Assembly (NCBI RefSeq): GCF_900698845.1 | Contig: NZ_LR217692.1 | Span: 310,001 to 374,000, forward strand | Length of the DNA: 64,000 nucleotides | Source: Buchnera aphidicola (Cinara cf. splendens/pseudotsugae 3390) | GTDB taxonomy: Bacteria > Pseudomonadota > Gammaproteobacteria > Enterobacterales > Enterobacteriaceae | Direction of reading: 5' to 3' | In this document: positions 1 through 64,000 of the stretch, piece by piece | Numbering within the stretch: the first letter of the stretch is position 1 | Layout: every line of letters begins with the position of its first letter | Notes under the pieces: model-generated | The model's input: the letters and a program-made list of their open reading frames with translations, nothing else | Databases searched by the model: none | Told to the model about the DNA's origin: nothing | Program-made: the position numbers and the translations under genes

Positions 1-164
1 GATAAAAATCGTTGATATAAATTATTATCATTTTTTTTAATAACCACTGAAAAATAGTTTTTTAAAGCAATCGTAATATAATTAATTAAAGGAGTATTAA
101 ATACTTCTTTATTAATAATATTTAATACAAAAAAACAACCAGAATTTCTTTTATTATTTAACAT
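1..164 (-). CDS. fis: DNA-binding protein Fis, N-terminal part (cut by window edge)
   Basis: An ATG at 162-164 on the minus strand opens a frame that runs off the left edge after 54 codons. The translation matches the N-terminal half of E. coli Fis (98 aa): the segment PLINYITIALKNYF followed by NDNNLYQRFL corresponds to PLRDSVKQALKNYF and NDLYELVL. This part holds the flexible arm and the first dimerisation helices; the C-terminal helix-turn-helix lies outside the window. Fis is a nucleoid-associated factor that bends DNA and activates stable-RNA promoters in free-living relatives. It lies 162 bp downstream of rluD on the same strand. It is too short for automatic ORF lists, but the alignment is specific. 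Confidence 0.85.
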   Translation of the reverse strand, partial: MLNNKRNSGCFFVLNIINKEVFNTPLINYITIALKNYFSVVIKKNDNNLYQRFL

Positions 165-326
165 ATATTTACTTAATTAATTTTATAAAAAATATTCTTA
201 ATATGATCAAAGATCAGGAATATTAACATTAAACTGTTTTATTTTAGTGATAAATGTATTTTGTAATACATAAAGTATATCACTGTAAATTATATTTGTA
301 TAATTATGTGACAAAATATATATTTA

Positions 327-1294
327 TTATACCATATCTTCACAATATAATAATGTAAGCAGATGCACCATGTCTAGAGGAGGACTGGTTATCCAAGTTT
401 TTAATTCATCGGTTACAGGGTGTACAAAGCTTAACATTCTAGAATGTAGAGACGGTCTGGAAAATCTACACAAAAAAATACATGTTTTTTTAGAATATCC
501 CAGTGAATTATATCTTATTCCTTTAGAATATGTACTATCTCCAAATATAGGGTGAGCAATGGAAGAAAAATGTACTCTAATTTGATGCATTCTCCCTGTT
601 TTTATTTGTACACGAACATATGTATAATTTTTGAATCTAGTAATAACTTTGTAGTGAGTAATTGCTTTTTTTCCTCCGCTACCAATTGTCATAATAGTTC
701 GACGATAAATGTTTCTTTTAATTGGATAATTGATACTTCCATTTCGTCCAATTCTTCCAACAACAATAGCGTCGTATTCTTTAATTATTTTACGGTTTTT
801 AAACAAACCAATTAAATAATTATATGCTAAAATTGTTTTAGCCACGACTAACAAACCTGATGTATTTTTATCTAATCTATGAACTATACCCGCTCTAGGT
901 AAACTGGAATTACTTTTATAATGAAAAATTAAAGCGTTTAATAATGTTCCAGATATATTTCCATAACCTAAATGAACAACAAAATTAGATGGTTTATTAA
1001 TTATCAATATCTCAGAATCTTCAAAAATAATATCTAATGGTATATTTTCTTTTTTTATTTTGGTGAGATTGAATTCATTATTGACGCACACAATAATTAA
1101 ATCATTAAAAAAAATTTTTTTTTTGGAACAGTAACAATAACATCATTTACAGATATACATCCTGATAAAATCCATTTTTTTATACACGAACGAGATATTG
1201 GAAAAAACTTTTGAACTAAAATTTTATCCAATCTACAAGACTTTAATTTTGACACAGTAGATATAAATTTTAATTTTATTGTATTAGAAGACAT
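327..1294 (-). CDS. rluD: 23S rRNA pseudouridine synthase RluD, split by a homopolymer frameshift
   Basis: RluD makes the pseudouridines of 23S rRNA helix 69 (1911, 1915, 1917 in E. coli). The N-terminal S4-like RNA-binding domain is read from ATG 1294 down to about 1110 (CIKKWILSGCISVND). The catalytic domain is in another frame from about 1106 to 327 and has HRLDKNTSGL with the catalytic Asp, and TGRMHQIRVH. The frames meet in a coding-strand tract of ten A and eight T (1107-1124). One extra base there gives PKKKFF-NDLIIVCVNN and a continuous protein of about 322 aa, against 326 in E. coli. Everything else looks intact, so the gene is either rescued by slippage, newly inactivated, or miscalled in sequencing. 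It is divergent from alaS. Confidence 0.85.
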
Positions 1295-1511
1295 ATTATA
1301 CTCATTAAATTTTGTATTTTTAAAAATAAAAAATAAATATTATATTTTAACATAAAAAATATTAAATTTAGATATTTTTGTATTCAAAAAATAATTAAAA
1401 ATTAATTTTACACATAAAATATTATCTTAATACATTAAAAAATCAAATATTTTATCTGTATAAGATAACTATATTTTTTATTTTAATAAACATTTTTAGG
1501 GAAAAAATTAT

Positions 1512-4166
1512 ATGAAAACTGATAAAATCCGATCTTTGTTTTTACAATTTTTTAAAGAAAAAAACCATACTATTGTTAAAAGTAGTTCTTTAATACCTGC
1601 AAACGATAACACTTTATTATTTACAAATGCAGGAATGAATCAATTTAAAGAAATATACTTAGGATATAAAAGAAACCAAACATCATCATATACTAGTTCT
1701 CAATATTGTATTCGAACAGGAGGAAAGCATAATGATTTCAATAAAGTGGGATATGAACCATACCACCATACATTATTTGAAATGCTCGGAAATTTTAGTT
1801 TTGGAGAATATTTTAAAGAAACGTCTATTATATATGCATGGGAATTTTTAACTCATAAAAAATGGTTAAAAATATCAAGAAAAAAAATATGGATCACATA
1901 TTATTATAAAGATATTGAAACAAAAAATATTTGGTTAAATAAAATAAAAATTCAACCTAATCACTTAATTACAATATATGACAAAAATAACATAAAATAT
2001 CATTCCAATAATTTTTGGAAAATGGGTGATTCAGGTCCATGCGGTCCATGTACTGAAATTTTTTACGATACAAGAAAAAATAATAAAGAAAAAAAAAAAA
2101 TTAAAAACTACAACGAACTAAAAAAATATTGTGTAGAAATTTGGAACTTAGTTTTTATGCAATTTAATCAAATTAGATCTAAAAAACTAATAAAATTACC
2201 CATTCCTTCAGTAGATACAGGTATGGGTTTAGAACGTATATCAGCAGTTTTGCAGAAAGTTTCCTCAAGCTATGAAACAGATAATTTTATTAAACTAATA
2301 CAATCTATCAAAAAAACTATAAAAATCAAATCAAATAACTATATTTCATTGAGAATTATTGCAGATCACATCCGAACAGCAACTTGTCTGATTTCTGAAA
2401 ATATAATACCTGGAAATGAAGGAAGAAATTATGTATTAAGAAGAATTATTAGAAGAGCATTAAGTCATGGATATTTTATAGGCTTACATAAACCTTTTTT
2501 TTATAAATTATCCGAATTTATAATCAAAAATATGACACAAATAAATGTAGATTTTAACATTTCTTCTAATATTAATGTTATAAAAAAAATACTATTGTCT
2601 GAAGAAAAACAATTTTATCAAGTATTGAAAATAGGAATGTACAAGTTAAAAAAAGAAATCATTGTCAATCAAACCAAAAAACTATGTGAAAAAAAAATAT
2701 TTCATTTATATGAAACATTTGGATTACCTATAGAAATTACAAAAGATATTTGCAAAAAAAAAAAAATATCTATTAATTTTCAAAAATTAAATCAAATAAT
2801 AAAATTAAATAAACAAAAACAAAAAAAAAAACATACACAAAAAAATCAACATAGTTCATGTTTAATACATATTACTAAGAAATCTATTTTTGATGGATAT
2901 CATGAATATATAAAAAAATCTAAAATTACTCAAATTATTTATAAAAATAAATCTGTTTCATATTTATCTGAAAAATGCGTAGGAATATTAGTATTAAATA
3001 TAACACCTTTTTATGGTGAATCTAGCGGACAAATAGGAGATTCAGGAAAAATAATCAATAAAAAAGGAACGTTTATAGTTAATAACACACAAAAAAATGG
3101 AAATTTTACTGCACACCTAGGATACCTTAAAAAAGGTATTTTATGCGTAGGAGAAAATATAGTTGCAAAAATAGATTCTAAAAAAAGAAAAAGAATACAA
3201 TCTAATCATTCTGCTTCACACTTATTACATGCCGCATTAATTAAAAAATTTGGATTGAATATAGTTCAAAAAGGATCCTATATAAATAATAAATACTTCC
3301 GATTCGATTTTATGTACAACGATAACCTTACAGAAAAAGACATTCAAAAATTAGAAATTATAATAAATAAAAAAATTCAAAAAAATATCAAAATACATGC
3401 TATTATTACATCATTTTCTCGAGCACAAAAATATAATGCTATATATTTATCATCTAAAAAATATAAAAATACCGTCCGTATGATCTGTATTAATAATTTT
3501 TCTATTGAATTATGTAATGGAACTCATCATGAATCTACTGGAAAAATAGGATGTTTTAAAATTATAAAATATAAAAATATTGGAAATTCAATAAAACGTA
3601 TTACTGCAATAACAGGTATACCCGTAATACATTATATTCAAAAAAAAATAAATAAAGAAAAAAAAATACAAAATTTACTAAAAAATAATTCCAATGATAT
3701 ATATAAATCAATAAAAAAATTAGTAAATAAAATTAGTTATATAAAAAAAGAAAAAAAAGACTTAACAAACCAAAATATTTCACAAATATCTAAAAATTTA
3801 ATATCAAAAGCATATAATATTAATGATATATTAATAATAATTTCATATATATCCCATTTAAAATATACAATGCTTAAAAATATATCTGATACTATCAAAC
3901 AAAAAAAAGAATCCGTTATTATTATACTAATCAATAAAAATACCTCAATAATAAGATTTTTAATTAGTGTTACTAATAATATTATTCAACATATAAATGC
4001 AATAGATGTTATGAATATAATATTTTCTATTTTATCTGGAAAAGGTGGAGGAAATAAAAATATTGTTAAAGGAAAATTAGAAAACACAAATATTATATCT
4101 GAAAAAATAAAAAAAATGAAAAAAAAAATCATAAAATATATACACGAAAATAATATATACAAATAA
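1512..4166 (+). CDS. alaS: Alanine--tRNA ligase
   Basis: AlaRS charges tRNA-Ala and removes mischarged Ser and Gly. The 884 aa length is close to the E. coli enzyme (876). The class II catalytic core is at the N-terminus (GGKHNDFNKVGYEPYHHT, then FEMLGNFSFGEYFK; motif 2 and 3 regions with MGDSGPCGPCTEI and DTGMGLERI). The editing domain keeps its zinc ligands: H566 and H570 in SNHSASH, and C668 and H672 in CNGTH. The C-terminal DHHA1 region ends with LSGKGGGNKNI. An AGGGA element lies 10 nt before the ATG. csrA follows, as in E. coli. The protein is very Lys/Ile/Asn-rich, like its neighbours, and nothing is missing from the active sites. Confidence 0.98.
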   Translation: MKTDKIRSLFLQFFKEKNHTIVKSSSLIPANDNTLLFTNAGMNQFKEIYLGYKRNQTSSYTSSQYCIRTGGKHNDFNKVGYEPYHHTLFEMLGNFSFGEYFKETSIIYAWEFLTHKKWLKISRKKIWITYYYKDIETKNIWLNKIKIQPNHLITIYDKNNIKYHSNNFWKMGDSGPCGPCTEIFYDTRKNNKEKKKIKNYNELKKYCVEIWNLVFMQFNQIRSKKLIKLPIPSVDTGMGLERISAVLQKVSSSYETDNFIKLIQSIKKTIKIKSNNYISLRIIADHIRTATCLISENIIPGNEGRNYVLRRIIRRALSHGYFIGLHKPFFYKLSEFIIKNMTQINVDFNISSNINVIKKILLSEEKQFYQVLKIGMYKLKKEIIVNQTKKLCEKKIFHLYETFGLPIEITKDICKKKKISINFQKLNQIIKLNKQKQKKKHTQKNQHSSCLIHITKKSIFDGYHEYIKKSKITQIIYKNKSVSYLSEKCVGILVLNITPFYGESSGQIGDSGKIINKKGTFIVNNTQKNGNFTAHLGYLKKGILCVGENIVAKIDSKKRKRIQSNHSASHLLHAALIKKFGLNIVQKGSYINNKYFRFDFMYNDNLTEKDIQKLEIIINKKIQKNIKIHAIITSFSRAQKYNAIYLSSKKYKNTVRMICINNFSIELCNGTHHESTGKIGCFKIIKYKNIGNSIKRITAITGIPVIHYIQKKINKEKKIQNLLKNNSNDIYKSIKKLVNKISYIKKEKKDLTNQNISQISKNLISKAYNINDILIIISYISHLKYTMLKNISDTIKQKKESVIIILINKNTSIIRFLISVTNNIIQHINAIDVMNIIFSILSGKGGGNKNIVKGKLENTNIISEKIKKMKKKIIKYIHENNIYK

Positions 4167-4277
4167 TACTTATATTATAAAAAACAAGTTTATGAATAAT
4201 ATATATATTATTTTATTTATTTTAATATGTTTAAAAAAACAAAATATATATTTTGTTTCTCAAAAGGAACGAAAGAA

Positions 4278-4469
4278 ATGCTTATTTTAACTCGTCGAAT
4301 TGGCGAAACGTTAATGATCGGCGATGAAATAACTGTAACAATTTTAGGGATTAAAGGAAATCAAATTCGTGTAGGAATTAATGCTCCTAAAAAAATATCT
4401 GTACATAGAGAAGAAATATATAAAAAAATTCAGCTAGAAAAAAATTCGTGTGAAGGAGATAAAAAATAA
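4278..4469 (+). CDS. csrA: Carbon storage regulator CsrA
   Basis: CsrA is a small dimeric RNA-binding protein that controls mRNA translation and stability at GGA motifs. From the ATG at 4278 it has 63 aa (61 in E. coli). It is among the best-conserved proteins here: [16 protein letters not shown], then [26 protein letters not shown]. The RNA-contact residues (Leu4 and Arg6 region, and the VHREEI strand) are present. An AAAAGGA element 9 nt upstream supports this start; the frame is open 17 codons further upstream, but those residues have no counterpart in the family. The retention of a global regulator in such a small genome, right behind alaS, is notable. A strong hairpin follows. Confidence 0.97.
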
Positions 4470-4473
4470 ACAC

Positions 4474-4507
4474 TTACTGTATTTTGTGAACATTCAAAAT
4501 ACAGTAA
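4474..4507 (+). terminator. Hairpin after csrA
   Basis: A perfect 13-bp inverted repeat (TTACTGTATTTTG at 4474-4486 and its complement at 4495-4507) encloses an 8-nt loop just after the csrA stop. It is not followed by a clear T run. A second, T-rich 11-bp hairpin lies at 4520-4548. Together they probably end or protect the alaS/csrA transcript. Confidence 0.6.
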
Positions 4508-4519
4508 AAATATCTTTAC

Positions 4520-4548
4520 TTGTTAAAAAATTTAATTTTTTTTAACAA
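4520..4548 (+). terminator. Second T-rich hairpin after csrA
   Basis: TTGTTAAAAAA (4520-4530) pairs with TTTTTTAACAA (4538-4548) across a 7-nt loop. It looks like a weak terminator and works sequence-wise in either direction. Confidence 0.4.
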
Positions 4549-4690
4549 ATATATTACTTAATATAATTAATATCATTTCATTAAGAAATCAATAAAAAAT
4601 AAATATTGAATGTGACAATAAAATTTCATTTGACTTATTTTATAAAAAAAGTAATATAGTCATATATATTTTTTATATATTTAATATATT

Positions 4691-4777
4691 GGTGAGATGG
4701 CCGAGTGGTTTAAGGCGCTCCCCTGCTAAAGGAGTATGTATTAATCTGCATCGAGGGTTCAAATCCCTCTCTCACCA
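4691..4777 (+). tRNA. tRNA-Ser(GCU)
   Basis: The acceptor arms GGTGAGA and TCTCACC pair, the anticodon loop is CTGCTAA (anticodon GCT), a long class II variable arm follows, and the T arm is GAGGG-TTCAAAT-CCCTC. It is very close to E. coli serV. Differences: the top pair of the anticodon stem is a C31-A39 mismatch, the base after the acceptor stem is A rather than the usual G73, and CCA is not encoded. Confidence 0.96.
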
Positions 4778-4793
4778 AAATAATATCATATAT

Positions 4794-4867
4794 GCATCCG
4801 TAGCTTAGTTGGATAGAGCACTCGGCTACGAACCGAGAGGTTGAAGGTTCAAATCCTTCCGGATGCA
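4794..4867 (+). tRNA. tRNA-Arg(ACG)
   Basis: The acceptor arms GCATCCG and CGGATGC pair, the anticodon stem-loop is CTCGG-CTACGAA-CCGAG with anticodon ACG, and the T loop TTCAAAT is standard. It follows tRNA-Ser by 16 nt and both are probably co-transcribed. CCA is not encoded. The A34 wobble base implies deamination by TadA, encoded outside this window. Confidence 0.97.
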
Positions 4868-4949
4868 TAAATAATATTTATATATATGAATAATAATTAA
4901 TTAATACCTTAATTTATGTTTTATTTTATATGAAATAGGATATTATATT

Positions 4950-5666
4950 TTGTATATTCCTAGAATTTATTTTAATAAATCAATAAAAGTTGACACAATT
5001 ATTAAATTAAAAAAAAACATGGTACATTTTTGTGTAAATGTAATTAGATTACGTATCAATGATATAATACATTTATTTAATAATACTAATTATATATTTA
5101 TCTCTAAAATATTAGACATAAAAAAAAAAAACATTTTAATAAAAATTATAAGTACACAACTAGACGATAAAGAATCCCCAATAAAAATTCATTTAGGACA
5201 ATGCGTGTCTAAAAAAATGAATATAACCATTGAAAAATCAGTAGAACTAGGTATTAATACCATTACTCCTATAATATCTAAAAAAAAAAATTCTGAGAAA
5301 TCAATATCTAAAAAAATATGTCATTGGGAAAAGATAATTATTTCTGCATGTGCTCAATCTCTTAGAAATATTGTACCTAAATTAAACACACCATCTACAA
5401 TACATCAATGGTGTGATAGCATCACTCCAAAATCTACTAAAATTATTTTTGATCCTAGAGCTAAAAATACAATTTATAATATTCCCAATCAATACAAAAA
5501 TATTTTTATATTAATAGGTTCAGAAAAAGGATTTCATGAATATGAAAAAAAATGTGCACAGGAAAAAAATTTTTTAAAAGTATCCCTAGGGCCTAGGGTA
5601 CTGCGAACTGAAACAGCAAGTATTGTAGCAATAACTGCATTACAAATACACTTAGGAGATATATAA
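4950..5666 (+). CDS. rsmE: 16S rRNA m3U1498 methyltransferase RsmE
   Basis: RsmE is a SPOUT-family enzyme that methylates N3 of U1498 in 16S rRNA. The frame starts with TTG at 4950, 9 nt after ATAGGA; the encoded MYIPRIYF matches the E. coli N-terminus MRIPRIYH. Length is 238 aa (243 in E. coli). An N-terminal PUA-like RNA-binding region is followed by the knotted SAM-binding domain, with LGQCVSKK, IEKSVELGI and the C-terminal knot LGPRVLRTETASIVAITALQ well kept. The usually invariant IGPEGG of the knot reads IGSEKG here, which may weaken cofactor binding. It is convergent with zapA, with 49 bp between the stop codons. Confidence 0.95.
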   Translation: MYIPRIYFNKSIKVDTIIKLKKNMVHFCVNVIRLRINDIIHLFNNTNYIFISKILDIKKKNILIKIISTQLDDKESPIKIHLGQCVSKKMNITIEKSVELGINTITPIISKKKNSEKSISKKICHWEKIIISACAQSLRNIVPKLNTPSTIHQWCDSITPKSTKIIFDPRAKNTIYNIPNQYKNIFILIGSEKGFHEYEKKCAQEKNFLKVSLGPRVLRTETASIVAITALQIHLGDI

Positions 5667-5715
5667 AATATATACTGTTAATCATTAATATATACAATAA
5701 TATAATCTAAAATAT

Positions 5716-6009
5716 CTATTTAGAATTTAAAGCAGAATCAATCATTTCATTCAAAACTAACATTCGTGATTTTATATGTTTAATACAATGAACAGATTTA
5801 TGTTTTTCTATCTCTAGTTCATAGCAAATATTTAAAGCAGTAATAAAAATTAATTGCTCTATATTAGAAACACCTGTTTTTTCCTTTAAGTCTTCCAATC
5901 TTTTATTTAAAATATTTGCTAGATAGTATAAATCTGAAGAATTTTTGTCAGGACAATTAACACGTATAAACCGACCAAAAACTTCTATATCAATAGATTT
6001 TAATGACAT
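5716..6009 (-). CDS. zapA: Cell division protein ZapA
   Basis: ZapA binds and bundles FtsZ filaments at the division site. The 97-aa protein matches E. coli ZapA (109 aa): IDIEVFGRFIRVNCP in the globular FtsZ-binding head, then RLEDLKEKTGVSNIEQLIFITALNI leading into the C-terminal coiled-coil. The start at 6009 (MSLKSIDIEVF) is chosen because AGAGAA lies just upstream and it fits the family. The frame is open eight codons further up, without homology. The coiled-coil is slightly shorter than in E. coli. rpiA lies behind it on the same strand, close to the E. coli arrangement near ygfA/serA. Confidence 0.93.
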   Translation of the reverse strand: MSLKSIDIEVFGRFIRVNCPDKNSSDLYYLANILNKRLEDLKEKTGVSNIEQLIFITALNICYELEIEKHKSVHCIKHIKSRMLVLNEMIDSALNSK

Positions 6010-6098
6010 AAATAATTCTCTATAAATAATCATTTTTAAAAAAAATATGTAATATTATCTAATAATCTATTTTCAAATCATACATCAATACATACATG

Positions 6099-6755
6099 TT
6101 ATAAAGAGATTTTATCTATTTTATCAACATAACTAACCAATACCAAATCTGCTTTTCTTATACAAAATAATCCTACAGATACAACTCCGGGTATATTATT
6201 TATATATTTCTCTAAATAAATAGAATTATCCATACATAAATTGTGCATATCAATAATATAATTACCATTATCTGTAATAAAATTTTTTCTATATTCAGGT
6301 TTTCCACCTAATTTTACTACTTCTCTGGATACACTATTTAATGAAATAGGAATTACTTCTACAGGAACAGGAACATTATCAAAATTTTTTACATATTTTG
6401 ATTTATCTACTATACATAAAAATTTTTTTGAAACAGAAGCTATAATTTTTTCTCTAGTTAAAGCCCCTCCGCCACCTTTTATCATTTCCAAAGAATGATT
6501 TATTTGATCTGCACTATCAATATAAATATCAAGTGATGTAAGTGTGTTTAAATTAACAATAGGTATATTAGACTTTTTTAATAAATCTTCTGATGTAGAA
6601 GAACTCGGTACAACTCCTCTAATATAACTAGAAATAGTTGATAACTCTTTAATAAAAAAATTTATTGTAGATCCTGATCCAATTCCAATTATTGAATTTT
6701 TTGGTACATAATTTATCGCAGATATAGCTACAGATTTTTTTAACGTATCAAACAT
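6099..6755 (-). CDS. rpiA: Ribose-5-phosphate isomerase A
   Basis: RpiA interconverts ribulose 5-phosphate and ribose 5-phosphate in the non-oxidative pentose phosphate pathway and so supplies PRPP for nucleotides, histidine and tryptophan. From ATG 6755 it has 218 aa (219 in E. coli). The signature loops are intact: GIGSGSTINFFI, DIYIDSADQIN, MIKGGGGALTREKI with the catalytic Glu, and KLGGKPEYRK. GGAG five bases upstream decides this start over the ATG six codons earlier. It reads towards zapA. Confidence 0.97.
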   Translation of the reverse strand: MFDTLKKSVAISAINYVPKNSIIGIGSGSTINFFIKELSTISSYIRGVVPSSSTSEDLLKKSNIPIVNLNTLTSLDIYIDSADQINHSLEMIKGGGGALTREKIIASVSKKFLCIVDKSKYVKNFDNVPVPVEVIPISLNSVSREVVKLGGKPEYRKNFITDNGNYIIDMHNLCMDNSIYLEKYINNIPGVVSVGLFCIRKADLVLVSYVDKIDKISL

Positions 6756-6961
6756 ATTTTCTCCATAATACATTAAAAATTATTTATCAAAAATAAAATG
6801 TTATAATGTTTTTTTTAGATAAATCAATTATAATCATGATAATAATAAAATTTAATTATTTCGTTAATTATTGTAATAACAAAACAATACATCCATTTTT
6901 ACACAAAAATAATTATTAAAAAAGTATTTTCATATAAACTATTGTATAAATAATATTTTAT

Positions 6962-7033
6962 CTGGGGTACCTGGATTCGAACCAGGGATGCCGGTATCAA
7001 AAACCGGTGCCGTAACCTCTTGGCTATACCCCA
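6962..7033 (-). tRNA. tRNA-Gln(UUG)
   Basis: Read on the minus strand, TGGGGTA pairs with TACCCCA, the anticodon loop is TTTTGAT (anticodon TTG), and the T loop is TTCGAAT. It is the first unit (by position) of a three-tRNA cluster like the E. coli glnU/leuW/metT operon. The discriminator is G, and CCA is not encoded. As the only Gln tRNA seen here, it would have to read both CAA and CAG. Confidence 0.96.
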
Positions 7034-7073
7034 AAATTCACATTAATAAAAATTTTTAATACTATTATAATTA

Positions 7074-7155
7074 TGCGGAAGGCGAGATTTGAACTCGCAA
7101 ACTTTTCAGCGCCAGAACCTAAATCTGGTGCGTCTACCATTTTCGCCACTTCCGC
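7074..7155 (-). tRNA. tRNA-Leu(UAG)
   Basis: On the minus strand GCGGAAG pairs with CTTCCGC, the anticodon loop is TTTAGGT (anticodon TAG), and a class II variable arm is present. It matches E. coli leuW closely. It is the middle gene of the minus-strand Met-Leu-Gln cluster. CCA is not encoded. Confidence 0.96.
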
Positions 7156-7179
7156 TACTTAATATATATATAATTTTTA

Positions 7180-7253
7180 TGGCTATAACGAGAATCGAAC
7201 TCGTGACCTCAGCGTTATGAGTGCTGCGCTCTAACCGACTGAGCTACATAGCC
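7180..7253 (-). tRNA. Elongator tRNA-Met(CAU)
   Basis: On the minus strand the sequence begins GGCTATGTAGCTCAGTCGG, has anticodon loop CTCATAA (anticodon CAT), and ends in ATAGCC. It matches E. coli elongator metT and not the Ile(k2C) tRNA. The closing pair of the anticodon stem is an A31-C39 mismatch. It is the promoter-proximal gene of the Met-Leu-Gln cluster and is divergent from glnS. Confidence 0.94.
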
Positions 7254-7441
7254 AGAATATTAAAAATACTAATATTTAAATATTAATTTTACACAAATAA
7301 AATGTTTTTTACAATAAAAATTTATAAAAATTATTTTATAAAAAAATAATTTTTTATAAAAAACATGATGTTTAGAAAACATATCAAATAAAAATACAAT
7401 AAAAATCATCATACATAAAATACATCAGGAATAGTTTAACA

Positions 7442-9103
7442 ATGAAACCTACAAACAACAACAATTTCATTAGTAAAATTGTAAAATATTCAATCTTAAA
7501 AAATCCTAAAAGAAAAATAAAAACACGGTTTCCACCAGAACCTAATGGGTACTTACATATAGGACATGCAAAATCTATATATTTAAATAATAATATTGCT
7601 AATAAATATAATGGTACATGTAATCTTAGATTTGATGACACAAATCCTAGAAATGAAAATGTAAAATACATTCAAGCAATTAAAAAGGATATAAAATGGT
7701 TAGGTTTAGATTGGTATAAAGCGCCAACATATACTTCAAATTACTTTAATCAATTATACCGATATGCAATTCAGTTAATAAAAAAAAAAGCAGCATATGT
7801 AGACGAATTAAACGCAAATGATATAAAAAAATATAGAGGAACGTTAAAAAAAACTGGAAAAAATAGTCCTTTTCGTAACCGAACCGTTAAAAAAAATTTA
7901 ACGTTGTTTAAAAAAATGAAAAACGGAATGTTTCCAGAAGGATCTATGTGTTTACGAGCAAAAATAGATATGAAATCATCATATATTATATTACGCGATC
8001 CTGTTTTATATAGAATCATTGTTTCTGAACATCATCAAACAAAAAAAAAATGGTGTATTTATCCCATGTATGATTTTGCACATTGTATTGCAGATGCTTT
8101 GGAAGGAATTACACACTCTTTATGTACATTAGAATTTTTAGATAATCGCCAATTATATATATGGATACTAGAAAAATTACATTTCAATAAAATACCTCCA
8201 AAACAATATGAATTTTCTAAATTAAATTTAGAATATACAATTTTATCTAAAAGAAAAATACAAAAGTTAATAAACCTTAAACTAGTAAGCGGATGGAAAG
8301 ATCCAAGACTAAGTACACTATCGGGTTTACGAAAAAGAGGATATACTAAAAATTCTATTAAAACATTTTGTCAGAAAGTAGGAGTTACTAGACAACAAAG
8401 TCTAATAGAATTATCTCTACTAGAGTCTTGTATACGAAAAGATCTTAATTATTCTTCTCCTAGAAGAATGGCTGTTATTAATCCTATTAAATTAATTATA
8501 ACAAATATTGATCATAATTATACAGAATACTTAGATGTTCCGAATCATCCTAATAGAAAAGAAATGGGTCACAGAAAAATTTTATTTTCCAGAGAAATAT
8601 ATATTGAAAAAGAAGATTTTTGTAAAAAATCTGTTATAGACTACAAAGGATTAGTATTAGGAAAAAAAGTTCGATTAAAATATGCATATACTATACGAGC
8701 AAATCAAATTATAAAAAACAAAAACAATGATATTTTATGTATTTTGTGTACTTATTACTTAAATACAAAAAAAACAAAAATCTTACCAAAAAAATCATAT
8801 AATATAATTCACTGGATATCTAAAAAAAATTCTACTAAAACTCAATTCAAATTATTTAATGTTTTATTTACATGTAAAAATCCAGAAAAAGAAAAAAACA
8901 TTATTCAATTATATAATCCTAATTCATGTATAATTAAAGTAGGGTATACTGAATCTATAGTAGATAATGAAGATATTCAACATGCTTACCAGTTTGAAAG
9001 AATAGGATATTTTTTAAAATTAAAAAAAAAAAATAAATATAATATTTTAGTATGTCATAGAATTGTATCTTTAAAAAATAAATATAAAAATCTAATAAAT
9101 TAA
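7442..9103 (+). CDS. glnS: Glutamine--tRNA ligase
   Basis: GlnRS charges tRNA-Gln; the matching tRNA gene lies 409 bp upstream. Length is 553 aa (554 in E. coli). The class I signature HIGH is at residues 39-42 within PPEPNGYLHIGHAKS, the KMSKS-type loop reads LSKRK at 268-272 as in E. coli (MSKRK), and DDTNPRNE of the Rossmann fold is present. Two C-terminal beta-barrels that read the anticodon follow. CAGGAAT about 11 nt upstream serves the ATG. In relatives pyrG lies between this region and eno; here it is absent. Confidence 0.98.
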   Translation: MKPTNNNNFISKIVKYSILKNPKRKIKTRFPPEPNGYLHIGHAKSIYLNNNIANKYNGTCNLRFDDTNPRNENVKYIQAIKKDIKWLGLDWYKAPTYTSNYFNQLYRYAIQLIKKKAAYVDELNANDIKKYRGTLKKTGKNSPFRNRTVKKNLTLFKKMKNGMFPEGSMCLRAKIDMKSSYIILRDPVLYRIIVSEHHQTKKKWCIYPMYDFAHCIADALEGITHSLCTLEFLDNRQLYIWILEKLHFNKIPPKQYEFSKLNLEYTILSKRKIQKLINLKLVSGWKDPRLSTLSGLRKRGYTKNSIKTFCQKVGVTRQQSLIELSLLESCIRKDLNYSSPRRMAVINPIKLIITNIDHNYTEYLDVPNHPNRKEMGHRKILFSREIYIEKEDFCKKSVIDYKGLVLGKKVRLKYAYTIRANQIIKNKNNDILCILCTYYLNTKKTKILPKKSYNIIHWISKKNSTKTQFKLFNVLFTCKNPEKEKNIIQLYNPNSCIIKVGYTESIVDNEDIQHAYQFERIGYFLKLKKKNKYNILVCHRIVSLKNKYKNLIN

Positions 9104-9436
9104 ATTTTATTTATTTAATTTTATTAAATATTTATTTAATTTTATAAAATTTATAATACTAACATATTAATTCATTTGATAAGAATCATTTTTTTTTTAT
9201 AAAATTAACAATAACAATATATATTAATATTAGTAATTAAATTATTACTAATATTGATATAAATAAAAATACTATTTTTATAAAATAATATATATAACTA
9301 TTGCATATTATACAAACATAAAAAATTTAGAATCAAATTACAATAACATCTAATAGTCTGTTTATATATAAAAGTATTAATTAAATAATCATTAATGTTG
9401 TATTTTTATAAAAATTTACACGTACGGAACAATACA
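9104..9436. other. Non-coding gap between glnS and eno
   Basis: This 333-bp gap holds no open frame with recognisable homology. It contains one strong inverted repeat (9226-9255, listed separately). By gene order in E. coli and in other Buchnera as I remember it, pyrG would be expected directly before eno; no remnant is readable. Confidence 0.6.
9226..9255. repeat. 12-bp inverted repeat between glnS and eno
   Basis: AATATTAGTAAT (9226-9237) and its exact complement ATTACTAATATT (9244-9255) flank a 6-nt loop. There is no T tail, so it may end or protect glnS mRNA, act in the eno leader, or be chance in A/T-rich DNA. Confidence 0.45.
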
Positions 9437-10744
9437 ATGTCAAAAATAAAAAAAATATTTGCTCGCGAAATACTGGATTCCCGGGGATATCCAACCATTG
9501 AAACTGAAGTTCATTTAACTAGCGGACATATTGGATTAGCTTCTGCTCCGTCCGGAGCATCTACTGGTTCTAAAGAGGCTTTAGAATTAAGAGACGGAGA
9601 TTTTAAACGTTTTTTTGGTAAGGGAGTACAAAAGGCAGTACAGAGCGTAAATACAGAAATAAGAAGAAGTTTATTAGGTAAACAAGCGGATGAGCAAAAA
9701 GAAATAGACAATTACCTGATACGTTTAGACGGTACACCTAACAAATCAAAATTTGGTGCAAATGCAATTTTATCAGTGTCGTTAGCACTCGCAAAATCTG
9801 TTGCTGCAGAAAATAGAATTCCATTTTATTCTTATATTTCTGAGCTTAATAAATCAAACAATAAATTTTCTTTACCCCTTCCTATGATCAATATCATTAA
9901 TGGAGGTATGCATGCCAATAATAATATTGATCTTCAAGAATTTATGATACAACCAATAGGAGCTATTAATATTAAAGAAGCTATTCGTATAGGATCAGAA
10001 GTATTTCATACATTGGGTACAATACTAAAAAATAAAGGATATACAACTTGTGTAGGAGACGAGGGAGGTTATGCTCCTAATTTACAGTCTAATGAAGAAG
10101 CGTTATCTATGATGAGTTTGGCTGTAGAAAAAGCAAATTACAAATTAGGAGAAGATGTGGTTTTTGCTATAGACTGCGCTGCATCAGAATTGTTCGATAA
10201 AAAAACACAAACATACAAGTTAGAAAATGAAAAAAAAACATTTAATTCGCAAGAATTTACTCATTACCTTCAGAAATTAACTAAAAAATATCCTATTTTA
10301 TCAATAGAAGACGGCTTACATGAAAATGATTGGAAAGGCTTTATACATCAAACGAAAGTCTTGGGAAAAACTATACAACTAGTAGGGGATGATTTATTTG
10401 TTACAAATAAAAAAATTTTAAGTTATGGAATAAAAAATAAAGCCGCAAACGCAATTTTAGTCAAATTAAATCAAATAGGAACCTTAACAGAAACTTTAGA
10501 AACTATTCGTTTAGCTAAAAAAAATAAGTACTCTGTTATTATATCTCACCGATCTGGAGAAACAGAAGATACTAGTATTGCTGACTTATCTGTTGGTACA
10601 TCTGCAGGACAAATAAAAACAGGTTCCATGTGTAGATCGGATAGAACAGCAAAATATAATAGATTAATTAGAATAGAAGAATTTATGGATCTTGATAGAA
10701 GCCTACCAAAAGAACGATTAAAAATGTTCAATCCATATAACTAA
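9437..10744 (+). CDS. eno: Enolase
   Basis: Enolase converts 2-phosphoglycerate to phosphoenolpyruvate in glycolysis and is an RNA-degradosome component in E. coli. The ATG at 9437 gives [20 protein letters not shown], matching the family start and preceded by ACGGA; 14 upstream in-frame codons are not homologous. Length is 435 aa (432 in E. coli). Mg-binding and catalytic segments are intact: [10 protein letters not shown], the [10 protein letters not shown] and [11 protein letters not shown]sp/Glu ligands, VKLNQIGTL with the catalytic Lys, and [10 protein letters not shown]. Its codon use is visibly less A/T-extreme than its neighbours, as expected for a highly expressed gene. Confidence 0.98.
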
Positions 10745-10789
10745 AATTATATACAATTTAGAACATATAATAAATATTGTTGTTTATAA

Positions 10790-10810
10790 AATAGGGGTGT
10801 AACCCCTATT
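10790..10810 (+). terminator. Hairpin after eno
   Basis: AATAGGGGT (10790-10798), a three-base loop GTA, and ACCCCTATT (10802-10810) make a perfect 9-bp stem with an unusual GC-rich core for this genome, 45 bp after the eno stop. A T run is missing, but position and stability fit a terminator or mRNA 3' end. Confidence 0.65.
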
Positions 10811-11103
10811 AATAATAACTATTAATATGTATATAAACATATATAATATTTAAAAAATATGACTTTAATATTTATATACCAAGATAATATAATGTAACTA
10901 AATTTTTTTAATTTATATTTTATATATAGATAAATCATTGATTAAATTAATAGAAAGGATACACTACTAAATGAGTTTTACAAAATTAAAATTTTAATAT
11001 CTTGAAAATAAAAAAATATCATTTATTTAAAAAATTTCTAGTATTGTACATTTTAATATTCTATATTAATGATTTATATAACTATAAGTACAGCAGAAAA
11101 AGT
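10811..11103. other. Non-coding gap between eno hairpin and polA
   Basis: About 290 bp with no recognisable gene. The frame of polA is open back to a TTG at 11002, but those 34 residues show no polymerase homology. Where other Buchnera genomes carry a sulfate-assimilation (cys) block between eno and polA, as I recall their gene order, nothing remains here. Confidence 0.5.
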
Positions 11104-13791
11104 ATGAAAAAAAAAATAATCATATTAATTGATGGAAACTATTGTTTATATCAAACATATTTTTCTTATTTAAAATTAAAAAACAAGAATGGAGATTCAA
11201 CTGGAATATTATATGGATGTATTAAAATATTTAACAGGTTAATAGAAATATTTAATCCTAAAAACATCGTAATTATTTTTGATACTTCAAAAACAACATT
11301 TCGACATCAATTATACAATAAATATAAAAAACATAGAAAACCAATGCCTAGTAACTTAAAACAACAAATAAAACCTCTAAAAAAAATTATTCAATTACTA
11401 GGTATACCAATAATCAATATAAAAAATGTTGAAGCTGATGATATCATTGGTAGTTTATCTAAAAAATTTACAAAAAAAAAATATTATGTGTTTATCTATA
11501 GCGCAGACAAAGATTTAACACAGTTAGTAGATAAAAAAGTATCTATCATCCCAGGAAATTTTATCACAGAAGTATTAAATGAAAAGCATGTATACAAAAA
11601 ATATGGGGTACATGCAAAATGTATAGCAGATTTTTTAGGATTAACAGGTGATTCTTCTGATAACATTCCTGGTGTTCCTGGTATAGGAAAAAAAACAGCT
11701 TCTGCGCTTTTAAAAAATTTCTCCTCTATATCAGATATATATAAAAATATAAACCGTGTTGTTCATCTTCCGATAAGGAACATAAAAAATATTACAAGTA
11801 GTTTAGAAAAAAACAAAAAAACAGCCTTTCTATCATACCGTCTTACTAAAATAAATCAAAATATTTATATAAAAGACATATCATCACATTTAAAAAAAAA
11901 TAAAATAGATACACCTTTATTATTAAAATATTTTAAATATTATCAATTCAATAAATACATTGAACAAATATATACAAATCAATTTCCTATTTTAGATAAA
12001 TATCATAAAAAAAAAAAAAATGTACAAATTGAAATAGTAAATACTGATGTTATATTAAAAATGATAAATATCATTATTCAAAAAAAAATATTTTCTATTG
12101 CTATAGACTTTTATATAAACAAAGAAAAAAAAACTTTTTTTTATATCTCCATATCGGTTACTAATTATATAACATGGTGGTATATTTATGATCAAAGAAA
12201 AAATAATAAATGCATGATAACTCCAAATATAATTTTAAAAAAAATAAAATTTATTCTAGAAAACGAGAATTATCACAAAATCGGTACCGATTTAAAGAAA
12301 ATTTTTCATACCTTAAAAAAATTTGATATTACATTAACAGGAATATATTTTGATACATCAATTGCATTATATTACTATCAATTAAGTAACAATAAAAAAA
12401 AATATAAAAAAAATACCTTGAAAAAAAACATAACCAAGAAAAATATTTTTAATTCAAAAAAAATAATTTTTAACGTTATTCAAAAATCTTTAAATCCAAT
12501 ACAAAAATATTTTCAAAATATAAAATATTTAACTATTAACTCTAAAAAATCATTTAGATCTATTGACATACCTTTAATAGAAGTACTATCTACCATGGAA
12601 CATACTGGTGTATTGATAAAAAAAAAAATACTAAAAAAACAAAAAAAAAAAATCAATAATACATCATTAAAACTTTCAAATAAAATATATTCTATAACTC
12701 AAGAAAAATTCAATATTAATTCTCCTAAACAATTACAAAAAATTTTATTTAAAAAATATAATTTTCCATACTTTAAAAAAACAAAAACTGGCAATATTTC
12801 CACTGACGAAACAGTTCTCTCGGAACTATCTAAAATTCATAAATTACCTAAAATTATTCTACAATATAGAATATTAAAAAAATTAAAAAATACTTATTTA
12901 AAAAAATTAATGCAATCGATAAATGGAAAAACAAAAAGAATTCACACTACATATCACCAAGACTCAACATCAACTGGTCGATTATCTTCAAGTAATCCTA
13001 ATTTACAAAACATTCCAATTAAAACTAAAACAGGAAGAAAACTTCGAATAGCGTTTATTGCAAAAAAAAAATGGTTATTATTAACGGCAGATTATTCTCA
13101 TATTGAATTAAGAATAATGGCACATTATTCGAATGATAAAAAAATGATAAAAGATTTATCATATACTCAAGATATACATTATAATTCAGCTAAATATATA
13201 TTCAATATTAATGATAATAAAATAAAATCTTATCATAGAAATATTGCTAAAATTGTAAATTTTTCAATATTATATGGAATTAGTTCTTTTGGACTATCTC
13301 AAAAACTAAATATTCCCATCTGTAAAGCTAGAGAATATATAAAAAATTATTTTTCAACATATAAAACAATTAAAGAATATATCAAATATACATATAATTT
13401 TGCTAAAAAAAAAGAGTATGTGAAAACATTATTTGGAAGAAAAATATATATCCCCAATATTAATTCAAAAAATCAAAAATTAAAAAATAACGCAAAACGT
13501 TTTTGTATTAATGTAATTATACAAAATACTGCTTCAGATATAATTAAAACTTCTATGATTAAATTACAACATATATTTCAAAAAAAATATCCAAATGATA
13601 TAAAAATAATTATGCAAATACATGATGAATTAATATTTGAAATAAAAGAAGAACAAATATCTAAATTTAGTCATTTAATTAAATATCACATGGAAAATAG
13701 TACCAAATTAATAGTTCCATTATATGTATCTATTAAAACAGGAAAAAATTGGAAAGAAATGAAATCTTGTATTTTATCTGTTCCAAAATAA
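11104..13791 (+). CDS. polA: DNA polymerase I (proofreading site apparently lost)
   Basis: Pol I fills repair gaps and removes Okazaki primers. From ATG 11104 it has 895 aa (928 in E. coli). The N-terminal 5' nuclease is intact (ILIDGNYCLYQTYF, VEADDIIGSL, SADKDLTQLV, GDSSDNIPGVPGIG). The C-terminal polymerase keeps motif A (TADYSHIELRIMAHYS), motif B with Arg, Lys and Tyr in correct spacing (RNIAKIVNFSILYG) and motif C (MQIHDELIFE). The central 3'-5' exonuclease domain is degraded: the DTET motif reads DFYI, the Exo II Asp is replaced (TDLKKIF against NLKYDRG), and the Exo III YxxxD motif is not found. The 3' end overlaps the convergent engB by 18 bp. Confidence 0.96.
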   Translation: MKKKIIILIDGNYCLYQTYFSYLKLKNKNGDSTGILYGCIKIFNRLIEIFNPKNIVIIFDTSKTTFRHQLYNKYKKHRKPMPSNLKQQIKPLKKIIQLLGIPIINIKNVEADDIIGSLSKKFTKKKYYVFIYSADKDLTQLVDKKVSIIPGNFITEVLNEKHVYKKYGVHAKCIADFLGLTGDSSDNIPGVPGIGKKTASALLKNFSSISDIYKNINRVVHLPIRNIKNITSSLEKNKKTAFLSYRLTKINQNIYIKDISSHLKKNKIDTPLLLKYFKYYQFNKYIEQIYTNQFPILDKYHKKKKNVQIEIVNTDVILKMINIIIQKKIFSIAIDFYINKEKKTFFYISISVTNYITWWYIYDQRKNNKCMITPNIILKKIKFILENENYHKIGTDLKKIFHTLKKFDITLTGIYFDTSIALYYYQLSNNKKKYKKNTLKKNITKKNIFNSKKIIFNVIQKSLNPIQKYFQNIKYLTINSKKSFRSIDIPLIEVLSTMEHTGVLIKKKILKKQKKKINNTSLKLSNKIYSITQEKFNINSPKQLQKILFKKYNFPYFKKTKTGNISTDETVLSELSKIHKLPKIILQYRILKKLKNTYLKKLMQSINGKTKRIHTTYHQDSTSTGRLSSSNPNLQNIPIKTKTGRKLRIAFIAKKKWLLLTADYSHIELRIMAHYSNDKKMIKDLSYTQDIHYNSAKYIFNINDNKIKSYHRNIAKIVNFSILYGISSFGLSQKLNIPICKAREYIKNYFSTYKTIKEYIKYTYNFAKKKEYVKTLFGRKIYIPNINSKNQKLKNNAKRFCINVIIQNTASDIIKTSMIKLQHIFQKKYPNDIKIIMQIHDELIFEIKEEQISKFSHLIKYHMENSTKLIVPLYVSIKTGKNWKEMKSCILSVPK

Positions 13792-14385
13792 ATTATACCA
13801 TACAGATAAATGATGCCGAATAACTAAAATATCTAATTTACTAAATTTAGAAAAAACCAAAACAGTTATGTCCATATTTAAAATAGATATTTTTTTACGA
13901 ATTTGTGAAATTTGAATTATTTTTTTTTGTTTGGAAACTTTATCAGTTTTGGTTAAAACAAATAAAATTGAAACTGATCTTTTCTTCAAAATTTTTAAAA
14001 TTTTTAAATCTAATAATTTTAAAGAATAACGAATATCGGATAAAATCATAACACCACGTAAACATAATCTATGACGTAAATAAAAAAATAGACTTTTAGT
14101 GATTAATTTTTTAGTTAATAAATTTATTGTAGAATATCCATATCCTGGAAAATCTATTATTCTAAAACTTGACATAACATCAAAAACATTTATAGTTCTA
14201 GTTCTCCCTGGTAATTTACTCACGCGAGCTAATTTTTTATTATTAGTTAATACATTTAGTAAACTAGATTTTCCAGAATTAGAATAACCTAAAACTGCAA
14301 TTTCTATTCCAGAAAAATCTTCTAACTCACAAGTATTAATAATACTTTTTAAAAAAGATGTTTTATTAAATTTTATATTATTCAT
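13774..14385 (-). CDS. engB: Ribosome-assembly GTPase EngB (YihA/YsxC)
   Basis: EngB is a TrmE-Era-type GTPase needed for large-subunit assembly. From ATG 14385 (AAGGA 10 nt upstream; two further ATGs lie upstream) it has 203 aa (210 in E. coli). G1 is GYSNSGKSS at about residues 33-41, the G2 region is LPGRTRTINVF, G3 is DFPGYGY, and G4 is TKTDK. The E. coli C-terminal tail is shortened. It is convergent with polA, and its last 15 coding bases and stop lie inside the polA 3' end. E. coli also has yihA beside polA. Confidence 0.95.
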   Translation of the reverse strand: MNNIKFNKTSFLKSIINTCELEDFSGIEIAVLGYSNSGKSSLLNVLTNNKKLARVSKLPGRTRTINVFDVMSSFRIIDFPGYGYSTINLLTKKLITKSLFFYLRHRLCLRGVMILSDIRYSLKLLDLKILKILKKRSVSILFVLTKTDKVSKQKKIIQISQIRKKISILNMDITVLVFSKFSKLDILVIRHHLSVWYNLFWNR

Positions 14386-14397
14386 GATAAACATCAT

Positions 14398-14742
14398 CCT
14401 TATTAATATACCATAATCAAAAATGTAAATAATTAGTTTGCAAATACTAATTCATAAATCAGAAAAATATTGTAAAATAAAAATATAATTATACACTATA
14501 AATATTGAAATTAAGAATATACCATCATATCTATTTAACATAGTATATAAATACTACCATTTTGTTAAAAAAATATTTTGTATAAAATACCTATAAATAA
14601 TATTATATTACTATTTTAGATAAGAAAATTATATAATTTATAATTTTAAAAATTACATCAATAAAAAAAACAATATTTTTTCTTCCACACCGAACTTTAA
14701 CTTACATATTCGTTCAATAATTAAAAAAAAATTGGTATCTAT
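14398..14742. other. Divergent non-coding region between engB and typA
   Basis: These 345 bp separate the divergent engB and typA starts and must hold both promoters. I see several TATA-rich -10-like stretches but no promoter with convincing -35 and spacing, and no small gene. Confidence 0.4.
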
Positions 14743-16566
14743 ATGAATAAAATGATCAGAAATATTGCTATTATTGCTCACGTTGATCATGGAAAAACAA
14801 CACTACTAGATCAATTATTACAGCAATCCGGTACGTTTCAAAAGCATGAAGAAAAAATTGATAGAATTATGGATTCTAATGAATTAGAAAAAGAAAGGGG
14901 TATAACAATACTATCTAAGCATACGTCAATAACATGGAAAAATTACCATATAAACATTATCGATACTCCAGGACATGCCGATTTTGGAGGAGAGGTAGAA
15001 AGAATTTTATCTATGGTAGATTCTGTTTTATTAGTTGTAGATGCTTTTGAAGGACCTATGCCTCAAACACGTTATGTAACTAAAAAATCATTTTTATATA
15101 AAATAAAGCCAATAGTAGTAATTAACAAAATGGATAGACCCACTATTCGACCAGATTGGGTAATAAATCAAATATTTGATTTATTTGTTAATTTATCTGC
15201 TAGTGATGAGCAATTAGATTTTCCTATAATATATACTTCAGCATTATTAGGTCAATCGGGATATGATCCTGATAATATACAAAATAACATGGTCCCTTTA
15301 TTAAATTCTATCATAGAATATACTCCGATACCCAACATATCAAAAAAAAAATTTTTTCAAATGCAACTTTCACAATTAGATTTTAATAATTATTTTGGAA
15401 TGATCGGAATCGGAAAAATACAACAAGGACAGTTAAAAAGTAACCAAATAGTTTCAGTATTGAGAAATAAAAAAAAAATTTACACAGGAAAAATTCAAAA
15501 TATATTAAAATTCTATGGGTTAAAACAAAAAAATATAGATATAGCATATGCTGGTGATATTATTGCAGTTACAGGACTTAATAACATTAAAATATCAGAC
15601 ACTATTTGTGACCCAGAGTTTTTATACCCTTTACCTAACTTGAAAATTGATGAACCTACTGTAAAAATGTTATTTTGCGTTAATCAATCACCTTTTTGTG
15701 GCAGAGAAGGAAAATACATAACATCTCGTCAAATTTTAGAGCGATTAAAAAAAGAAACTATTCGTAATATTTCTTTAAATGTAGAAGAAACTAAAAATTC
15801 AAATATCTTTTCTGTTTCAGGAAGAGGAGAATTACATTTATCTATTTTATTAGAGCAACTACGTAGAGAAAATTTTGAAATAGAGGTGTCTAGACCCACG
15901 GTAATTTTTAAAAATAAAAATAACGTGTTAACTGAACCATTTGAAATAACATTATTAGATATTGAAAAAAAACATCAAGGACCATTAATACAAAAATTAG
16001 GTGAGTTAAGAGGTGAAATACAGAATATAGTGACTAGTGAATACGGAAGAATTCAAATTGAATGTATTTTATCTAGTAGATCTTTAATTGGATTCAGATC
16101 TGAATTTATGAATCTTACATCAGGAAGTGGTACTTTTTTTTCATCTATTAACCATTACGGACCATTACAGAAAAAAAAATTCGGACAAAGAAAAAACGGA
16201 GTTCTTATTTCTAAAAAAACCGGAACAGCTGTATCTTTTTCTATTTACAATCTTCAAAACAGAGGACGAATGTTTATTCGTCATGGAGAAGAAGTATATG
16301 AAGGACAAATTGTAGGAATGCATAACCGATCTAATGATTTAACTGTGAATTGTTTAACAGGAAAAAAATTAACAAACATGCGTGCTTCTGGAACTGATGA
16401 AGCTATAACTTTAACTAAGCCAATTAACATTACATTAGAATATGCTTTAAATTTCGTGAATGACGACGAACTAATAGAAGTAACCCCTCGTTCAATACGA
16501 TTAAGAAAATTACTACTTAAAGAAAGTGATAGAAAAAAAATAATAAAAAATAATACTCGTGATTAG
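14743..16566 (+). CDS. typA: Ribosome-associated GTPase TypA/BipA
   Basis: TypA/BipA is an EF-G-like translational GTPase that helps 50S assembly, mainly under cold or stress. Length is 607 aa, the same as E. coli. G1 is AHVDHGKTT at residues 12-20, the switch I region is EKERGITI, G3 is DTPGHAD and G4 is NKMD. Domains II, III and V follow, and the BipA-specific C-terminal domain is intact ([21 protein letters not shown], then [16 protein letters not shown]). No RBS is obvious. A bidirectional terminator follows at 16621. Confidence 0.98.
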
Positions 16567-16909
16567 CAATCATTAATAATAAAATATATAATATACAATT
16601 CATATTGTTAACAACTACTGAAAAGAATCTTTATATCCTAAAAAGATTCTTTTTATAAAAAACACTATAAAATATAAATAAATAATTTTTAGATCATATC
16701 AATTTAAAAATTTTACTAAAAATAATAATTTTAATTGCATTTAATTTAATTAAATAAAATATTTTGTAAAATATGTTAAGCATAAATTTAATCTCAATAT
16801 TTGTCTAAAATTCATTATTATAATTTTTTATATAAATTATCTAAATATTACTTTTTTAATGCTTTATTTTTAATTAATTTCTATTTTAAAAAATTATTAT
16901 AAAAATTTA
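16567..16909. other. Non-coding gap between typA and ygfZ (convergent)
   Basis: These 343 bp lie between two converging genes. Apart from the terminator at 16621-16654 they are plain A/T-rich sequence with no readable gene. Confidence 0.5.
16621..16654. terminator. Bidirectional terminator between typA and ygfZ
   Basis: AAAAGAATCTTT (16621-16632) pairs perfectly with AAAGATTCTTTT (16642-16653) across a 9-nt loop, followed by T residues on the plus strand and flanked by A residues for the minus strand. It is the clearest intrinsic terminator in the window and can serve both converging genes. Confidence 0.7.
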
Positions 16910-17875
16910 CTATCTAGTAAATACAAAAAAATTAACAGATGGATTTGATTTTATAAAAAAAATATTTTTTTTTTTTAAAAAAATTTTTTTTATGCGAATT
17001 TGTAATAATATTTTTTTAGGATATATATATACCCATGATAAAACTACACCAACATGAAACTTATGACCTGACTTATCATCTAAATATTCAACAGATTCAA
17101 AAATCTTAGGATGAAAAAAAGAATTATTACCTATTAATGAACAAACTGTAAATTTATTAATTTTTTTATTTTCATATTTACATAATACTTCTTGTCCATA
17201 ATAACAACCTTTATTAAAATCAATAGCATCCCATTTTTTTAAATCTAAAGATTGTAATATAAAATAACCAGATATTTTTTTATCAATTATAGGAAAACAT
17301 GCTTCAATGTCTAAAGCTAACCATTGCATGCTAATACTCAAAAAAATTTTATACTTCATACATGTCAAAAAATTTTTTACTTTACTTTCATGCACTAAAA
17401 TTAAATATCTATTAACAGGTTGATCAATTTTTAAAACAATTAAATCATCCCGCACAATTACTGAAGTATGTTGATTAAACCTTATAGATAAAACATCTTT
17501 TAATATAAAGTCTGAGTTACTACCGCACAAACCAAATAAACGAAAACTATTATCTTCAAAAATATCTACTTTAGAAAATAAAGAATATTTTTTTAATTCA
17601 TACAAATGTTTCTTACAAATTGAAGAACGTACAACATACAAATAACAATCGTAATATTTAAATATGAAAAATGAAGTCCATACTTTTCCGTTAATATTAC
17701 AATGAGCTCCAATTTTATAATTATGAAGATCAATTAAATTCATATCTATTGTAAATTGATTATTTAAATATTTTTTTTTATCTGATCCTAGAACACGAAC
17801 TATAGACCAACCATTTAACTGCATATATATATTAGGTAAATTATTACTTAAATAAACATTTGAATTATTTTGCAT
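16910..17875 (-). CDS. ygfZ: Folate-binding Fe-S cluster protein YgfZ
   Basis: YgfZ is a tetrahydrofolate-binding protein that supports the activity or repair of certain Fe-S enzymes; MiaB, encoded nearby, is a known client in E. coli. Length is 321 aa (326 in E. coli). The family signature KGCYYGQE with the conserved Cys is present (KGCYTGQE in E. coli), inside a GcvT-like fold. The C-terminal third is divergent and very Lys/Phe/Ile-rich, with A/T homopolymers up to 12 bases near 16960-16990 that stay in frame. It is divergent from prfB. Confidence 0.93.
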   Translation of the reverse strand: MQNNSNVYLSNNLPNIYMQLNGWSIVRVLGSDKKKYLNNQFTIDMNLIDLHNYKIGAHCNINGKVWTSFFIFKYYDCYLYVVRSSICKKHLYELKKYSLFSKVDIFEDNSFRLFGLCGSNSDFILKDVLSIRFNQHTSVIVRDDLIVLKIDQPVNRYLILVHESKVKNFLTCMKYKIFLSISMQWLALDIEACFPIIDKKISGYFILQSLDLKKWDAIDFNKGCYYGQEVLCKYENKKINKFTVCSLIGNNSFFHPKIFESVEYLDDKSGHKFHVGVVLSWVYIYPKKILLQIRIKKIFLKKKNIFFIKSNPSVNFFVFTR

Positions 17876-18072
17876 AAATTACTCTCTAAGAAAGACTTTT
17901 TCAGTATTTTTTTTTTATATTATAGTCATATGATATAATACAATAATTAAAGTTTATATAAAAATTATTATATAATAATAATCACATAAAATATTACATA
18001 TCAATTATTTATAATAAATTAAAAAATGAAAATTATACATATTTTAAAAAAACAAAAATTTTAAAAAATAAA

Positions 18073-19180
18073 ATGAAAAAAATATTAAATTTATCCACTT
18101 TAATTAAAAAAATACAACTATCTAAAAAAAAAATAATATTATTAAAGAGGAATCTTTGACTATGATAACAATAAAAAAAAAATTCAATCTATTAATTCTA
18201 AATTAAAAAATTTAAAATTTTATAAAAATTCTAAATTAATATCACATCTATACAAAAAAAAGAATATTTTATCCAAAAACAAAAATGATATTATACGAAT
18301 TACTAATATACTACAAGATATAGAATGTTGGATAAAAATATTTATACAAGAACCCGATAAAATTATTGAAAAAGAAATAAATATACAATATAAAAAATTA
18401 AAAAAAAAATTAAAAAAACTAGAAATATACATCATGTTTCACCATAAACACGATCATAATAATTGTTATATAGATATACAATCAGGATCAGGAGGAATTG
18501 AATCACAAGATTGGACAAAAATGTTATTAAAAATGTATCTAAAATATTCATTCAGTAAAAAATTTAAAAGTAAAATAATATCCCAATCAGTAGGAGAAAC
18601 AGGTGGTATAAAATCTATTACATTAAAAATTAAAGGTGAATATGCGTTTGGTTGGTTTAGAACTGAAACAGGTATACATAGATTAGTACGAAAAAGCCCT
18701 TTTGACATAAACAACAAAAGACATACTTCATTTAGTTCTGTATTTGTATACCCCGAATTAAAAAAAAATATTCATATAGATATTAAACCGAAAAATCTAA
18801 GAATAGATGTTTACCGATCTTCAGGAGCTGGAGGACAACACGTCAATAAAACAGAATCTGCTGTACGCATTACACATATACCTACCGGTATTGTAACACA
18901 ATGTCAAAATGAAAGATCTCAGCATAAAAATAAACATGCCGCTCTAAAACAATTAATATCTAAATTATATCGAATAGAAACAGAAAAAAAAAAAATAGAA
19001 AAAAAAAATACAAATACAAAAAAACCTAGTATTCGATGGGGAAACCAAATTCGTTCATATATATTAGATGATTCTAGAATAAAAGATATCCGAACAAACA
19101 TAGAAAGAAATGATGTATATCAAATTTTAAATGGTGATTTGCATCAATTTATTGAAACTAGTTTAAAAATGGGATTATAA
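18073..19180 (+). CDS. prfB: Peptide chain release factor 2 (programmed +1 frameshift)
   Basis: RF2 ends translation at UGA and UAA. Translation starts at ATG 18073 and reads 28 codons to an in-frame TGA at 18157; ribosomes must slip +1 at CTT TGA C (18154-18160) to continue with DYDNNKKK. An internal Shine-Dalgarno AGAGG sits three bases before CTT, exactly as in E. coli. The shifted product has 368 aa (365 in E. coli). The stop-reading SPF motif (RLVRKSPFD) and the catalytic GGQ loop (SGAGGQHVN) are intact. The frame from 18434 alone is not the gene. RF2 shortage favours slippage, so this is autoregulation. lysS follows after 9 bp, as in E. coli. Confidence 0.97.
18146..18160 (+). promoter_or_regulatory. 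prfB programmed frameshift site
   Basis: AGAGG (internal SD), three-base spacer AAT, slippery CTT, then in-frame TGA followed by C. This is the canonical bacterial RF2 arrangement (E. coli has an AGGGGG element, TAT, CTT TGA C). After the shift the reading frame is open to the end of the gene. Confidence 0.95.
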
Positions 19181-19189
19181 AGATAAAAT

Positions 19190-20713
19190 ATGTCAAAAAA
19201 AAATCAAGAAAAAAAAATAAAAAAATCATCAAAAAATGAAGTTAATATAAGAACAAAAAAATTATTTCAATTACGTCAATTGGGTTTTGATTTTCCTAAT
19301 AATTTTATTTGCACAAATAATATCAAAAATATTTTAAATGTATATCAAAAAAATACAAAAGATGATTTAAACAAATTATGTTACATAGTTAAAATTGCTG
19401 GAAGAATTATAAAAAAAAGAATTTTAGGAAAAGCTGCATTTTTAGTAATATATGGTAATCATCATACAATTCAGATATATGTAAAAAGTAATTTATTTGC
19501 AGAAAATTACTATAAAAATCATATTCTAGAATTAGATTTAGGAGATATAATCGGAGTAAAAGGAAAACTATTTAAAACTAATACATTAGAACTATCTATT
19601 TATTGTGAAAAAATATATTTATTAACAAAATCTTTGAGACCATTACCAGACAAATACCAAGGATTAAAAAAAAAAGAATTAAAATATAGAAAAAGATACT
19701 TAGATCTTATATCTAATATTCAGACTACAAAAATTTTTGAACAAAGATTTTCTATTATTTCAAATATTCGTAAATTTATGACGCAAGAAAATTTTTTAGA
19801 AGTTGAAACGCCAATGATGCATCCTATTCCTGGAGGAGCTAACGCAAAACCATTTGTTACTTATCATAACTCCTTAAATAAAAAAATGTATTTACGAGTC
19901 TCTCCCGAACTATATTTAAAAAGACTAATTATCGGTGGTTTTAACAAAATTTTTGAAATAAATAGAAATTTTAGAAATGAAGGATTATCAAAACAACATA
20001 GTCCAGAATTTACTATGATGGAAGTTTACTTATCTTACAGTCAATATACTGACATGATGTTTTTTTTGGAAAAATTATGTATTTTTTTAATAAAAAAAAT
20101 TTTTAATTCACATATTTTTACATATGGTAAATACCAGTTAAATTTTGAAAAACCAATTAAAAAAATGACTATGATACAAGCAATATTAAAATTCAATAAA
20201 AAAATTAAAAAATCTGATCTAAAAACACTAGAAAAAGTTAAAAAACTAGCACACAAACTACACTTAAACATAAATACATGTACTTCATTAGGAGAAATAA
20301 TTTATTTAATTTTTGAAAAAAAAACAGAAAAAAAAATAATACAACCAACATTTATTACTGAATATCCCCTAGAAATTTCTCCTTTAGCTAAAACTAACAG
20401 TATAAATAAAAATATCACAGATAGATTTGAATTTTTTATAGCAGGTTATGAAATAGCTAATGGTTTTTCTGAATTAAATGATCCAGAAGAACAAAAAAGA
20501 CGTTTCAAATTACAAAAATCACAAAAAAAAAATGTAGAATTTTTAAAAAATTTTTATTACGACCAAGATTATATTACTGCTTTAGAGCACGGATTACCAC
20601 CTACATCTGGTTTAGGAGTTGGTATTGATAGATTAATCATGATTTTAACTAATCAAAAAAATATCAAAGATGTTATACTATTTCCAATTTTAAAGAATAA
20701 ATTATATCAATAA
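19190..20713 (+). CDS. lysS: Lysine--tRNA ligase
   Basis: LysRS charges tRNA-Lys. Length is 507 aa (505 in E. coli). The N-terminal OB-fold anticodon-binding domain is followed by the class II core: motif 1 around ENFLEVETPMMHPIPGGANAKPF, motif 2 FRNEGLSKQHSPEFTMMEVY, and motif 3 GLGVGIDRLIMI. The N-terminus is Lys-rich, and the gene directly follows prfB, so the two are almost certainly one operon. Demand on this enzyme should be unusually high because proteins in this genome are packed with lysine. The start ATG at 19190 has only a weak AAAGAT upstream. Confidence 0.98.
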   Translation: MSKKNQEKKIKKSSKNEVNIRTKKLFQLRQLGFDFPNNFICTNNIKNILNVYQKNTKDDLNKLCYIVKIAGRIIKKRILGKAAFLVIYGNHHTIQIYVKSNLFAENYYKNHILELDLGDIIGVKGKLFKTNTLELSIYCEKIYLLTKSLRPLPDKYQGLKKKELKYRKRYLDLISNIQTTKIFEQRFSIISNIRKFMTQENFLEVETPMMHPIPGGANAKPFVTYHNSLNKKMYLRVSPELYLKRLIIGGFNKIFEINRNFRNEGLSKQHSPEFTMMEVYLSYSQYTDMMFFLEKLCIFLIKKIFNSHIFTYGKYQLNFEKPIKKMTMIQAILKFNKKIKKSDLKTLEKVKKLAHKLHLNINTCTSLGEIIYLIFEKKTEKKIIQPTFITEYPLEISPLAKTNSINKNITDRFEFFIAGYEIANGFSELNDPEEQKRRFKLQKSQKKNVEFLKNFYYDQDYITALEHGLPPTSGLGVGIDRLIMILTNQKNIKDVILFPILKNKLYQ

Positions 20714-20863
20714 TTAAAATCATTAATTTTGATAAAATTAATCAAATACATAAAATAATTATTTCAATTGAAATAATAAACAATATTTAATATTTTTTAA
20801 ATATAAATATTATTAATACATAAAATTATTAATATTCATTCAAATAATATATGTGGAGAAAAA

Positions 20864-22117
20864 ATGCAAGATACATTAAATATTTCAAATAAAGTACTAA
20901 CAAGAAAAAATCTTATTTATTTAATAAAAAAATACAAAACACCATTATGGGTATACAACGCAGATATTATTGTCAAACAAATCAAAAAATTAAAAAAATT
21001 TGATATCATTCGTTTTGCACAAAAATCTTGTTCTAATATACATATATTAAAAATAATGAAAGATAACAACATAAAAATAGATGCTGTTTCATTAGGAGAA
21101 ATAAAAAGAGCGCTTATTGCAGGATTTAAACCACACAATAATGACATTGTATTTACATCAGATATTTTAGAAAAAAAAGTACTAAAAGAAGTAGTTCGAA
21201 AAAAAATTCCAGTTAATGCTGGATCTATTGATATGTTACATCAGTTAGGAAAAATATCTCCTAAACATCCTGTATGGATTAGAATTAATCCTAAATTTGG
21301 AGGAGGGCATCATATTAAAACAAATACAGGAGGAGATCAAAGTAAACACGGAATCTGGAATTCTATGCAAGCTATACCAATAATTGAAAAATATAATTTA
21401 AATCTTATTGGATTACACATACATATAGGATCAGGAGTGAACCTAAAAAACTTATATCAAGTATGTGAATCTATGAAAAATCATGCCATTAAACTAAATA
21501 AAAAAATACAATTCATATCTGCTGGAGGAGGACTAAGTATACCCTACAAACCAACAGATAAAGAAATCAACATAAATGAATATTTTCAAAAATGGAATAG
21601 TGTAAAAAAACAACTTACTTCTACTTTAAATTGTCCTATTAAACTAGAAATTGAACCAGGTCGATTTTTAGTAGGTCAATCTGGAATATTAATAGCAAAA
21701 GTATATTCCGTAAAAAAAACGCAAAAAAATATTTTTGTACTAATTAATGCAGGATTTAATGATTTAATGAGGCCTGTTTTATACGGTAGTTACCATGAAA
21801 TAACAGTATTACATAAAAATATCAAAGATATCCAAAAAATACCCCTCATTCGAGGTATAATAGCTGGACCATTATGTGAATCTGGAGATATCTTTACAGT
21901 ACAAGAAACAGGAATTATACTACCTAGAAATATTCCTGCAGTATATCCTGGAGATTATATAATTATCCACAATACTGGTGCTTACGGATCATCTATGTCC
22001 TCTAACTATAATAGTCGACCTTTTATCCCAGAAATATTATATGAAAAAAAAGTTTTTAGGTTAATAAGAAGACGTCAAACTATAAAAGAAATGCTATCAT
22101 TAGAATTACCTCTATAA
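20864..22117 (+). CDS. lysA: Diaminopimelate decarboxylase
   Basis: LysA performs the last step of lysine synthesis, meso-diaminopimelate to L-lysine, and so is part of the nutritional service to the host. Length is 417 aa (420 in E. coli). The PLP lysine is in RFAQKSCSN, the phosphate-binding glycine loop is SAGGGLS, EIEPGRFLV is present, the CESGD catalytic Cys motif is in AGPLCESGD, and GAYGSSMSSNYNSRP closes the site. GGAG 7 nt before the ATG is a good RBS. Asd, an earlier enzyme of the same pathway, lies at 28.4-29.5 kb. E. coli lysA is regulated by LysR, which is not seen here. Confidence 0.98.
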   Translation: MQDTLNISNKVLTRKNLIYLIKKYKTPLWVYNADIIVKQIKKLKKFDIIRFAQKSCSNIHILKIMKDNNIKIDAVSLGEIKRALIAGFKPHNNDIVFTSDILEKKVLKEVVRKKIPVNAGSIDMLHQLGKISPKHPVWIRINPKFGGGHHIKTNTGGDQSKHGIWNSMQAIPIIEKYNLNLIGLHIHIGSGVNLKNLYQVCESMKNHAIKLNKKIQFISAGGGLSIPYKPTDKEININEYFQKWNSVKKQLTSTLNCPIKLEIEPGRFLVGQSGILIAKVYSVKKTQKNIFVLINAGFNDLMRPVLYGSYHEITVLHKNIKDIQKIPLIRGIIAGPLCESGDIFTVQETGIILPRNIPAVYPGDYIIIHNTGAYGSSMSSNYNSRPFIPEILYEKKVFRLIRRRQTIKEMLSLELPL

Positions 22118-22249
22118 AAATCACATAATGATATATATCATCCTTTTACAATATATGATATCTTATAAGTCATAATCAATAACTATACATTATAAATAAA
22201 AAACTTATACAATAACATTATCAATACTTATTTTGTGTTTAAATTAATT

Positions 22250-23596
22250 ATGAATAAAAAAATAAAAAAAAAAAAAATATATATTAAAACATGGGGTTGT
22301 CAAATGAATGAGCATGACTCCTCTATAATTGAGAACATACTGATAAAAACAAAAAATTATATTGTTACTAAAAATCCAGAAAAATCAGATATTTTAATTC
22401 TAAATACCTGTTCAATCCGAGAAAAAGCTCAAGAAAAATTATTTCACCAATTAGGTCGTTGGAAAAAATTTAAAAAAAAAAAACCCAATATACGTATAGC
22501 TGTAGGTGGATGTGTAGCTACTCAGGAAGGAAAAAAAATTCACAAACGAGCTAAATTTATTAATATTATTTTCGGACCTCAAACACTACATAAACTACCT
22601 GAATTAATAGATCAATCTTATTATACTAAAAATTTAGTTATTGATGTTACAACGTCATCTTTAAAAAAATTTAAGAATTCAGTTAATACTCAAATTAATC
22701 AAAAATTCACTTCATTCGTTACTATTATGGAAGGATGTAACAAATATTGTTCCTTTTGCATTGTACCTTATTCTAGAGGAAAAGAAATCAGTAGGCCACG
22801 TGAACATATATTATCTGAAATAAAGAAACTTTCTGATTTAGGTGTACGAGAAGTTATTTTGTTAGGGCAAAATGTAAACGCATATAAAATATATAATTCT
22901 ATTAATAAACGAAAATATAATTTTTCAGATTTATTATATGAAATTTCAGAAATTCCAAAAATAAATAGAATAAGATATATAACCAGTCATCCCATGGAAT
23001 TTAGTCATGATATAATACAAGCTTATAAATATATTCCTCAATTAACAAATTTTTTACACTTACCCGTACAAAGTGGATCTAATAAAATATTAAGATTAAT
23101 GAAAAGAGGTTATACTGTAGAAGAATATGAGGATTTAATTAATAAATTAAAATTTATTCGACCAAATATAAGCATTAGTTCTGATTTTATTATAGGTTTT
23201 CCGGGAGAAACGCATCGAGATTTTAAAAAAACATTACAATTTGTTTCAAAAATCAATTTTGATACAAGTTATAGTTTTATTTATTCTCCCAGACCAGGTA
23301 CTAGAGCTGCAAAATTAACTGATAATACTACTATTGAAGAAAAAAAAAATCGATTATATTTATTACAAAAAAAAATAATTCAACAATCATTTCAATGGAG
23401 AAGAAGAATGTTAGGTACTATCCAATCAGTACTAGTAGAAGGCTCTGTTAAAAATAATCCGAAAGAATTGTACGGAAGAACAGAAAACAATAGGATTATT
23501 TATTTTACTGGAAAATCAGAACTAATTGGAAAATTTGTACAATTAAAAGTCATAAATATTAATTATAATACATATTTAAAGGGAACAATCATTTGA
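22250..23596 (+). CDS. miaB: tRNA ms2i6A37 methylthiotransferase MiaB
   Basis: MiaB is a radical-SAM enzyme that adds the 2-methylthio group to i6A37 of tRNAs reading UNN codons. From ATG 22250 it has 448 aa (474 in E. coli). The N-terminal UPF0004 domain has its three cluster Cys (KTWGCQMN, LNTCSIREKAQEK, VGGCVATQEG), the radical-SAM CxxxCxxC is CNKYCSFCIVPYSRG, and a TRAM domain follows. The E. coli C-terminal tail of about 25 residues is missing. The frame is open to a GTG at 22235, but homology favours the ATG. It ends with TGA, rare among the genes here. ybeY follows, with the E. coli ybeZ lost. Confidence 0.96.
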   Translation: MNKKIKKKKIYIKTWGCQMNEHDSSIIENILIKTKNYIVTKNPEKSDILILNTCSIREKAQEKLFHQLGRWKKFKKKKPNIRIAVGGCVATQEGKKIHKRAKFINIIFGPQTLHKLPELIDQSYYTKNLVIDVTTSSLKKFKNSVNTQINQKFTSFVTIMEGCNKYCSFCIVPYSRGKEISRPREHILSEIKKLSDLGVREVILLGQNVNAYKIYNSINKRKYNFSDLLYEISEIPKINRIRYITSHPMEFSHDIIQAYKYIPQLTNFLHLPVQSGSNKILRLMKRGYTVEEYEDLINKLKFIRPNISISSDFIIGFPGETHRDFKKTLQFVSKINFDTSYSFIYSPRPGTRAAKLTDNTTIEEKKNRLYLLQKKIIQQSFQWRRRMLGTIQSVLVEGSVKNNPKELYGRTENNRIIYFTGKSELIGKFVQLKVININYNTYLKGTII

Positions 23597-23651
23597 AAAA
23601 AAAAATAAAATATATTTTTAATGTTTACAATAATTATATTGGTAAAATACT

Positions 23652-24106
23652 ATGAACATATATCTACAGATTGCATGTAAAAAAAAATTTTTTTTCCCAA
23701 AAAAAAATTTTTTTTATCATGTTTAAAAAAAATTTTTAAAAAAAAAAAAGTAGAAATTACTATTAGATTAGTAGATCTTATAGAAATCCAGTTACTCAAT
23801 AAAAAATATCGAAATAAAAATATACCCACAAATGTATTATCATTTCCAGCTACTAGTAATATATATATAAAACATAAATTTCGAAATTATATAGGAGATA
23901 TAATACTCTGCGCTCATTACATCAACAAAGAATCTTTATTATTACGGAAAAATATATTAGAACATTGGGCACATATGATAATTCATTCTACATTACATCT
24001 ATTACATTATACTCATAATACTGCTCAATCTGCAAAAAAAATGCAAACAGTAGAAAATATAATCATGAAAAAATTAGGTTTTCTTAATCCATATAACTTA
24101 TACTAA
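23652..24106 (+). CDS. ybeY: Endoribonuclease/rRNA maturation factor YbeY, split by a homopolymer frameshift
   Basis: YbeY is a metal-dependent RNase in 16S rRNA 3'-end maturation and ribosome quality control. The N-terminus MNIYLQIACKKKFFFPK is in one frame; from about 23696 to 24106 the next frame carries VEITIRLVD, NVLSFPA, GDIILCAHY and the metal motif HMIIHSTLHLLHYTH, which keeps every His of the H3xH5xH signature. The junction lies in two copies of A9T8 separated by CCC (23679-23715). One added base there gives an uninterrupted protein of 151 aa (155 in E. coli). The intact catalytic part argues against old decay. It lies 55 bp after miaB. Confidence 0.85.
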
Positions 24107-24403
24107 TAATTTAAAATAAATAATAAAATCAAAAAAAATCATTTTATATATAAACAAGAGATCACAAAGTTTATAAAATTAATTGTATTATAAATAAAAT
24201 TTATTTAAATTATAAGCTGATATATAATATCTGTAATTATTAATTACAATATAAAAATAAATTTCATAAAAAATAAATTTTTAATTTAATAAAAATCTTC
24301 TAAATAGTTATTTATATAAATGTAGAAGATATAAATATTTTTAAAATTTTATAATAAAAATTGTTTCAATAAATTAATATAAACTTTTGTCTATAGGAAA
24401 GTT
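24107..24403. other. Non-coding gap between ybeY and leuS
   Basis: About 297 bp of A/T-rich sequence. In E. coli ybeX (corC) and lnt follow ybeY, and leuS lies a little further on the other side of a deletion; no trace of them can be read here. Confidence 0.45.
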
Positions 24404-26974
24404 ATGGAAGAAAATCAATATGTTCCGAAAGAAATAGAATTAATAGTACAAAAATATTGGATAAAAAATAAAACATTTTCTGTAAAAGAGGATGAGAAAA
24501 AAGAAAAATTCTATTGTTTACCTATGATGCCCTATCCATCCGGAAAATTACACATGGGTCATGTTCGTAATTATACAATTAGTGATGTGATAGCACGTTA
24601 TCAAAGAATGCTTGGAAAAAATGTATTGCAGCCAATTGGATGGGATGCATTTGGTCTTCCAGCAGAAGAAACAGCTATAAAAAATAAAATTTCACCTCTA
24701 AAGTGGACTCGTCAAAATATATCTGTTATGAAGCAACAATTACAATCCTTAGGATTCAGTTATGATTGGAATAGAGAATTAACTACTTGCAAACCAGAAT
24801 ACTATCGATGGGAACAGTCATTTTTTATAAAATTATTTCATAAAAATCTTGTATATAAAAAAAAAACCATAGTAAATTGGTGTCCTATTGACAAAACAGT
24901 TCTTGCTAATGAACAATCTCAAAATGGTAAGTGTTGGAGATGCGGATCTACCGTTATATTAAAAAAAATATCACAATGGTTCATAAAAATTACTGCATAT
25001 GCTAATGAATTATTAAAAGATTTAAAATTATTACGAAAATGGCCCAAAGAAGTTATTTCTATGCAAAAAAATTGGATTGGAAAATCCAAAGGTATACAAA
25101 TAAAATGTAAAATAAATCATTTAGATTATTTTTTAAAAATATATACAACACGACCAGAAACTATAATGGGTGTAACATTTTTTGCAATATCTATATACCA
25201 TCCAATAATTTCTAATATTCTTAAAAAAAACGCTAAAATTAAACAATCATTAAAAAATAATTCTAAAATATATAATGAATATCAAAAAAATGACAATCTA
25301 ATAGGTATTAATACAAATTTACTAGTATTACACCCTATTACTAAAGAAAAATTACCTTTATGGATAACAAATTATGTCAAACATGATTATGCTACTGGTG
25401 CCATTATGGCTGTACCCGGTAATAGTAAAATAGACTATTCTTTTGCAAAATTATATAATATTCCTATTAAATTAATATTTTCAAAAAGCATTAGTCCCTA
25501 TAAACAAGAAAATAAAATTTTAATAAATTCCTATCCATTTAATAATTTAACCGTAAAAAAAGCTCGAAAAACTTTTTCAAATATTTTAATTGATAAAAAA
25601 ATAGCAAAAAAGTGTATTTATTACAAAATAAAAGATTGGTGTATTTCTCGACAAAGATACTGGGGTACTCCTATTCCTATGTATACAAACAAAAAAAATC
25701 AAATATTACCGATTCCAGAAAAAAAATTACCAGTAGATTTACCTGACTATATACATAGTAAAAAATATACTAAATCATTAAAAGCATATACTAGTTGGTT
25801 AACTACTAAAATATATGGAGAGAATGTAATTAGAGAAAGCGATACATTTGATACTTTTATGGAATCTTCTTGGTATTATGCAAGATACACAAACCCTCAT
25901 TTTAATAAAGACATTTTAGATATTAAATCAGCAAAATACTGGTTACCTGTAGATCGATACATAGGAGGAATTGAACATGCAGTTATGCATTTAATATACT
26001 TTCGATTTTATCATAAACTATTACGTGATTTTGGATATGTTAATTCTCAAGAACCCGTAAAACAATTGATCTGCCAAGGAATGGTTATAGCTGAATCTTT
26101 TTATGTGCGCAATAGTGATGAAAGTAAAAAATGGTTATCACCAAATCGTTTAAATATTGTTCGTAATAAAAAAGGAGATATTATCAATGTTTCTCAAAAA
26201 AATGTATCAGGTAATATTGTTTATGCTGGAAAAATAAAGATGTCAAAATCAAAAAACAATGGAATAGAGCCTGACCATATTGTTAATCAATATGGAGCCG
26301 ATACATTACGATTATTTTTAATGTTTGCAGCTCCAATAAATAAATCTCTAGAATGGAACTCCTCCAGTATTATAGGTATGCATAGATTCTTAAAGAGAAT
26401 ATGGAATTTTGTTCATTCTATAAAAATAAACAATTATAAAAATACAAAAAAAATTAAACCTTGCCAAAAAAATAAAATATATGAACAATTAAATAATACT
26501 ATTACTACAGTAACTCGCGATATGCACAAAAAAAACTCATATAACACTGCTATTGCACATATAATGAAATTTTTTAACTTTATAATAAAATTGTATAATA
26601 AAAAAGAAGTCAATTCGCAAAACTTACTTAAACCTATAAAAATTATAATAAAAATGTTATATCCCTTTACACCACATATTTGTTTCATATTATGGAATAA
26701 AATCAACAAAAAGAAAAATTGTATTGATGTAGAAAAATGGCCTACACCAAAATCATATTTAATACTTAACCAAAAATCAAAAATAATAGTTCAAATAAAC
26801 GGAAAAAAAAGAAATATTATTCAAGTAAATAATAATATCTTAAAAAAAGAAGTTATTCAATCGATCACTAACAACGATAAAAATAAAAAATATTTTTATA
26901 ATAAAAAAATTCATAAAATAATTTATATACCGCTAAAAATTATTAATTTTGTATTGTTGGAGAAAAAAAAATAA
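24404..26974 (+). CDS. leuS: Leucine--tRNA ligase (editing pocket altered)
   Basis: LeuRS charges tRNA-Leu. Length is 856 aa (860 in E. coli). The class I HIGH motif reads HMGH in MPYPSGKLHMGHVRNY, and the loop KMSKSKNNGIEPD is intact. The zinc-type CPIDKTVLANEQ...CWRCGS region, the CP1 editing domain with TTRPET, and the DTFDTFMESSWYYARYT core are present. In the editing pocket the usual GHDxRD segment reads GNSKID after AVP, so post-transfer proofreading may be weakened. AGGAAAG precedes the ATG. holA starts just after the stop, so the two are probably co-transcribed; lptE, between them in E. coli, is absent. Confidence 0.97.
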   Translation: MEENQYVPKEIELIVQKYWIKNKTFSVKEDEKKEKFYCLPMMPYPSGKLHMGHVRNYTISDVIARYQRMLGKNVLQPIGWDAFGLPAEETAIKNKISPLKWTRQNISVMKQQLQSLGFSYDWNRELTTCKPEYYRWEQSFFIKLFHKNLVYKKKTIVNWCPIDKTVLANEQSQNGKCWRCGSTVILKKISQWFIKITAYANELLKDLKLLRKWPKEVISMQKNWIGKSKGIQIKCKINHLDYFLKIYTTRPETIMGVTFFAISIYHPIISNILKKNAKIKQSLKNNSKIYNEYQKNDNLIGINTNLLVLHPITKEKLPLWITNYVKHDYATGAIMAVPGNSKIDYSFAKLYNIPIKLIFSKSISPYKQENKILINSYPFNNLTVKKARKTFSNILIDKKIAKKCIYYKIKDWCISRQRYWGTPIPMYTNKKNQILPIPEKKLPVDLPDYIHSKKYTKSLKAYTSWLTTKIYGENVIRESDTFDTFMESSWYYARYTNPHFNKDILDIKSAKYWLPVDRYIGGIEHAVMHLIYFRFYHKLLRDFGYVNSQEPVKQLICQGMVIAESFYVRNSDESKKWLSPNRLNIVRNKKGDIINVSQKNVSGNIVYAGKIKMSKSKNNGIEPDHIVNQYGADTLRLFLMFAAPINKSLEWNSSSIIGMHRFLKRIWNFVHSIKINNYKNTKKIKPCQKNKIYEQLNNTITTVTRDMHKKNSYNTAIAHIMKFFNFIIKLYNKKEVNSQNLLKPIKIIIKMLYPFTPHICFILWNKINKKKNCIDVEKWPTPKSYLILNQKSKIIVQINGKKRNIIQVNNNILKKEVIQSITNNDKNKKYFYNKKIHKIIYIPLKIINFVLLEKKK

Positions 26975-26978
26975 AACC

Positions 26979-27974
26979 GTGCTTACAAATACTCTGAATT
27001 TAAAAAAAAATATTAGCAAGAAAAAAACACAAACATATATTGTTTTAGAATCTAAATATATTTTTATTAAAGAAACTCAAGAAATTATATATAAATATAT
27101 CAGTAAAAAAAAATCTTGCAAAAAAACTAACATAATGATCAAAAATTATACTGATTGGGAATATATTTGTAATCAAATAAAACAACAAGATTTATTTTCT
27201 ACTACACATATTTTCAATATAACTATTTATGATTCCAATATATCTACATTTTTAAAAATTAATATGAACAAACTAGAAAATTTATCTAATATTAAAGTTA
27301 TTAAAATTTTTTATTTTCCTAAATTAAAATATAATTTTTTATGTAATAATTTTTTTCATAATTGTATAAAAAGTTCTATAGTATTAGTCAATAATTCCTT
27401 TTCATATACTAATAATATAAATTATTGGATAAACAAAAAAATCAAGAAAAATAACGTTAAAATCAGCTTATCTGCAAAAAGATTTTTATCAAAAAAATTC
27501 TATGTTAATATTAATTTTTACGCAAACTTACTAGAAAACATAATTTTGCTCTATCCACATACCAAAATAACGTATAAAAAATTATATATATATTATAAAA
27601 CAACAAAAAAACTTGAATACTATGATTGGATAAAATCCATTATAAACTTCCAACAAAATAAAGCAATTAAGAAGTTGTATGCGTTAAAAAAACAAAAATA
27701 CGATGTTACTATTTTAATTGATTCTTTTAAAACATTAATATATATAATTTTATATTATAAAAATAAAATTTTTATAAAAAAAAATTATATTAATTTTACA
27801 TTATATAAAAAAAAAATAATGAAATTATCAATATGTTCTATAATTAAAAAAACTACACTTGAAAAAATACTACTAGTTTTAAAATTACTAAAAAAAATAG
27901 AACTATGTTCACAAAATAATCATAAAAAAATAGTATGGATGAATTTAAAAACATTATCTATACTTTTAATTTAA
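26979..27974 (+). CDS. holA: DNA polymerase III delta subunit HolA
   Basis: Delta opens the sliding clamp within the clamp-loader complex, with DnaX (59.8 kb) as partner. The protein is divergent; the call rests on position after leuS (E. coli leuS-lptE-holA), length (331 aa, 343 in E. coli) and matches such as TYIVLESKYIFIKETQE (YLLLGNDPLLLQESQD), NYTDWEYICNQIKQQDLFS and YYDWIKSI. The start is taken as GTG at 26979, which puts the homologous segment at the right distance from the N-terminus; the frame is open to a TTG at 26949 inside leuS. GGAG lies 16 nt before the GTG, which is long. Like E. coli delta, it lacks a Walker A motif. Confidence 0.85.
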   Translation: MLTNTLNLKKNISKKKTQTYIVLESKYIFIKETQEIIYKYISKKKSCKKTNIMIKNYTDWEYICNQIKQQDLFSTTHIFNITIYDSNISTFLKINMNKLENLSNIKVIKIFYFPKLKYNFLCNNFFHNCIKSSIVLVNNSFSYTNNINYWINKKIKKNNVKISLSAKRFLSKKFYVNINFYANLLENIILLYPHTKITYKKLYIYYKTTKKLEYYDWIKSIINFQQNKAIKKLYALKKQKYDVTILIDSFKTLIYIILYYKNKIFIKKNYINFTLYKKKIMKLSICSIIKKTTLEKILLVLKLLKKIELCSQNNHKKIVWMNLKTLSILLI

Positions 27975-28101
27975 AGTTATATATTAATAAATATTATAAG
28001 TTAATACATAAAACTATCGAATTTATATACAAAAAATAACCATAAGAAATTTTTATTAAAATATATTCTTTTAAAAAAATTAATATTAAGAGATACAGAT
28101 C

Positions 28102-28329
28102 ATGCCAATCATAGTAAATTTATTAAAATTACGATGTCCAGATGTAATCATGATGTTGAGAAAAAAAACCAGAAAGTTAGAAAAAGGACAGAAAATTCTA
28201 GTCCTAACCGATGATAAATTTAGTAATACAGACATTATTTTATTCTGTAGATTTATGAAACACAAATTATTATCGAGTTCACTTAATAAAATTCCATATA
28301 CATATTTAATTAAAGTTCATACCAGGTAA
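28102..28329 (+). CDS. tusA: Sulfur carrier protein TusA
   Basis: TusA accepts persulfide sulfur from IscS and passes it through TusBCD and TusE to MnmA for 2-thiolation of tRNA wobble uridines. The 75-aa protein aligns with E. coli TusA (81 aa): LRCPDVIMMLRKK carries the active Cys in the C-P context, then LVLTDDKFSNTDIILFCRFMKH and YLIKV. It fits with tusE at 43.2 kb. It is convergent with asd, with only 35 bp between the stops. The start ATG follows AAGAGATACAGATC. Confidence 0.93.
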   Translation: MPIIVNLLKLRCPDVIMMLRKKTRKLEKGQKILVLTDDKFSNTDIILFCRFMKHKLLSSSLNKIPYTYLIKVHTR

Positions 28330-28364
28330 ATATAATGTATAAATATATCAAATATAAAATTATT

Positions 28365-29480
28365 TTATAATGAGTTTATTAAAATATTTAACATACGACG
28401 CAAAGGTTCAGCGGCACCCCATAATAATTGATCTCCAACGGAGAAAGCGGAAAAATATTTTTTTCCGATATTTAATTTTTTAATGCGTCCGACAGGAATA
28501 TCCAAGGTACCGGACACTCGCAAAGGATTTAGTTGAGCAGTAACAGAATTAAAATTATTATCAATAACTTTTACCCATGGATTATGAGATGAAATTAATG
28601 ATTCAAATTCTCGAATTGAAATATCGCGATTTAATTTAATTGTAAACGATTGACTATGGCAACGTAAGACAGGTATGCGTACGCATGTACCATCAATTAA
28701 AATATTTTTTTTAGAATTTAATATTTTATTAGTTTCCGCTGATCCTTTCCATTCTTCTTTAGTTTGTCCATTTTTCATAGATACATCAATCCATGGAATT
28801 AAATTACCTAATATCGGAATTTTTGAATTATGCACAGAATTATACATGTTATTTAATGAACCAGTAAATATTTTTTCTACATCTAAAATTGATTTCGATA
28901 AAGGAAGGTGTGGAGAAATATTTTGATATACATGTTCTATTTGCTTAATTAAATTTAACATACCTTGTGAGCCACTGCCAGATACTGATTGATATGTAGA
29001 TACAGAAATCCAATCAACAAGATGATTTTTAAATAAACCACCTAAAGCCATTAACATCAAACTAACAGTGCAGTTTCCACCTACAAATGTTTTAACTCCT
29101 TGTTCTATCCCTAATTGAATTGACTTTAAATTAACTGGATCTAAAACAATGATAGAATCATCATGCATTCTTAAATACGAAGATGCATCAATCCAATAAC
29201 CTTTCCAACCATTTTTTTTTAATTTTGTATAAACTTGAGTCGTATATCTTTCCCCTTGACATGATACAATAATATCTAAAGTTATTAAATATTCAATGTT
29301 ATATGCATCTTCTAAACGTGTAGCAATACTGTTAGTAACATGTGGGGGAGTTCCGCATAATTGTGATGTAGTAAAAAATACTGATCTAAAACCAATAAAG
29401 TCATTATTTTTTTGTAAACTATCTAACAAAACCGAACCAACCATTCCTCTCCAACCAATAAAACCAACTAATTTTTTCAT
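28365..29480 (-). CDS. asd: Aspartate-semialdehyde dehydrogenase
   Basis: Asd reduces aspartyl phosphate to aspartate semialdehyde, the branch point to lysine/diaminopimelate, threonine and methionine. From ATG 29480 (GAGAA upstream) it has 371 aa (367 in E. coli). The NADP-binding GFIGWRGMVGSVL is N-terminal, the catalytic Cys is in GGNCTVSLMLMALGG, and the catalytic His is in LRCHSQSFTIKL; EEWKGSAETNKIL and DQLLWGAAEPLRRML are conserved. Together with lysA this shows that the essential amino acid supply from aspartate is kept. A long empty region lies upstream. Confidence 0.98.
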   Translation of the reverse strand: MKKLVGFIGWRGMVGSVLLDSLQKNNDFIGFRSVFFTTSQLCGTPPHVTNSIATRLEDAYNIEYLITLDIIVSCQGERYTTQVYTKLKKNGWKGYWIDASSYLRMHDDSIIVLDPVNLKSIQLGIEQGVKTFVGGNCTVSLMLMALGGLFKNHLVDWISVSTYQSVSGSGSQGMLNLIKQIEHVYQNISPHLPLSKSILDVEKIFTGSLNNMYNSVHNSKIPILGNLIPWIDVSMKNGQTKEEWKGSAETNKILNSKKNILIDGTCVRIPVLRCHSQSFTIKLNRDISIREFESLISSHNPWVKVIDNNFNSVTAQLNPLRVSGTLDIPVGRIKKLNIGKKYFSAFSVGDQLLWGAAEPLRRMLNILINSL

Positions 29481-30220
29481 AATTATTATTCTCAATTATA
29501 TAAATTATATGTAATAAATGATAAAAATCATATACTCATACAACTACATTATTATATATCTCATTAAAGATAATTTAATACTTTATTATTTATTCATTAC
29601 AATAAATTTTACTATAAAAATTACATTAAATTTACTAAGAAAAAATAATTTCATTACTTTATTAAAATTAATAATTTTATTATACTATAAAAATTAACAA
29701 TTTGATAAAATACTTGTGGTAATTATTGTTAATGTAAATTAAATTATAAAATTACATATTTTTTAAAAAACATACAGATGTGTGTTACAAAAAATAATTA
29801 TTTAAATTCATTAAAAATTTAATTATATATATCTTTAGTATTATATACACAGAATATTTTATATATAACTTAAATATATAAAAATAATTGTAATTATGAA
29901 TTTTTAAAATAATATTAATTAATAAAAAAATATTTATATTTTTTATTAATCAAAAAATTAAGTATAATGATTTAACAAATATATTTCTTAAAAACAAAAC
30001 AATCACAATAATATGAATTAGTAATTAATTAAACATATATTTATATTTCTCAAAATAACCTTATTACATAAATAATTTTTCATATATATATAATTTTCAT
30101 AATAAATAAATTATATGTATTTATTATAAAAAATTAAAAAATTATATATAGTAAAATATATAAATAACTATAAATATTAAATATTTATATAGTCAAAAAA
30201 TTGTATAAATAAATAAATGG
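29481..30220. other. 740-bp region without genes between asd and pgk (divergent)
   Basis: The longest empty stretch in the window. It has no frame with recognisable homology on either strand and no tRNA-like fold. It must hold the asd and pgk promoters. It is very A/T-rich and looks like the fully eroded site of one or more lost genes. Confidence 0.55.
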
Positions 30221-31375
30221 ATGAATAAAATGTTACATATGCAAGATATTGATCTAAATAATAAAAGAGTATTTATTAGATTAGATTTAAATGTTCCGTT
30301 ACACAACGGAAAAATTACTTCTAGTGAACGAATTGATCGAGCAATTCCGACAATAAAATTAGCATTAAAAAAAAATGCAAAAATAATAATAGCTTCCCAT
30401 TTAGGAAGACCAAAAGAAAATCAGTACGATAAAAAATTTTCTTTATTTCCTGTATTTAAATATTTACAAAAAAAATTATACGGAATAAATATAATTTTTT
30501 TACAAGACTATTTACAAGGAGTATCAATCGAGTCTAACCAGATAGCTGTATTAGAAAATGTTCGATTTAATCCAGGAGAAACAAAAAACAACGAACAATT
30601 ATCCCAAAAATATGCTAATTTATGTGATATTTTTATAATGGACGCTTTTGCTACCGCTCATAGAGTAGAATCTTCTACGTATGGAATTTGTAGTTTTGTG
30701 AAAAAATCGTGCATCGGTCCATTGTTATATTCAGAAATAAAAACATTAAAACGCATATTCCATAAATCACAACATCCTATAACTACAGTAATTGGTGGAG
30801 CTAAAGTATCTACAAAATTTAAATTATTAAGTTCGTTACTAAAAATTACAGATAATATGTTAGTAGGAGGAGGAATAGCTAATACATTTATTTCTGCATT
30901 TCATTCGGTGGGAAGATCATTACATGAAAAAAATTTCAAAAAAATAGCAAAAAAACTATATGAAACAAAAAAAATATTTTTACCTATAGATTCTTTAGTT
31001 AGTACATCATATTCAATAACATCAACGGCTCAAGAAAAATTAATTTCTAATATTATGCCTAATGAAGAAATCTTAGATATAGGCAATAAAACTATTCAAA
31101 ATTACACAAAAAAAATTCAAAAAGCTAAAACAATAATTTGGAATGGTCCTATGGGAGTATTTGAATTTCCAAATTTTAGAAAAGGAACTCGGGAAATTGC
31201 ACAATCAATTGCAAATAGTGCTGCTTTTTCTATTGCTGGAGGAGGAGATACAATCGCAGTCATTGATTTATTTAATTTAAAAAATAAAATTTCTTATATT
31301 TCTACTGGAGGAGGTGCTTTTTTAGAATTCATAGAAAATAAAACTTTACCTATTCTAAAAAAACTAAAATACTAA
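30221..31375 (+). CDS. pgk: Phosphoglycerate kinase
   Basis: Pgk transfers phosphate from 1,3-bisphosphoglycerate to ADP in glycolysis. Length is 384 aa (387 in E. coli). Substrate-binding RLDLNVPLHNG, ASHLGRPKE and VLENVRFNPGE, the hinge, and nucleotide-binding GGAKVSTK, GNGPMGVFEFPNF (WNGPMG) and GGGDTIA are intact. Two ATGs are possible: 30221, or 30230, which has GGA 9 nt upstream and fits the E. coli N-terminus about as well. fbaA follows 70 bp later, so they form the E. coli-like pgk-fbaA-mscS cluster. Confidence 0.97.
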   Translation: MNKMLHMQDIDLNNKRVFIRLDLNVPLHNGKITSSERIDRAIPTIKLALKKNAKIIIASHLGRPKENQYDKKFSLFPVFKYLQKKLYGINIIFLQDYLQGVSIESNQIAVLENVRFNPGETKNNEQLSQKYANLCDIFIMDAFATAHRVESSTYGICSFVKKSCIGPLLYSEIKTLKRIFHKSQHPITTVIGGAKVSTKFKLLSSLLKITDNMLVGGGIANTFISAFHSVGRSLHEKNFKKIAKKLYETKKIFLPIDSLVSTSYSITSTAQEKLISNIMPNEEILDIGNKTIQNYTKKIQKAKTIIWNGPMGVFEFPNFRKGTREIAQSIANSAAFSIAGGGDTIAVIDLFNLKNKISYISTGGGAFLEFIENKTLPILKKLKY

Positions 31376-31445
31376 TAAATTATAGAGTTATAATATTTTC
31401 ATTGAAGTATACCAATGATGATATTTTTATAAAATAGGAAAAATT

Positions 31446-32525
31446 ATGTGTAAAATTTTAGACTATATTAAACCAGGCGTACTAAATTCCAAAGAAACAC
31501 AAATTATTTTTTCATTAGCTAAAAAACATAAATTTGCCATACCTGCTATAAATTGTATTAGTACTGATTCAATGAATAGCGTACTAGAATCTGCTGCAAA
31601 AATGCAATCTCCAGTAATTATTCAGTTTTCTTATGGAGGAGCTTCTTTCATTAGTGGATTAGGGTTAAAAAATCATAAACCTCACTCAAATGCAATAATA
31701 GGCGCTATATCAGGAGCACAACATATTCATTTATTGGCTAAATATTATAAAATACCGGTTATATTGCATACTGATCATTGTGATATACATAATCTTGAAT
31801 GGATTGACGGTTTAATTAAAGAAGGGAGTAAATTTTTTAAAAAAAATAAACGCCCACTATTTTCTTCTCATATGATTGATTTATCTAAAGAGTCAATAAA
31901 AAAAAACACAACTATTTCATCTCAGTATCTAAAAAAAATAACTAAATTGAATATGTTTTTAGAAATAGAATTAGGTTGTACCGGAGGAGAAGAGGATGGT
32001 GTAAATAACCTTAACATAAATAAAAAACTATTATATACTGACACTAAAGATATTTATTATACTTTTAAAAAATTAATCAAAATCAGTAATAATTTTATTA
32101 TTGCTGCAGCATTTGGAAATACACACGGGGTATATCAACCTGGTAATATATTATTGAAACCTTCTATTTTAAAAAAAGCACAAAAATATATAAGCAAAAA
32201 AAAAAAATTACCGCATAACCCATTAAATTTTGTTTTTCATGGAGGATCAGGGACAAATAGTAGTAATATCAAAAAATCTATCAATTATGGAGTTGTAAAG
32301 TTTAACATTGACACAGATATACAATGGAGTTATTGGAAAGGGGTATTAGATTTTTATTGTAAAAATAAACAGTATTTACATAGTCAGTTAGGAAACTCCC
32401 TGGAAGCTAATCAACCAAATAAAAAATATTATGATCCTAGAGTATGGTTGCGAAGCGCACAAAATAATTTAACAAAATATTTAGAAAAAATGTTTAAACT
32501 ACTAAATTCTTTCGAAAAATTATAA
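31446..32525 (+). CDS. fbaA: Fructose-bisphosphate aldolase, class II
   Basis: FbaA is the zinc-dependent aldolase of glycolysis. Length is 359 aa, the same as E. coli. The zinc-ligand segment VILHTDHCD, ELGCTGGEEDGV, FGNTHGVYQPGN, and the second zinc His in FVFHGGSGTN are all present, as are the phosphate-binding FNIDTDIQWS and the C-terminal PNKKYYDPRVWLR. AGGA 8 nt before the ATG is a good RBS. It is co-directional with pgk. Confidence 0.98.
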   Translation: MCKILDYIKPGVLNSKETQIIFSLAKKHKFAIPAINCISTDSMNSVLESAAKMQSPVIIQFSYGGASFISGLGLKNHKPHSNAIIGAISGAQHIHLLAKYYKIPVILHTDHCDIHNLEWIDGLIKEGSKFFKKNKRPLFSSHMIDLSKESIKKNTTISSQYLKKITKLNMFLEIELGCTGGEEDGVNNLNINKKLLYTDTKDIYYTFKKLIKISNNFIIAAAFGNTHGVYQPGNILLKPSILKKAQKYISKKKKLPHNPLNFVFHGGSGTNSSNIKKSINYGVVKFNIDTDIQWSYWKGVLDFYCKNKQYLHSQLGNSLEANQPNKKYYDPRVWLRSAQNNLTKYLEKMFKLLNSFEKL

Positions 32526-32650
32526 ATAATAATAAATGTATATTCTTATTGTGAAAACATAAAATCATGATATGATGATATATCATTCGTATCATTTAAA
32601 ATAAATATATGACTCTTATTAAATATTTTTAAAAAAAATATGTTATTGTA

Positions 32651-32679
32651 TTGACAATTTTGAGTTACTCAAATATATA
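32651..32679 (+). promoter_or_regulatory. Probable sigma-70 promoter of mscS
   Basis: TTGACA (32651-32656) is followed after 17 bp by TATATA (32674-32679), about 70 bp before the mscS ATG. The spacer holds a small inverted repeat, TTTGAG-TTA-CTCAAA (32659-32673). A consensus -35 is rare in this window, which adds weight. Confidence 0.6.
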
Positions 32680-32747
32680 AATTAATTATTATTTTTTAAT
32701 ATTGAATAAAAATATTTATTTTTTAATACTCTTTAATACAATAAAAA

Positions 32748-33677
32748 ATGCGCAAAAAAATTTTTGCTATAAAAAAAATAATAGAAGCATTCTATGTAAT
32801 AAACTGCATAAATAACATTGGTTTATGTTTTTTATTAAACAAACAAATGTTTATATCTTATATAACAAATTTATTTTTTGCAATTATTATAATAATTATT
32901 GGTTTTTTTTTTAGTCAATTTCTTGCCAATGGAGCTCTTAAGTTGTTTTCTGCTCGTCACATAGACAATACTGTTTCTGGCTTTTTATCTACTTTAGCTC
33001 GTTACACAGTTATTACTTTTACAGGAATCATTGCTTTAGGTCAGATTGGTGTACAAACAAAATCCATAATTGCTATAATAGGAGCGTCCGGAATGGCTGT
33101 AGGATTGGCTTTACAAGGATCTCTGTCGAATTTTGCTGCAGGTGTCTTATTAATTTTATTAAGACCTCTTAGAACGAGTGAATATGTAAATTTAGGAAAT
33201 GCTGCTGGAACAGTACTACATGTACACATTTTTTATACAACTTTAAAAACACTAGATGGAAAAATTATAATTATACCTAACGGAAAAATTGTTGCTGGTA
33301 ATATTATTAATTATTCTCGTGAACCAATACGAAGAAATCAATTTGTGATAAACGTTGCTTATGATTCAGATGCAGATCTAGTGATTTCAGTTCTACAGGC
33401 AGTTATTGATCAAGAAGAACGTGTATTAAAACATCCAGGTAATTTTGTTGGATTAAATGAATTTTCACCTTCTTCATTAAAATTTATAGTTAAATGTTGG
33501 TGTCATACAACAGAATTAAATTCCGTATATTCTGATTTAATGTTAAATTTTAAAAAAGCTTTAGATAAACACAATATTACTATTCCATATCCAAAAATGG
33601 ATATTTATTTTTATAAAAAAATAAACAAAATATTAAAAATAAGCGATATAAATAGTGTAGAGAGAAAGAAAAAGTAA
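32748..33677 (+). CDS. mscS: Small-conductance mechanosensitive channel MscS
   Basis: MscS is an inner-membrane heptameric channel that releases solutes on osmotic downshock. Length is 309 aa (286 in E. coli), with about 12 extra residues at the N-terminus. Three membrane helices are visible; the pore helix TM3 keeps the Gly/Ala packing pattern (ASGMAVGLALQGSLSNFAAGVLL), followed by RPLRTSEYVNLGNAAGTV and the cytosolic cage (IPNGKIVAGNIINYSREP). It lies next to fbaA as in E. coli. No clear RBS precedes the ATG. A hairpin separates it from recC. Confidence 0.97.
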   Translation: MRKKIFAIKKIIEAFYVINCINNIGLCFLLNKQMFISYITNLFFAIIIIIIGFFFSQFLANGALKLFSARHIDNTVSGFLSTLARYTVITFTGIIALGQIGVQTKSIIAIIGASGMAVGLALQGSLSNFAAGVLLILLRPLRTSEYVNLGNAAGTVLHVHIFYTTLKTLDGKIIIIPNGKIVAGNIINYSREPIRRNQFVINVAYDSDADLVISVLQAVIDQEERVLKHPGNFVGLNEFSPSSLKFIVKCWCHTTELNSVYSDLMLNFKKALDKHNITIPYPKMDIYFYKKINKILKISDINSVERKKK

Positions 33678-33698
33678 TACACATAAAATCTAAAATAG

Positions 33699-33725
33699 TA
33701 TAGCGTAGAAATTTTCTACGCTATA
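33699..33725 (+). terminator. Hairpin between mscS and recC
   Basis: TATAGCGTAGAA (33699-33710), loop ATT, TTCTACGCTATA (33714-33725): a perfect 12-bp stem with a three-base loop. It lies 22 bp after the mscS stop and lacks a T tail. It probably forms the 3' end of the pgk-fbaA-mscS transcripts. Confidence 0.6.
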
Positions 33726-33757
33726 AAATTATAATACTAAGAATGTTATTAACTATC

Positions 33758-36700
33758 ATGTTAAAAATATATCAATCTAATCAAATGAATTTTTTAGTAA
33801 CAAAGTTATGTAAAAAAATACAGTCCAAAAAAAATTTTTTCAATAAAAAAACTATTTTAATTAACAATACTTACATCAAACAATGGTTAGAAATACAAAT
33901 ATCCAAAAAATTAACAATTTGTATGAATACACAATATGTAGAAATTTCTAAATTTTTTATTAACTTAATAAAACAATCTGACTATAAACTGAAAACGGTA
34001 AAACCTAGCATATTTGAAGTAAAATATTTAAAATGGATTTTAATGTCTATTATTAGTAAAAAAAAAGATTGTATATTTTTAAAAGAAAATGGTATTCAAT
34101 ATAATAATTATGAATTTTGTTTACATATGGCAAATGTTTTTGTTAAATATATTTTTTTTCAACCAGATTTAATTTATACGTGGGAACAAGAAATAAAAAA
34201 TAATATTTGGGAAAAAAAAACAATATGGCAAAAAAAATTATGGAGTGTAGTAATACAAAAAAAAAAAAATTCAGGAATTACAAGCTTTACTGAAATTATA
34301 AATAATTTTAATAGAAACATAGATAACTCTTGTTTTTTAAAATTTATACCAAAAAAAATTTTGATATTTTCAAACACATCTATAAATCCATTTATTACAA
34401 CAATATTACATATCATTAAAAATATAACTTCAATATATTTATTTCAATATGCCTTTAAAAAAAAAAAAAATATACAAATACATCAATTGATTTTTTAATT
34501 AAAAAAAAAAATTTATTAATAAAACAAAAAACAAAAAAACTCTTATATTATAAAAAAAATTTTTTTTATAAAAAAATATACACAAATAATATTTTATATA
34601 AATTACAATATGATATATTTAAAAATTCGCTAGAAAGTAGCGTTTCAACAAAAATACATTATGAGAATCATCATTCCCTTTCTATAAATCAATGTAGTTC
34701 TTATCTACAAGAAATTCAAGAACTATATAAATACATCATACATATATTAAATACTAAAAAAAAAATAACACTAAATAATATTTTAATTACAGCTGATAAT
34801 ATAAAACCTTATATTTTTTATATTAATAACATATTTAATTCCACAAAAAAAAATAATTCTATAATTCATAGTATTTCAAAAAGTAACAAAAATAAAAAAA
34901 AAATAATTTTAACTATAAAAAATTTATTTAAAATTAAAAACAATCGTTTTAAATATTCATGGGTATTATCTCTTCTAAACACAAAGTATTTAAGAAAAAA
35001 ATTTTACATTAAGTCTAGCGATATTAAAACACTATATTCCTTTATATCTGATTTATATATTCGTTTTGGATTTGATAAAAATCAATTCAAAAAAATGTCT
35101 ATTCCTAAAATTAATACATATTCATGGGAATATGCAATTAGTAGAATAACAACAGGATATGGAGCACAAAAAAATTATTCAATATGGAATAATATTTCTA
35201 CTTATAATGTATCTTGCAAAAAAAGTAATATACTATTAGGTAATTTTATTAATTTAATCATTACGTTAAATCAACTAAGAAAAAAATTATTAAATAAAAA
35301 AACGTTAAAAAATTGGTTTCATATTTTCACAAAAATAATAAATAAATTTTTTCATATACCTCTTAAATACAAAAAATTCTTCTTTATTCTAGAAAATAAA
35401 TGGAAAAATATAGTCTCTGAAGGAATTATTATGAATTATTCAGAAAAAATATCTATTGATATTATAACGGATATTTTTTTCAAAAATAGTTATTCATTAT
35501 TCAAACATGACGCATTTTTCACTGGAAAAATCAATATCACGAATCTAAAAAATGTAAGAACTATTCCGTTTAAAATGATTTGTGTTCTAGGATGTATACA
35601 AGGTAATACCCCTTCTCTAAAAAAAATAGATGGATTGAATCCTTCTAGTAAAAAAATATATCACGATAATAAAAATATATTTTTTGAAACCATTATGTCT
35701 ACTCAAAAATATTTTTTTTGTAGCTTTGTTAAAACAACAGTTACAGAAAGTACATCTTATGCATCAAAATATATTATGGATATCATATTTTATCTAAAAA
35801 AAATTTTTTATATAAAAAAAAATGTGTTTACTAAAAAAAAAAAAAATTACATCAATAATATATATATTAAACATGAATATCAAACAAATCATTCATATTT
35901 TATAAATCAAAAAACAGAATATTTATTACATAAAAAAAATTTTTTTAATAACTATAAAAAAATAAAAAAAACTACTCAAAAAAATATTTCAATTAAAAAA
36001 TTAATAAATTTTTGGAAAAATCCAATTCAGTACTATTTTAAAAAAATATTAAAAATACCAAAAATAGATAACACAACAGAAATTTTATCAGAAGATGAAT
36101 TATTTTCTATAAATTCTCTAAATCAATATTATATTAATAAAAAAATTTTAAAAAAAAAAATTCTAAATAAAAAAACTAACTCATTATATAAAAAATTAAA
36201 ATTACAAAATAAAATTCCATATGGATATGTTGGGAAAGTTTTATGGAAAAAACAAGAAAAAAAAATAAATATTTTAGCAAAAAAAATTAATGCTTTAAGA
36301 AACTCTCCAACTAAAAAAAAAATCAACATAAAAATAAAAAAATATAAGTTATCAGGAATTGTAAAAGAAATAAATGCATACGGTCTAATTAGATGGTCTG
36401 CTAGCCAAATTAACTATAAAATTATAATTTCAACGTGGATTGAACACATAATTTATTGTTCATTACATTCACGTACAAAAAGTATATTATTAGGAATTAA
36501 TAATTCAAGTATAAAATTTTTACCTTTAAAAAAAAATAAAGCTAAAAAATATCTAAAAAAATATCTCCAAGGATATTTAGATGGTATAAAAAAACCTATA
36601 TTAATATTAAATTCTGGAATTATTTGGCTACAATCATTATATATTCCAAAATACCGTATATTAAATACTAACACTAATGTTTATATTATTGCTAAAAGAA

Positions 36701-36879
36701 ATTTTTTGAAAAAATGGAATGGAAATTCATTTTTTGCAGGTGAGAAAAAAAATATTTATGTTCAAAAATTAATACCATACATAAATACTACTCAAATAAA
36801 AAAAATTTGTAATACATGTAAATATTGGTTATTACCTCTTTTAAAAAATTCTAATATTAAAAAATATCATTTAAAATAA
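33758..36879 (+). CDS. recC: Exodeoxyribonuclease V subunit RecC, split by a poly(A) frameshift
   Basis: RecC holds the RecBCD complex together and recognises Chi during double-strand break repair. The start ATG at 33758 gives MLKIYQSNQMNFL (E. coli MLRVYHSNRLDVL). The first frame runs to a stop at 34496, but homology leaves it at a run of 14 A (34457-34470). The next frame is then open without a stop from 34471 to 36879, including VSTKIHYENHHSLSINQ and TYSWEYAISRITTGYGA (E. coli TWRFGLTRMLLGYA). One added A joins them into about 1040 aa (1122 in E. coli). The long second part starts far before the first ATG in that frame (35095), so the middle 208 codons are coding too. Confidence 0.88.
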
Positions 36880-36923
36880 ATGATATCATATTTATATAAA
36901 TCTATTAACTAGAAAGATACAAT

Positions 36924-39900
36924 ATGAAATATATTTCTTTAGACATGAAAAAAATACCTGATCATGGTATTACTTTAATAGAAGCATCTGCAGGAACTGG
37001 AAAAACATTTTCTATTGTTACTTTGTATCTACGTTTACTTTTAAATCTTGGCATAAAAAATACATACAAAAGACCGTTATCTATATATGAAATATTAGTA
37101 GTTACATTCACAGAAGCATCAAAAAATGATTTAAAAAAAAGATTATACAAAAAAGTTTGTCAATTACATGCTGATTGTATCAATACTGATAGTAAAAAAA
37201 GTGAATTAATTGATATTGTTAAAGATATCAAGGACATAAAAAAAACTACTAAATTATTACAATTTGCAAAAAAAAACATTAATTCCATCATGATATATAC
37301 ATTACATGGTTTTTTTTTAAATACACTGTATGAGCAAAAATTTTTATGTAATCAAGTAATACCTATTAAAATTTTAAAAAATATAGAAAAAATAAAATTA
37401 GAAGCTACGAAAGATTTTTGGAGAAATAATGTATACGAAATAAATGAACATATTACTTACCTTATCATAAAAAAATGGCCTACTCCAAAAAAATTGTTTA
37501 AATACATCAATATTTTACTGAATCAAAAAAAAACAAAAGTTCACTATAGTTTTTCAAAAAAAACTAATTTAAAAAAACAATATGATAACATCATAAAAAA
37601 AATTAATAAAACTAAAAAATTCTGGAAAAAAAATAAACATGAAATACAAAAATCAATAATACATACCAATATAAATAAAACAAAAAGTAAACATGAAAAA
37701 CTCAAAAAATGGTTTTATCAAATAGATCATTGGTCTGTAAAAATCACAAATAATTGTATAATTCCAAAAATATTAAAAAATATTCAATTTTGTAAAATAT
37801 TATCAAACCAATTAATAAAAAAAAATTCTCAATATATCTTGTTTAAAAAAATAAAAAAAATTTTTACAAGTTATAATTTATTTTTTAAATACTTTATTTT
37901 TATGGCTTTAAAAAAAATACCTCAAATAATTCAAAAAAAAAAAAAAAAAAAAAAGGGATTAGAATTTGATGACTTAAATAAAATTATGTTAAAACAAATA
38001 AAATTAAAATCATCTACAATAAAAAAAAACATCATTAAAAAAAATACAGTCACTATAATTGATGAATGTCAAGATATAGATAATATCCAATTTAATATAT
38101 TTTATGAATTATATAATAATGTGCATAATAAATCACTTATTTTATTTGGAGATCCTAAACAATCTATATACAGTTTTCGTGGAGCAAATATATTTTTATA
38201 TTTAAAAATCAAAAAAAAAATAAACAAATGTTTCATTTTAGAAAAAAATTTTCGTTCATCAAAAAATATGGTAACTGGAATTAATAATTTATTCTCTCGT
38301 ATACAAGCGCCATTTATATGGAAAAATATTAATTTTAATAAATCATCATCATATTCAAAAAACAAAAAAATTTACTTTTCAATTAATAAAATAAAACAAT
38401 CAGCATTTAATCTTATTGTTAAATATGATGTTGAAATGAACACTGATGAATATTATTCGTGGATTTCAAAAGAATGCGCAAATTCTATCTATAACTGGTT
38501 ATCAGATAAATTAAATAAAAAATCAATTCTTAAATTAAGAAATCAAAAAAAACGTTGTATTCAACCTAAAGATATAGCTATTTTAGTAAAAAATAAATAT
38601 GAAGCTAGTTTAATTAAACAGGAACTACACAAAAAAAACATCAATTCCATTTATACTTCCCGTAAAAAAAATATTTTTCATACTACAGAAGCACAAGAAT
38701 TAATGTTAATTATGGATGCAATAATTGATTTATCTAATAAATTAAAATTTAAAAAACTGTTAATGACAAAAATATTTAATATTAGTATAAATAATATTCA
38801 GTTAATTAATAATCAAATACATACATATTTTTATTTACTAAAAAAATTAAAAAAATATTATACAATATGGAATACTATTAACATTTCACAAATGATCGCC
38901 AAAATAATAGTTGATTTCAATTTATTAAAAAGAAATACCTTAACACAAAAAAACAACATTAATATACAAAATATTACTACTATATGTAAAATTCTAGAAA
39001 AAAAAAACCAAAGTATAACAAATAAATTTTTATTAATCACATGGTTGAAAAAAAAAATTTTACAAAAAGATATTGATAATAGTAATGTTATCTATACTGA
39101 AACAGTAAATAGCATAGAATATGCAAAATCCATTAAGATAATTACAATACACAAATCAAAAGGATTAGAATATCCTATAATATGGATTCCTTTTTTTAGT
39201 AAATTACAGATAAAAAAAAGTAATTCTATATCTTCCAAGCATATTTTATCTGAAGATTTACGTTTATTATATGTAGCTATAACTAGAAGTATAGTACACT
39301 GTAATATTGGTTTAGCAGTAATTTCTAAAAGAAAAAAAAAAAAAACAAGTTATAAAAACTACACAAATTTTCATAAAAGTAGTTTAGGATTTTTGATACA
39401 AAAAGGAAAAAAAAGTAGTCTATTGAAACTAAAAGAAGAATTATACAAACTACAAAATCCTGAAATTTTTCAAATAAAATATACATGCAAAATAAAAGAA
39501 ACGATTTATAAAAAAAAAATTATACAAAGAAATGATCCAGTGTACTTAAATGTGCTAAAAAATACAATAAATCCCTGGAATAAAATTAGTTTTTCTAAAA
39601 TTGTAAAAAAAAATTTGTTTTACAAAAAAAAATATATTCTATCAATTTTTCAAAAAAAAAAATCTACACTAAAAAAAAATCAATATATATTTTGTAAAAA
39701 CAACATTCATCAGTTTCCTAGAGGAAAAGAATATGGATTATACTTGCATAAAGTTTTTAAAAAAATAAATTTCAAAAACACAACAAAAACAAAAAAAATT
39801 CTTAATCAATTAAATTATTTATCATTATCTGAAAAATGGATAAATAAATTATATACTTGGATATGTAATTTTATATCAAAACCATTACACAAAAACTGCT

Positions 39901-40424
39901 TAATTTTAAATCAGTTGAAAAATACAGAATATCAAAAAGAAGTAAAATTCACTGTACCAATAGAAAAAACTATCAATATAAAAAAATTCAACTCTATTAT
40001 TAATAATTTTGACCCATTATCAAAAAAATGCACAAATATCAATTTTGAAAATGTTTCTGGTGTGCTCACTGGAGTCATAGATTTAATTTTTTTATGGAAA
40101 AAAAAATACTATATTATTGATTATAAATCCAATTGGTTAGGACCTAATTATACTTATTATACCCAAAAAAATTTTCAAAATGAAATAATTAAATATCGTT
40201 ATGATATACAATATCAATTATATAGTTTAGCTATGCATCGTTATTTAAAATTAAAAATTAAAGACTACGATTATAAAATACATTTTGGAGGAATTTTTTA
40301 TTTATTTGTAAGAGCATTTGATGAAAAAAATGATTCTAGAGTTTATTTTATTAAACCTGATTATTTATTAATACATAACTTGGATAATTTATTATACGGA
40401 AAATTATATGATACCTCAAAATAA
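36924..40424 (+). CDS. recB: Exodeoxyribonuclease V subunit RecB (helicase-nuclease)
   Basis: RecB is the 3'-5' helicase and the only nuclease of RecBCD. Length is 1166 aa (1180 in E. coli). Walker A is ASAGTGKT at residues 21-28, Walker B is TIIDECQD, and GDPKQSIYSFRGA and TIHKSKGLEYPIIWIP are further UvrD-family motifs. The C-terminal nuclease keeps the metal and catalytic residues (FPRGKEYGLYLHK, GVIDLIF, IIDYKSNWLG, RYDIQYQLY). A tract of 22 consecutive A (37933-37954) encodes Lys residues just before GLEFDDL and stays in frame. Its end overlaps the recD start by 17 bases. Confidence 0.97.
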   Translation: MKYISLDMKKIPDHGITLIEASAGTGKTFSIVTLYLRLLLNLGIKNTYKRPLSIYEILVVTFTEASKNDLKKRLYKKVCQLHADCINTDSKKSELIDIVKDIKDIKKTTKLLQFAKKNINSIMIYTLHGFFLNTLYEQKFLCNQVIPIKILKNIEKIKLEATKDFWRNNVYEINEHITYLIIKKWPTPKKLFKYINILLNQKKTKVHYSFSKKTNLKKQYDNIIKKINKTKKFWKKNKHEIQKSIIHTNINKTKSKHEKLKKWFYQIDHWSVKITNNCIIPKILKNIQFCKILSNQLIKKNSQYILFKKIKKIFTSYNLFFKYFIFMALKKIPQIIQKKKKKKKGLEFDDLNKIMLKQIKLKSSTIKKNIIKKNTVTIIDECQDIDNIQFNIFYELYNNVHNKSLILFGDPKQSIYSFRGANIFLYLKIKKKINKCFILEKNFRSSKNMVTGINNLFSRIQAPFIWKNINFNKSSSYSKNKKIYFSINKIKQSAFNLIVKYDVEMNTDEYYSWISKECANSIYNWLSDKLNKKSILKLRNQKKRCIQPKDIAILVKNKYEASLIKQELHKKNINSIYTSRKKNIFHTTEAQELMLIMDAIIDLSNKLKFKKLLMTKIFNISINNIQLINNQIHTYFYLLKKLKKYYTIWNTINISQMIAKIIVDFNLLKRNTLTQKNNINIQNITTICKILEKKNQSITNKFLLITWLKKKILQKDIDNSNVIYTETVNSIEYAKSIKIITIHKSKGLEYPIIWIPFFSKLQIKKSNSISSKHILSEDLRLLYVAITRSIVHCNIGLAVISKRKKKKTSYKNYTNFHKSSLGFLIQKGKKSSLLKLKEELYKLQNPEIFQIKYTCKIKETIYKKKIIQRNDPVYLNVLKNTINPWNKISFSKIVKKNLFYKKKYILSIFQKKKSTLKKNQYIFCKNNIHQFPRGKEYGLYLHKVFKKINFKNTTKTKKILNQLNYLSLSEKWINKLYTWICNFISKPLHKNCLILNQLKNTEYQKEVKFTVPIEKTINIKKFNSIINNFDPLSKKCTNINFENVSGVLTGVIDLIFLWKKKYYIIDYKSNWLGPNYTYYTQKNFQNEIIKYRYDIQYQLYSLAMHRYLKLKIKDYDYKIHFGGIFYLFVRAFDEKNDSRVYFIKPDYLLIHNLDNLLYGKLYDTSK

Positions 40425-42234
40425 AAAAAAATTTTTTAGAATAATTAACAACGCAAAAATTAATAACAAAATTCTTTGTATAAACTTTTATTTTTGTTTT
40501 AATAAAAATTTCTCGAAAATTGTTCCAGAGGTAATATTAGTGATGTTGTTTTTAAGTCAATCACTATATTCAGGACATACATGCATACCAATAAAAGTAT
40601 TTAAAAAAAAAAAATTATTTTCTAAAAAAAATGATTTATTTTTTAAATTATTTCAACTAGTTAGTGAGGGTAACAAAAACTGGTTTGATGTTGTTATCAA
40701 TAGTAATGTATGTAGTAATGGAGTACACAAAACCCCTTTAGTTTTAGAAAGAAAACGTTTGTATATATATAAATATTGGTATTCTGAAACAAAAATAATT
40801 GAATTTATTTACCATCAAAGTTTAAAATTTAATACCAAAAATCTAAAAAAATATAAAAAAATAATAAAAAAATATTGTTCAAAAAACGTTGATTACAATC
40901 AATCAATGGCTATTCAAAAAGCGTTATTAAATAAGATATGTTTCATTATTGGGGGACCAGGAACAGGAAAAACTAGTATATTAGCATATTTAGTCTTAGT
41001 TTTAATTAAAAAAACTAAAAAAAAAATTAATATTCAATTATCAGCATCAACAGGAAAAGCTGCTGCTAAATTAACTCAATCAATATATTGTATTTTAAAT
41101 AAAAAAAAAATGAACAAAGATGAAAAAATGTCATATCCTAAAATCGGAGTCACTCTTCATAGTTTATTTAATATTCAAAAAAAAAATAATCAATGTAAAA
41201 ATCTTCACATTAAAACATATAAAAAAATAGACGTATTAATTATAGATGAATGTTCTATGATAGATTTAAATATGATGGATATCATTGTCACTAATATAAA
41301 AAAAAAAACAAAAATAATATTTGTCGGAGATGTTAATCAATTACCTCCTATAGAAAACGGATCGGTTTTAAAAGAAATATGTAACGTAGAATATCAAAGA
41401 TATTATAAAAATACACAATTTAAAAAATTAGATACTATAAATAATCAAAAAAAGAAAAAACAGTATATTTCTATTTTAAAAAAGAAATATAGATTTATTA
41501 AAAATTCAGGATTAAACAATCTTATTAATTTATTAGAAAAAAAAAAATACTTTAATATATCAAATTTTTATAAAGAAAAATATCCAGATATTATATGTAA
41601 ATCATTACACACACAATCTGAATATCTCGATATGTTGAAAAAAATAAAAAAATATTATGAAAAATATATACAATTTCTAAAAAAAAAATCTAATCCTAAA
41701 AAAATAATTCAAAAATTTAATAAATATCAAGTTCTATGTGCAGTAAAAAAAGGAATATATGGAACAAAAAAAATAAATAAATACTTAGACCAATGTTTTT
41801 TTTACAAAAAAAAAAAAAATCCAAGAAAAAAAAATTTTTTTTATCACGGAAAACCATTATTAATCAAAAAAAACAATACTTCTTTAAAATTAATGAATGG
41901 AGATATTGGAATTTGTTTAGTCATAAAAAATAAAATTAAAGTATGTTTTATTCTTCCAAACCAAAAGATTCATATGGTTGATCCATACATTTTATTTGAT
42001 TATGATTCTGCATGGTGTATAACTATCCACAAATCTCAAGGATCAGAGTACTCTTCCGTTCAAGTTATTATTCCTAATAATTCATATTCAATACTATCTA
42101 AAGAATTATTCTATACTGCCATTACCCGAGCAAAAAAAAAAATTACTATATACTCTAATAAAGAAATAATAAAATTTATGATAAAAAAAAAAAAAAAAAG
42201 ATATTCTGGATTAAGTAAAAAATTTTATAATTAA
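40408..42234 (+). CDS. recD: Exodeoxyribonuclease V subunit RecD (5'-3' helicase)
   Basis: RecD is the fast 5'-3' SF1B helicase motor of RecBCD. Length is 608 aa, equal to E. coli. Walker A is GGPGTGKT at about residues 182-189, Walker B is VLIIDECSMIDL, motif III is FVGDVNQLPPIENGSVL, and the C-terminal motifs are TIHKSQGSEY and LFYTAITRAKKKI. The ATG overlaps the recB 3' end (TATATGATACC), implying translational coupling, as in E. coli. The N-terminal domain that contacts RecC is weakly conserved. The minus-strand initiator tRNA lies 6 bp beyond its stop, as E. coli metZWV lie near recD. Confidence 0.96.
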   Translation: MIPQNKKKFFRIINNAKINNKILCINFYFCFNKNFSKIVPEVILVMLFLSQSLYSGHTCIPIKVFKKKKLFSKKNDLFFKLFQLVSEGNKNWFDVVINSNVCSNGVHKTPLVLERKRLYIYKYWYSETKIIEFIYHQSLKFNTKNLKKYKKIIKKYCSKNVDYNQSMAIQKALLNKICFIIGGPGTGKTSILAYLVLVLIKKTKKKINIQLSASTGKAAAKLTQSIYCILNKKKMNKDEKMSYPKIGVTLHSLFNIQKKNNQCKNLHIKTYKKIDVLIIDECSMIDLNMMDIIVTNIKKKTKIIFVGDVNQLPPIENGSVLKEICNVEYQRYYKNTQFKKLDTINNQKKKKQYISILKKKYRFIKNSGLNNLINLLEKKKYFNISNFYKEKYPDIICKSLHTQSEYLDMLKKIKKYYEKYIQFLKKKSNPKKIIQKFNKYQVLCAVKKGIYGTKKINKYLDQCFFYKKKKNPRKKNFFYHGKPLLIKKNNTSLKLMNGDIGICLVIKNKIKVCFILPNQKIHMVDPYILFDYDSAWCITIHKSQGSEYSSVQVIIPNNSYSILSKELFYTAITRAKKKITIYSNKEIIKFMIKKKKKRYSGLSKKFYN

Positions 42235-42240
42235 AAATTA

Positions 42241-42317
<77 letters not shown>

Positions 42318-42512
42318 ATCAATTTTTAATATTATAACATAATAAGAATTATGTACAACCTTTTTATAAAAATATTTCAGTTAAAATAAAATTTTTAAAT
42401 TAATAATATCTATTTAAAACTAATAATATTTTAAAATATAATATTATTAGTTTTTATATTTATAATGCTTGTCAAATAATAAAAATATTTAAAAAATACA
42501 GAGAAATTCTAT

Positions 42513-42938
42513 ATGAAACCTTTAAAAAGAAGAAAAGCAAGAGAAATGGCTGTTCAAACAATTTATGCATGGCAAATTTCTAAAAATATTGTTATATCAG
42601 AAATTACAAGATACGTTGTTCATCAAAATAAAAAGTATTCATTAGATGTAATATACTTTAATCAAGTAGTTTTCGGAGTTATTAACAGTGTTCACTATTT
42701 AGATAATATTATTAAATTACATATATCTCAAACAAACTTCAGGATAAATCCAGTTGAACAATCAATATTAAGATTATCTACTCATGAAATTATGCAACGT
42801 ATAGATATTCCATACAAAGTAATTATCAATGAAGGAATAGAATTAGCAAAAATATTTGGATCAAATAAAAGTCATAAATTTATTAATGGTGTTTTAGATA
42901 AAATTATGTATGAAAAAAACAAAATTAAAACTATCTAA
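42513..42938 (+). CDS. nusB: Transcription antitermination factor NusB
   Basis: NusB pairs with S10 (NusE) on boxA RNA for rRNA antitermination and ribosome assembly. Length is 141 aa (139 in E. coli). RRKAREMAVQTIYAWQISK in helix 1 carries the Arg-rich RNA-binding surface, and NFRINPVEQSILRLSTHEIM, YKVIINEGIELAKIFGSNKSHKFINGVLDK is the conserved C-terminal half. AGAGAAA precedes the ATG. In E. coli ribE (ribH) is directly upstream; here there is only a 195-bp gap with no riboflavin gene. Confidence 0.97.
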   Translation: MKPLKRRKAREMAVQTIYAWQISKNIVISEITRYVVHQNKKYSLDVIYFNQVVFGVINSVHYLDNIIKLHISQTNFRINPVEQSILRLSTHEIMQRIDIPYKVIINEGIELAKIFGSNKSHKFINGVLDKIMYEKNKIKTI

Positions 42939-43211
42939 AAATATAAAACATAAAAAAAATCAAAAATTTAAAATTATGTATATAATATTGCAAATTACTA
43001 ATTATATAAATTTTATTTATACTATAAAAATTAACTATCAATTTTATAAAAAAATATTTAAAAAAAAAGATTAAAATAAATAATTATTTATAATATAAAA
43101 ATTATTTCTTGATTAATATCAATAAAAAAATTCTTATGGTATCATTTATATCAATACTAAATGTATATCAATTAAATTAAATACTTTATTTATTGTATAA
43201 AAATAAAAAAC
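42939..43211. other. Non-coding gap between nusB and tusE
   Basis: A 273-bp A/T-rich gap. I searched it for the missing N-terminal strand of TusE in other frames and saw none. No other feature is visible. Confidence 0.4.
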
Positions 43212-43478
43212 ATGAAAAAATGGAATAAAAAATTTGCACAATCTATTGCAGATAAACTTAAAATTAATTTAAATAAAAATCACTGGAATATTATTTTTTG
43301 TATGCGAGATTTTTATAAAAAATACAATATTACACCTTCTACTAGAATGTTGTTAACATATATGAAAAAAAAAAACATATTCTTGACTAGTCAAGATTTA
43401 TTTATCCTTTTTCCTAAAGGATTCATGAAATATGCTAGTCAAATTTCTGGATTGCCGCCTAACAGTAACTGTTTTTAA
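43212..43478 (+). CDS. tusE: Sulfurtransferase TusE (N-terminally short)
   Basis: TusE, of the DsrC family, takes sulfur from TusBCD and hands it to MnmA bound to tRNA. The 88-aa protein matches E. coli TusE (109 aa) from SEPLA onward: NHWNIIFCMRDFYKKYNITPSTRMLL, LFPKGFMKYASQISGLP, and the penultimate Cys (SNCF) that carries the persulfide. About 20 N-terminal residues with the usual GYLxxxxxW strand are missing, and no other frame upstream supplies them. It probably still works with TusA (28.1 kb). It is convergent with cyoE, with 11 bp between the stops. Confidence 0.85.
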   Translation: MKKWNKKFAQSIADKLKINLNKNHWNIIFCMRDFYKKYNITPSTRMLLTYMKKKNIFLTSQDLFILFPKGFMKYASQISGLPPNSNCF

Positions 43479-43489
43479 AAATATATTTA

Positions 43490-44362
43490 TTAAAAAAAAT
43501 TTAAAGATAAAACAATACTAGTAAAAAAAATCACAAAAATAGACAAAAAAAACATAATTCGAGACCATTTTTTATAAGAAATAAAATAATTTTCATGTAT
43601 TATGGAAAACAAAAACCAAAAAAAAACACATATATTTACATAAAAACAACTAAAAATATGCACATAATTAAAATAATACAATAACAAATTTAATAAGAAA
43701 ATACTCATAATACAAATAGATATACATTTTTTTGTATATTTAAAACCATATATCGTTGGAATAGTAGGAATATTTGCATCTTGATAATCTTTATGTCGAT
43801 ACAATAAAATAGAATAAGCATGAGCTATTTGCCAAAAAGCAAAAATAAAAAATAAAATTACACAGCATCCGTCAATCTTATTACTTACAGCTACATAACC
43901 TATAATTGGTGGTAAAGAACCAGATACACTACCTATAAATATAGAATAACATGATTTTTTTTTTAACCATAAAGAGTAAAGAATTACATAAAAAAATATT
44001 CCTACCATCGATATTATCGTACACAAAAAACTTACATATTTCAAAAAAATATATAAACCAAAAAAACATAAAAAAACAGCTAATACGAATGAAAAAACTA
44101 ACAATTTAAAATTATTATAAATACACAAAATCCTGTTTTTAGTACGATTCATTTTTTTATCTAAGTGTCTATCAATAATGTTATTAAAAATACAAGATGA
44201 AGAAATTATACAAATAATTCCTAGTATTATTTTTAAAAATAATATTTTTAATAATTTACCGCGAGAAGCTAAAAAAAAACCACCAGACAAACTAATTATA
44301 TTACCTAAAACAATACCTGGTTTTATTAATTCAAATATTTGTATTATCTTATATATTTTCAT
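43490..44362 (-). CDS. cyoE: Protoheme IX farnesyltransferase CyoE
   Basis: CyoE adds the farnesyl group to heme B to make heme O, the cofactor of the bo3 oxidase encoded beside it. From ATG 44362 it has 290 aa (296 in E. coli). It is a UbiA-family polytopic membrane protein; the first Asp-rich motif NNIIDRHLDKKMNRTKNR and the second, RHKDYQDANIPTIP, are intact, as is GSVSGSLPPIIGY. The frame is open upstream to 44410, but that would overlap cyoD, and the residues before MKIYKI lack homologues. It is last in the cyoABCDE order. Confidence 0.95.
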   Translation of the reverse strand: MKIYKIIQIFELIKPGIVLGNIISLSGGFFLASRGKLLKILFLKIILGIICIISSSCIFNNIIDRHLDKKMNRTKNRILCIYNNFKLLVFSFVLAVFLCFFGLYIFLKYVSFLCTIISMVGIFFYVILYSLWLKKKSCYSIFIGSVSGSLPPIIGYVAVSNKIDGCCVILFFIFAFWQIAHAYSILLYRHKDYQDANIPTIPTIYGFKYTKKCISICIMSIFLLNLLLYYFNYVHIFSCFYVNICVFFWFLFSIIHENYFISYKKWSRIMFFLSIFVIFFTSIVLSLNFF

Positions 44363-44382
44363 AGAAAAAAAAAATTTTAATA

Positions 44383-44709
44383 TTAGTGATGTAAATGATC
44401 GAAAATCCATAAAGACCCTATAGTAATAATACTAATAATTGTGCTTATAAATACTAAAGACAATATAATAAAAATATTTTTTTTTGAAAAACGCATACCT
44501 AAAAAATATTTAAAATAAAAAAAAATTTGCATGCTGATTAATAAAAAACAAAAATATACGTAATAATAACAAAAATAAAAAAAATTATTCAGTACAAAAA
44601 AATACGAAAAAATAAAAAAAGAAGACAAGAAAAAACCAATAAAAATTTTTTTTTTAATAAAAAACATCATAATTTTTATAAATTTATCTTTTATTTTTAC
44701 AAACATCAT
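44383..44709 (-). CDS. cyoD: Cytochrome bo3 oxidase subunit IV CyoD
   Basis: CyoD is the small subunit that helps assemble the CuB site of bo3. The protein is about 108 aa (109 in E. coli), with three hydrophobic helices, and is poorly conserved in sequence; the end IITIGSLWIFDHLHH matches VVGSIWIMWNL. The identity rests on size, topology and position between cyoC and cyoE. A GAGG at 44715-44718 places the start at one of two adjacent ATGs (44709 or 44706) rather than at the TTG 44730. It begins 34 bp after cyoC. Confidence 0.88.
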   Translation of the reverse strand: MMFVKIKDKFIKIMMFFIKKKIFIGFFLSSFFIFSYFFVLNNFFYFCYYYVYFCFLLISMQIFFYFKYFLGMRFSKKNIFIILSLVFISTIISIITIGSLWIFDHLHH

Positions 44710-44743
44710 CAATACCTCATTAATATTCAATATTTTTTATTTA

Positions 44744-45328
44744 TTATCTTAAATATACACATGCAATCAATATTGTCCATATAATATCTAAAAAATGCCA
44801 AAATAAACAAAAACAAATCACTGAAGTATTTACAAAAAAAGAAAAATCAAAAACAAAAATCTGACCAATTAAAACTAATATCCATAATAATCCTAATATA
44901 ATATGTAAACTGTGTGTTCCTAAAATAACAAAAAAAGAAGAAAGATAACCATTAGAAATAGGATAAAATCCTTTCTCTAGAATCTGTAAAAATTCTAAAA
45001 ATTCCAATGCTAAAAAAATACCTCCTAAAATTAGAGTACACAATAAAGAAATTACAACATATTTTTTTGAATTTTTTTTTAAAAAATATTTAATTAAACT
45101 GCAAAAAAAAGAACTACATAACAAAATAAACGTTTCTAAAAAAATTACTGGTCTGGAAAACAAATGATTTTCTTTCAAAAAATTATTATACCCGTGTCTC
45201 GACATTATAATATGTACAACAAATAATACAGAAAAAATAATACAATCACTCATTAAATAAATCCACATACCAAAAATATTTTTATTTTCTAATGAAAAAT
45301 ATGAAATATTTCTTTTTTTTTTGTTCAC
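44744..45328 (-). CDS. cyoC: Cytochrome bo3 oxidase subunit III CyoC
   Basis: CyoC is the five-helix subunit III of the proton-pumping quinol oxidase. Length is 194 aa (204 in E. coli). FGMWIYLMSDCIIFSVLF, ALEFLEFLQI, GTHSLHIILGLLWI and the ending FWHFLDIIWTILIACVYL are family marks. It starts with GTG; AAGGAT six bases upstream leaves little doubt. It is downstream of cyoB by 81 bp. Confidence 0.95.
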   Translation of the reverse strand: MNKKKRNISYFSLENKNIFGMWIYLMSDCIIFSVLFVVHIIMSRHGYNNFLKENHLFSRPVIFLETFILLCSSFFCSLIKYFLKKNSKKYVVISLLCTLILGGIFLALEFLEFLQILEKGFYPISNGYLSSFFVILGTHSLHIILGLLWILVLIGQIFVFDFSFFVNTSVICFCLFWHFLDIIWTILIACVYLR

Positions 45329-45409
45329 TTATAATCCTTATATAAAGTTCATTTTCTATTCTGTATAAGTTTCACTTATTAAAAATCGTTCTTCTATTTT
45401 AAAAAAATA

Positions 45410-47341
45410 TTATTTAGAAATAATATATCCTTTATCTATTTTGAAGGATATAAAAAAAACACTAAAAATAATACCAAACAACGAACAATATACTAACCAC
45501 CAAATATGCCATACCATGGAAAAACCTAATATTGTAGTAAACATACTAATAACTATACCCATATAGGTGTTATTCGGCATATGAATAGAGTCAGAAATAC
45601 CTTTTTTGATGAAAATTTTTTTTTCATGTTTTTCATACCAAAAGTTATCTATTTTTTTAACAACAGGTATATTAGAAAAATTATATACTGGAGGAGGAGA
45701 AGGAATAGACCATTCTAATGTTCTTCCATTCCAAGGATCTCCACTAATATCTTTATATTTATGAGAATGTCGATTTTTAATAGATACAATTAATTGAATT
45801 ACTTGGAAAAAAATGCCCAATAAGATTATAAATGCACCCATAGTTGCAATTGTTAATAAAAAATGATACTCAGTATCAATATTTTGACTTAATCGACGAG
45901 TCATACCCATACATCCTAATATATACAAAGGAATAAATGCTACAAAAAAACCAGTAATCCAAAAAACAAAAGAAATTTTTCCCCAGTATTCATTTAACTT
46001 AAAACCAAAAATTTTAGGAAACCAATAAGTTATACCAGCAAAACAACCAAAAACAACACCCCCTATAATAACATTGTGAAAATGAGCTACTAAAAATAAG
46101 CTATTATGAAGAACAAAGTCTATTGAAGGTATTGACAATAACACTCCCGCCATGCCACCAATAGTAAAACTAATCAAAAATCCTATTGTCCATAGCATAG
46201 AAGAATGAAATCGAATTCGACCACGATACATGGTAAATAACCAGTTAAATATTTTTACGCCAGTAGGAACAGCAATGATCATGGTAGTGATACTAAAAAA
46301 AGAATTTACGTCAGCTCCTGAACCCATAGTAAAAAAATGATGCAACCATACTAAAAAAGATAAAACAGTAATAACAATAGTAGCCCATATTAAAGAAATA
46401 TAACCAAACAAAGATTTTTCAGAAAATGTAGACACAATTTCTGAAAAAATACCAAATATTGGTAATATCAATATGTAAACTTCTGGATGTCCCCATATCC
46501 ATATTAAATTAACATACATCATCATATTTCCACCCATATCATTAGTAAAAAAATGAAAACCAGCATATCGATCTAATGATAAAAATGTTAATGTAATAAA
46601 TAAAACAGGAAAAGATATTAATATAAGAATATTAGTACATAAAGCAGTCCAAGTAAAAACTGGTAATTTAAACATTGTCATTCCAGGAGCACGAAAATTA
46701 ATAATAGTTACTATAAAATTAATCGCAGTTAAAATAGTACCAAAACCTGAAATCTGTAAAATCCAAATCCAATAATCAACACCTACTCCTGGACTATATT
46801 GAATTCCCGATAAGGGAGGATAACCTAACCAACCAGTCTTAGCAAATTCACCTATTCCTAAAGATAACATCATCAAAATAACTGAACTAGCTGTTAACCA
46901 AAAACTCAAATTATTTAAAAAAGGAAAAGCTAAGTCTCGAGCTCCAATTTGTAAAGGAACAACAAAATTCATTAATCCAATAACTAATGGCATAGCAACA
47001 AAAAAAATCATAATTACACCATGAGCTGTGAATATTTGATCATAATGATTAGAAGGTAAAATACTAATATGATTCGGTAAAGAAGAAAAAAATTGCTGCA
47101 ATCGCATCATTATTGCATCCGAAAACCCTCTAAAAAACATAATAAAAGCTAGTACAAAATACATCACAGCAATCTTTTTATGATCAACTGAAGTAAACCA
47201 TTGATTCCATAAATAATTCCACTTTTTTAAGTATGTAATATACGCACATATAAACACTGAAACAAAAATAATCGCCATACATGTAATCATAATAATTGGT
47301 TCATGAATAGGTATAGAATGAATAGTTAATTTTCCAAACAT
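45410..47341 (-). CDS. cyoB: Cytochrome bo3 oxidase subunit I CyoB
   Basis: CyoB holds heme b, heme o3 and CuB, and reduces O2 to water while pumping protons. Length is 643 aa (663 in E. coli). Heme and CuB ligands are in [23 protein letters not shown] (the His-Tyr pair), [13 protein letters not shown] and [11 protein letters not shown]. At least twelve membrane helices are visible. GAAGG lies about nine bases before the ATG. It is the best conserved gene of the operon, so aerobic respiration with ubiquinol is kept. Confidence 0.98.
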
Positions 47342-47399
47342 TATTATTTACCTTCAAATATAAAATATATATTACATTAATTATTTTTTATTAAAAAAT

Positions 47400-48284
47400 T
47401 TAAAAATTACTATTGTTTAATCGGTTAAACATATTTTTTATTTTATAAAACATAAAAGGATCCACATATGAAAAATATTGTATACAATTTTTTATATTGT
47501 CACGTGATAAATATAAAAATTGTTTTTTAGAAAATAATACGTGATGATGTGATTGTATTTTTTGAATCCATGTATTAAAGTCCTGAATATTGTCTTGCAC
47601 AAAAACTTTAAATTTCATATTAGAAAAACCAGAACCACTATAATTAGAAGAAATTCCTTTATATACACCACTTTTATTAGCTATTAAGTATAAATCTGTT
47701 TGCATTCCTGCCATAGTATAAATTTGACTACCTAAATCAGGAATAAAAAAAGAATTCATAATAGATTGTGAAGTAATTTTAAAGTGTATTGGAACATTTT
47801 TAGGAAAAGATATTTCATTAAAAGTAGCTACTTTATAATGAGGATAAATAAACAACCAACGCCAATTCAAAGAAATTACTTCAATGACAATAGGTTTATT
47901 AAAATTTACCTTCAAAGATTTACTAGGATCTAATTTATGTGTAGTTAACCAAGATAAATTAGCTAAAAAAAATATTATAATGATTGGAATAATCCAACAT
48001 ACTGTTTCTAGTAAATACGAATGAGACCAATCCGGCAAATAATCTGAAAAAATATTAGATTTACGATAGTAAAATACAATTATTATAGTTAAAAAAATAA
48101 CAGGAACCACAATAACTAACATAACTCTAAAAACTAATAATGCTAACTGTAGTTCATTTCTTAAAATATATCCATAAGCATGAACATGTATATTTTTACT
48201 TAAAAAAAATAACAGTAAAGATAAAAAACTAACAAAAAATATGGTTAAAATTTTAAACATATTATATTTATTAAATATTTTCAT
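47400..48284 (-). CDS. cyoA: Cytochrome bo3 oxidase subunit II CyoA
   Basis: CyoA is subunit II with two membrane helices and a periplasmic cupredoxin domain without copper. From ATG 48284 (AGG at 48294-48296) it has 294 aa (315 in E. coli). VFRVMLVIVVPVIFLTIIIVFYYR, DWSHSYLLETVCWIIPIIIIFFLA, VISLNWRWLFIYP and NSFFIPDLGSQIYTMAGMQTDLYLIA match. E. coli CyoA is a lipoprotein with Cys after the signal peptide; no such Cys is present here, so the N-terminus probably stays as an uncleaved anchor. The Met/His-rich tail of E. coli CyoA is absent. It is the first gene of the operon. Confidence 0.96.
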   Translation of the reverse strand: MKIFNKYNMFKILTIFFVSFLSLLLFFLSKNIHVHAYGYILRNELQLALLVFRVMLVIVVPVIFLTIIIVFYYRKSNIFSDYLPDWSHSYLLETVCWIIPIIIIFFLANLSWLTTHKLDPSKSLKVNFNKPIVIEVISLNWRWLFIYPHYKVATFNEISFPKNVPIHFKITSQSIMNSFFIPDLGSQIYTMAGMQTDLYLIANKSGVYKGISSNYSGSGFSNMKFKVFVQDNIQDFNTWIQKIQSHHHVLFSKKQFLYLSRDNIKNCIQYFSYVDPFMFYKIKNMFNRLNNSNF

Positions 48285-48737
48285 AAATTTAAACCTATAT
48301 AATACAATATATTTATTCATTGACGTTATAAAAAATAAAAAGCAAATAAACAAAAAAATAATATATATTGTAAAAAACGTTTAATACTTCAATTAGAGTA
48401 TACAATAATAATAAAGTTTAATAATTCTAAATTGACAGCTATTACAATTATATTGTATATTAAAAATAATAATATATTTATCCATATAAAATACTATCAT
48501 TAACGTTAAAAACTAAAAGTATAAACATACTGATACAAAAATACAAAAAACAAACTTATTTTTAAAATGAAAATTTTTAAAATTTATAAATAATTATATC
48601 TATACATTAATAATTTAATCATTTGAAAACCAATAAATACTAAAACAGTATACTCAATAAATATTAAGAAATTTTAATTATTATAACCATAATTATAATT
48701 TTACTATAACATAGTAATCTAATAAAACTAGATCATC
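48285..48737. other. Divergent non-coding region between cyoA and bolA
   Basis: These 453 bp hold the promoters for cyoABCDE and bolA. One plausible plus-strand promoter is listed separately. I see no coding frame; ampG and yajG, which lie here in E. coli, are absent. Confidence 0.5.
48432..48461 (+). promoter_or_regulatory. Possible promoter upstream of bolA
   Basis: TTGACA at 48432-48437 is followed after 18 bp by TATATT (48456-48461). It would give bolA a leader of about 270 nt, which is long, so the assignment is tentative. Confidence 0.35.
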
Positions 48738-49049
48738 ATGAAAAAAATCATTAAGAAAAAAATAAAATCTACATTAAATATTCTTTATTTAAAAGTAAGT
48801 AATGTTAGTAATATACATAAAAATCAAAAAAAAAATCTAAAACATTTTTTTATTGTAGTATCTGCTTACGAATTTAATAAGTTATCTTTATACAGTCAGC
48901 ATAGCATTGTATATAAAATTCTTTTTAAATATATTCCACAAAAAATTTATGCAATACAATTACACACCTATACAACATATCAATGGGAAAAAATAAAAAA
49001 TCCAGTATTTTTATTAACGCCATGCATATATCAGAAAAAAAAAGGTTAA
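48738..49049 (+). CDS. bolA: BolA family protein
   Basis: BolA works with monothiol glutaredoxin Grx4 in Fe-S trafficking and affects morphology genes in E. coli. Length is 103 aa (105 in E. coli). HFFIVVSAYEFNKLSLYSQHSIVYKIL matches [27 protein letters not shown], and the C-terminal IYAIQLHTYTTYQWEK with its conserved His matches VHALALHTYTIKEWE; a late Cys (LTPCIY) matches SPPCRG. The central part lacks one E. coli loop. It precedes clpP; tig, between them in E. coli, is missing. Confidence 0.93.
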   Translation: MKKIIKKKIKSTLNILYLKVSNVSNIHKNQKKNLKHFFIVVSAYEFNKLSLYSQHSIVYKILFKYIPQKIYAIQLHTYTTYQWEKIKNPVFLLTPCIYQKKKG

Positions 49050-49509
49050 TTAAATTTAACTTATTAAATCAATATATATAAAATAATATAGAAAAAATTT
49101 AAGAAAAAATCATATCATATTGTATTTAATTAATTATTAACAATTTAAATTATAAAAATAATAAAAATATATTATAAGTATAATTATTATTATAAATATA
49201 TATAAATATTTTATTGTATTTTTATAATAATTCTTTAGTTAAAAATATTGCAATATATTTTAAGAAAATTATAAAACATTACATACCATGTATGTATACA
49301 TACATAAAAAATATAAATTTATAAATGTTTAGTTATTGTTTAATAATATAAAAGATATTTTATTATTTTTTTAAAAAATGACAAATAACTATTCATACAT
49401 AAAAAAATAATTAATTATTTACATAAATTCATACATCTAGTTTTATAGAAATAAATCAACAAAAATATTTATATAAAAATATAACCATTGTTTAAAATAA
49501 GGATTACAT
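49050..49509. other. Gene-less 460-bp region between bolA and clpP
   Basis: The trigger factor gene tig, which lies here in E. coli, is absent and no remnant can be read. The region holds a 12-bp palindrome (49245-49256) and a perfect 18-bp palindrome (49288-49305), and must contain the clpP promoter. Confidence 0.55.
49288..49305. repeat. Perfect 18-bp palindrome upstream of clpP
   Basis: ATGTATGTA directly abuts its reverse complement TACATACAT, with no loop. Such a site suits binding of a dimeric protein better than a terminator hairpin. It lies about 205 bp before clpP. It may also be chance in A/T-rich DNA. Confidence 0.5.
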
Positions 49510-50133
49510 ATGAAATTTAATGACAAAAATAAACAAAAATATCATAATATGTCTTTAATACCTTTTGTAATTGATAAAAGTTATCAAGGAGAACGTTCGT
49601 ATGATATTTTTTCACGATTATTAAAAGATAGAATTATTTTCATAACTGGAACTATAAATGATAACTTAGCTAGCATTATTATATCTCAAATATTATTTTT
49701 GGAAGCAGAAGATAAAAAAAAGGATATTTTTTTGTACATTAACTCTCCTGGAGGAATAATTACATCCGGTTTATCTATTTATGATACTATGCAATTTGTT
49801 AAACCAGACATCAATACAATTTGTTTGGGACAGGCTTGTTCTATGGCAGCTATATTATTATGTGCAGGAAAAAAAGGAAAAAGATTTTGTTTACCAAACG
49901 CTAGAATTATGTTACACCAACCTCTTGGTGGATTTCAAGGACAAGCATCAGACATTATAATTCATGCTCGAGAAATAAAAAAAATAAAAAAAACAATAAA
50001 TTATTTATTATCTTATCATACACAACAATCTATTGAAAAGATAACACAAGATATAGAACGTGATTATTTTTTTTCTCCAAAAGAAGCAATTAAATATGGT
50101 CTTATTGACTTAATTTTAAAAAATAAAAAATAA
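49510..50133 (+). CDS. clpP: ATP-dependent Clp protease proteolytic subunit ClpP
   Basis: ClpP forms the tetradecameric peptidase barrel. Length is 207 aa, equal to E. coli. The catalytic triad is complete: Ser in [11 protein letters not shown], His in [17 protein letters not shown], Asp in [11 protein letters not shown]. The N-terminal propeptide region and axial loop ([24 protein letters not shown]) are conserved. AAGGA nine bases before the ATG is a strong RBS. clpX follows after 42 bp in the same operon. Confidence 0.98.
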
Positions 50134-50175
50134 AATTTATATAAAATCATATAATCACTGACAATAGAGAAAAAC

Positions 50176-51429
50176 ATGAATAATACGATTAATAATCAAA
50201 ATTATATATTTTGTTCATTTTGTAAAAAAAAAGAAAACGAGATAGAAAAGATGATCAGCGGTCTATCTGGACATATTTGTAATCAATGTGTGGTATTGTG
50301 TTATGATATTTTAAATACAAAAAAATCACAAAAAAATAAAAAAATAATTCCATTATCTAAGCCTAATGAAATAAAAAAATACTTAGATAAATTTATCATA
50401 GGACAAAAAAAAGCTAAAAAAACAATATCAGTAGCTGTATATAATCATTATAAAAAATTAAATTATGTATTAAATAATGATAATACAATTAAATTAGAAA
50501 AAAGTAACATTTTATTAATTGGTCCTACAGGAACAGGAAAAACATTAATTGCCGAAACATTAGCAAAATATCTAAACGTACCATTTTCTATTGCAGATGC
50601 TACTTCACTTACAGAAGCGGGATATGTAGGAGAGGATGTAGAAAATATTTTACGAAAACTAATTGAAAATAGTAATTACGATATAAATGAAGCAGAAAAA
50701 GGAATCATATATATTGATGAAATTGATAAAATAACTAAAAAATCAGAAAATATTTCTATAACCCGAGATGTGTCAGGAGAAGGTGTTCAGCAATCTTTAC
50801 TGAAAATAATAGAGGGAACTATTGCATCTGTACCTATAAAAGGAAATCGAAAACATCCCCAACAAGAAACTTGGAAAATTGATACTTCAAAAATTTTATT
50901 TATCTGTGGAGGATCATTTTTTGGGCTAAAAAATATTATATATAATCGTATAAATAATACCTCTAATATTGGATTTAATAAAAACATAAAAAAATCTATT
51001 TATATTAAAAGTACATCAAAAATATCAATACAACCCCAAGATCTCATTAAGTATGGACTAATACCTGAATTTATTGGAAGATTACCTATTATCGTAGAAC
51101 TTGATAACTTAACCGAAAAAGATTTAATACAAGTTTTGTGTAAACCTAAAAATGCTTTAATAAAACAATATAAAAAATTATTTTCTTTAGATAACATTAA
51201 ACTTAAATTTGATAATTCTGCTTTACAAGAAATTTCAAAAAAATCCATAAAAAAAAAAACTGGAGCCCGAGGTTTACGCTCAATTTTAGAGTCTCTTTTA
51301 TTAAATGTAATGTATCAAGCGCCTCAGCTGAAAAACATAAAAAGTGTATATATTGATGCATCAGTTGTTAAAAAAAATAATGCTCCCAAATTATCTTTTT
51401 TTAAAAAAAAATCAGATAAAATAACATAA
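50176..51429 (+). CDS. clpX: Clp protease ATP-binding subunit ClpX
   Basis: ClpX is the AAA+ unfoldase that feeds ClpP. Length is 417 aa (424 in E. coli). The N-terminal zinc-binding domain has two CxxC pairs (CSFCKK and CNQCVVLC). Walker A is GPTGTGKT, Walker B is [10 protein letters not shown], the pore loop is GYVGED, and the ClpP-docking IGF is in NIGFNKN. Sensor motifs [11 protein letters not shown] and [11 protein letters not shown] follow. AGAGAAAAAC precedes the ATG. lon follows 127 bp later, as in E. coli. Confidence 0.98.
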
Positions 51430-51556
51430 TATGGTAGTCTATCATCAGAAAAAAGTATTTACAGTAAAATACATTCTATTTACTAACATCCCAAATAAAA
51501 TATACAACTATACAAATTTTGTATATATTTAAAATACTAACAGAGAGAATATATAT

Positions 51557-53896
51557 ATGAATTCTGAGTATTCTAAAAATATTAGCATTCCAATACTGCC
51601 TTTACGAGATATTGTAGTTTATCCTTATATGGTTACTCCTTTATTTATAGGTCGAAAAAAATCAATAAAATGCATAAAATTTTCTATGCAAAATGACAAA
51701 AAAATACTATTAATAACACAAAAAGAATCTTCTGTTGAAAATCCTCGAAAAAATGATTTATTTAATGTTGGAACTGTAGCAAAAATTTTACAAATTCTAA
51801 ATTTACCTGACGGAACAATAAAAATAATCATTGAAGGTAAAAAAAGAGCTAAAATAAAAAACATAGAAAAACATGATACTTATCAAATAGCAAACATAAA
51901 ATATATTAAACCAACTCAAGTGAAAGAAAAAGAAAAAAAGGTACTAATTAAAATTACCATCAATCAATTCAAAAAATATATACAATTTAACAAAAAAATA
52001 TCACCTGAAACACTTGGTTTATTAAAAAAAATAAGTAGCATAGAAAAATTAAGTGATATGTTGGCATATTATATACCTTTAAAAATGCAGGATAAACAAT
52101 TATTATTAGAAATGTTTCATACCAACAAGCGCTTAGAGTTTTTAGTTGGAATAATGGAAGCAGAAATTGATTTATTAAAGATAGAAAAACGTATTCAAAA
52201 TAGAATCAAGAAACAAACAGAAAAAAATCAAAGAGAATACTTTTTAACAGAGCAAATGAAAGCAATTCAAAAAGAACTAGGTAATTCTGATTCGTCTATT
52301 GATGAAAATGAACAATTAAACAATAAAATTACTTTAGCTAAAATGCCAAAAGAAGCAAATGAAAAAACACGATCAGAATTTAAAAAATTAAAAACAATGT
52401 CACCTATGTCAGCAGAAGCTACGGTGGTAAGAAATTACGTCGAATGGATGATACAAGTTCCGTGGAATAAAAAAAGCAAATTAAAAAAAAATCTTAACAC
52501 TGCTCATAAAATTTTAAATATTGATCATTTTGGATTAAATGATGTAAAAGAAAATATTTTAGAATATTTAGCAGTACAAAATCGAACTAGAAAAATCAAA
52601 GGACCAATTTTATGCTTTGTAGGCCCACCGGGTATTGGAAAAACATCATTGGGTAAATCTATTGCTAGAGCAACAGGCAGAAAATATATTCGTATGGCTT
52701 TAGGAGGAATTAGAGATGAGGCAGAAATAAGAGGACACAGAAGAACATACATAGGCTCCATGCCTGGAAAACTAATGCAAAAAATAACTAAATCAGGGGT
52801 TAAAAATCCTTTATTTTTATTAGATGAAATAGATAAAATGGCTTTCGATATACGAATAGATCCAGCCGCTGCTTTATTAGAAGTTTTAGATCCCGAACAA
52901 AATATTTCATTCAATGATCATTATTTAGAAATAGATTATGACTTATCAGAAGTTATGTTTATTGCTACAGCTAATTCAATGAACATACCTACCCCTTTAC
53001 TAGATCGTATGGAAATAATAAGATTATCAGGATACACTGAAGAAGAAAAAATACATATCGCGAAAAAATATTTGCAACCTAAACAAATGAAGGCTAACGC
53101 TTTAAAGAAAACAGAATTATCTATTCAAGATCCAGCTTTAATAAATATAATCAGATATTATACTAGAGAATCTGGAGTAAGATCTTTAGAAAGAACAATT
53201 TCAAAAATTTGTAGAAAATCTGTAAAAAAAATTCTATTAAAAAAAAATTGTGTTACTGTGGTCATTAATAAAAAAAATTTAAAAAATTATTTAGGCATCA
53301 AGAAATATACATACGGAAAAATTAACAAAACTAACCAAATTGGACAAGTAATTGGTTTAGCATGGACGGAAATGGGAGGTGATCTATTAACTATAGAATG
53401 TACTAGTATACCAGGCAAGGGTAAACTTATACAAACAGGATCTCTTGGAAAAGTAATGCAAGAATCTATACAAACAGCTCTTACGGTAGTTCGATCACAA
53501 GCTCATAAATTGAACATAAAAAAAAATTTTTATGTCAAAAAAGATATTCATATACATGTACCTGAAGGAGCAACTCCTAAAGATGGCCCTAGTGCTGGTA
53601 TTACTATGTGTACAGCAATAGTATCATGTTTAACTAATAATCCTGTAAAATCAAATATTGCAATGACAGGAGAAATTACTTTACAAGGAAATATATTAAA
53701 TATAGGAGGATTAAAAGAAAAACTAATAGCTGCTCATCGAGGAGGCGTTAAAACAGTATTAATACCTTATGGAAATAAAAGAGAATTATCTAAAATACCT
53801 AAAAATATTCTTTCCAACTTATATATACATTCAATAAAAAAAATAGAGGACATTTTAAAAATTGCATTAGAAAAAAATCCTTATATTAATATATAA
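51557..53896 (+). CDS. lon: ATP-dependent protease La (Lon)
   Basis: Lon degrades misfolded proteins. Length is 779 aa (784 in E. coli). The N-terminal substrate domain begins IPILPLRDIVVYPYMVTPLFIGR; the AAA+ module has Walker A GPPGIGKTS, FLLDEIDKM and RIDPAAALLEVLDPEQN; the protease domain has the catalytic Ser in PKDGPSAGITM and Lys in GGLKEKLIAAHRGG. AGAGAG precedes the ATG. In E. coli hupB follows; here ppiD is next. Confidence 0.98.
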   Translation: MNSEYSKNISIPILPLRDIVVYPYMVTPLFIGRKKSIKCIKFSMQNDKKILLITQKESSVENPRKNDLFNVGTVAKILQILNLPDGTIKIIIEGKKRAKIKNIEKHDTYQIANIKYIKPTQVKEKEKKVLIKITINQFKKYIQFNKKISPETLGLLKKISSIEKLSDMLAYYIPLKMQDKQLLLEMFHTNKRLEFLVGIMEAEIDLLKIEKRIQNRIKKQTEKNQREYFLTEQMKAIQKELGNSDSSIDENEQLNNKITLAKMPKEANEKTRSEFKKLKTMSPMSAEATVVRNYVEWMIQVPWNKKSKLKKNLNTAHKILNIDHFGLNDVKENILEYLAVQNRTRKIKGPILCFVGPPGIGKTSLGKSIARATGRKYIRMALGGIRDEAEIRGHRRTYIGSMPGKLMQKITKSGVKNPLFLLDEIDKMAFDIRIDPAAALLEVLDPEQNISFNDHYLEIDYDLSEVMFIATANSMNIPTPLLDRMEIIRLSGYTEEEKIHIAKKYLQPKQMKANALKKTELSIQDPALINIIRYYTRESGVRSLERTISKICRKSVKKILLKKNCVTVVINKKNLKNYLGIKKYTYGKINKTNQIGQVIGLAWTEMGGDLLTIECTSIPGKGKLIQTGSLGKVMQESIQTALTVVRSQAHKLNIKKNFYVKKDIHIHVPEGATPKDGPSAGITMCTAIVSCLTNNPVKSNIAMTGEITLQGNILNIGGLKEKLIAAHRGGVKTVLIPYGNKRELSKIPKNILSNLYIHSIKKIEDILKIALEKNPYINI

Positions 53897-53946
53897 ATAC
53901 ATAAAAAAAGTGAAAAAAAAATTAAAGAAAATTTTACTTTATACAA

Positions 53947-53981
53947 CATAGCTAGCAAATGTTATATTCTTGCTAGTTATG
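53947..53981 (+). terminator. Hairpin after lon
   Basis: CATAGCTAGCAA (53947-53958) pairs with TTGCTAGTTATG (53970-53981), 12 bp with one G-T pair, across an 11-nt loop, 50 bp after the lon stop. There is no strong T tail. Confidence 0.55.
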
Positions 53982-54031
53982 AACCTATAAAAAATCATGT
54001 ACAACAATATCAGTTATCTAAAAAGGTCCTT

Positions 54032-55879
54032 ATGGCTAATTCAGCACTAAAAAACTTTTATAAAAAAAATATTTTAATAATAATTACTACAGTAATTATA
54101 CTGTCTATCATATTAAGCAATATATCAAATTTTTTTATATATAGTACTCCACTACCTGTAATAACTATTAATCAAGAAAAAATTTATCCACCAATTTTAC
54201 AATTAAACTATAGAATTATGAAAAAAAATGAACAAAAAAAAATAAAAAACATACTATCTACTACAATACAAAAAAAAGAATTTGCACAATATATTTTTCA
54301 AAAAATGATCACTAAAACAATAAACGAATCGTTGTTTAAACAGTATGTAGATAAAATCCAACTAAAAATGTTAAATAAACATGCAAAAAAAATAATTTTA
54401 TCTTCAAAATATTTTCAGGTTAATAACTCTTTCAGTCATGAAAAATACTTAAGATTTATTAATTTTATAATGTATTCACATAAAAAATATCTTCATGCTT
54501 TACAAAAAAAAATAGCAGTAAAATATTTAATAAAAATATTATTAACATCAACAATCGTATTAAAACATGACATACAAAAAAAATTCAAAAAAATCATAGA
54601 TAAAAAAAATATAAGTATTATTAATTTTAAAATTTCTAAAAAAAATATTTTTAATAAAAGTTATACTTCTAAAATACTAAAAAATTTATATTTAAATAAA
54701 GATACTTTTCAAAAAAGTCAAATGTATGTTATAAAAACCGTAAATTTAAAAAAAAAGTCATTAAAAAATCAAAATATAAAGAATAATATTAAATTATATT
54801 CACATAAAATAAAAAAAATAATAAAAAATAAAAAATATAATTATCATTGCATACAAACAAATAATTTCAAAAAAGCATATATTTTTAAAAAAAACATGAA
54901 CAATAAAACACCATTTAAAAAAATTAATAATTCTTTATTTAATGATAATAAAAATGACATTACTAATGTTAATTTAGGATGGATAAAAAAAAAAAATATA
55001 CCGTTTTTAATTAAAAAATGTCAGTTAAAAAAAATAGGTGATTGTTCAAAAATTATATTTTATAAAAATAATTTTTTTATTTTTACCTTACATGATATTA
55101 AAAAAACAAAAATAAAAAATATAAATAAATTTAATCAATACATAATTAAAAAAATTCAATATAATAATTTATTTTTCAAAAATATGATTTTAAACAACAA
55201 AATAAATGGGTTGTTAAAAAAAAAAGAAGTTCAACTAGAAAAAATATTACCTGAAAAGTACACAAAAATACATACGAAAAAATTTTTAAATTATCATGAT
55301 TTAACTAAGTATGTTTATATTCATACCTTAAATCCATCCTTAAAAGATTTTATTAGCTTACAAAAAAAAAATAACTTTTATACACCTATAAAAATATGTA
55401 AAAATGTAAAAAATAACATTCGTTTATTACAAATAAAATCATGCAGCAACAATATCAAGAAAAAACAACAATTTTTTAAAGAATTTATAGTTAAAAATAC
55501 AAATAAAATAAATTACTTAAATATAAAAAAATTTTTATTAACTGATCACAACAAAAAAATTTTTTTTATAAAAAAACATCCAATATACAGCAGTAGTACC
55601 CAAACTATATCCTACAAAAAAAATATAGAAATAATGAATATCATAAAAAAAATTCCTAATTTAAAAAAAAACAAATCTATATATTTTTTATTAAAAAACT
55701 CTAATAATAAATATATGTTAATAATACTAAAAAAACAATTTTTTAAAAAATTCAATACTGCAAAAAAGAAAAACATTATTAAACAAATCAAACAATACAT
55801 AAAAATAAAAGTTATTATGGCTATTTTACAAAATTTATACAAAACATCTAAAATAATATTTAATCCTAACATCAAATAA
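54032..55879 (+). CDS. ppiD: Periplasmic folding chaperone PpiD (SurA-like)
   Basis: PpiD is an inner-membrane-anchored, periplasm-facing chaperone near the Sec exit. Length is 615 aa (623 in E. coli). An N-terminal cytosolic stub and one membrane helix (IIITTVIILSIILSNISNFFIY) are followed by a SurA-N-like helical region (EFAQYIFQKMITKTINESLFKQYVDKIQL, SSKYFQVNNSFSHEKYLRFINFI) and a poorly conserved parvulin-type section. Identification rests on topology, length, these matches and the place after lon (E. coli lon-hupB-ppiD). The protein is extremely Lys/Asn/Ile-rich, so peptidyl-prolyl isomerase activity is doubtful; E. coli PpiD also has little. Confidence 0.88.
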   Translation: MANSALKNFYKKNILIIITTVIILSIILSNISNFFIYSTPLPVITINQEKIYPPILQLNYRIMKKNEQKKIKNILSTTIQKKEFAQYIFQKMITKTINESLFKQYVDKIQLKMLNKHAKKIILSSKYFQVNNSFSHEKYLRFINFIMYSHKKYLHALQKKIAVKYLIKILLTSTIVLKHDIQKKFKKIIDKKNISIINFKISKKNIFNKSYTSKILKNLYLNKDTFQKSQMYVIKTVNLKKKSLKNQNIKNNIKLYSHKIKKIIKNKKYNYHCIQTNNFKKAYIFKKNMNNKTPFKKINNSLFNDNKNDITNVNLGWIKKKNIPFLIKKCQLKKIGDCSKIIFYKNNFFIFTLHDIKKTKIKNINKFNQYIIKKIQYNNLFFKNMILNNKINGLLKKKEVQLEKILPEKYTKIHTKKFLNYHDLTKYVYIHTLNPSLKDFISLQKKNNFYTPIKICKNVKNNIRLLQIKSCSNNIKKKQQFFKEFIVKNTNKINYLNIKKFLLTDHNKKIFFIKKHPIYSSSTQTISYKKNIEIMNIIKKIPNLKKNKSIYFLLKNSNNKYMLIILKKQFFKKFNTAKKKNIIKQIKQYIKIKVIMAILQNLYKTSKIIFNPNIK

Positions 55880-56019
55880 TCTTTATAATAAAAAATTCAA
55901 CTAAAAAAATTACATAATTAGTAAAAATTAAGAAAAAATATTAATTATAGTTCAAAACTATATACAAAATATTATTTCTAATATAATAAATATTTAATAT
56001 TTTAAAATAAGGTACATAT

Positions 56020-57753
56020 GTGGAATTATTTAAAGAATTACAATGGTTTTTTCTTCAAGAATGGAAAAAATATACTGGAACATTGATTATACTTACTATA
56101 ATTACATTATTGCAACTACTACCATCTAAAATAACAGGAAGAACTATCGATCTAATTTTGAATCATCAATCATCTACGTCGCAAATATTACTAAATATAT
56201 CAAAAATTATTTCAATATCTATTATTATTTATATATTAAAATATTTTTGGAGAATTTTATTATTTAGCGCATCAAATCAATTAACTTCTCAATTGAGAAT
56301 AAAATTTTGTACAGCTTTATTAAAAAAAGATGCAACATTTTATTCAAAATATAGAACAGGTGATTTAATATCTAGAGCAACTAATGATATTGATAGAGTA
56401 GTTTTTTCAACAGGAGAAGGCATATTAACAATAATTGATTCCGTTATTTCGGGATGTTCAATAATTTTTATGATGTGCGCACAAACAAATTGGAAATTAT
56501 CTCTATTTGCTTTAATACCTATGCCTATAATGGCAATTATAATGAGAAGATACGGAAAATTACTTTATAAATATTTTCAACAATCACAAAAATATTTTTC
56601 TTTTTTAAATAACCAAGCACAAGATAGTTTAAGTAATATACACATGATAAGAAATTTTGGATTAGAGAAACCTGAAATAAACAAATTTTCTATCATAGCA
56701 CATAAAGTAGGAAAAAAAAATCTAAAAGTGTCCAAAATAGATGCACAATTTGATCCCATTATTCATATTTCAATTGCTCTATCTAATTTGTTCGCAATAT
56801 TAGGAGGAAGTATTTTAATTACTAAAAAACAATTAACATTTGGACAATTAACAAGTTTTATATTATATTTAGGATCTATGATTTGGCCAATACTTGCTTT
56901 TGCATGGATGTTTAATATTTTAGAACGTAGTAACGTTTCATGGAAAAGAATAAAAAAAATAATTAATCACAAAAACAAAAAAAAACAATATATTAATAAT
57001 ATAAATCCCAAAAAACCATTAAATCTAGATATAAACATAAAAAAATTCTGTTTTCCATCTAGAACTAATAATTCATTGTATAATATAAAATTAATAATAT
57101 CTAATAATACAACTTTAGGAATTTGCGGTCCAACAGGATCTGGAAAAACTACTTTAATTAGACTAATACAAAAACATTTTACATTATACAAAGGTATAAT
57201 AAAATATTGTCAGAATGACATCAATCATATACAGTTAAAAAAATGGCGTTCTATTGTATCTGTAGTACATCAAACACCTTTTTTATTTTCTACAAATATA
57301 TTAAAAAATATTGCATTTGGAAAACCACATGCTACCATTCAAGAAATTAAGCATGTAGCTAAGTTAGCTTGTATACATCAAGATATAAAAAATTTTCCAC
57401 AAGGATATTACACAAAAATAGGAGAAAAAGGAATCAAATTATCAGGAGGTCAAAAACAAAGAATCACAATCGCTAGAGCTTTTTTAACACCATCTAAAAT
57501 TTTTATTTTAGATGATCCATTATCTGCAGTAGACCACGATACAGAACATAAGATAATCAAAAATATCCATAAATATACTAAAAAAAACAACATAACTACC
57601 ATAATAGTTACACATAGATTATCAATATTAGAGAAATTCAATAATATTGTTGTTTTAAAAAACGGCACTATTCTACAACAAGGATCACATGAACAATTAC
57701 TACTTCAAAAAAATTGGTATTCTGAAATGTATAATTATCAAAAATTTAAATAA
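56020..57753 (+). CDS. mdlA: ABC transporter half MdlA (SmdA)
   Basis: MdlA and the adjacent MdlB form a heterodimeric exporter-type ABC transporter of unknown substrate. Length is 577 aa (590 in E. coli). Six membrane helices are followed by the ATPase domain: Walker A GPTGSGKTTL, Q-loop VVHQTPFLFS, signature LSGGQKQR, Walker B IFILDDPLSAVD, and THRLS. Start is GTG at 56020, encoding MELFKELQWFF, with AAGG seven bases upstream; an ATG two bases earlier is out of frame. Transmembrane segments are better conserved than in many membrane genes here, so the transporter is probably used. Confidence 0.97.
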   Translation: MELFKELQWFFLQEWKKYTGTLIILTIITLLQLLPSKITGRTIDLILNHQSSTSQILLNISKIISISIIIYILKYFWRILLFSASNQLTSQLRIKFCTALLKKDATFYSKYRTGDLISRATNDIDRVVFSTGEGILTIIDSVISGCSIIFMMCAQTNWKLSLFALIPMPIMAIIMRRYGKLLYKYFQQSQKYFSFLNNQAQDSLSNIHMIRNFGLEKPEINKFSIIAHKVGKKNLKVSKIDAQFDPIIHISIALSNLFAILGGSILITKKQLTFGQLTSFILYLGSMIWPILAFAWMFNILERSNVSWKRIKKIINHKNKKKQYINNINPKKPLNLDINIKKFCFPSRTNNSLYNIKLIISNNTTLGICGPTGSGKTTLIRLIQKHFTLYKGIIKYCQNDINHIQLKKWRSIVSVVHQTPFLFSTNILKNIAFGKPHATIQEIKHVAKLACIHQDIKNFPQGYYTKIGEKGIKLSGGQKQRITIARAFLTPSKIFILDDPLSAVDHDTEHKIIKNIHKYTKKNNITTIIVTHRLSILEKFNNIVVLKNGTILQQGSHEQLLLQKNWYSEMYNYQKFK

Positions 57754-57799
57754 AAAAATTATACATAAACATACCTTTCAATTTATATAGGAAAAAATA

Positions 57800-59551
57800 A
57801 TGGAAGAAAAGAAGTACTCTTCATGGAATATAATAAAAAGATTATTATCTTATTACTCTAAAAAAAAAAATCTACTAATATTTTCATGTATATTAATTGC
57901 ATTGTCAACAATTACAGAAGTTGCTAGTCCAATTATATTAAGCAATTTTATTAATAATGTTATAAAGAATAATATTATTGAGAAAAAATCTATAATATTA
58001 CTAATAATTTATTTTATAACATTACAAATATTGTCATCATTATTTAATTACCTATATAGTATTTATTTTAGCTCTCTATCCGTAGAAATAATTACTGAAT
58101 TAAGAATTAAAATGATGAAAAACGCACTAAAGCAACCTATGAAAATATTTGATAAAAAACCAATAAGCTCAATCATTACTAAAATAATAACTGATACAGA
58201 ATCAGTAAAAGAATTCTATGAAGTAATTGTATCATCTTTCTTAAAAAATTCCATATTATTTACTATAATTCTTACTACTATGTTTATATTAGAATGGAGG
58301 ATGGCATTAATTAGTTCTATAATTACACCAATAATAATAATTATTATTATTGTCCATCAATATTATAGTAAACCTATAATCAAAAAAACAAAAAATTCAC
58401 TGTCAAAACTTAACAATACTATTAATGAAATAATCAACGGAATTACAATTATTCAACAATTTAATCAAGAAAAAATTTTTATTAAAAAAATAAACATTAT
58501 TAATAATAATAATTATGTTAACAAAATGAATATTCTAAAAATTGATGGATTGTTATTAAGACCATTATTAACTTTAATATCTTCTATAATTTTGTCTTCT
58601 ATTATTTTGATATTACAATTATTTCCTACGGTAATAGTAAAAATTAGTATTTTACATACTTTTATAAATTATTTGCGACATCTTAATGAACCTATAATAA
58701 CAATTGCTAATCAACAAACCATACTGCAACAAGCTATTGTATCATCAGAAAGAATTTTTAAATTTATAGATTCTCCTCAACAAATCTATGGAAATAATAC
58801 TGAACCATTAAATAGCGGTCAAATAAAATTACATAACATATTTTTTAAATATCCAAAAACTAAAAAAAATATTTTAAAAAATATAAATATTAATATACCT
58901 GATAAAAGTTGTGTAGCATTAGTTGGAAAAACAGGAAGTGGAAAAACAACCTTATCAAATTTAATTTTAGGACATTATTCTGCAACCCAAGGTACAATAT
59001 ACGTAGACAATAAACCAATAAATTCATTATCACACAAAATATTACGTAAAAATATCGCTATTGTTCAACAAGAACCTACTATTTTATATGGAAATTTAAT
59101 TAAAAATATTTCATTAGATAGAAAAATAGAACAAAAAAAAATCATCCAAGCATTAAAAAAAAGTCAATTACAAGAATTAATTAAAAATTTACCAGATGGT
59201 TATATGTCTATATTAGGACAACATGGTAATAATCTTTCACAGGGAGAAAAACAACTTATTGGTATTGCTAGAATATTAGTATCTAATCCTAAAATATTAA
59301 TTTTTGATGAAGCAACTGCTAGTATAGATTCAGAATCTGAACAAAAAATACAAAAAATATTATTATCTATTCGAAAAAAATCTACAGTAATAATTATAGC
59401 GCATAGATTGTCTACTATCGTAGATGCTGACATAATCATTGTTTTAGACAAAGGAAAAATAGTTGAACGAGGGTCACACAAAAAATTAATTAAGAAAAAA
59501 GGATTATATTATTCAATGTATACGTATCAAAAAAATAATAAATCTATTTAA
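57800..59551 (+). CDS. mdlB: ABC transporter half MdlB (SmdB)
   Basis: This is the partner of MdlA. Length is 583 aa (593 in E. coli). The membrane domain has six helices; the ATPase domain has Walker A GKTGSGKTTL, Q-loop VQQEPTILYGN, signature LSQGEKQL, Walker B ILIFDEATASID with the catalytic Glu, and AHRLSTI. MdlA has Asp in place of that Glu (DDPLS), so, as in many heterodimeric exporters, only one of the two ATP sites looks catalytic. AGGA precedes the ATG. It lies 46 bp after mdlA, in one operon. Confidence 0.97.
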   Translation: MEEKKYSSWNIIKRLLSYYSKKKNLLIFSCILIALSTITEVASPIILSNFINNVIKNNIIEKKSIILLIIYFITLQILSSLFNYLYSIYFSSLSVEIITELRIKMMKNALKQPMKIFDKKPISSIITKIITDTESVKEFYEVIVSSFLKNSILFTIILTTMFILEWRMALISSIITPIIIIIIIVHQYYSKPIIKKTKNSLSKLNNTINEIINGITIIQQFNQEKIFIKKINIINNNNYVNKMNILKIDGLLLRPLLTLISSIILSSIILILQLFPTVIVKISILHTFINYLRHLNEPIITIANQQTILQQAIVSSERIFKFIDSPQQIYGNNTEPLNSGQIKLHNIFFKYPKTKKNILKNININIPDKSCVALVGKTGSGKTTLSNLILGHYSATQGTIYVDNKPINSLSHKILRKNIAIVQQEPTILYGNLIKNISLDRKIEQKKIIQALKKSQLQELIKNLPDGYMSILGQHGNNLSQGEKQLIGIARILVSNPKILIFDEATASIDSESEQKIQKILLSIRKKSTVIIIAHRLSTIVDADIIIVLDKGKIVERGSHKKLIKKKGLYYSMYTYQKNNKSI

Positions 59552-59585
59552 TTTAAAAAAAATTATATAAAAAAATTTTTATAAA

Positions 59586-59689
59586 TCTGTTAGAGGTAAT
59601 TTAACACCTATAAAATCTAATTTGGCTGCTTCTTTCCAGATCTGACCAGATATTTAAATATATAGCGTTAAATAAAATCCTCTAACAGA
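59586..59689 (-). ncRNA. ffs: 4.5S RNA of the signal recognition particle
   Basis: On the minus strand the ends TCTGTTAGAGG and CCTCTAACAGA pair over 11 bp, and the middle carries the universal SRP domain IV: GGTCAG-ATCTGGAAAGAAGCAGCC, with the GGAA-type tetraloop and the asymmetric AGCAGCC loop that binds Ffh. Length is about 104 nt (114 in mature E. coli 4.5S). It lies between mdlB and dnaX and is transcribed against both. No tmRNA or RNase P RNA is seen in the window. Confidence 0.95.
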
Positions 59690-59817
59690 AAAAAATCAAT
59701 ACTATATACAAATTATTTTTATATTATTAACATTAAATAACAATATATCAAAAAAGTCAAGAAAAATACATAACTTTAATAAAAAATTTATATTAATATT
59801 TTAAAATAAGAAGAAAT

Positions 59818-60933
59818 ATGGAATATCAAATATTATCTAATAAATGGCGACCACAAGATTTTGACCATGTTATAGGACATAAATACATAATTCGTATAAT
59901 AAAAAATAGTCTTGATTTAAAAAGAATTCATCAATCTTGGTTATTTTCAGGAATACATGGAGTAGGAAAAACTACTATAGCAAGAATATTAGCTAAAAGT
60001 CTAAATTGTAGTACAGGAATCACATCTAAACCCTGCAGAAAATGTAATAATTGTGTCTCAATAGAAAAAGGAAAATTTTTAGATTTTATAGAACTCGATG
60101 CAGCTTCTAGAACCAGAGTTGAAGATATTAAAACAATCTTAGATTCAACAAAATATCCCCCAATTCAAGGAAGATTCAAAATTTATTTAATTGATGAAAT
60201 ACATATGTTATCAAAAAATAGTTTTAATGCACTATTAAAAATATTAGAAGAACCCCCAAAATATATAAAATTTATTCTAGCAACTACATATTTTAAAAAA
60301 ATACCTGATACTATTATTTCTCGTTGTCTTCATGTACATTTACCAAGTATAACTTCAAAAGTTATATCAAATTATTTAAACAATAAATTAAAAAAAGAAA
60401 AAATTTATACAAATCAAGAAACATTAAATACTATTGCATACTATGCTCGAGGAAGTATTAGAAGTGCAATAAATACTCTTGAATTAGTGATCTGTTCTAC
60501 ACAAGGTGCATCTTTAGAAATAAAAAAAATTAATAAATTAATAGGAATATTTGACAAAAAAAATATACTGAAACTAGCTAGTAGCATTATTACTAATAAT
60601 ATTAATAAAACATTAAATATATTAGACTACGCGGAACAAATGAATGTACAATATACTAATATAATTACATCATTAATAACTTTCTTTCATAATTTGTCCA
60701 TAGTAAAGATTACTGCATCAAAAGAAGAACAAAAAATCAATAAATTTTCAAAATACGATGTAAAAATCTATAATTTATCTAAAAAAATTTTGTTTAAAGA
60801 TATACAAAATTATTGTAAAATTCTTCTTCAAGGATCTAAATATTTAAAATACGCACCTGATCCTAGAATAGGTATCGAAATAATATTTTTTCAAATCTAT
60901 CAATATATACAAGAAAAAAATAATATTTTATAA
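59818..60933 (+). CDS. dnaX: DNA polymerase III clamp-loader subunit DnaX, gamma-only
   Basis: DnaX is the ATPase of the clamp loader. Length is 371 aa; E. coli makes tau (643 aa) and gamma (431 aa). Domains I-III are complete: MEYQILSNKWRPQDFDHVIG, Walker A GIHGVGKTT, zinc module CRKCNNC with an upstream Cys, LIDEIHMLSKNSFNALLKILEEPP, SRC motif ISRCLHVHL, and collar ending YAPDPRIGIEIIFFQ. Domains IV and V, which bind DnaB and Pol III alpha, are absent, and so is the E. coli slippery AAAAAAG frameshift site. Partner delta is HolA at 27 kb. AAGAAG precedes the ATG. Confidence 0.96.
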   Translation: MEYQILSNKWRPQDFDHVIGHKYIIRIIKNSLDLKRIHQSWLFSGIHGVGKTTIARILAKSLNCSTGITSKPCRKCNNCVSIEKGKFLDFIELDAASRTRVEDIKTILDSTKYPPIQGRFKIYLIDEIHMLSKNSFNALLKILEEPPKYIKFILATTYFKKIPDTIISRCLHVHLPSITSKVISNYLNNKLKKEKIYTNQETLNTIAYYARGSIRSAINTLELVICSTQGASLEIKKINKLIGIFDKKNILKLASSIITNNINKTLNILDYAEQMNVQYTNIITSLITFFHNLSIVKITASKEEQKINKFSKYDVKIYNLSKKILFKDIQNYCKILLQGSKYLKYAPDPRIGIEIIFFQIYQYIQEKNNIL

Positions 60934-61045
60934 TATTTTTTATAAAAATGACATTTTAAAACATTTAAATATTTATTCAAAAAAGATTATTCAAATATCT
61001 AAAAATATTTATATATATAACTTTACTTACTAAAAAAGAAAAAAA

Positions 61046-61372
61046 ATGTTTACTAATGAAAAAATTAGCGAAATCTTAAAACAAGCTAAAAATATGCAAA
61101 AAAAAATAGAAAAAATACAGAAAGACATTAATATGTCTAATGTTACAGGAAAATCTGGTATTGATTTAGTTTCCGTAATTATGAACGGAAACTATGCCTG
61201 TAAATCAGTAATTATCAGTGATGAATTGTGGAACGAAAAAAATAAAACATTACTACAAGATTTGATCACTTCAGCAATTAATGATGCTGTTAAAAAAATA
61301 AAAAAAATACAACAAAGAAAACTACTATTAAATTCTGAATTTATAAATCCAAATAATAAATCAAATAAATAA
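61046..61372 (+). CDS. ybaB: Nucleoid-associated protein YbaB/EbfC
   Basis: YbaB is a small dimeric DNA-binding protein shaped like tweezers. Length is 108 aa (109 in E. coli). KISEILKQAKNMQKKIEKIQKDI and the central VTGKSGIDLVSVIMNGNY match, as does LLQDLITSAINDAVKKIKK. It lies after dnaX as in E. coli; recR, which follows there, is missing, and htpG comes next after 92 bp. Confidence 0.94.
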   Translation: MFTNEKISEILKQAKNMQKKIEKIQKDINMSNVTGKSGIDLVSVIMNGNYACKSVIISDELWNEKNKTLLQDLITSAINDAVKKIKKIQQRKLLLNSEFINPNNKSNK

Positions 61373-61464
61373 TGTTTTTATATGACAAAAATCAGTTATA
61401 ATATATAGTTATAAATACCTTAATAATAATTTTAAATTTATATTAAAAAATATGGAATTTACAT

Positions 61465-63339
61465 ATGAAAAATAAAAATAAAAAAGTACATGTTTTTAAG
61501 TCAGAAGTAAAAGAATTATTACATCTTATGATTCATTCTTTGTATTCAAATAAAGAAATTTTTTTAAGAGAACTAATTTCTAATTCTTCTGATGCAATAG
61601 AAAAATTGAGATTTGAAAAATTATATAATCCGGAAAAATACACAAAAAAAGTATATGTACCTAAAATACAAATATCAATAAAAAAAACAGAAAACCAAAT
61701 CGTTATTTCAGATAACGGAATTGGAATGACAGAAAAAGAAGTAATAAATAATTTAGGAACTATAGCAAAATCTGGCACAAAATCTTTTTTAAATCAAATG
61801 AAGAACATAGAAAATAAAGAAAAAAATGAATTTATTGGTCAGTTTGGAGTAGGTTTTTATTCTGCCTTTATAGTATCTGAAAAAGTTTCAGTGTATACAA
61901 AACATGCATCAGAAAAAACAGAAAGTGGAATATTATGGATATCCGAAGGGAAGGGTGAATACTCAATAGAAGAGTTTGCTACGCAAGAACATGGAACAAA
62001 AATTGTCTTATCTTTAAAAACTTCAGAACAAGAATTTTTAGAAAGCTGGAAAATTAAACAAATAATAAAAAAATATTCTGATCATATTTCAATACCTATT
62101 GAAATTGATAACTATGATAAAAAAACACAGACAATTTCCTGGGAAAAAATTAATGAAGCAAAATCTTTATGGACCCAAAACAAAAATAAAATTACAAAAA
62201 AAGATTATCAGGAATTTTATAAATATATAACACATGATTCTGAAAAACCATTAACTTGGAGTCATAATACAGTTGAAGGTAATCAAGAATATACTAGTTT
62301 ATTATATATTCCGAAAAAAGCAACTTGGGATATGTGGCATCGTGAGAATAAACATGGTTTAAAATTATATGTCAAGCATATATTTATCATGGATGAAGCT
62401 ACACAATTTCTTCCAAATTATTTACGCTTTGTAAAAGGAATAATAGATTCACAAGATCTTCCGTTAAATATTTCTAGAGAAATATTACAAGATAGCACTA
62501 TTACTAATGTTTTACGAAAAACACTTACCAAACGCATTTTAAAAATATTAAATACATTATCCTTAAATAAAAGTAAAAAATATCAAAAATTTTGGAATAT
62601 ATTCGGATTAGTTATTAAAGAAGGCTTAGCTGAAGATTCTGAAAATCAAAAAAATATTGCTGATTTATTAAGATTTTCTTCTATACAAACTGAATCAATA
62701 GAACAGACATTATCTTTAAAAAAATATGTCAATAATATGGTAAAAGGGCAAAATAAAATTTATTTTTTAACTTCTGATAGCTATCAATCAGCTCTAAATA
62801 GTCCACATTTAGAAATTTTCAAAGAAAAAAAAATTGATGTCTTACTACTATCAGATAGAATTGACGAATGGATGATGAACTATTTAACTGATTTTAACAA
62901 TATAAAGTTTCAATCAGTAAGCAAAGCAGATGATTCTTTAAAAGAATTAATATCTAATGAAAATAAACCTGATGATAAAAATATATTTGATGATTTTATA
63001 AAAAAGACAAAAAAAATATTAACTAATAAAGTTAAAGATGTACGCATAACATATAGACTTAAAAGTACTCCTTCTATAGTCTTGACTGATACTAATGATA
63101 TGAGTACTCAAATGGCTAAAATTTTCAGTTCTGCTGGACAACCTGTTCCCCAAATAAAATATATATTAGAAATTAATCCAACACATCCTTTAGTTAAAAA
63201 AATACAAAAAATAGAAAATGAATCAGAATTTTCTAATTGGATAAACATATTGTTTGAACAATCGGTATTAGCGGAAAAAGGAACTCTAGAAAATCCTCAC
63301 ATTTTTATTAATAGAATTAATACTTTGTTATTAAAATAA
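61465..63339 (+). CDS. htpG: Chaperone protein HtpG (Hsp90)
   Basis: HtpG is the bacterial Hsp90. Length is 624 aa, equal to E. coli. The GHKL ATP site is intact (ELISNSSDAIEKLR, DNGIGMT, GTIAKSGTKSFL, GQFGVGFYSAFIVSE, GTKI), the middle domain has the catalytic Arg segment LPLNISREILQ, and the C-terminal dimerisation domain is present. GGA lies upstream of the ATG. I could not find a clear sigma-32 promoter before it. Heat-shock genes clpP, clpX and lon are in the same 14 kb. Confidence 0.98.
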   Translation: MKNKNKKVHVFKSEVKELLHLMIHSLYSNKEIFLRELISNSSDAIEKLRFEKLYNPEKYTKKVYVPKIQISIKKTENQIVISDNGIGMTEKEVINNLGTIAKSGTKSFLNQMKNIENKEKNEFIGQFGVGFYSAFIVSEKVSVYTKHASEKTESGILWISEGKGEYSIEEFATQEHGTKIVLSLKTSEQEFLESWKIKQIIKKYSDHISIPIEIDNYDKKTQTISWEKINEAKSLWTQNKNKITKKDYQEFYKYITHDSEKPLTWSHNTVEGNQEYTSLLYIPKKATWDMWHRENKHGLKLYVKHIFIMDEATQFLPNYLRFVKGIIDSQDLPLNISREILQDSTITNVLRKTLTKRILKILNTLSLNKSKKYQKFWNIFGLVIKEGLAEDSENQKNIADLLRFSSIQTESIEQTLSLKKYVNNMVKGQNKIYFLTSDSYQSALNSPHLEIFKEKKIDVLLLSDRIDEWMMNYLTDFNNIKFQSVSKADDSLKELISNENKPDDKNIFDDFIKKTKKILTNKVKDVRITYRLKSTPSIVLTDTNDMSTQMAKIFSSAGQPVPQIKYILEINPTHPLVKKIQKIENESEFSNWINILFEQSVLAEKGTLENPHIFINRINTLLLK

Positions 63340-63417
63340 AAATATTTTACAAAACAATGTGTGACATATTTATATAAAAAAATAACAAAAACATATTTTG
63401 AGGAAAATTGTATTATG

Positions 63418-64000
63418 ATGCGTATTATTATGCTTGGAGCTCCAGGAAGCGGAAAAGGAACACAAACACAATTATTATCAAAATATTTTTATATACCTTT
63501 TATTTCTGCTGGAGAAATATTACGCCAAGAAAGCAAAAAAAACGAAAAAACAAAAAAATATATAAAAGAAACAATAAATCAAGGGAAATTAGTAAAAAAT
63601 TCTTTTATTATAAATCTAATTAAAAAAAAAATTAAAAAAAAAAATTGTTTTGATAAATTTATATTAGATGGCTTTCCAAGAACTATTAAACAAGCTGAAT
63701 CATTAAAAAAACATATCAAAATGCACTTTGTTATACATTTAAAAATCAGCACTGATAACATTCTTGATAGAATTACTGGAAGGCTAATACATGAACCATC
63801 AGGAAGAACGTATCATAAGAAATTTAATCCTCCTAAAAAAAAAAACATAGATGATTTAACCGGTGAATTGTTAAGTAAAAGAAAAGATGACAAAAAAAAA
63901 ATAATCATAACCCGATTAAAAGAATACAAAAAATTAACCAAACCACTAATAAAATGGTTTAAAATGGAGGATTTAAAGAAAAATATTAAATATATAGAAA
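63418..64000 (+). CDS. adk: Adenylate kinase, N-terminal 194 residues (cut by window edge)
   Basis: Adk keeps the ATP/ADP/AMP balance (AMP + ATP to 2 ADP). The frame from ATG 63418 (or the adjacent ATG 63415) is open to the right edge. The P-loop is LGAPGSGKGTQ, the NMP-binding part has SAGEILR, LDGFPRT is the conserved AMP-site Arg motif, GRLIHEPSGRTYHKKFNPPK opens the LID, and DDLTGELLSKRKDD closes it. The LID follows the E. coli non-zinc type. About 20 C-terminal residues lie outside the window. GAGG at 63400 is the RBS. It follows htpG, as in E. coli. Confidence 0.96.
   Translation, partial: MRIIMLGAPGSGKGTQTQLLSKYFYIPFISAGEILRQESKKNEKTKKYIKETINQGKLVKNSFIINLIKKKIKKKNCFDKFILDGFPRTIKQAESLKKHIKMHFVIHLKISTDNILDRITGRLIHEPSGRTYHKKFNPPKKKNIDDLTGELLSKRKDDKKKIIITRLKEYKKLTKPLIKWFKMEDLKKNIKYIE

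Follow-up and report, generated by a model that had tools for sequence, protein, structure and literature searches.

Three genes in the window are one base short at A/T tracts

The window, i.e., the whole stretch of 64,000 nucleotides that was analysed, corresponds to G000:C1 310001-374000 of the Buchnera genome under study (G000), which consists of a 444,777-bp chromosome plus two small contigs; the larger (5,959 bp) is by similarity a leucine plasmid, and the other has 2,686 bp. Three genes in the window, rluD (327-1294, minus strand), ybeY (23652-24106) and recC (33743-36879), are each interrupted at an A or A/T tract, and in all three the downstream frame is at -1 (Table 1). Broken genes were named by their NCBIfam matches, which for rluD and recC cover both pieces and for ybeY the downstream one. 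In rluD, the N-frame ORF (1097-1294) matches NF008385 positions 9-59 (E=2e-7) and the C-frame ORF (327-1091) matches positions 76-312 (E=3e-79), the two matches adjoining each other; the first A of the tract is the third base of a Pro codon. The ATG frame of ybeY reaches a stop at 23722, shortly past the tract, and the remainder matches TIGR00043 positions 30-144 (E=9e-31), while the recC pieces match TIGR01450 positions 1-238 and 501-1062. The recC gene of the sister genome (G003) has A15 at this tract and a whole 1,048-aa frame. Another close relative, G011, is the symbiont of Cinara pseudotaxifoliae, to judge from a leucine plasmid that is 100% identical.

A frame-aware aligner was run between six genomes, i.e., five whole chromosomes and positions 1-280000 of 433720 of G015. 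All 400 one-base changes planted as a test were recovered with the correct sign, and the aligner reported one event in each of rluD, ybeY and recC, with the DNA short by one base every time. The profile matches and the alignments thus bear out the sequence-only reading that the three genes are each split by one base, in the same direction, at A10/T8, A9/T8 and A14, respectively. Two other events were reported in the window and neither was accepted: the event at 314229/314339 (314229 being window position 4229) is a leader event at A7, just upstream of the putative csrA ATG, and was seen with a single query at a run under 9, and the alignment behind the event at 367876 crosses genes and contains a stop.

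Table 1. Pieces and break tracts of the three split genes (window positions)
Feature	Position	Strand	Remarks
rluD upstream piece (S4 domain)	1125..1294	-	in frame from ATG to tract; NF008385 9-59
rluD break tract, A10 then T8 on coding strand	1107..1124	-	split at same site in 14/16 congeners
rluD downstream piece (catalytic domain), -1 frame	327..1106	-	NF008385 76-312; ATG/GTG/TTG ORF is 327-1091
ybeY upstream piece, ATG to tract	23652..23678	+	
ybeY break tract, A9T8	23679..23695	+	
ybeY downstream piece, -1 frame	23696..24106	+	TIGR00043
recC upstream piece	33743..34456	+	TIGR01450 1-238
recC break tract, A14	34457..34470	+	
recC downstream piece, -1 frame	34471..36879	+	first ATG of listed ORF at 35095

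The splits recur in congeners and in other genera

We compared rluD, ybeY, recC and rluC across 16 congeneric Buchnera genomes (G000 included), all of them separate assemblies, and counted changes on a tree of the 16 that rests on these same four genes. In 14 of the 16 (the exceptions are G010 and G013), the split in rluD lies at one and the same run and always leaves the gene a base short; 13 of these congeners have A10 there and G012 has A9G (A_AAA_AAG), and a single change on the tree accounts for the distribution of the split. For ybeY, five genomes (G000, G003, G011, G015, and G002) are one base short at the same place, which needs two changes, and G006 is one base long, i.e., in the opposite direction. 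Of the four genes only rluC is not in the window; 11 of 16 congeners have it split at the equivalent point, where the S4 domain is linked to the catalytic domain, all one base short, at runs of A11 to A15.

The recC gene is one base short in 10 of the 16 congeners. The shift falls within residues 242-273, a Lys-rich segment, in G000, G001, G002, G005, G007, G012, and G015 (five changes on the tree), and near residue 30 in G008, G011, and G013. The tract of G000 itself is private and six other species are split in the same segment; for G005, G012, and G015 the alignments also show a stop at most 28 residues from the shift. Frame-aware alignment gave no recC break in G003, G004, G006, G009, and G014, and in G010 both recC and ybeY have several breaks each and look decayed.

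Beyond Buchnera, 149 genomes of the family were searched with the whole RluD. Among the matches listed (weak matches, e.g., G063 and G065, fall outside them), seven genomes besides G000 had an open frame under 300. Six of these (G023, G032, G069, G072, G073, and G102) were read at the base level, G042 (49% complete) was left out, and for the rest of the genomes frame length served as the criterion. Five of the six (G032, G102, G023, G069, and G072), which belong to five different genera, have the rluD split at the identical Pro-Lys-Lys-Lys, within A9 and in the same direction; the base-level reading of G073 gave no S4 domain in frame. The one congener of G032 that was compared has a long rluD frame, and judging from these genomes the split likely originated independently in the other genera. 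A scan of genome contigs with the RluD alignment returned 80 distant relatives and no Buchnera.

Broken genes across the genome

A total of 11 breaks were accepted in G000, all at runs of 9 or more. Ten genes are one base short, i.e., dnaA (A21), ung (A13), fabZ (T12), lipB (A13), rluC (A13), a tatD-like gene (A11), hscA (A13), rluD (A10), ybeY (A9), and recC (A14), and one is long, ruvX (A18). Six of the 11 (rluD, rluC, ybeY, tatD-like, hscA, and lipB) are common to G003 and/or G011 at the same site, and those private to G000 are mostly at long runs (dnaA, recC, ung, and fabZ). The class of genes proposed from the window is therefore larger than the three seen there. Its direction is not fully uniform, since ruvX in G000, fabZ in G011 and G015 (e.g., T14), and ybeY in G006 are one base long. 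The murE gene is also split, in G015.

Over the six genomes, 25 breaks were short and 6 long (p=0.0009 against 1:1), every one at a run of at least 9; when three doubtful one-base-long groups were restored, the ratio was 25:9 (p=0.009). Accepted breaks were tallied by hand, with the same gene, site and sign making one count, so that the tusC splits of G007 and G013 are one and the fabZ splits of G011 and G015 are two. A 555-aa ORF of G007 is the downstream half of polA; the G013 break found with it lies in polA and made one count. The lepB gene of G007, which has two extra bases relative to some references and one missing relative to others, was excluded from the 25:6 tally and retained in the length table of 43 breaks. 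In the noncoding-run control for mutational direction, 25 runs were informative, with 2 expansions vs 2 contractions.

Accepted breaks depended on run length: in five genomes, 43 of the 2,574 coding A/T runs of 9 or more carried an accepted break, as did 0 of the 7,998 runs of 7 or 8 (Table 2). At runs of 12 or more, 18 of 251 were called broken and 233 were not, which indicates that rescue falls short of making the frame irrelevant. The assembly of G000 contains runs up to 22.

Table 2. Accepted breaks by length of the coding A/T run in five genomes
Run length	Accepted breaks	Runs
7	0	5,153
8	0	2,845
9	3	1,453
10	11	587
11	11	283
12	5	111
13	8	68
14	3	43
≥15	2	29

Acceptance had used a run filter, and the event search was therefore repeated without it. 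At shorter runs, the unfiltered search gave leader and gene-end events, tails of split queries, and alignments with further shifts or stops. The rule of run length thus rests on accepted events, and its nearest exceptions are the leader event 314229/314339 and G000 263702, a 365-aa gene that is one base short at A7, has a further stop and has no NCBIfam match. Left out of the count were events close to the end of a gene, N-terminal or leader events supported by one query, alignments that hold a stop or a second shift, all events at runs under 9, and tails of queries that are themselves split (e.g., G003 344664 and 344727). As we read them, the events at runs under 9 include no clean single break inside a gene. 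Among those dropped were a FlgH-like gene at its C-terminal end (G000 and G003), dnaA 20 residues from its end (short at A13 in G011 with four queries, mirrored as one-long in G000 and G003), G013 114361 and 443467, G011 218352, and the 310-of-322-aa events (G000 271908 and its orthologues).

RNA polymerase slippage is the probable means of rescue

That the frame breaks exist in the DNA is certain for rluD and ybeY and likely for recC. The best explanation, to which we give a probability of roughly three in four, is that +1 slippage on the part of RNA polymerase rescues the genes. Over an A or A/T run that reaches 9 or more, the RNA:DNA hybrid of the polymerase could slip back by one, so that a fraction of the transcripts would gain one A (or U) and encode the full protein, which would then be maintained by purifying selection. 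As insertions outnumber deletions among the slips in Buchnera homopolymers, it is the genes one base short that could persist. We prefer slippage because the accepted breaks begin at about 9, the run length that polymerase slippage needs, and the direction is also in line: the accessible part of PMC5574713 reports 151 insertions and 16 deletions in homopolymers during Buchnera transcription, from which our 25:6 is not distinguishable (Fisher p=0.12). Both the slippage itself and the share of transcripts that it would correct are what we infer from genomes; for other endosymbiont genes, PMC5009743 gives a share of corrected transcripts of 12-50%. The phrase used in the sequence-only reading, a class of genes expressed only by RNA polymerase error, would accordingly describe the presumed state of these genes. 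A tendency of replication to contract long runs could also produce this direction. As the odds of the alternatives below overlap, the answer may differ from gene to gene.

The best placed of these alternatives, although we consider it unlikely, is -1 ribosomal frameshifting on A_AAA_AAA, by which the frames would be joined during translation. It fits the -1 position of the downstream frame in all three genes and in 25 of the 31 accepted site-events, and the slippery heptamer is in frame within A runs of at least 9, the rluD of G012 having A_AAA_AAG. However, no stimulator was seen: none of 30 split sites has a Shine-Dalgarno-like motif within 20 nt upstream, and downstream folding is on average not in excess (mean z -0.08 for rluD, -0.75 for rluC, and -0.78 for ybeY; single sites range from -3.3 to +2.9). 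A heptamer needs only 7, yet clean single breaks accepted at runs of 7-8 numbered 0 of 7,998, and a -1 shift would be useless for the six one-base-long cases (e.g., fabZ T14 and ruvX A18).

A further proposal, somewhat more doubtful still, sees selection for recoding in the rRNA pseudouridine synthases RluD and RluC, at the Lys linker that joins the S4 domain to the catalytic one. Being one base short would then be retained because it adjusts how much full-length enzyme is made or gives rise to a separate S4 peptide, and this state may have arisen repeatedly, with the direction always alike, in several lineages of AT-rich endosymbionts.

The split genes evolve under constraint

It is improbable that the split genes are recent pseudogenes whose decay is still to come. 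Between G000 and G003, the median dS is 0.20 (331 pairs), low enough for use, and the genome median of dN/dS is 0.155 (330 genes; 5-95%, 0.03-0.33). The values of the split genes were 0.230 for rluD, 0.169 for ybeY, 0.293 for recC, and 0.159 for rluC. A dN/dS near 1, which the sequence-only reading would have taken as a sign against rescue, is not what the three window genes have, their whole-gene values being 0.17-0.29. The pseudogene explanation draws on the high ranks of recC (92nd percentile), its N piece (97th), and the N piece of rluD (98th), i.e., within the top tenth of the genome, and on the recC and ybeY of G010, which are broken several times. Against it, most members of the clade have the rluD split, and purifying selection continues to act on the catalytic piece. 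When both copies are split, the median dN/dS of the downstream piece is 0.34 for rluD (91 pairs), 0.22 for rluC (55), and 0.23 for ybeY (10), many of the pairs being distant. The upstream pieces of split pairs have medians of 0.60 for rluD and 0.85 for ybeY, both short and noisy, and 0.26 for rluC; for the rluD and ybeY ones, constraint is either weak or imprecisely estimated.

Changes on the two lineages, with G011 as the outgroup, were also counted for genes broken in G000 and unbroken over the compared ORF in G003. The ratios (G000:G003) were 41:36 for recC, 8:7 for ung, 0:4 for fabZ, 3:1 for ruvX, and 14:13 for dnaA, the last over the 310-residue ORF of G003 only. Genes broken in G000 and not over the compared ORF in G003 thus show no acceleration; a comparison of broken with unbroken genes had been suggested in the sequence-only reading. 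The dnaA gene may be eroding, because its N-terminal part is out of frame in G003 too. Overall, the whole split genes do not evolve at a pseudogene-like rate, recC being high and the short upstream pieces higher, nor are they gathering further breaks as recC and ybeY of G010 do, and the split genes are not dead.

Sequencing error and gene fission

Homopolymer under-calling, by which the true runs would be one base longer, had been given equal standing with rescue on account of the direction. The direction is indeed mostly uniform, and the breaks private to G000 are mostly at long runs, so that an error is possible for dnaA, ung, fabZ, ruvX, and recC of this genome. However, the same site and the same frame state recur in 14 of 16 congeners for rluD and in 5 of 16 for ybeY, and because the assemblies are separate, an error repeated from one to the next is not a credible source of the rluD, rluC, and ybeY splits. 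The sharing of 6 of the 11 breaks of G000 with G003 and/or G011, and the 233 of 251 runs of at least 12 that were not called broken, also argue against it. For recC, under-calling is unlikely given the splits of the segment in six other species and the 18 of 251 long runs that are broken, but the tract of G000 is private. As a general account we consider under-calling very improbable.

Equally remote is gene fission, with the S4 and catalytic domains made as two proteins and the second from an internal start: rluD and rluC break at the same domain junction and a GTG lies 23 nt past the rluD tract in G000, G011, and G001, but in the 14 split rluD genes no start codon occurs at a shared position after the tract (the first downstream-frame ATG is 158-423 nt past it, and the first ATG/GTG/TTG 23-326 nt), and the residues ahead of those starts still align to whole homologues. 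Re-initiation past the run, another rescue that we considered, would likewise depend on such a start.

Relation to known rescued genes

The class to which polymerase slippage would assign these genes is already known. Rescue by poly(A) slippage in Buchnera and Blochmannia was described by Tamas et al. 2008, according to the passages of PMC5009743, PMC3164680, and PMC3017870 that cite it. The split genes here resemble the rescued ones in having one indel in a long A/T run of a gene that is otherwise whole, in an AT-rich insect endosymbiont, and in that some frameshifts are common to several species. The genes differ: those named in the accessible passages are cell-wall genes and a histidine gene, the homopolymeric frameshifts of murF, murE, and mraY, and in Blochmannia dnaX, dnaG, dxs, pth, ribF, and others, whereas here they are rluD, rluC, ybeY, recC, the tatD-like gene, hscA, lipB, and others, one of the splits persisting in 14 of 16 species.

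Degnan et al. 2011 counted homopolymeric frameshifts in eight Buchnera genomes, 1 to 18 each, including 3 in the symbiont of Cinara cedri; those belong to the same class as ours but are, in the available part of PMC3164680, mostly treated as single-genome or convergent, and direction and dependence on run length do not come up there. Conserved homopolymer frameshifts in Blochmannia were reported by Williams and Wernegreen (excerpts of PMC3017870). For Blochmanniella, a portion of PMC12779916 (2025) names hisH, lptG, rluD, and ybiS as genes that deletions or frameshifting indels have putatively inactivated. Programmed -1 ribosomal frameshifting of the dnaX type, as outlined in PMC5009743, is similar in its slippery A heptamer and -1 product, but unlike there no Shine-Dalgarno or structure stimulator was found here. 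Titles, abstracts, and some passages of the literature gave no description of rluD or rluC splits in Buchnera, and Table S3 of Degnan et al. may list some. What appears new to us is how deep the rluD split goes (14 of 16), that it recurs across six genera at a single codon, that rluC has a counterpart, and that direction and length follow rules.

Such split genes are easily filed as pseudogenes, and counts of gene loss in reduced genomes may be inflated as a result. They include conserved housekeeping genes, namely rluD, rluC, ybeY, hscA, fabZ, and lipB in G000 and era, holB, and polA in G013. A break kept across 14 species offers a natural system in which to gauge how far a genome relies on RNA polymerase error.

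Run-length differences at fabZ and tusC

Relative to the length that an open frame needs, the T-run of fabZ is one base short in the Buchnera chromosome under study (G000) and one base long in both the close relative used as outgroup (G011) and another congeneric genome (G015). The gene is whole in the sister genome (G003), and the proteins of the three broken copies are 77–97% identical to the G003 protein. For tusC, two congeners (G007 and G013) are one base short at the same T10; G000, G003 and G011 each carry a whole copy. The set of tract-broken genes on the G013 chromosome (L138–L160) is a different one, and includes era, holB, polA, rsmE, rsmI, sbcB, lepB, tusC and nfo.

Homopolymer runs and other features discussed in the text
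Feature	Position	Strand	State
fabZ T-run	G000:C1 183508		T12, one short
fabZ T-run	G011:C1 184197		T14, one long
fabZ T-run	G015:C1 178649		T14, one long
tusC T10	G007:C1 391614	minus	one base short
tusC T10	G013:C1 402100	minus	one base short
dnaA (L020)	G000:C1 ~6324	minus	split at A21
Ortholog of 365-aa G003 gene	G000:C1 263702	minus	one base short at A7, further stop
prfB motif	window 18154-18160		CTTTGAC
rluD (L230)	G073:C1 301500-302900		catalytic domain in frame

Programmed frameshifting in prfB

The prfB motif lies a short way 3' of a GAGG, an arrangement that we take to be the ordinary programmed +1 frameshift of this gene. prfB is a separate recoding event within the window, and the gene is not broken.

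Genes with possible signs of decay, and rluD of G073

The G000 copy of the 365-aa gene, which had no match among NCBIfam profiles, is probably eroding. Erosion is possible for dnaA, which in G003 has no break across a 310-residue ORF but has stops farther upstream, and which in G011 lacks one base at an A13 close to the gene end. In the 428-kb family genome G073, the S4 domain of rluD was not seen within the tabulated interval. Both recC and ybeY of the congener G010 (L017 and L136) carry multiple breaks and look like decaying pseudogenes, unlike the genes split once at a run of at least 9 and otherwise whole.
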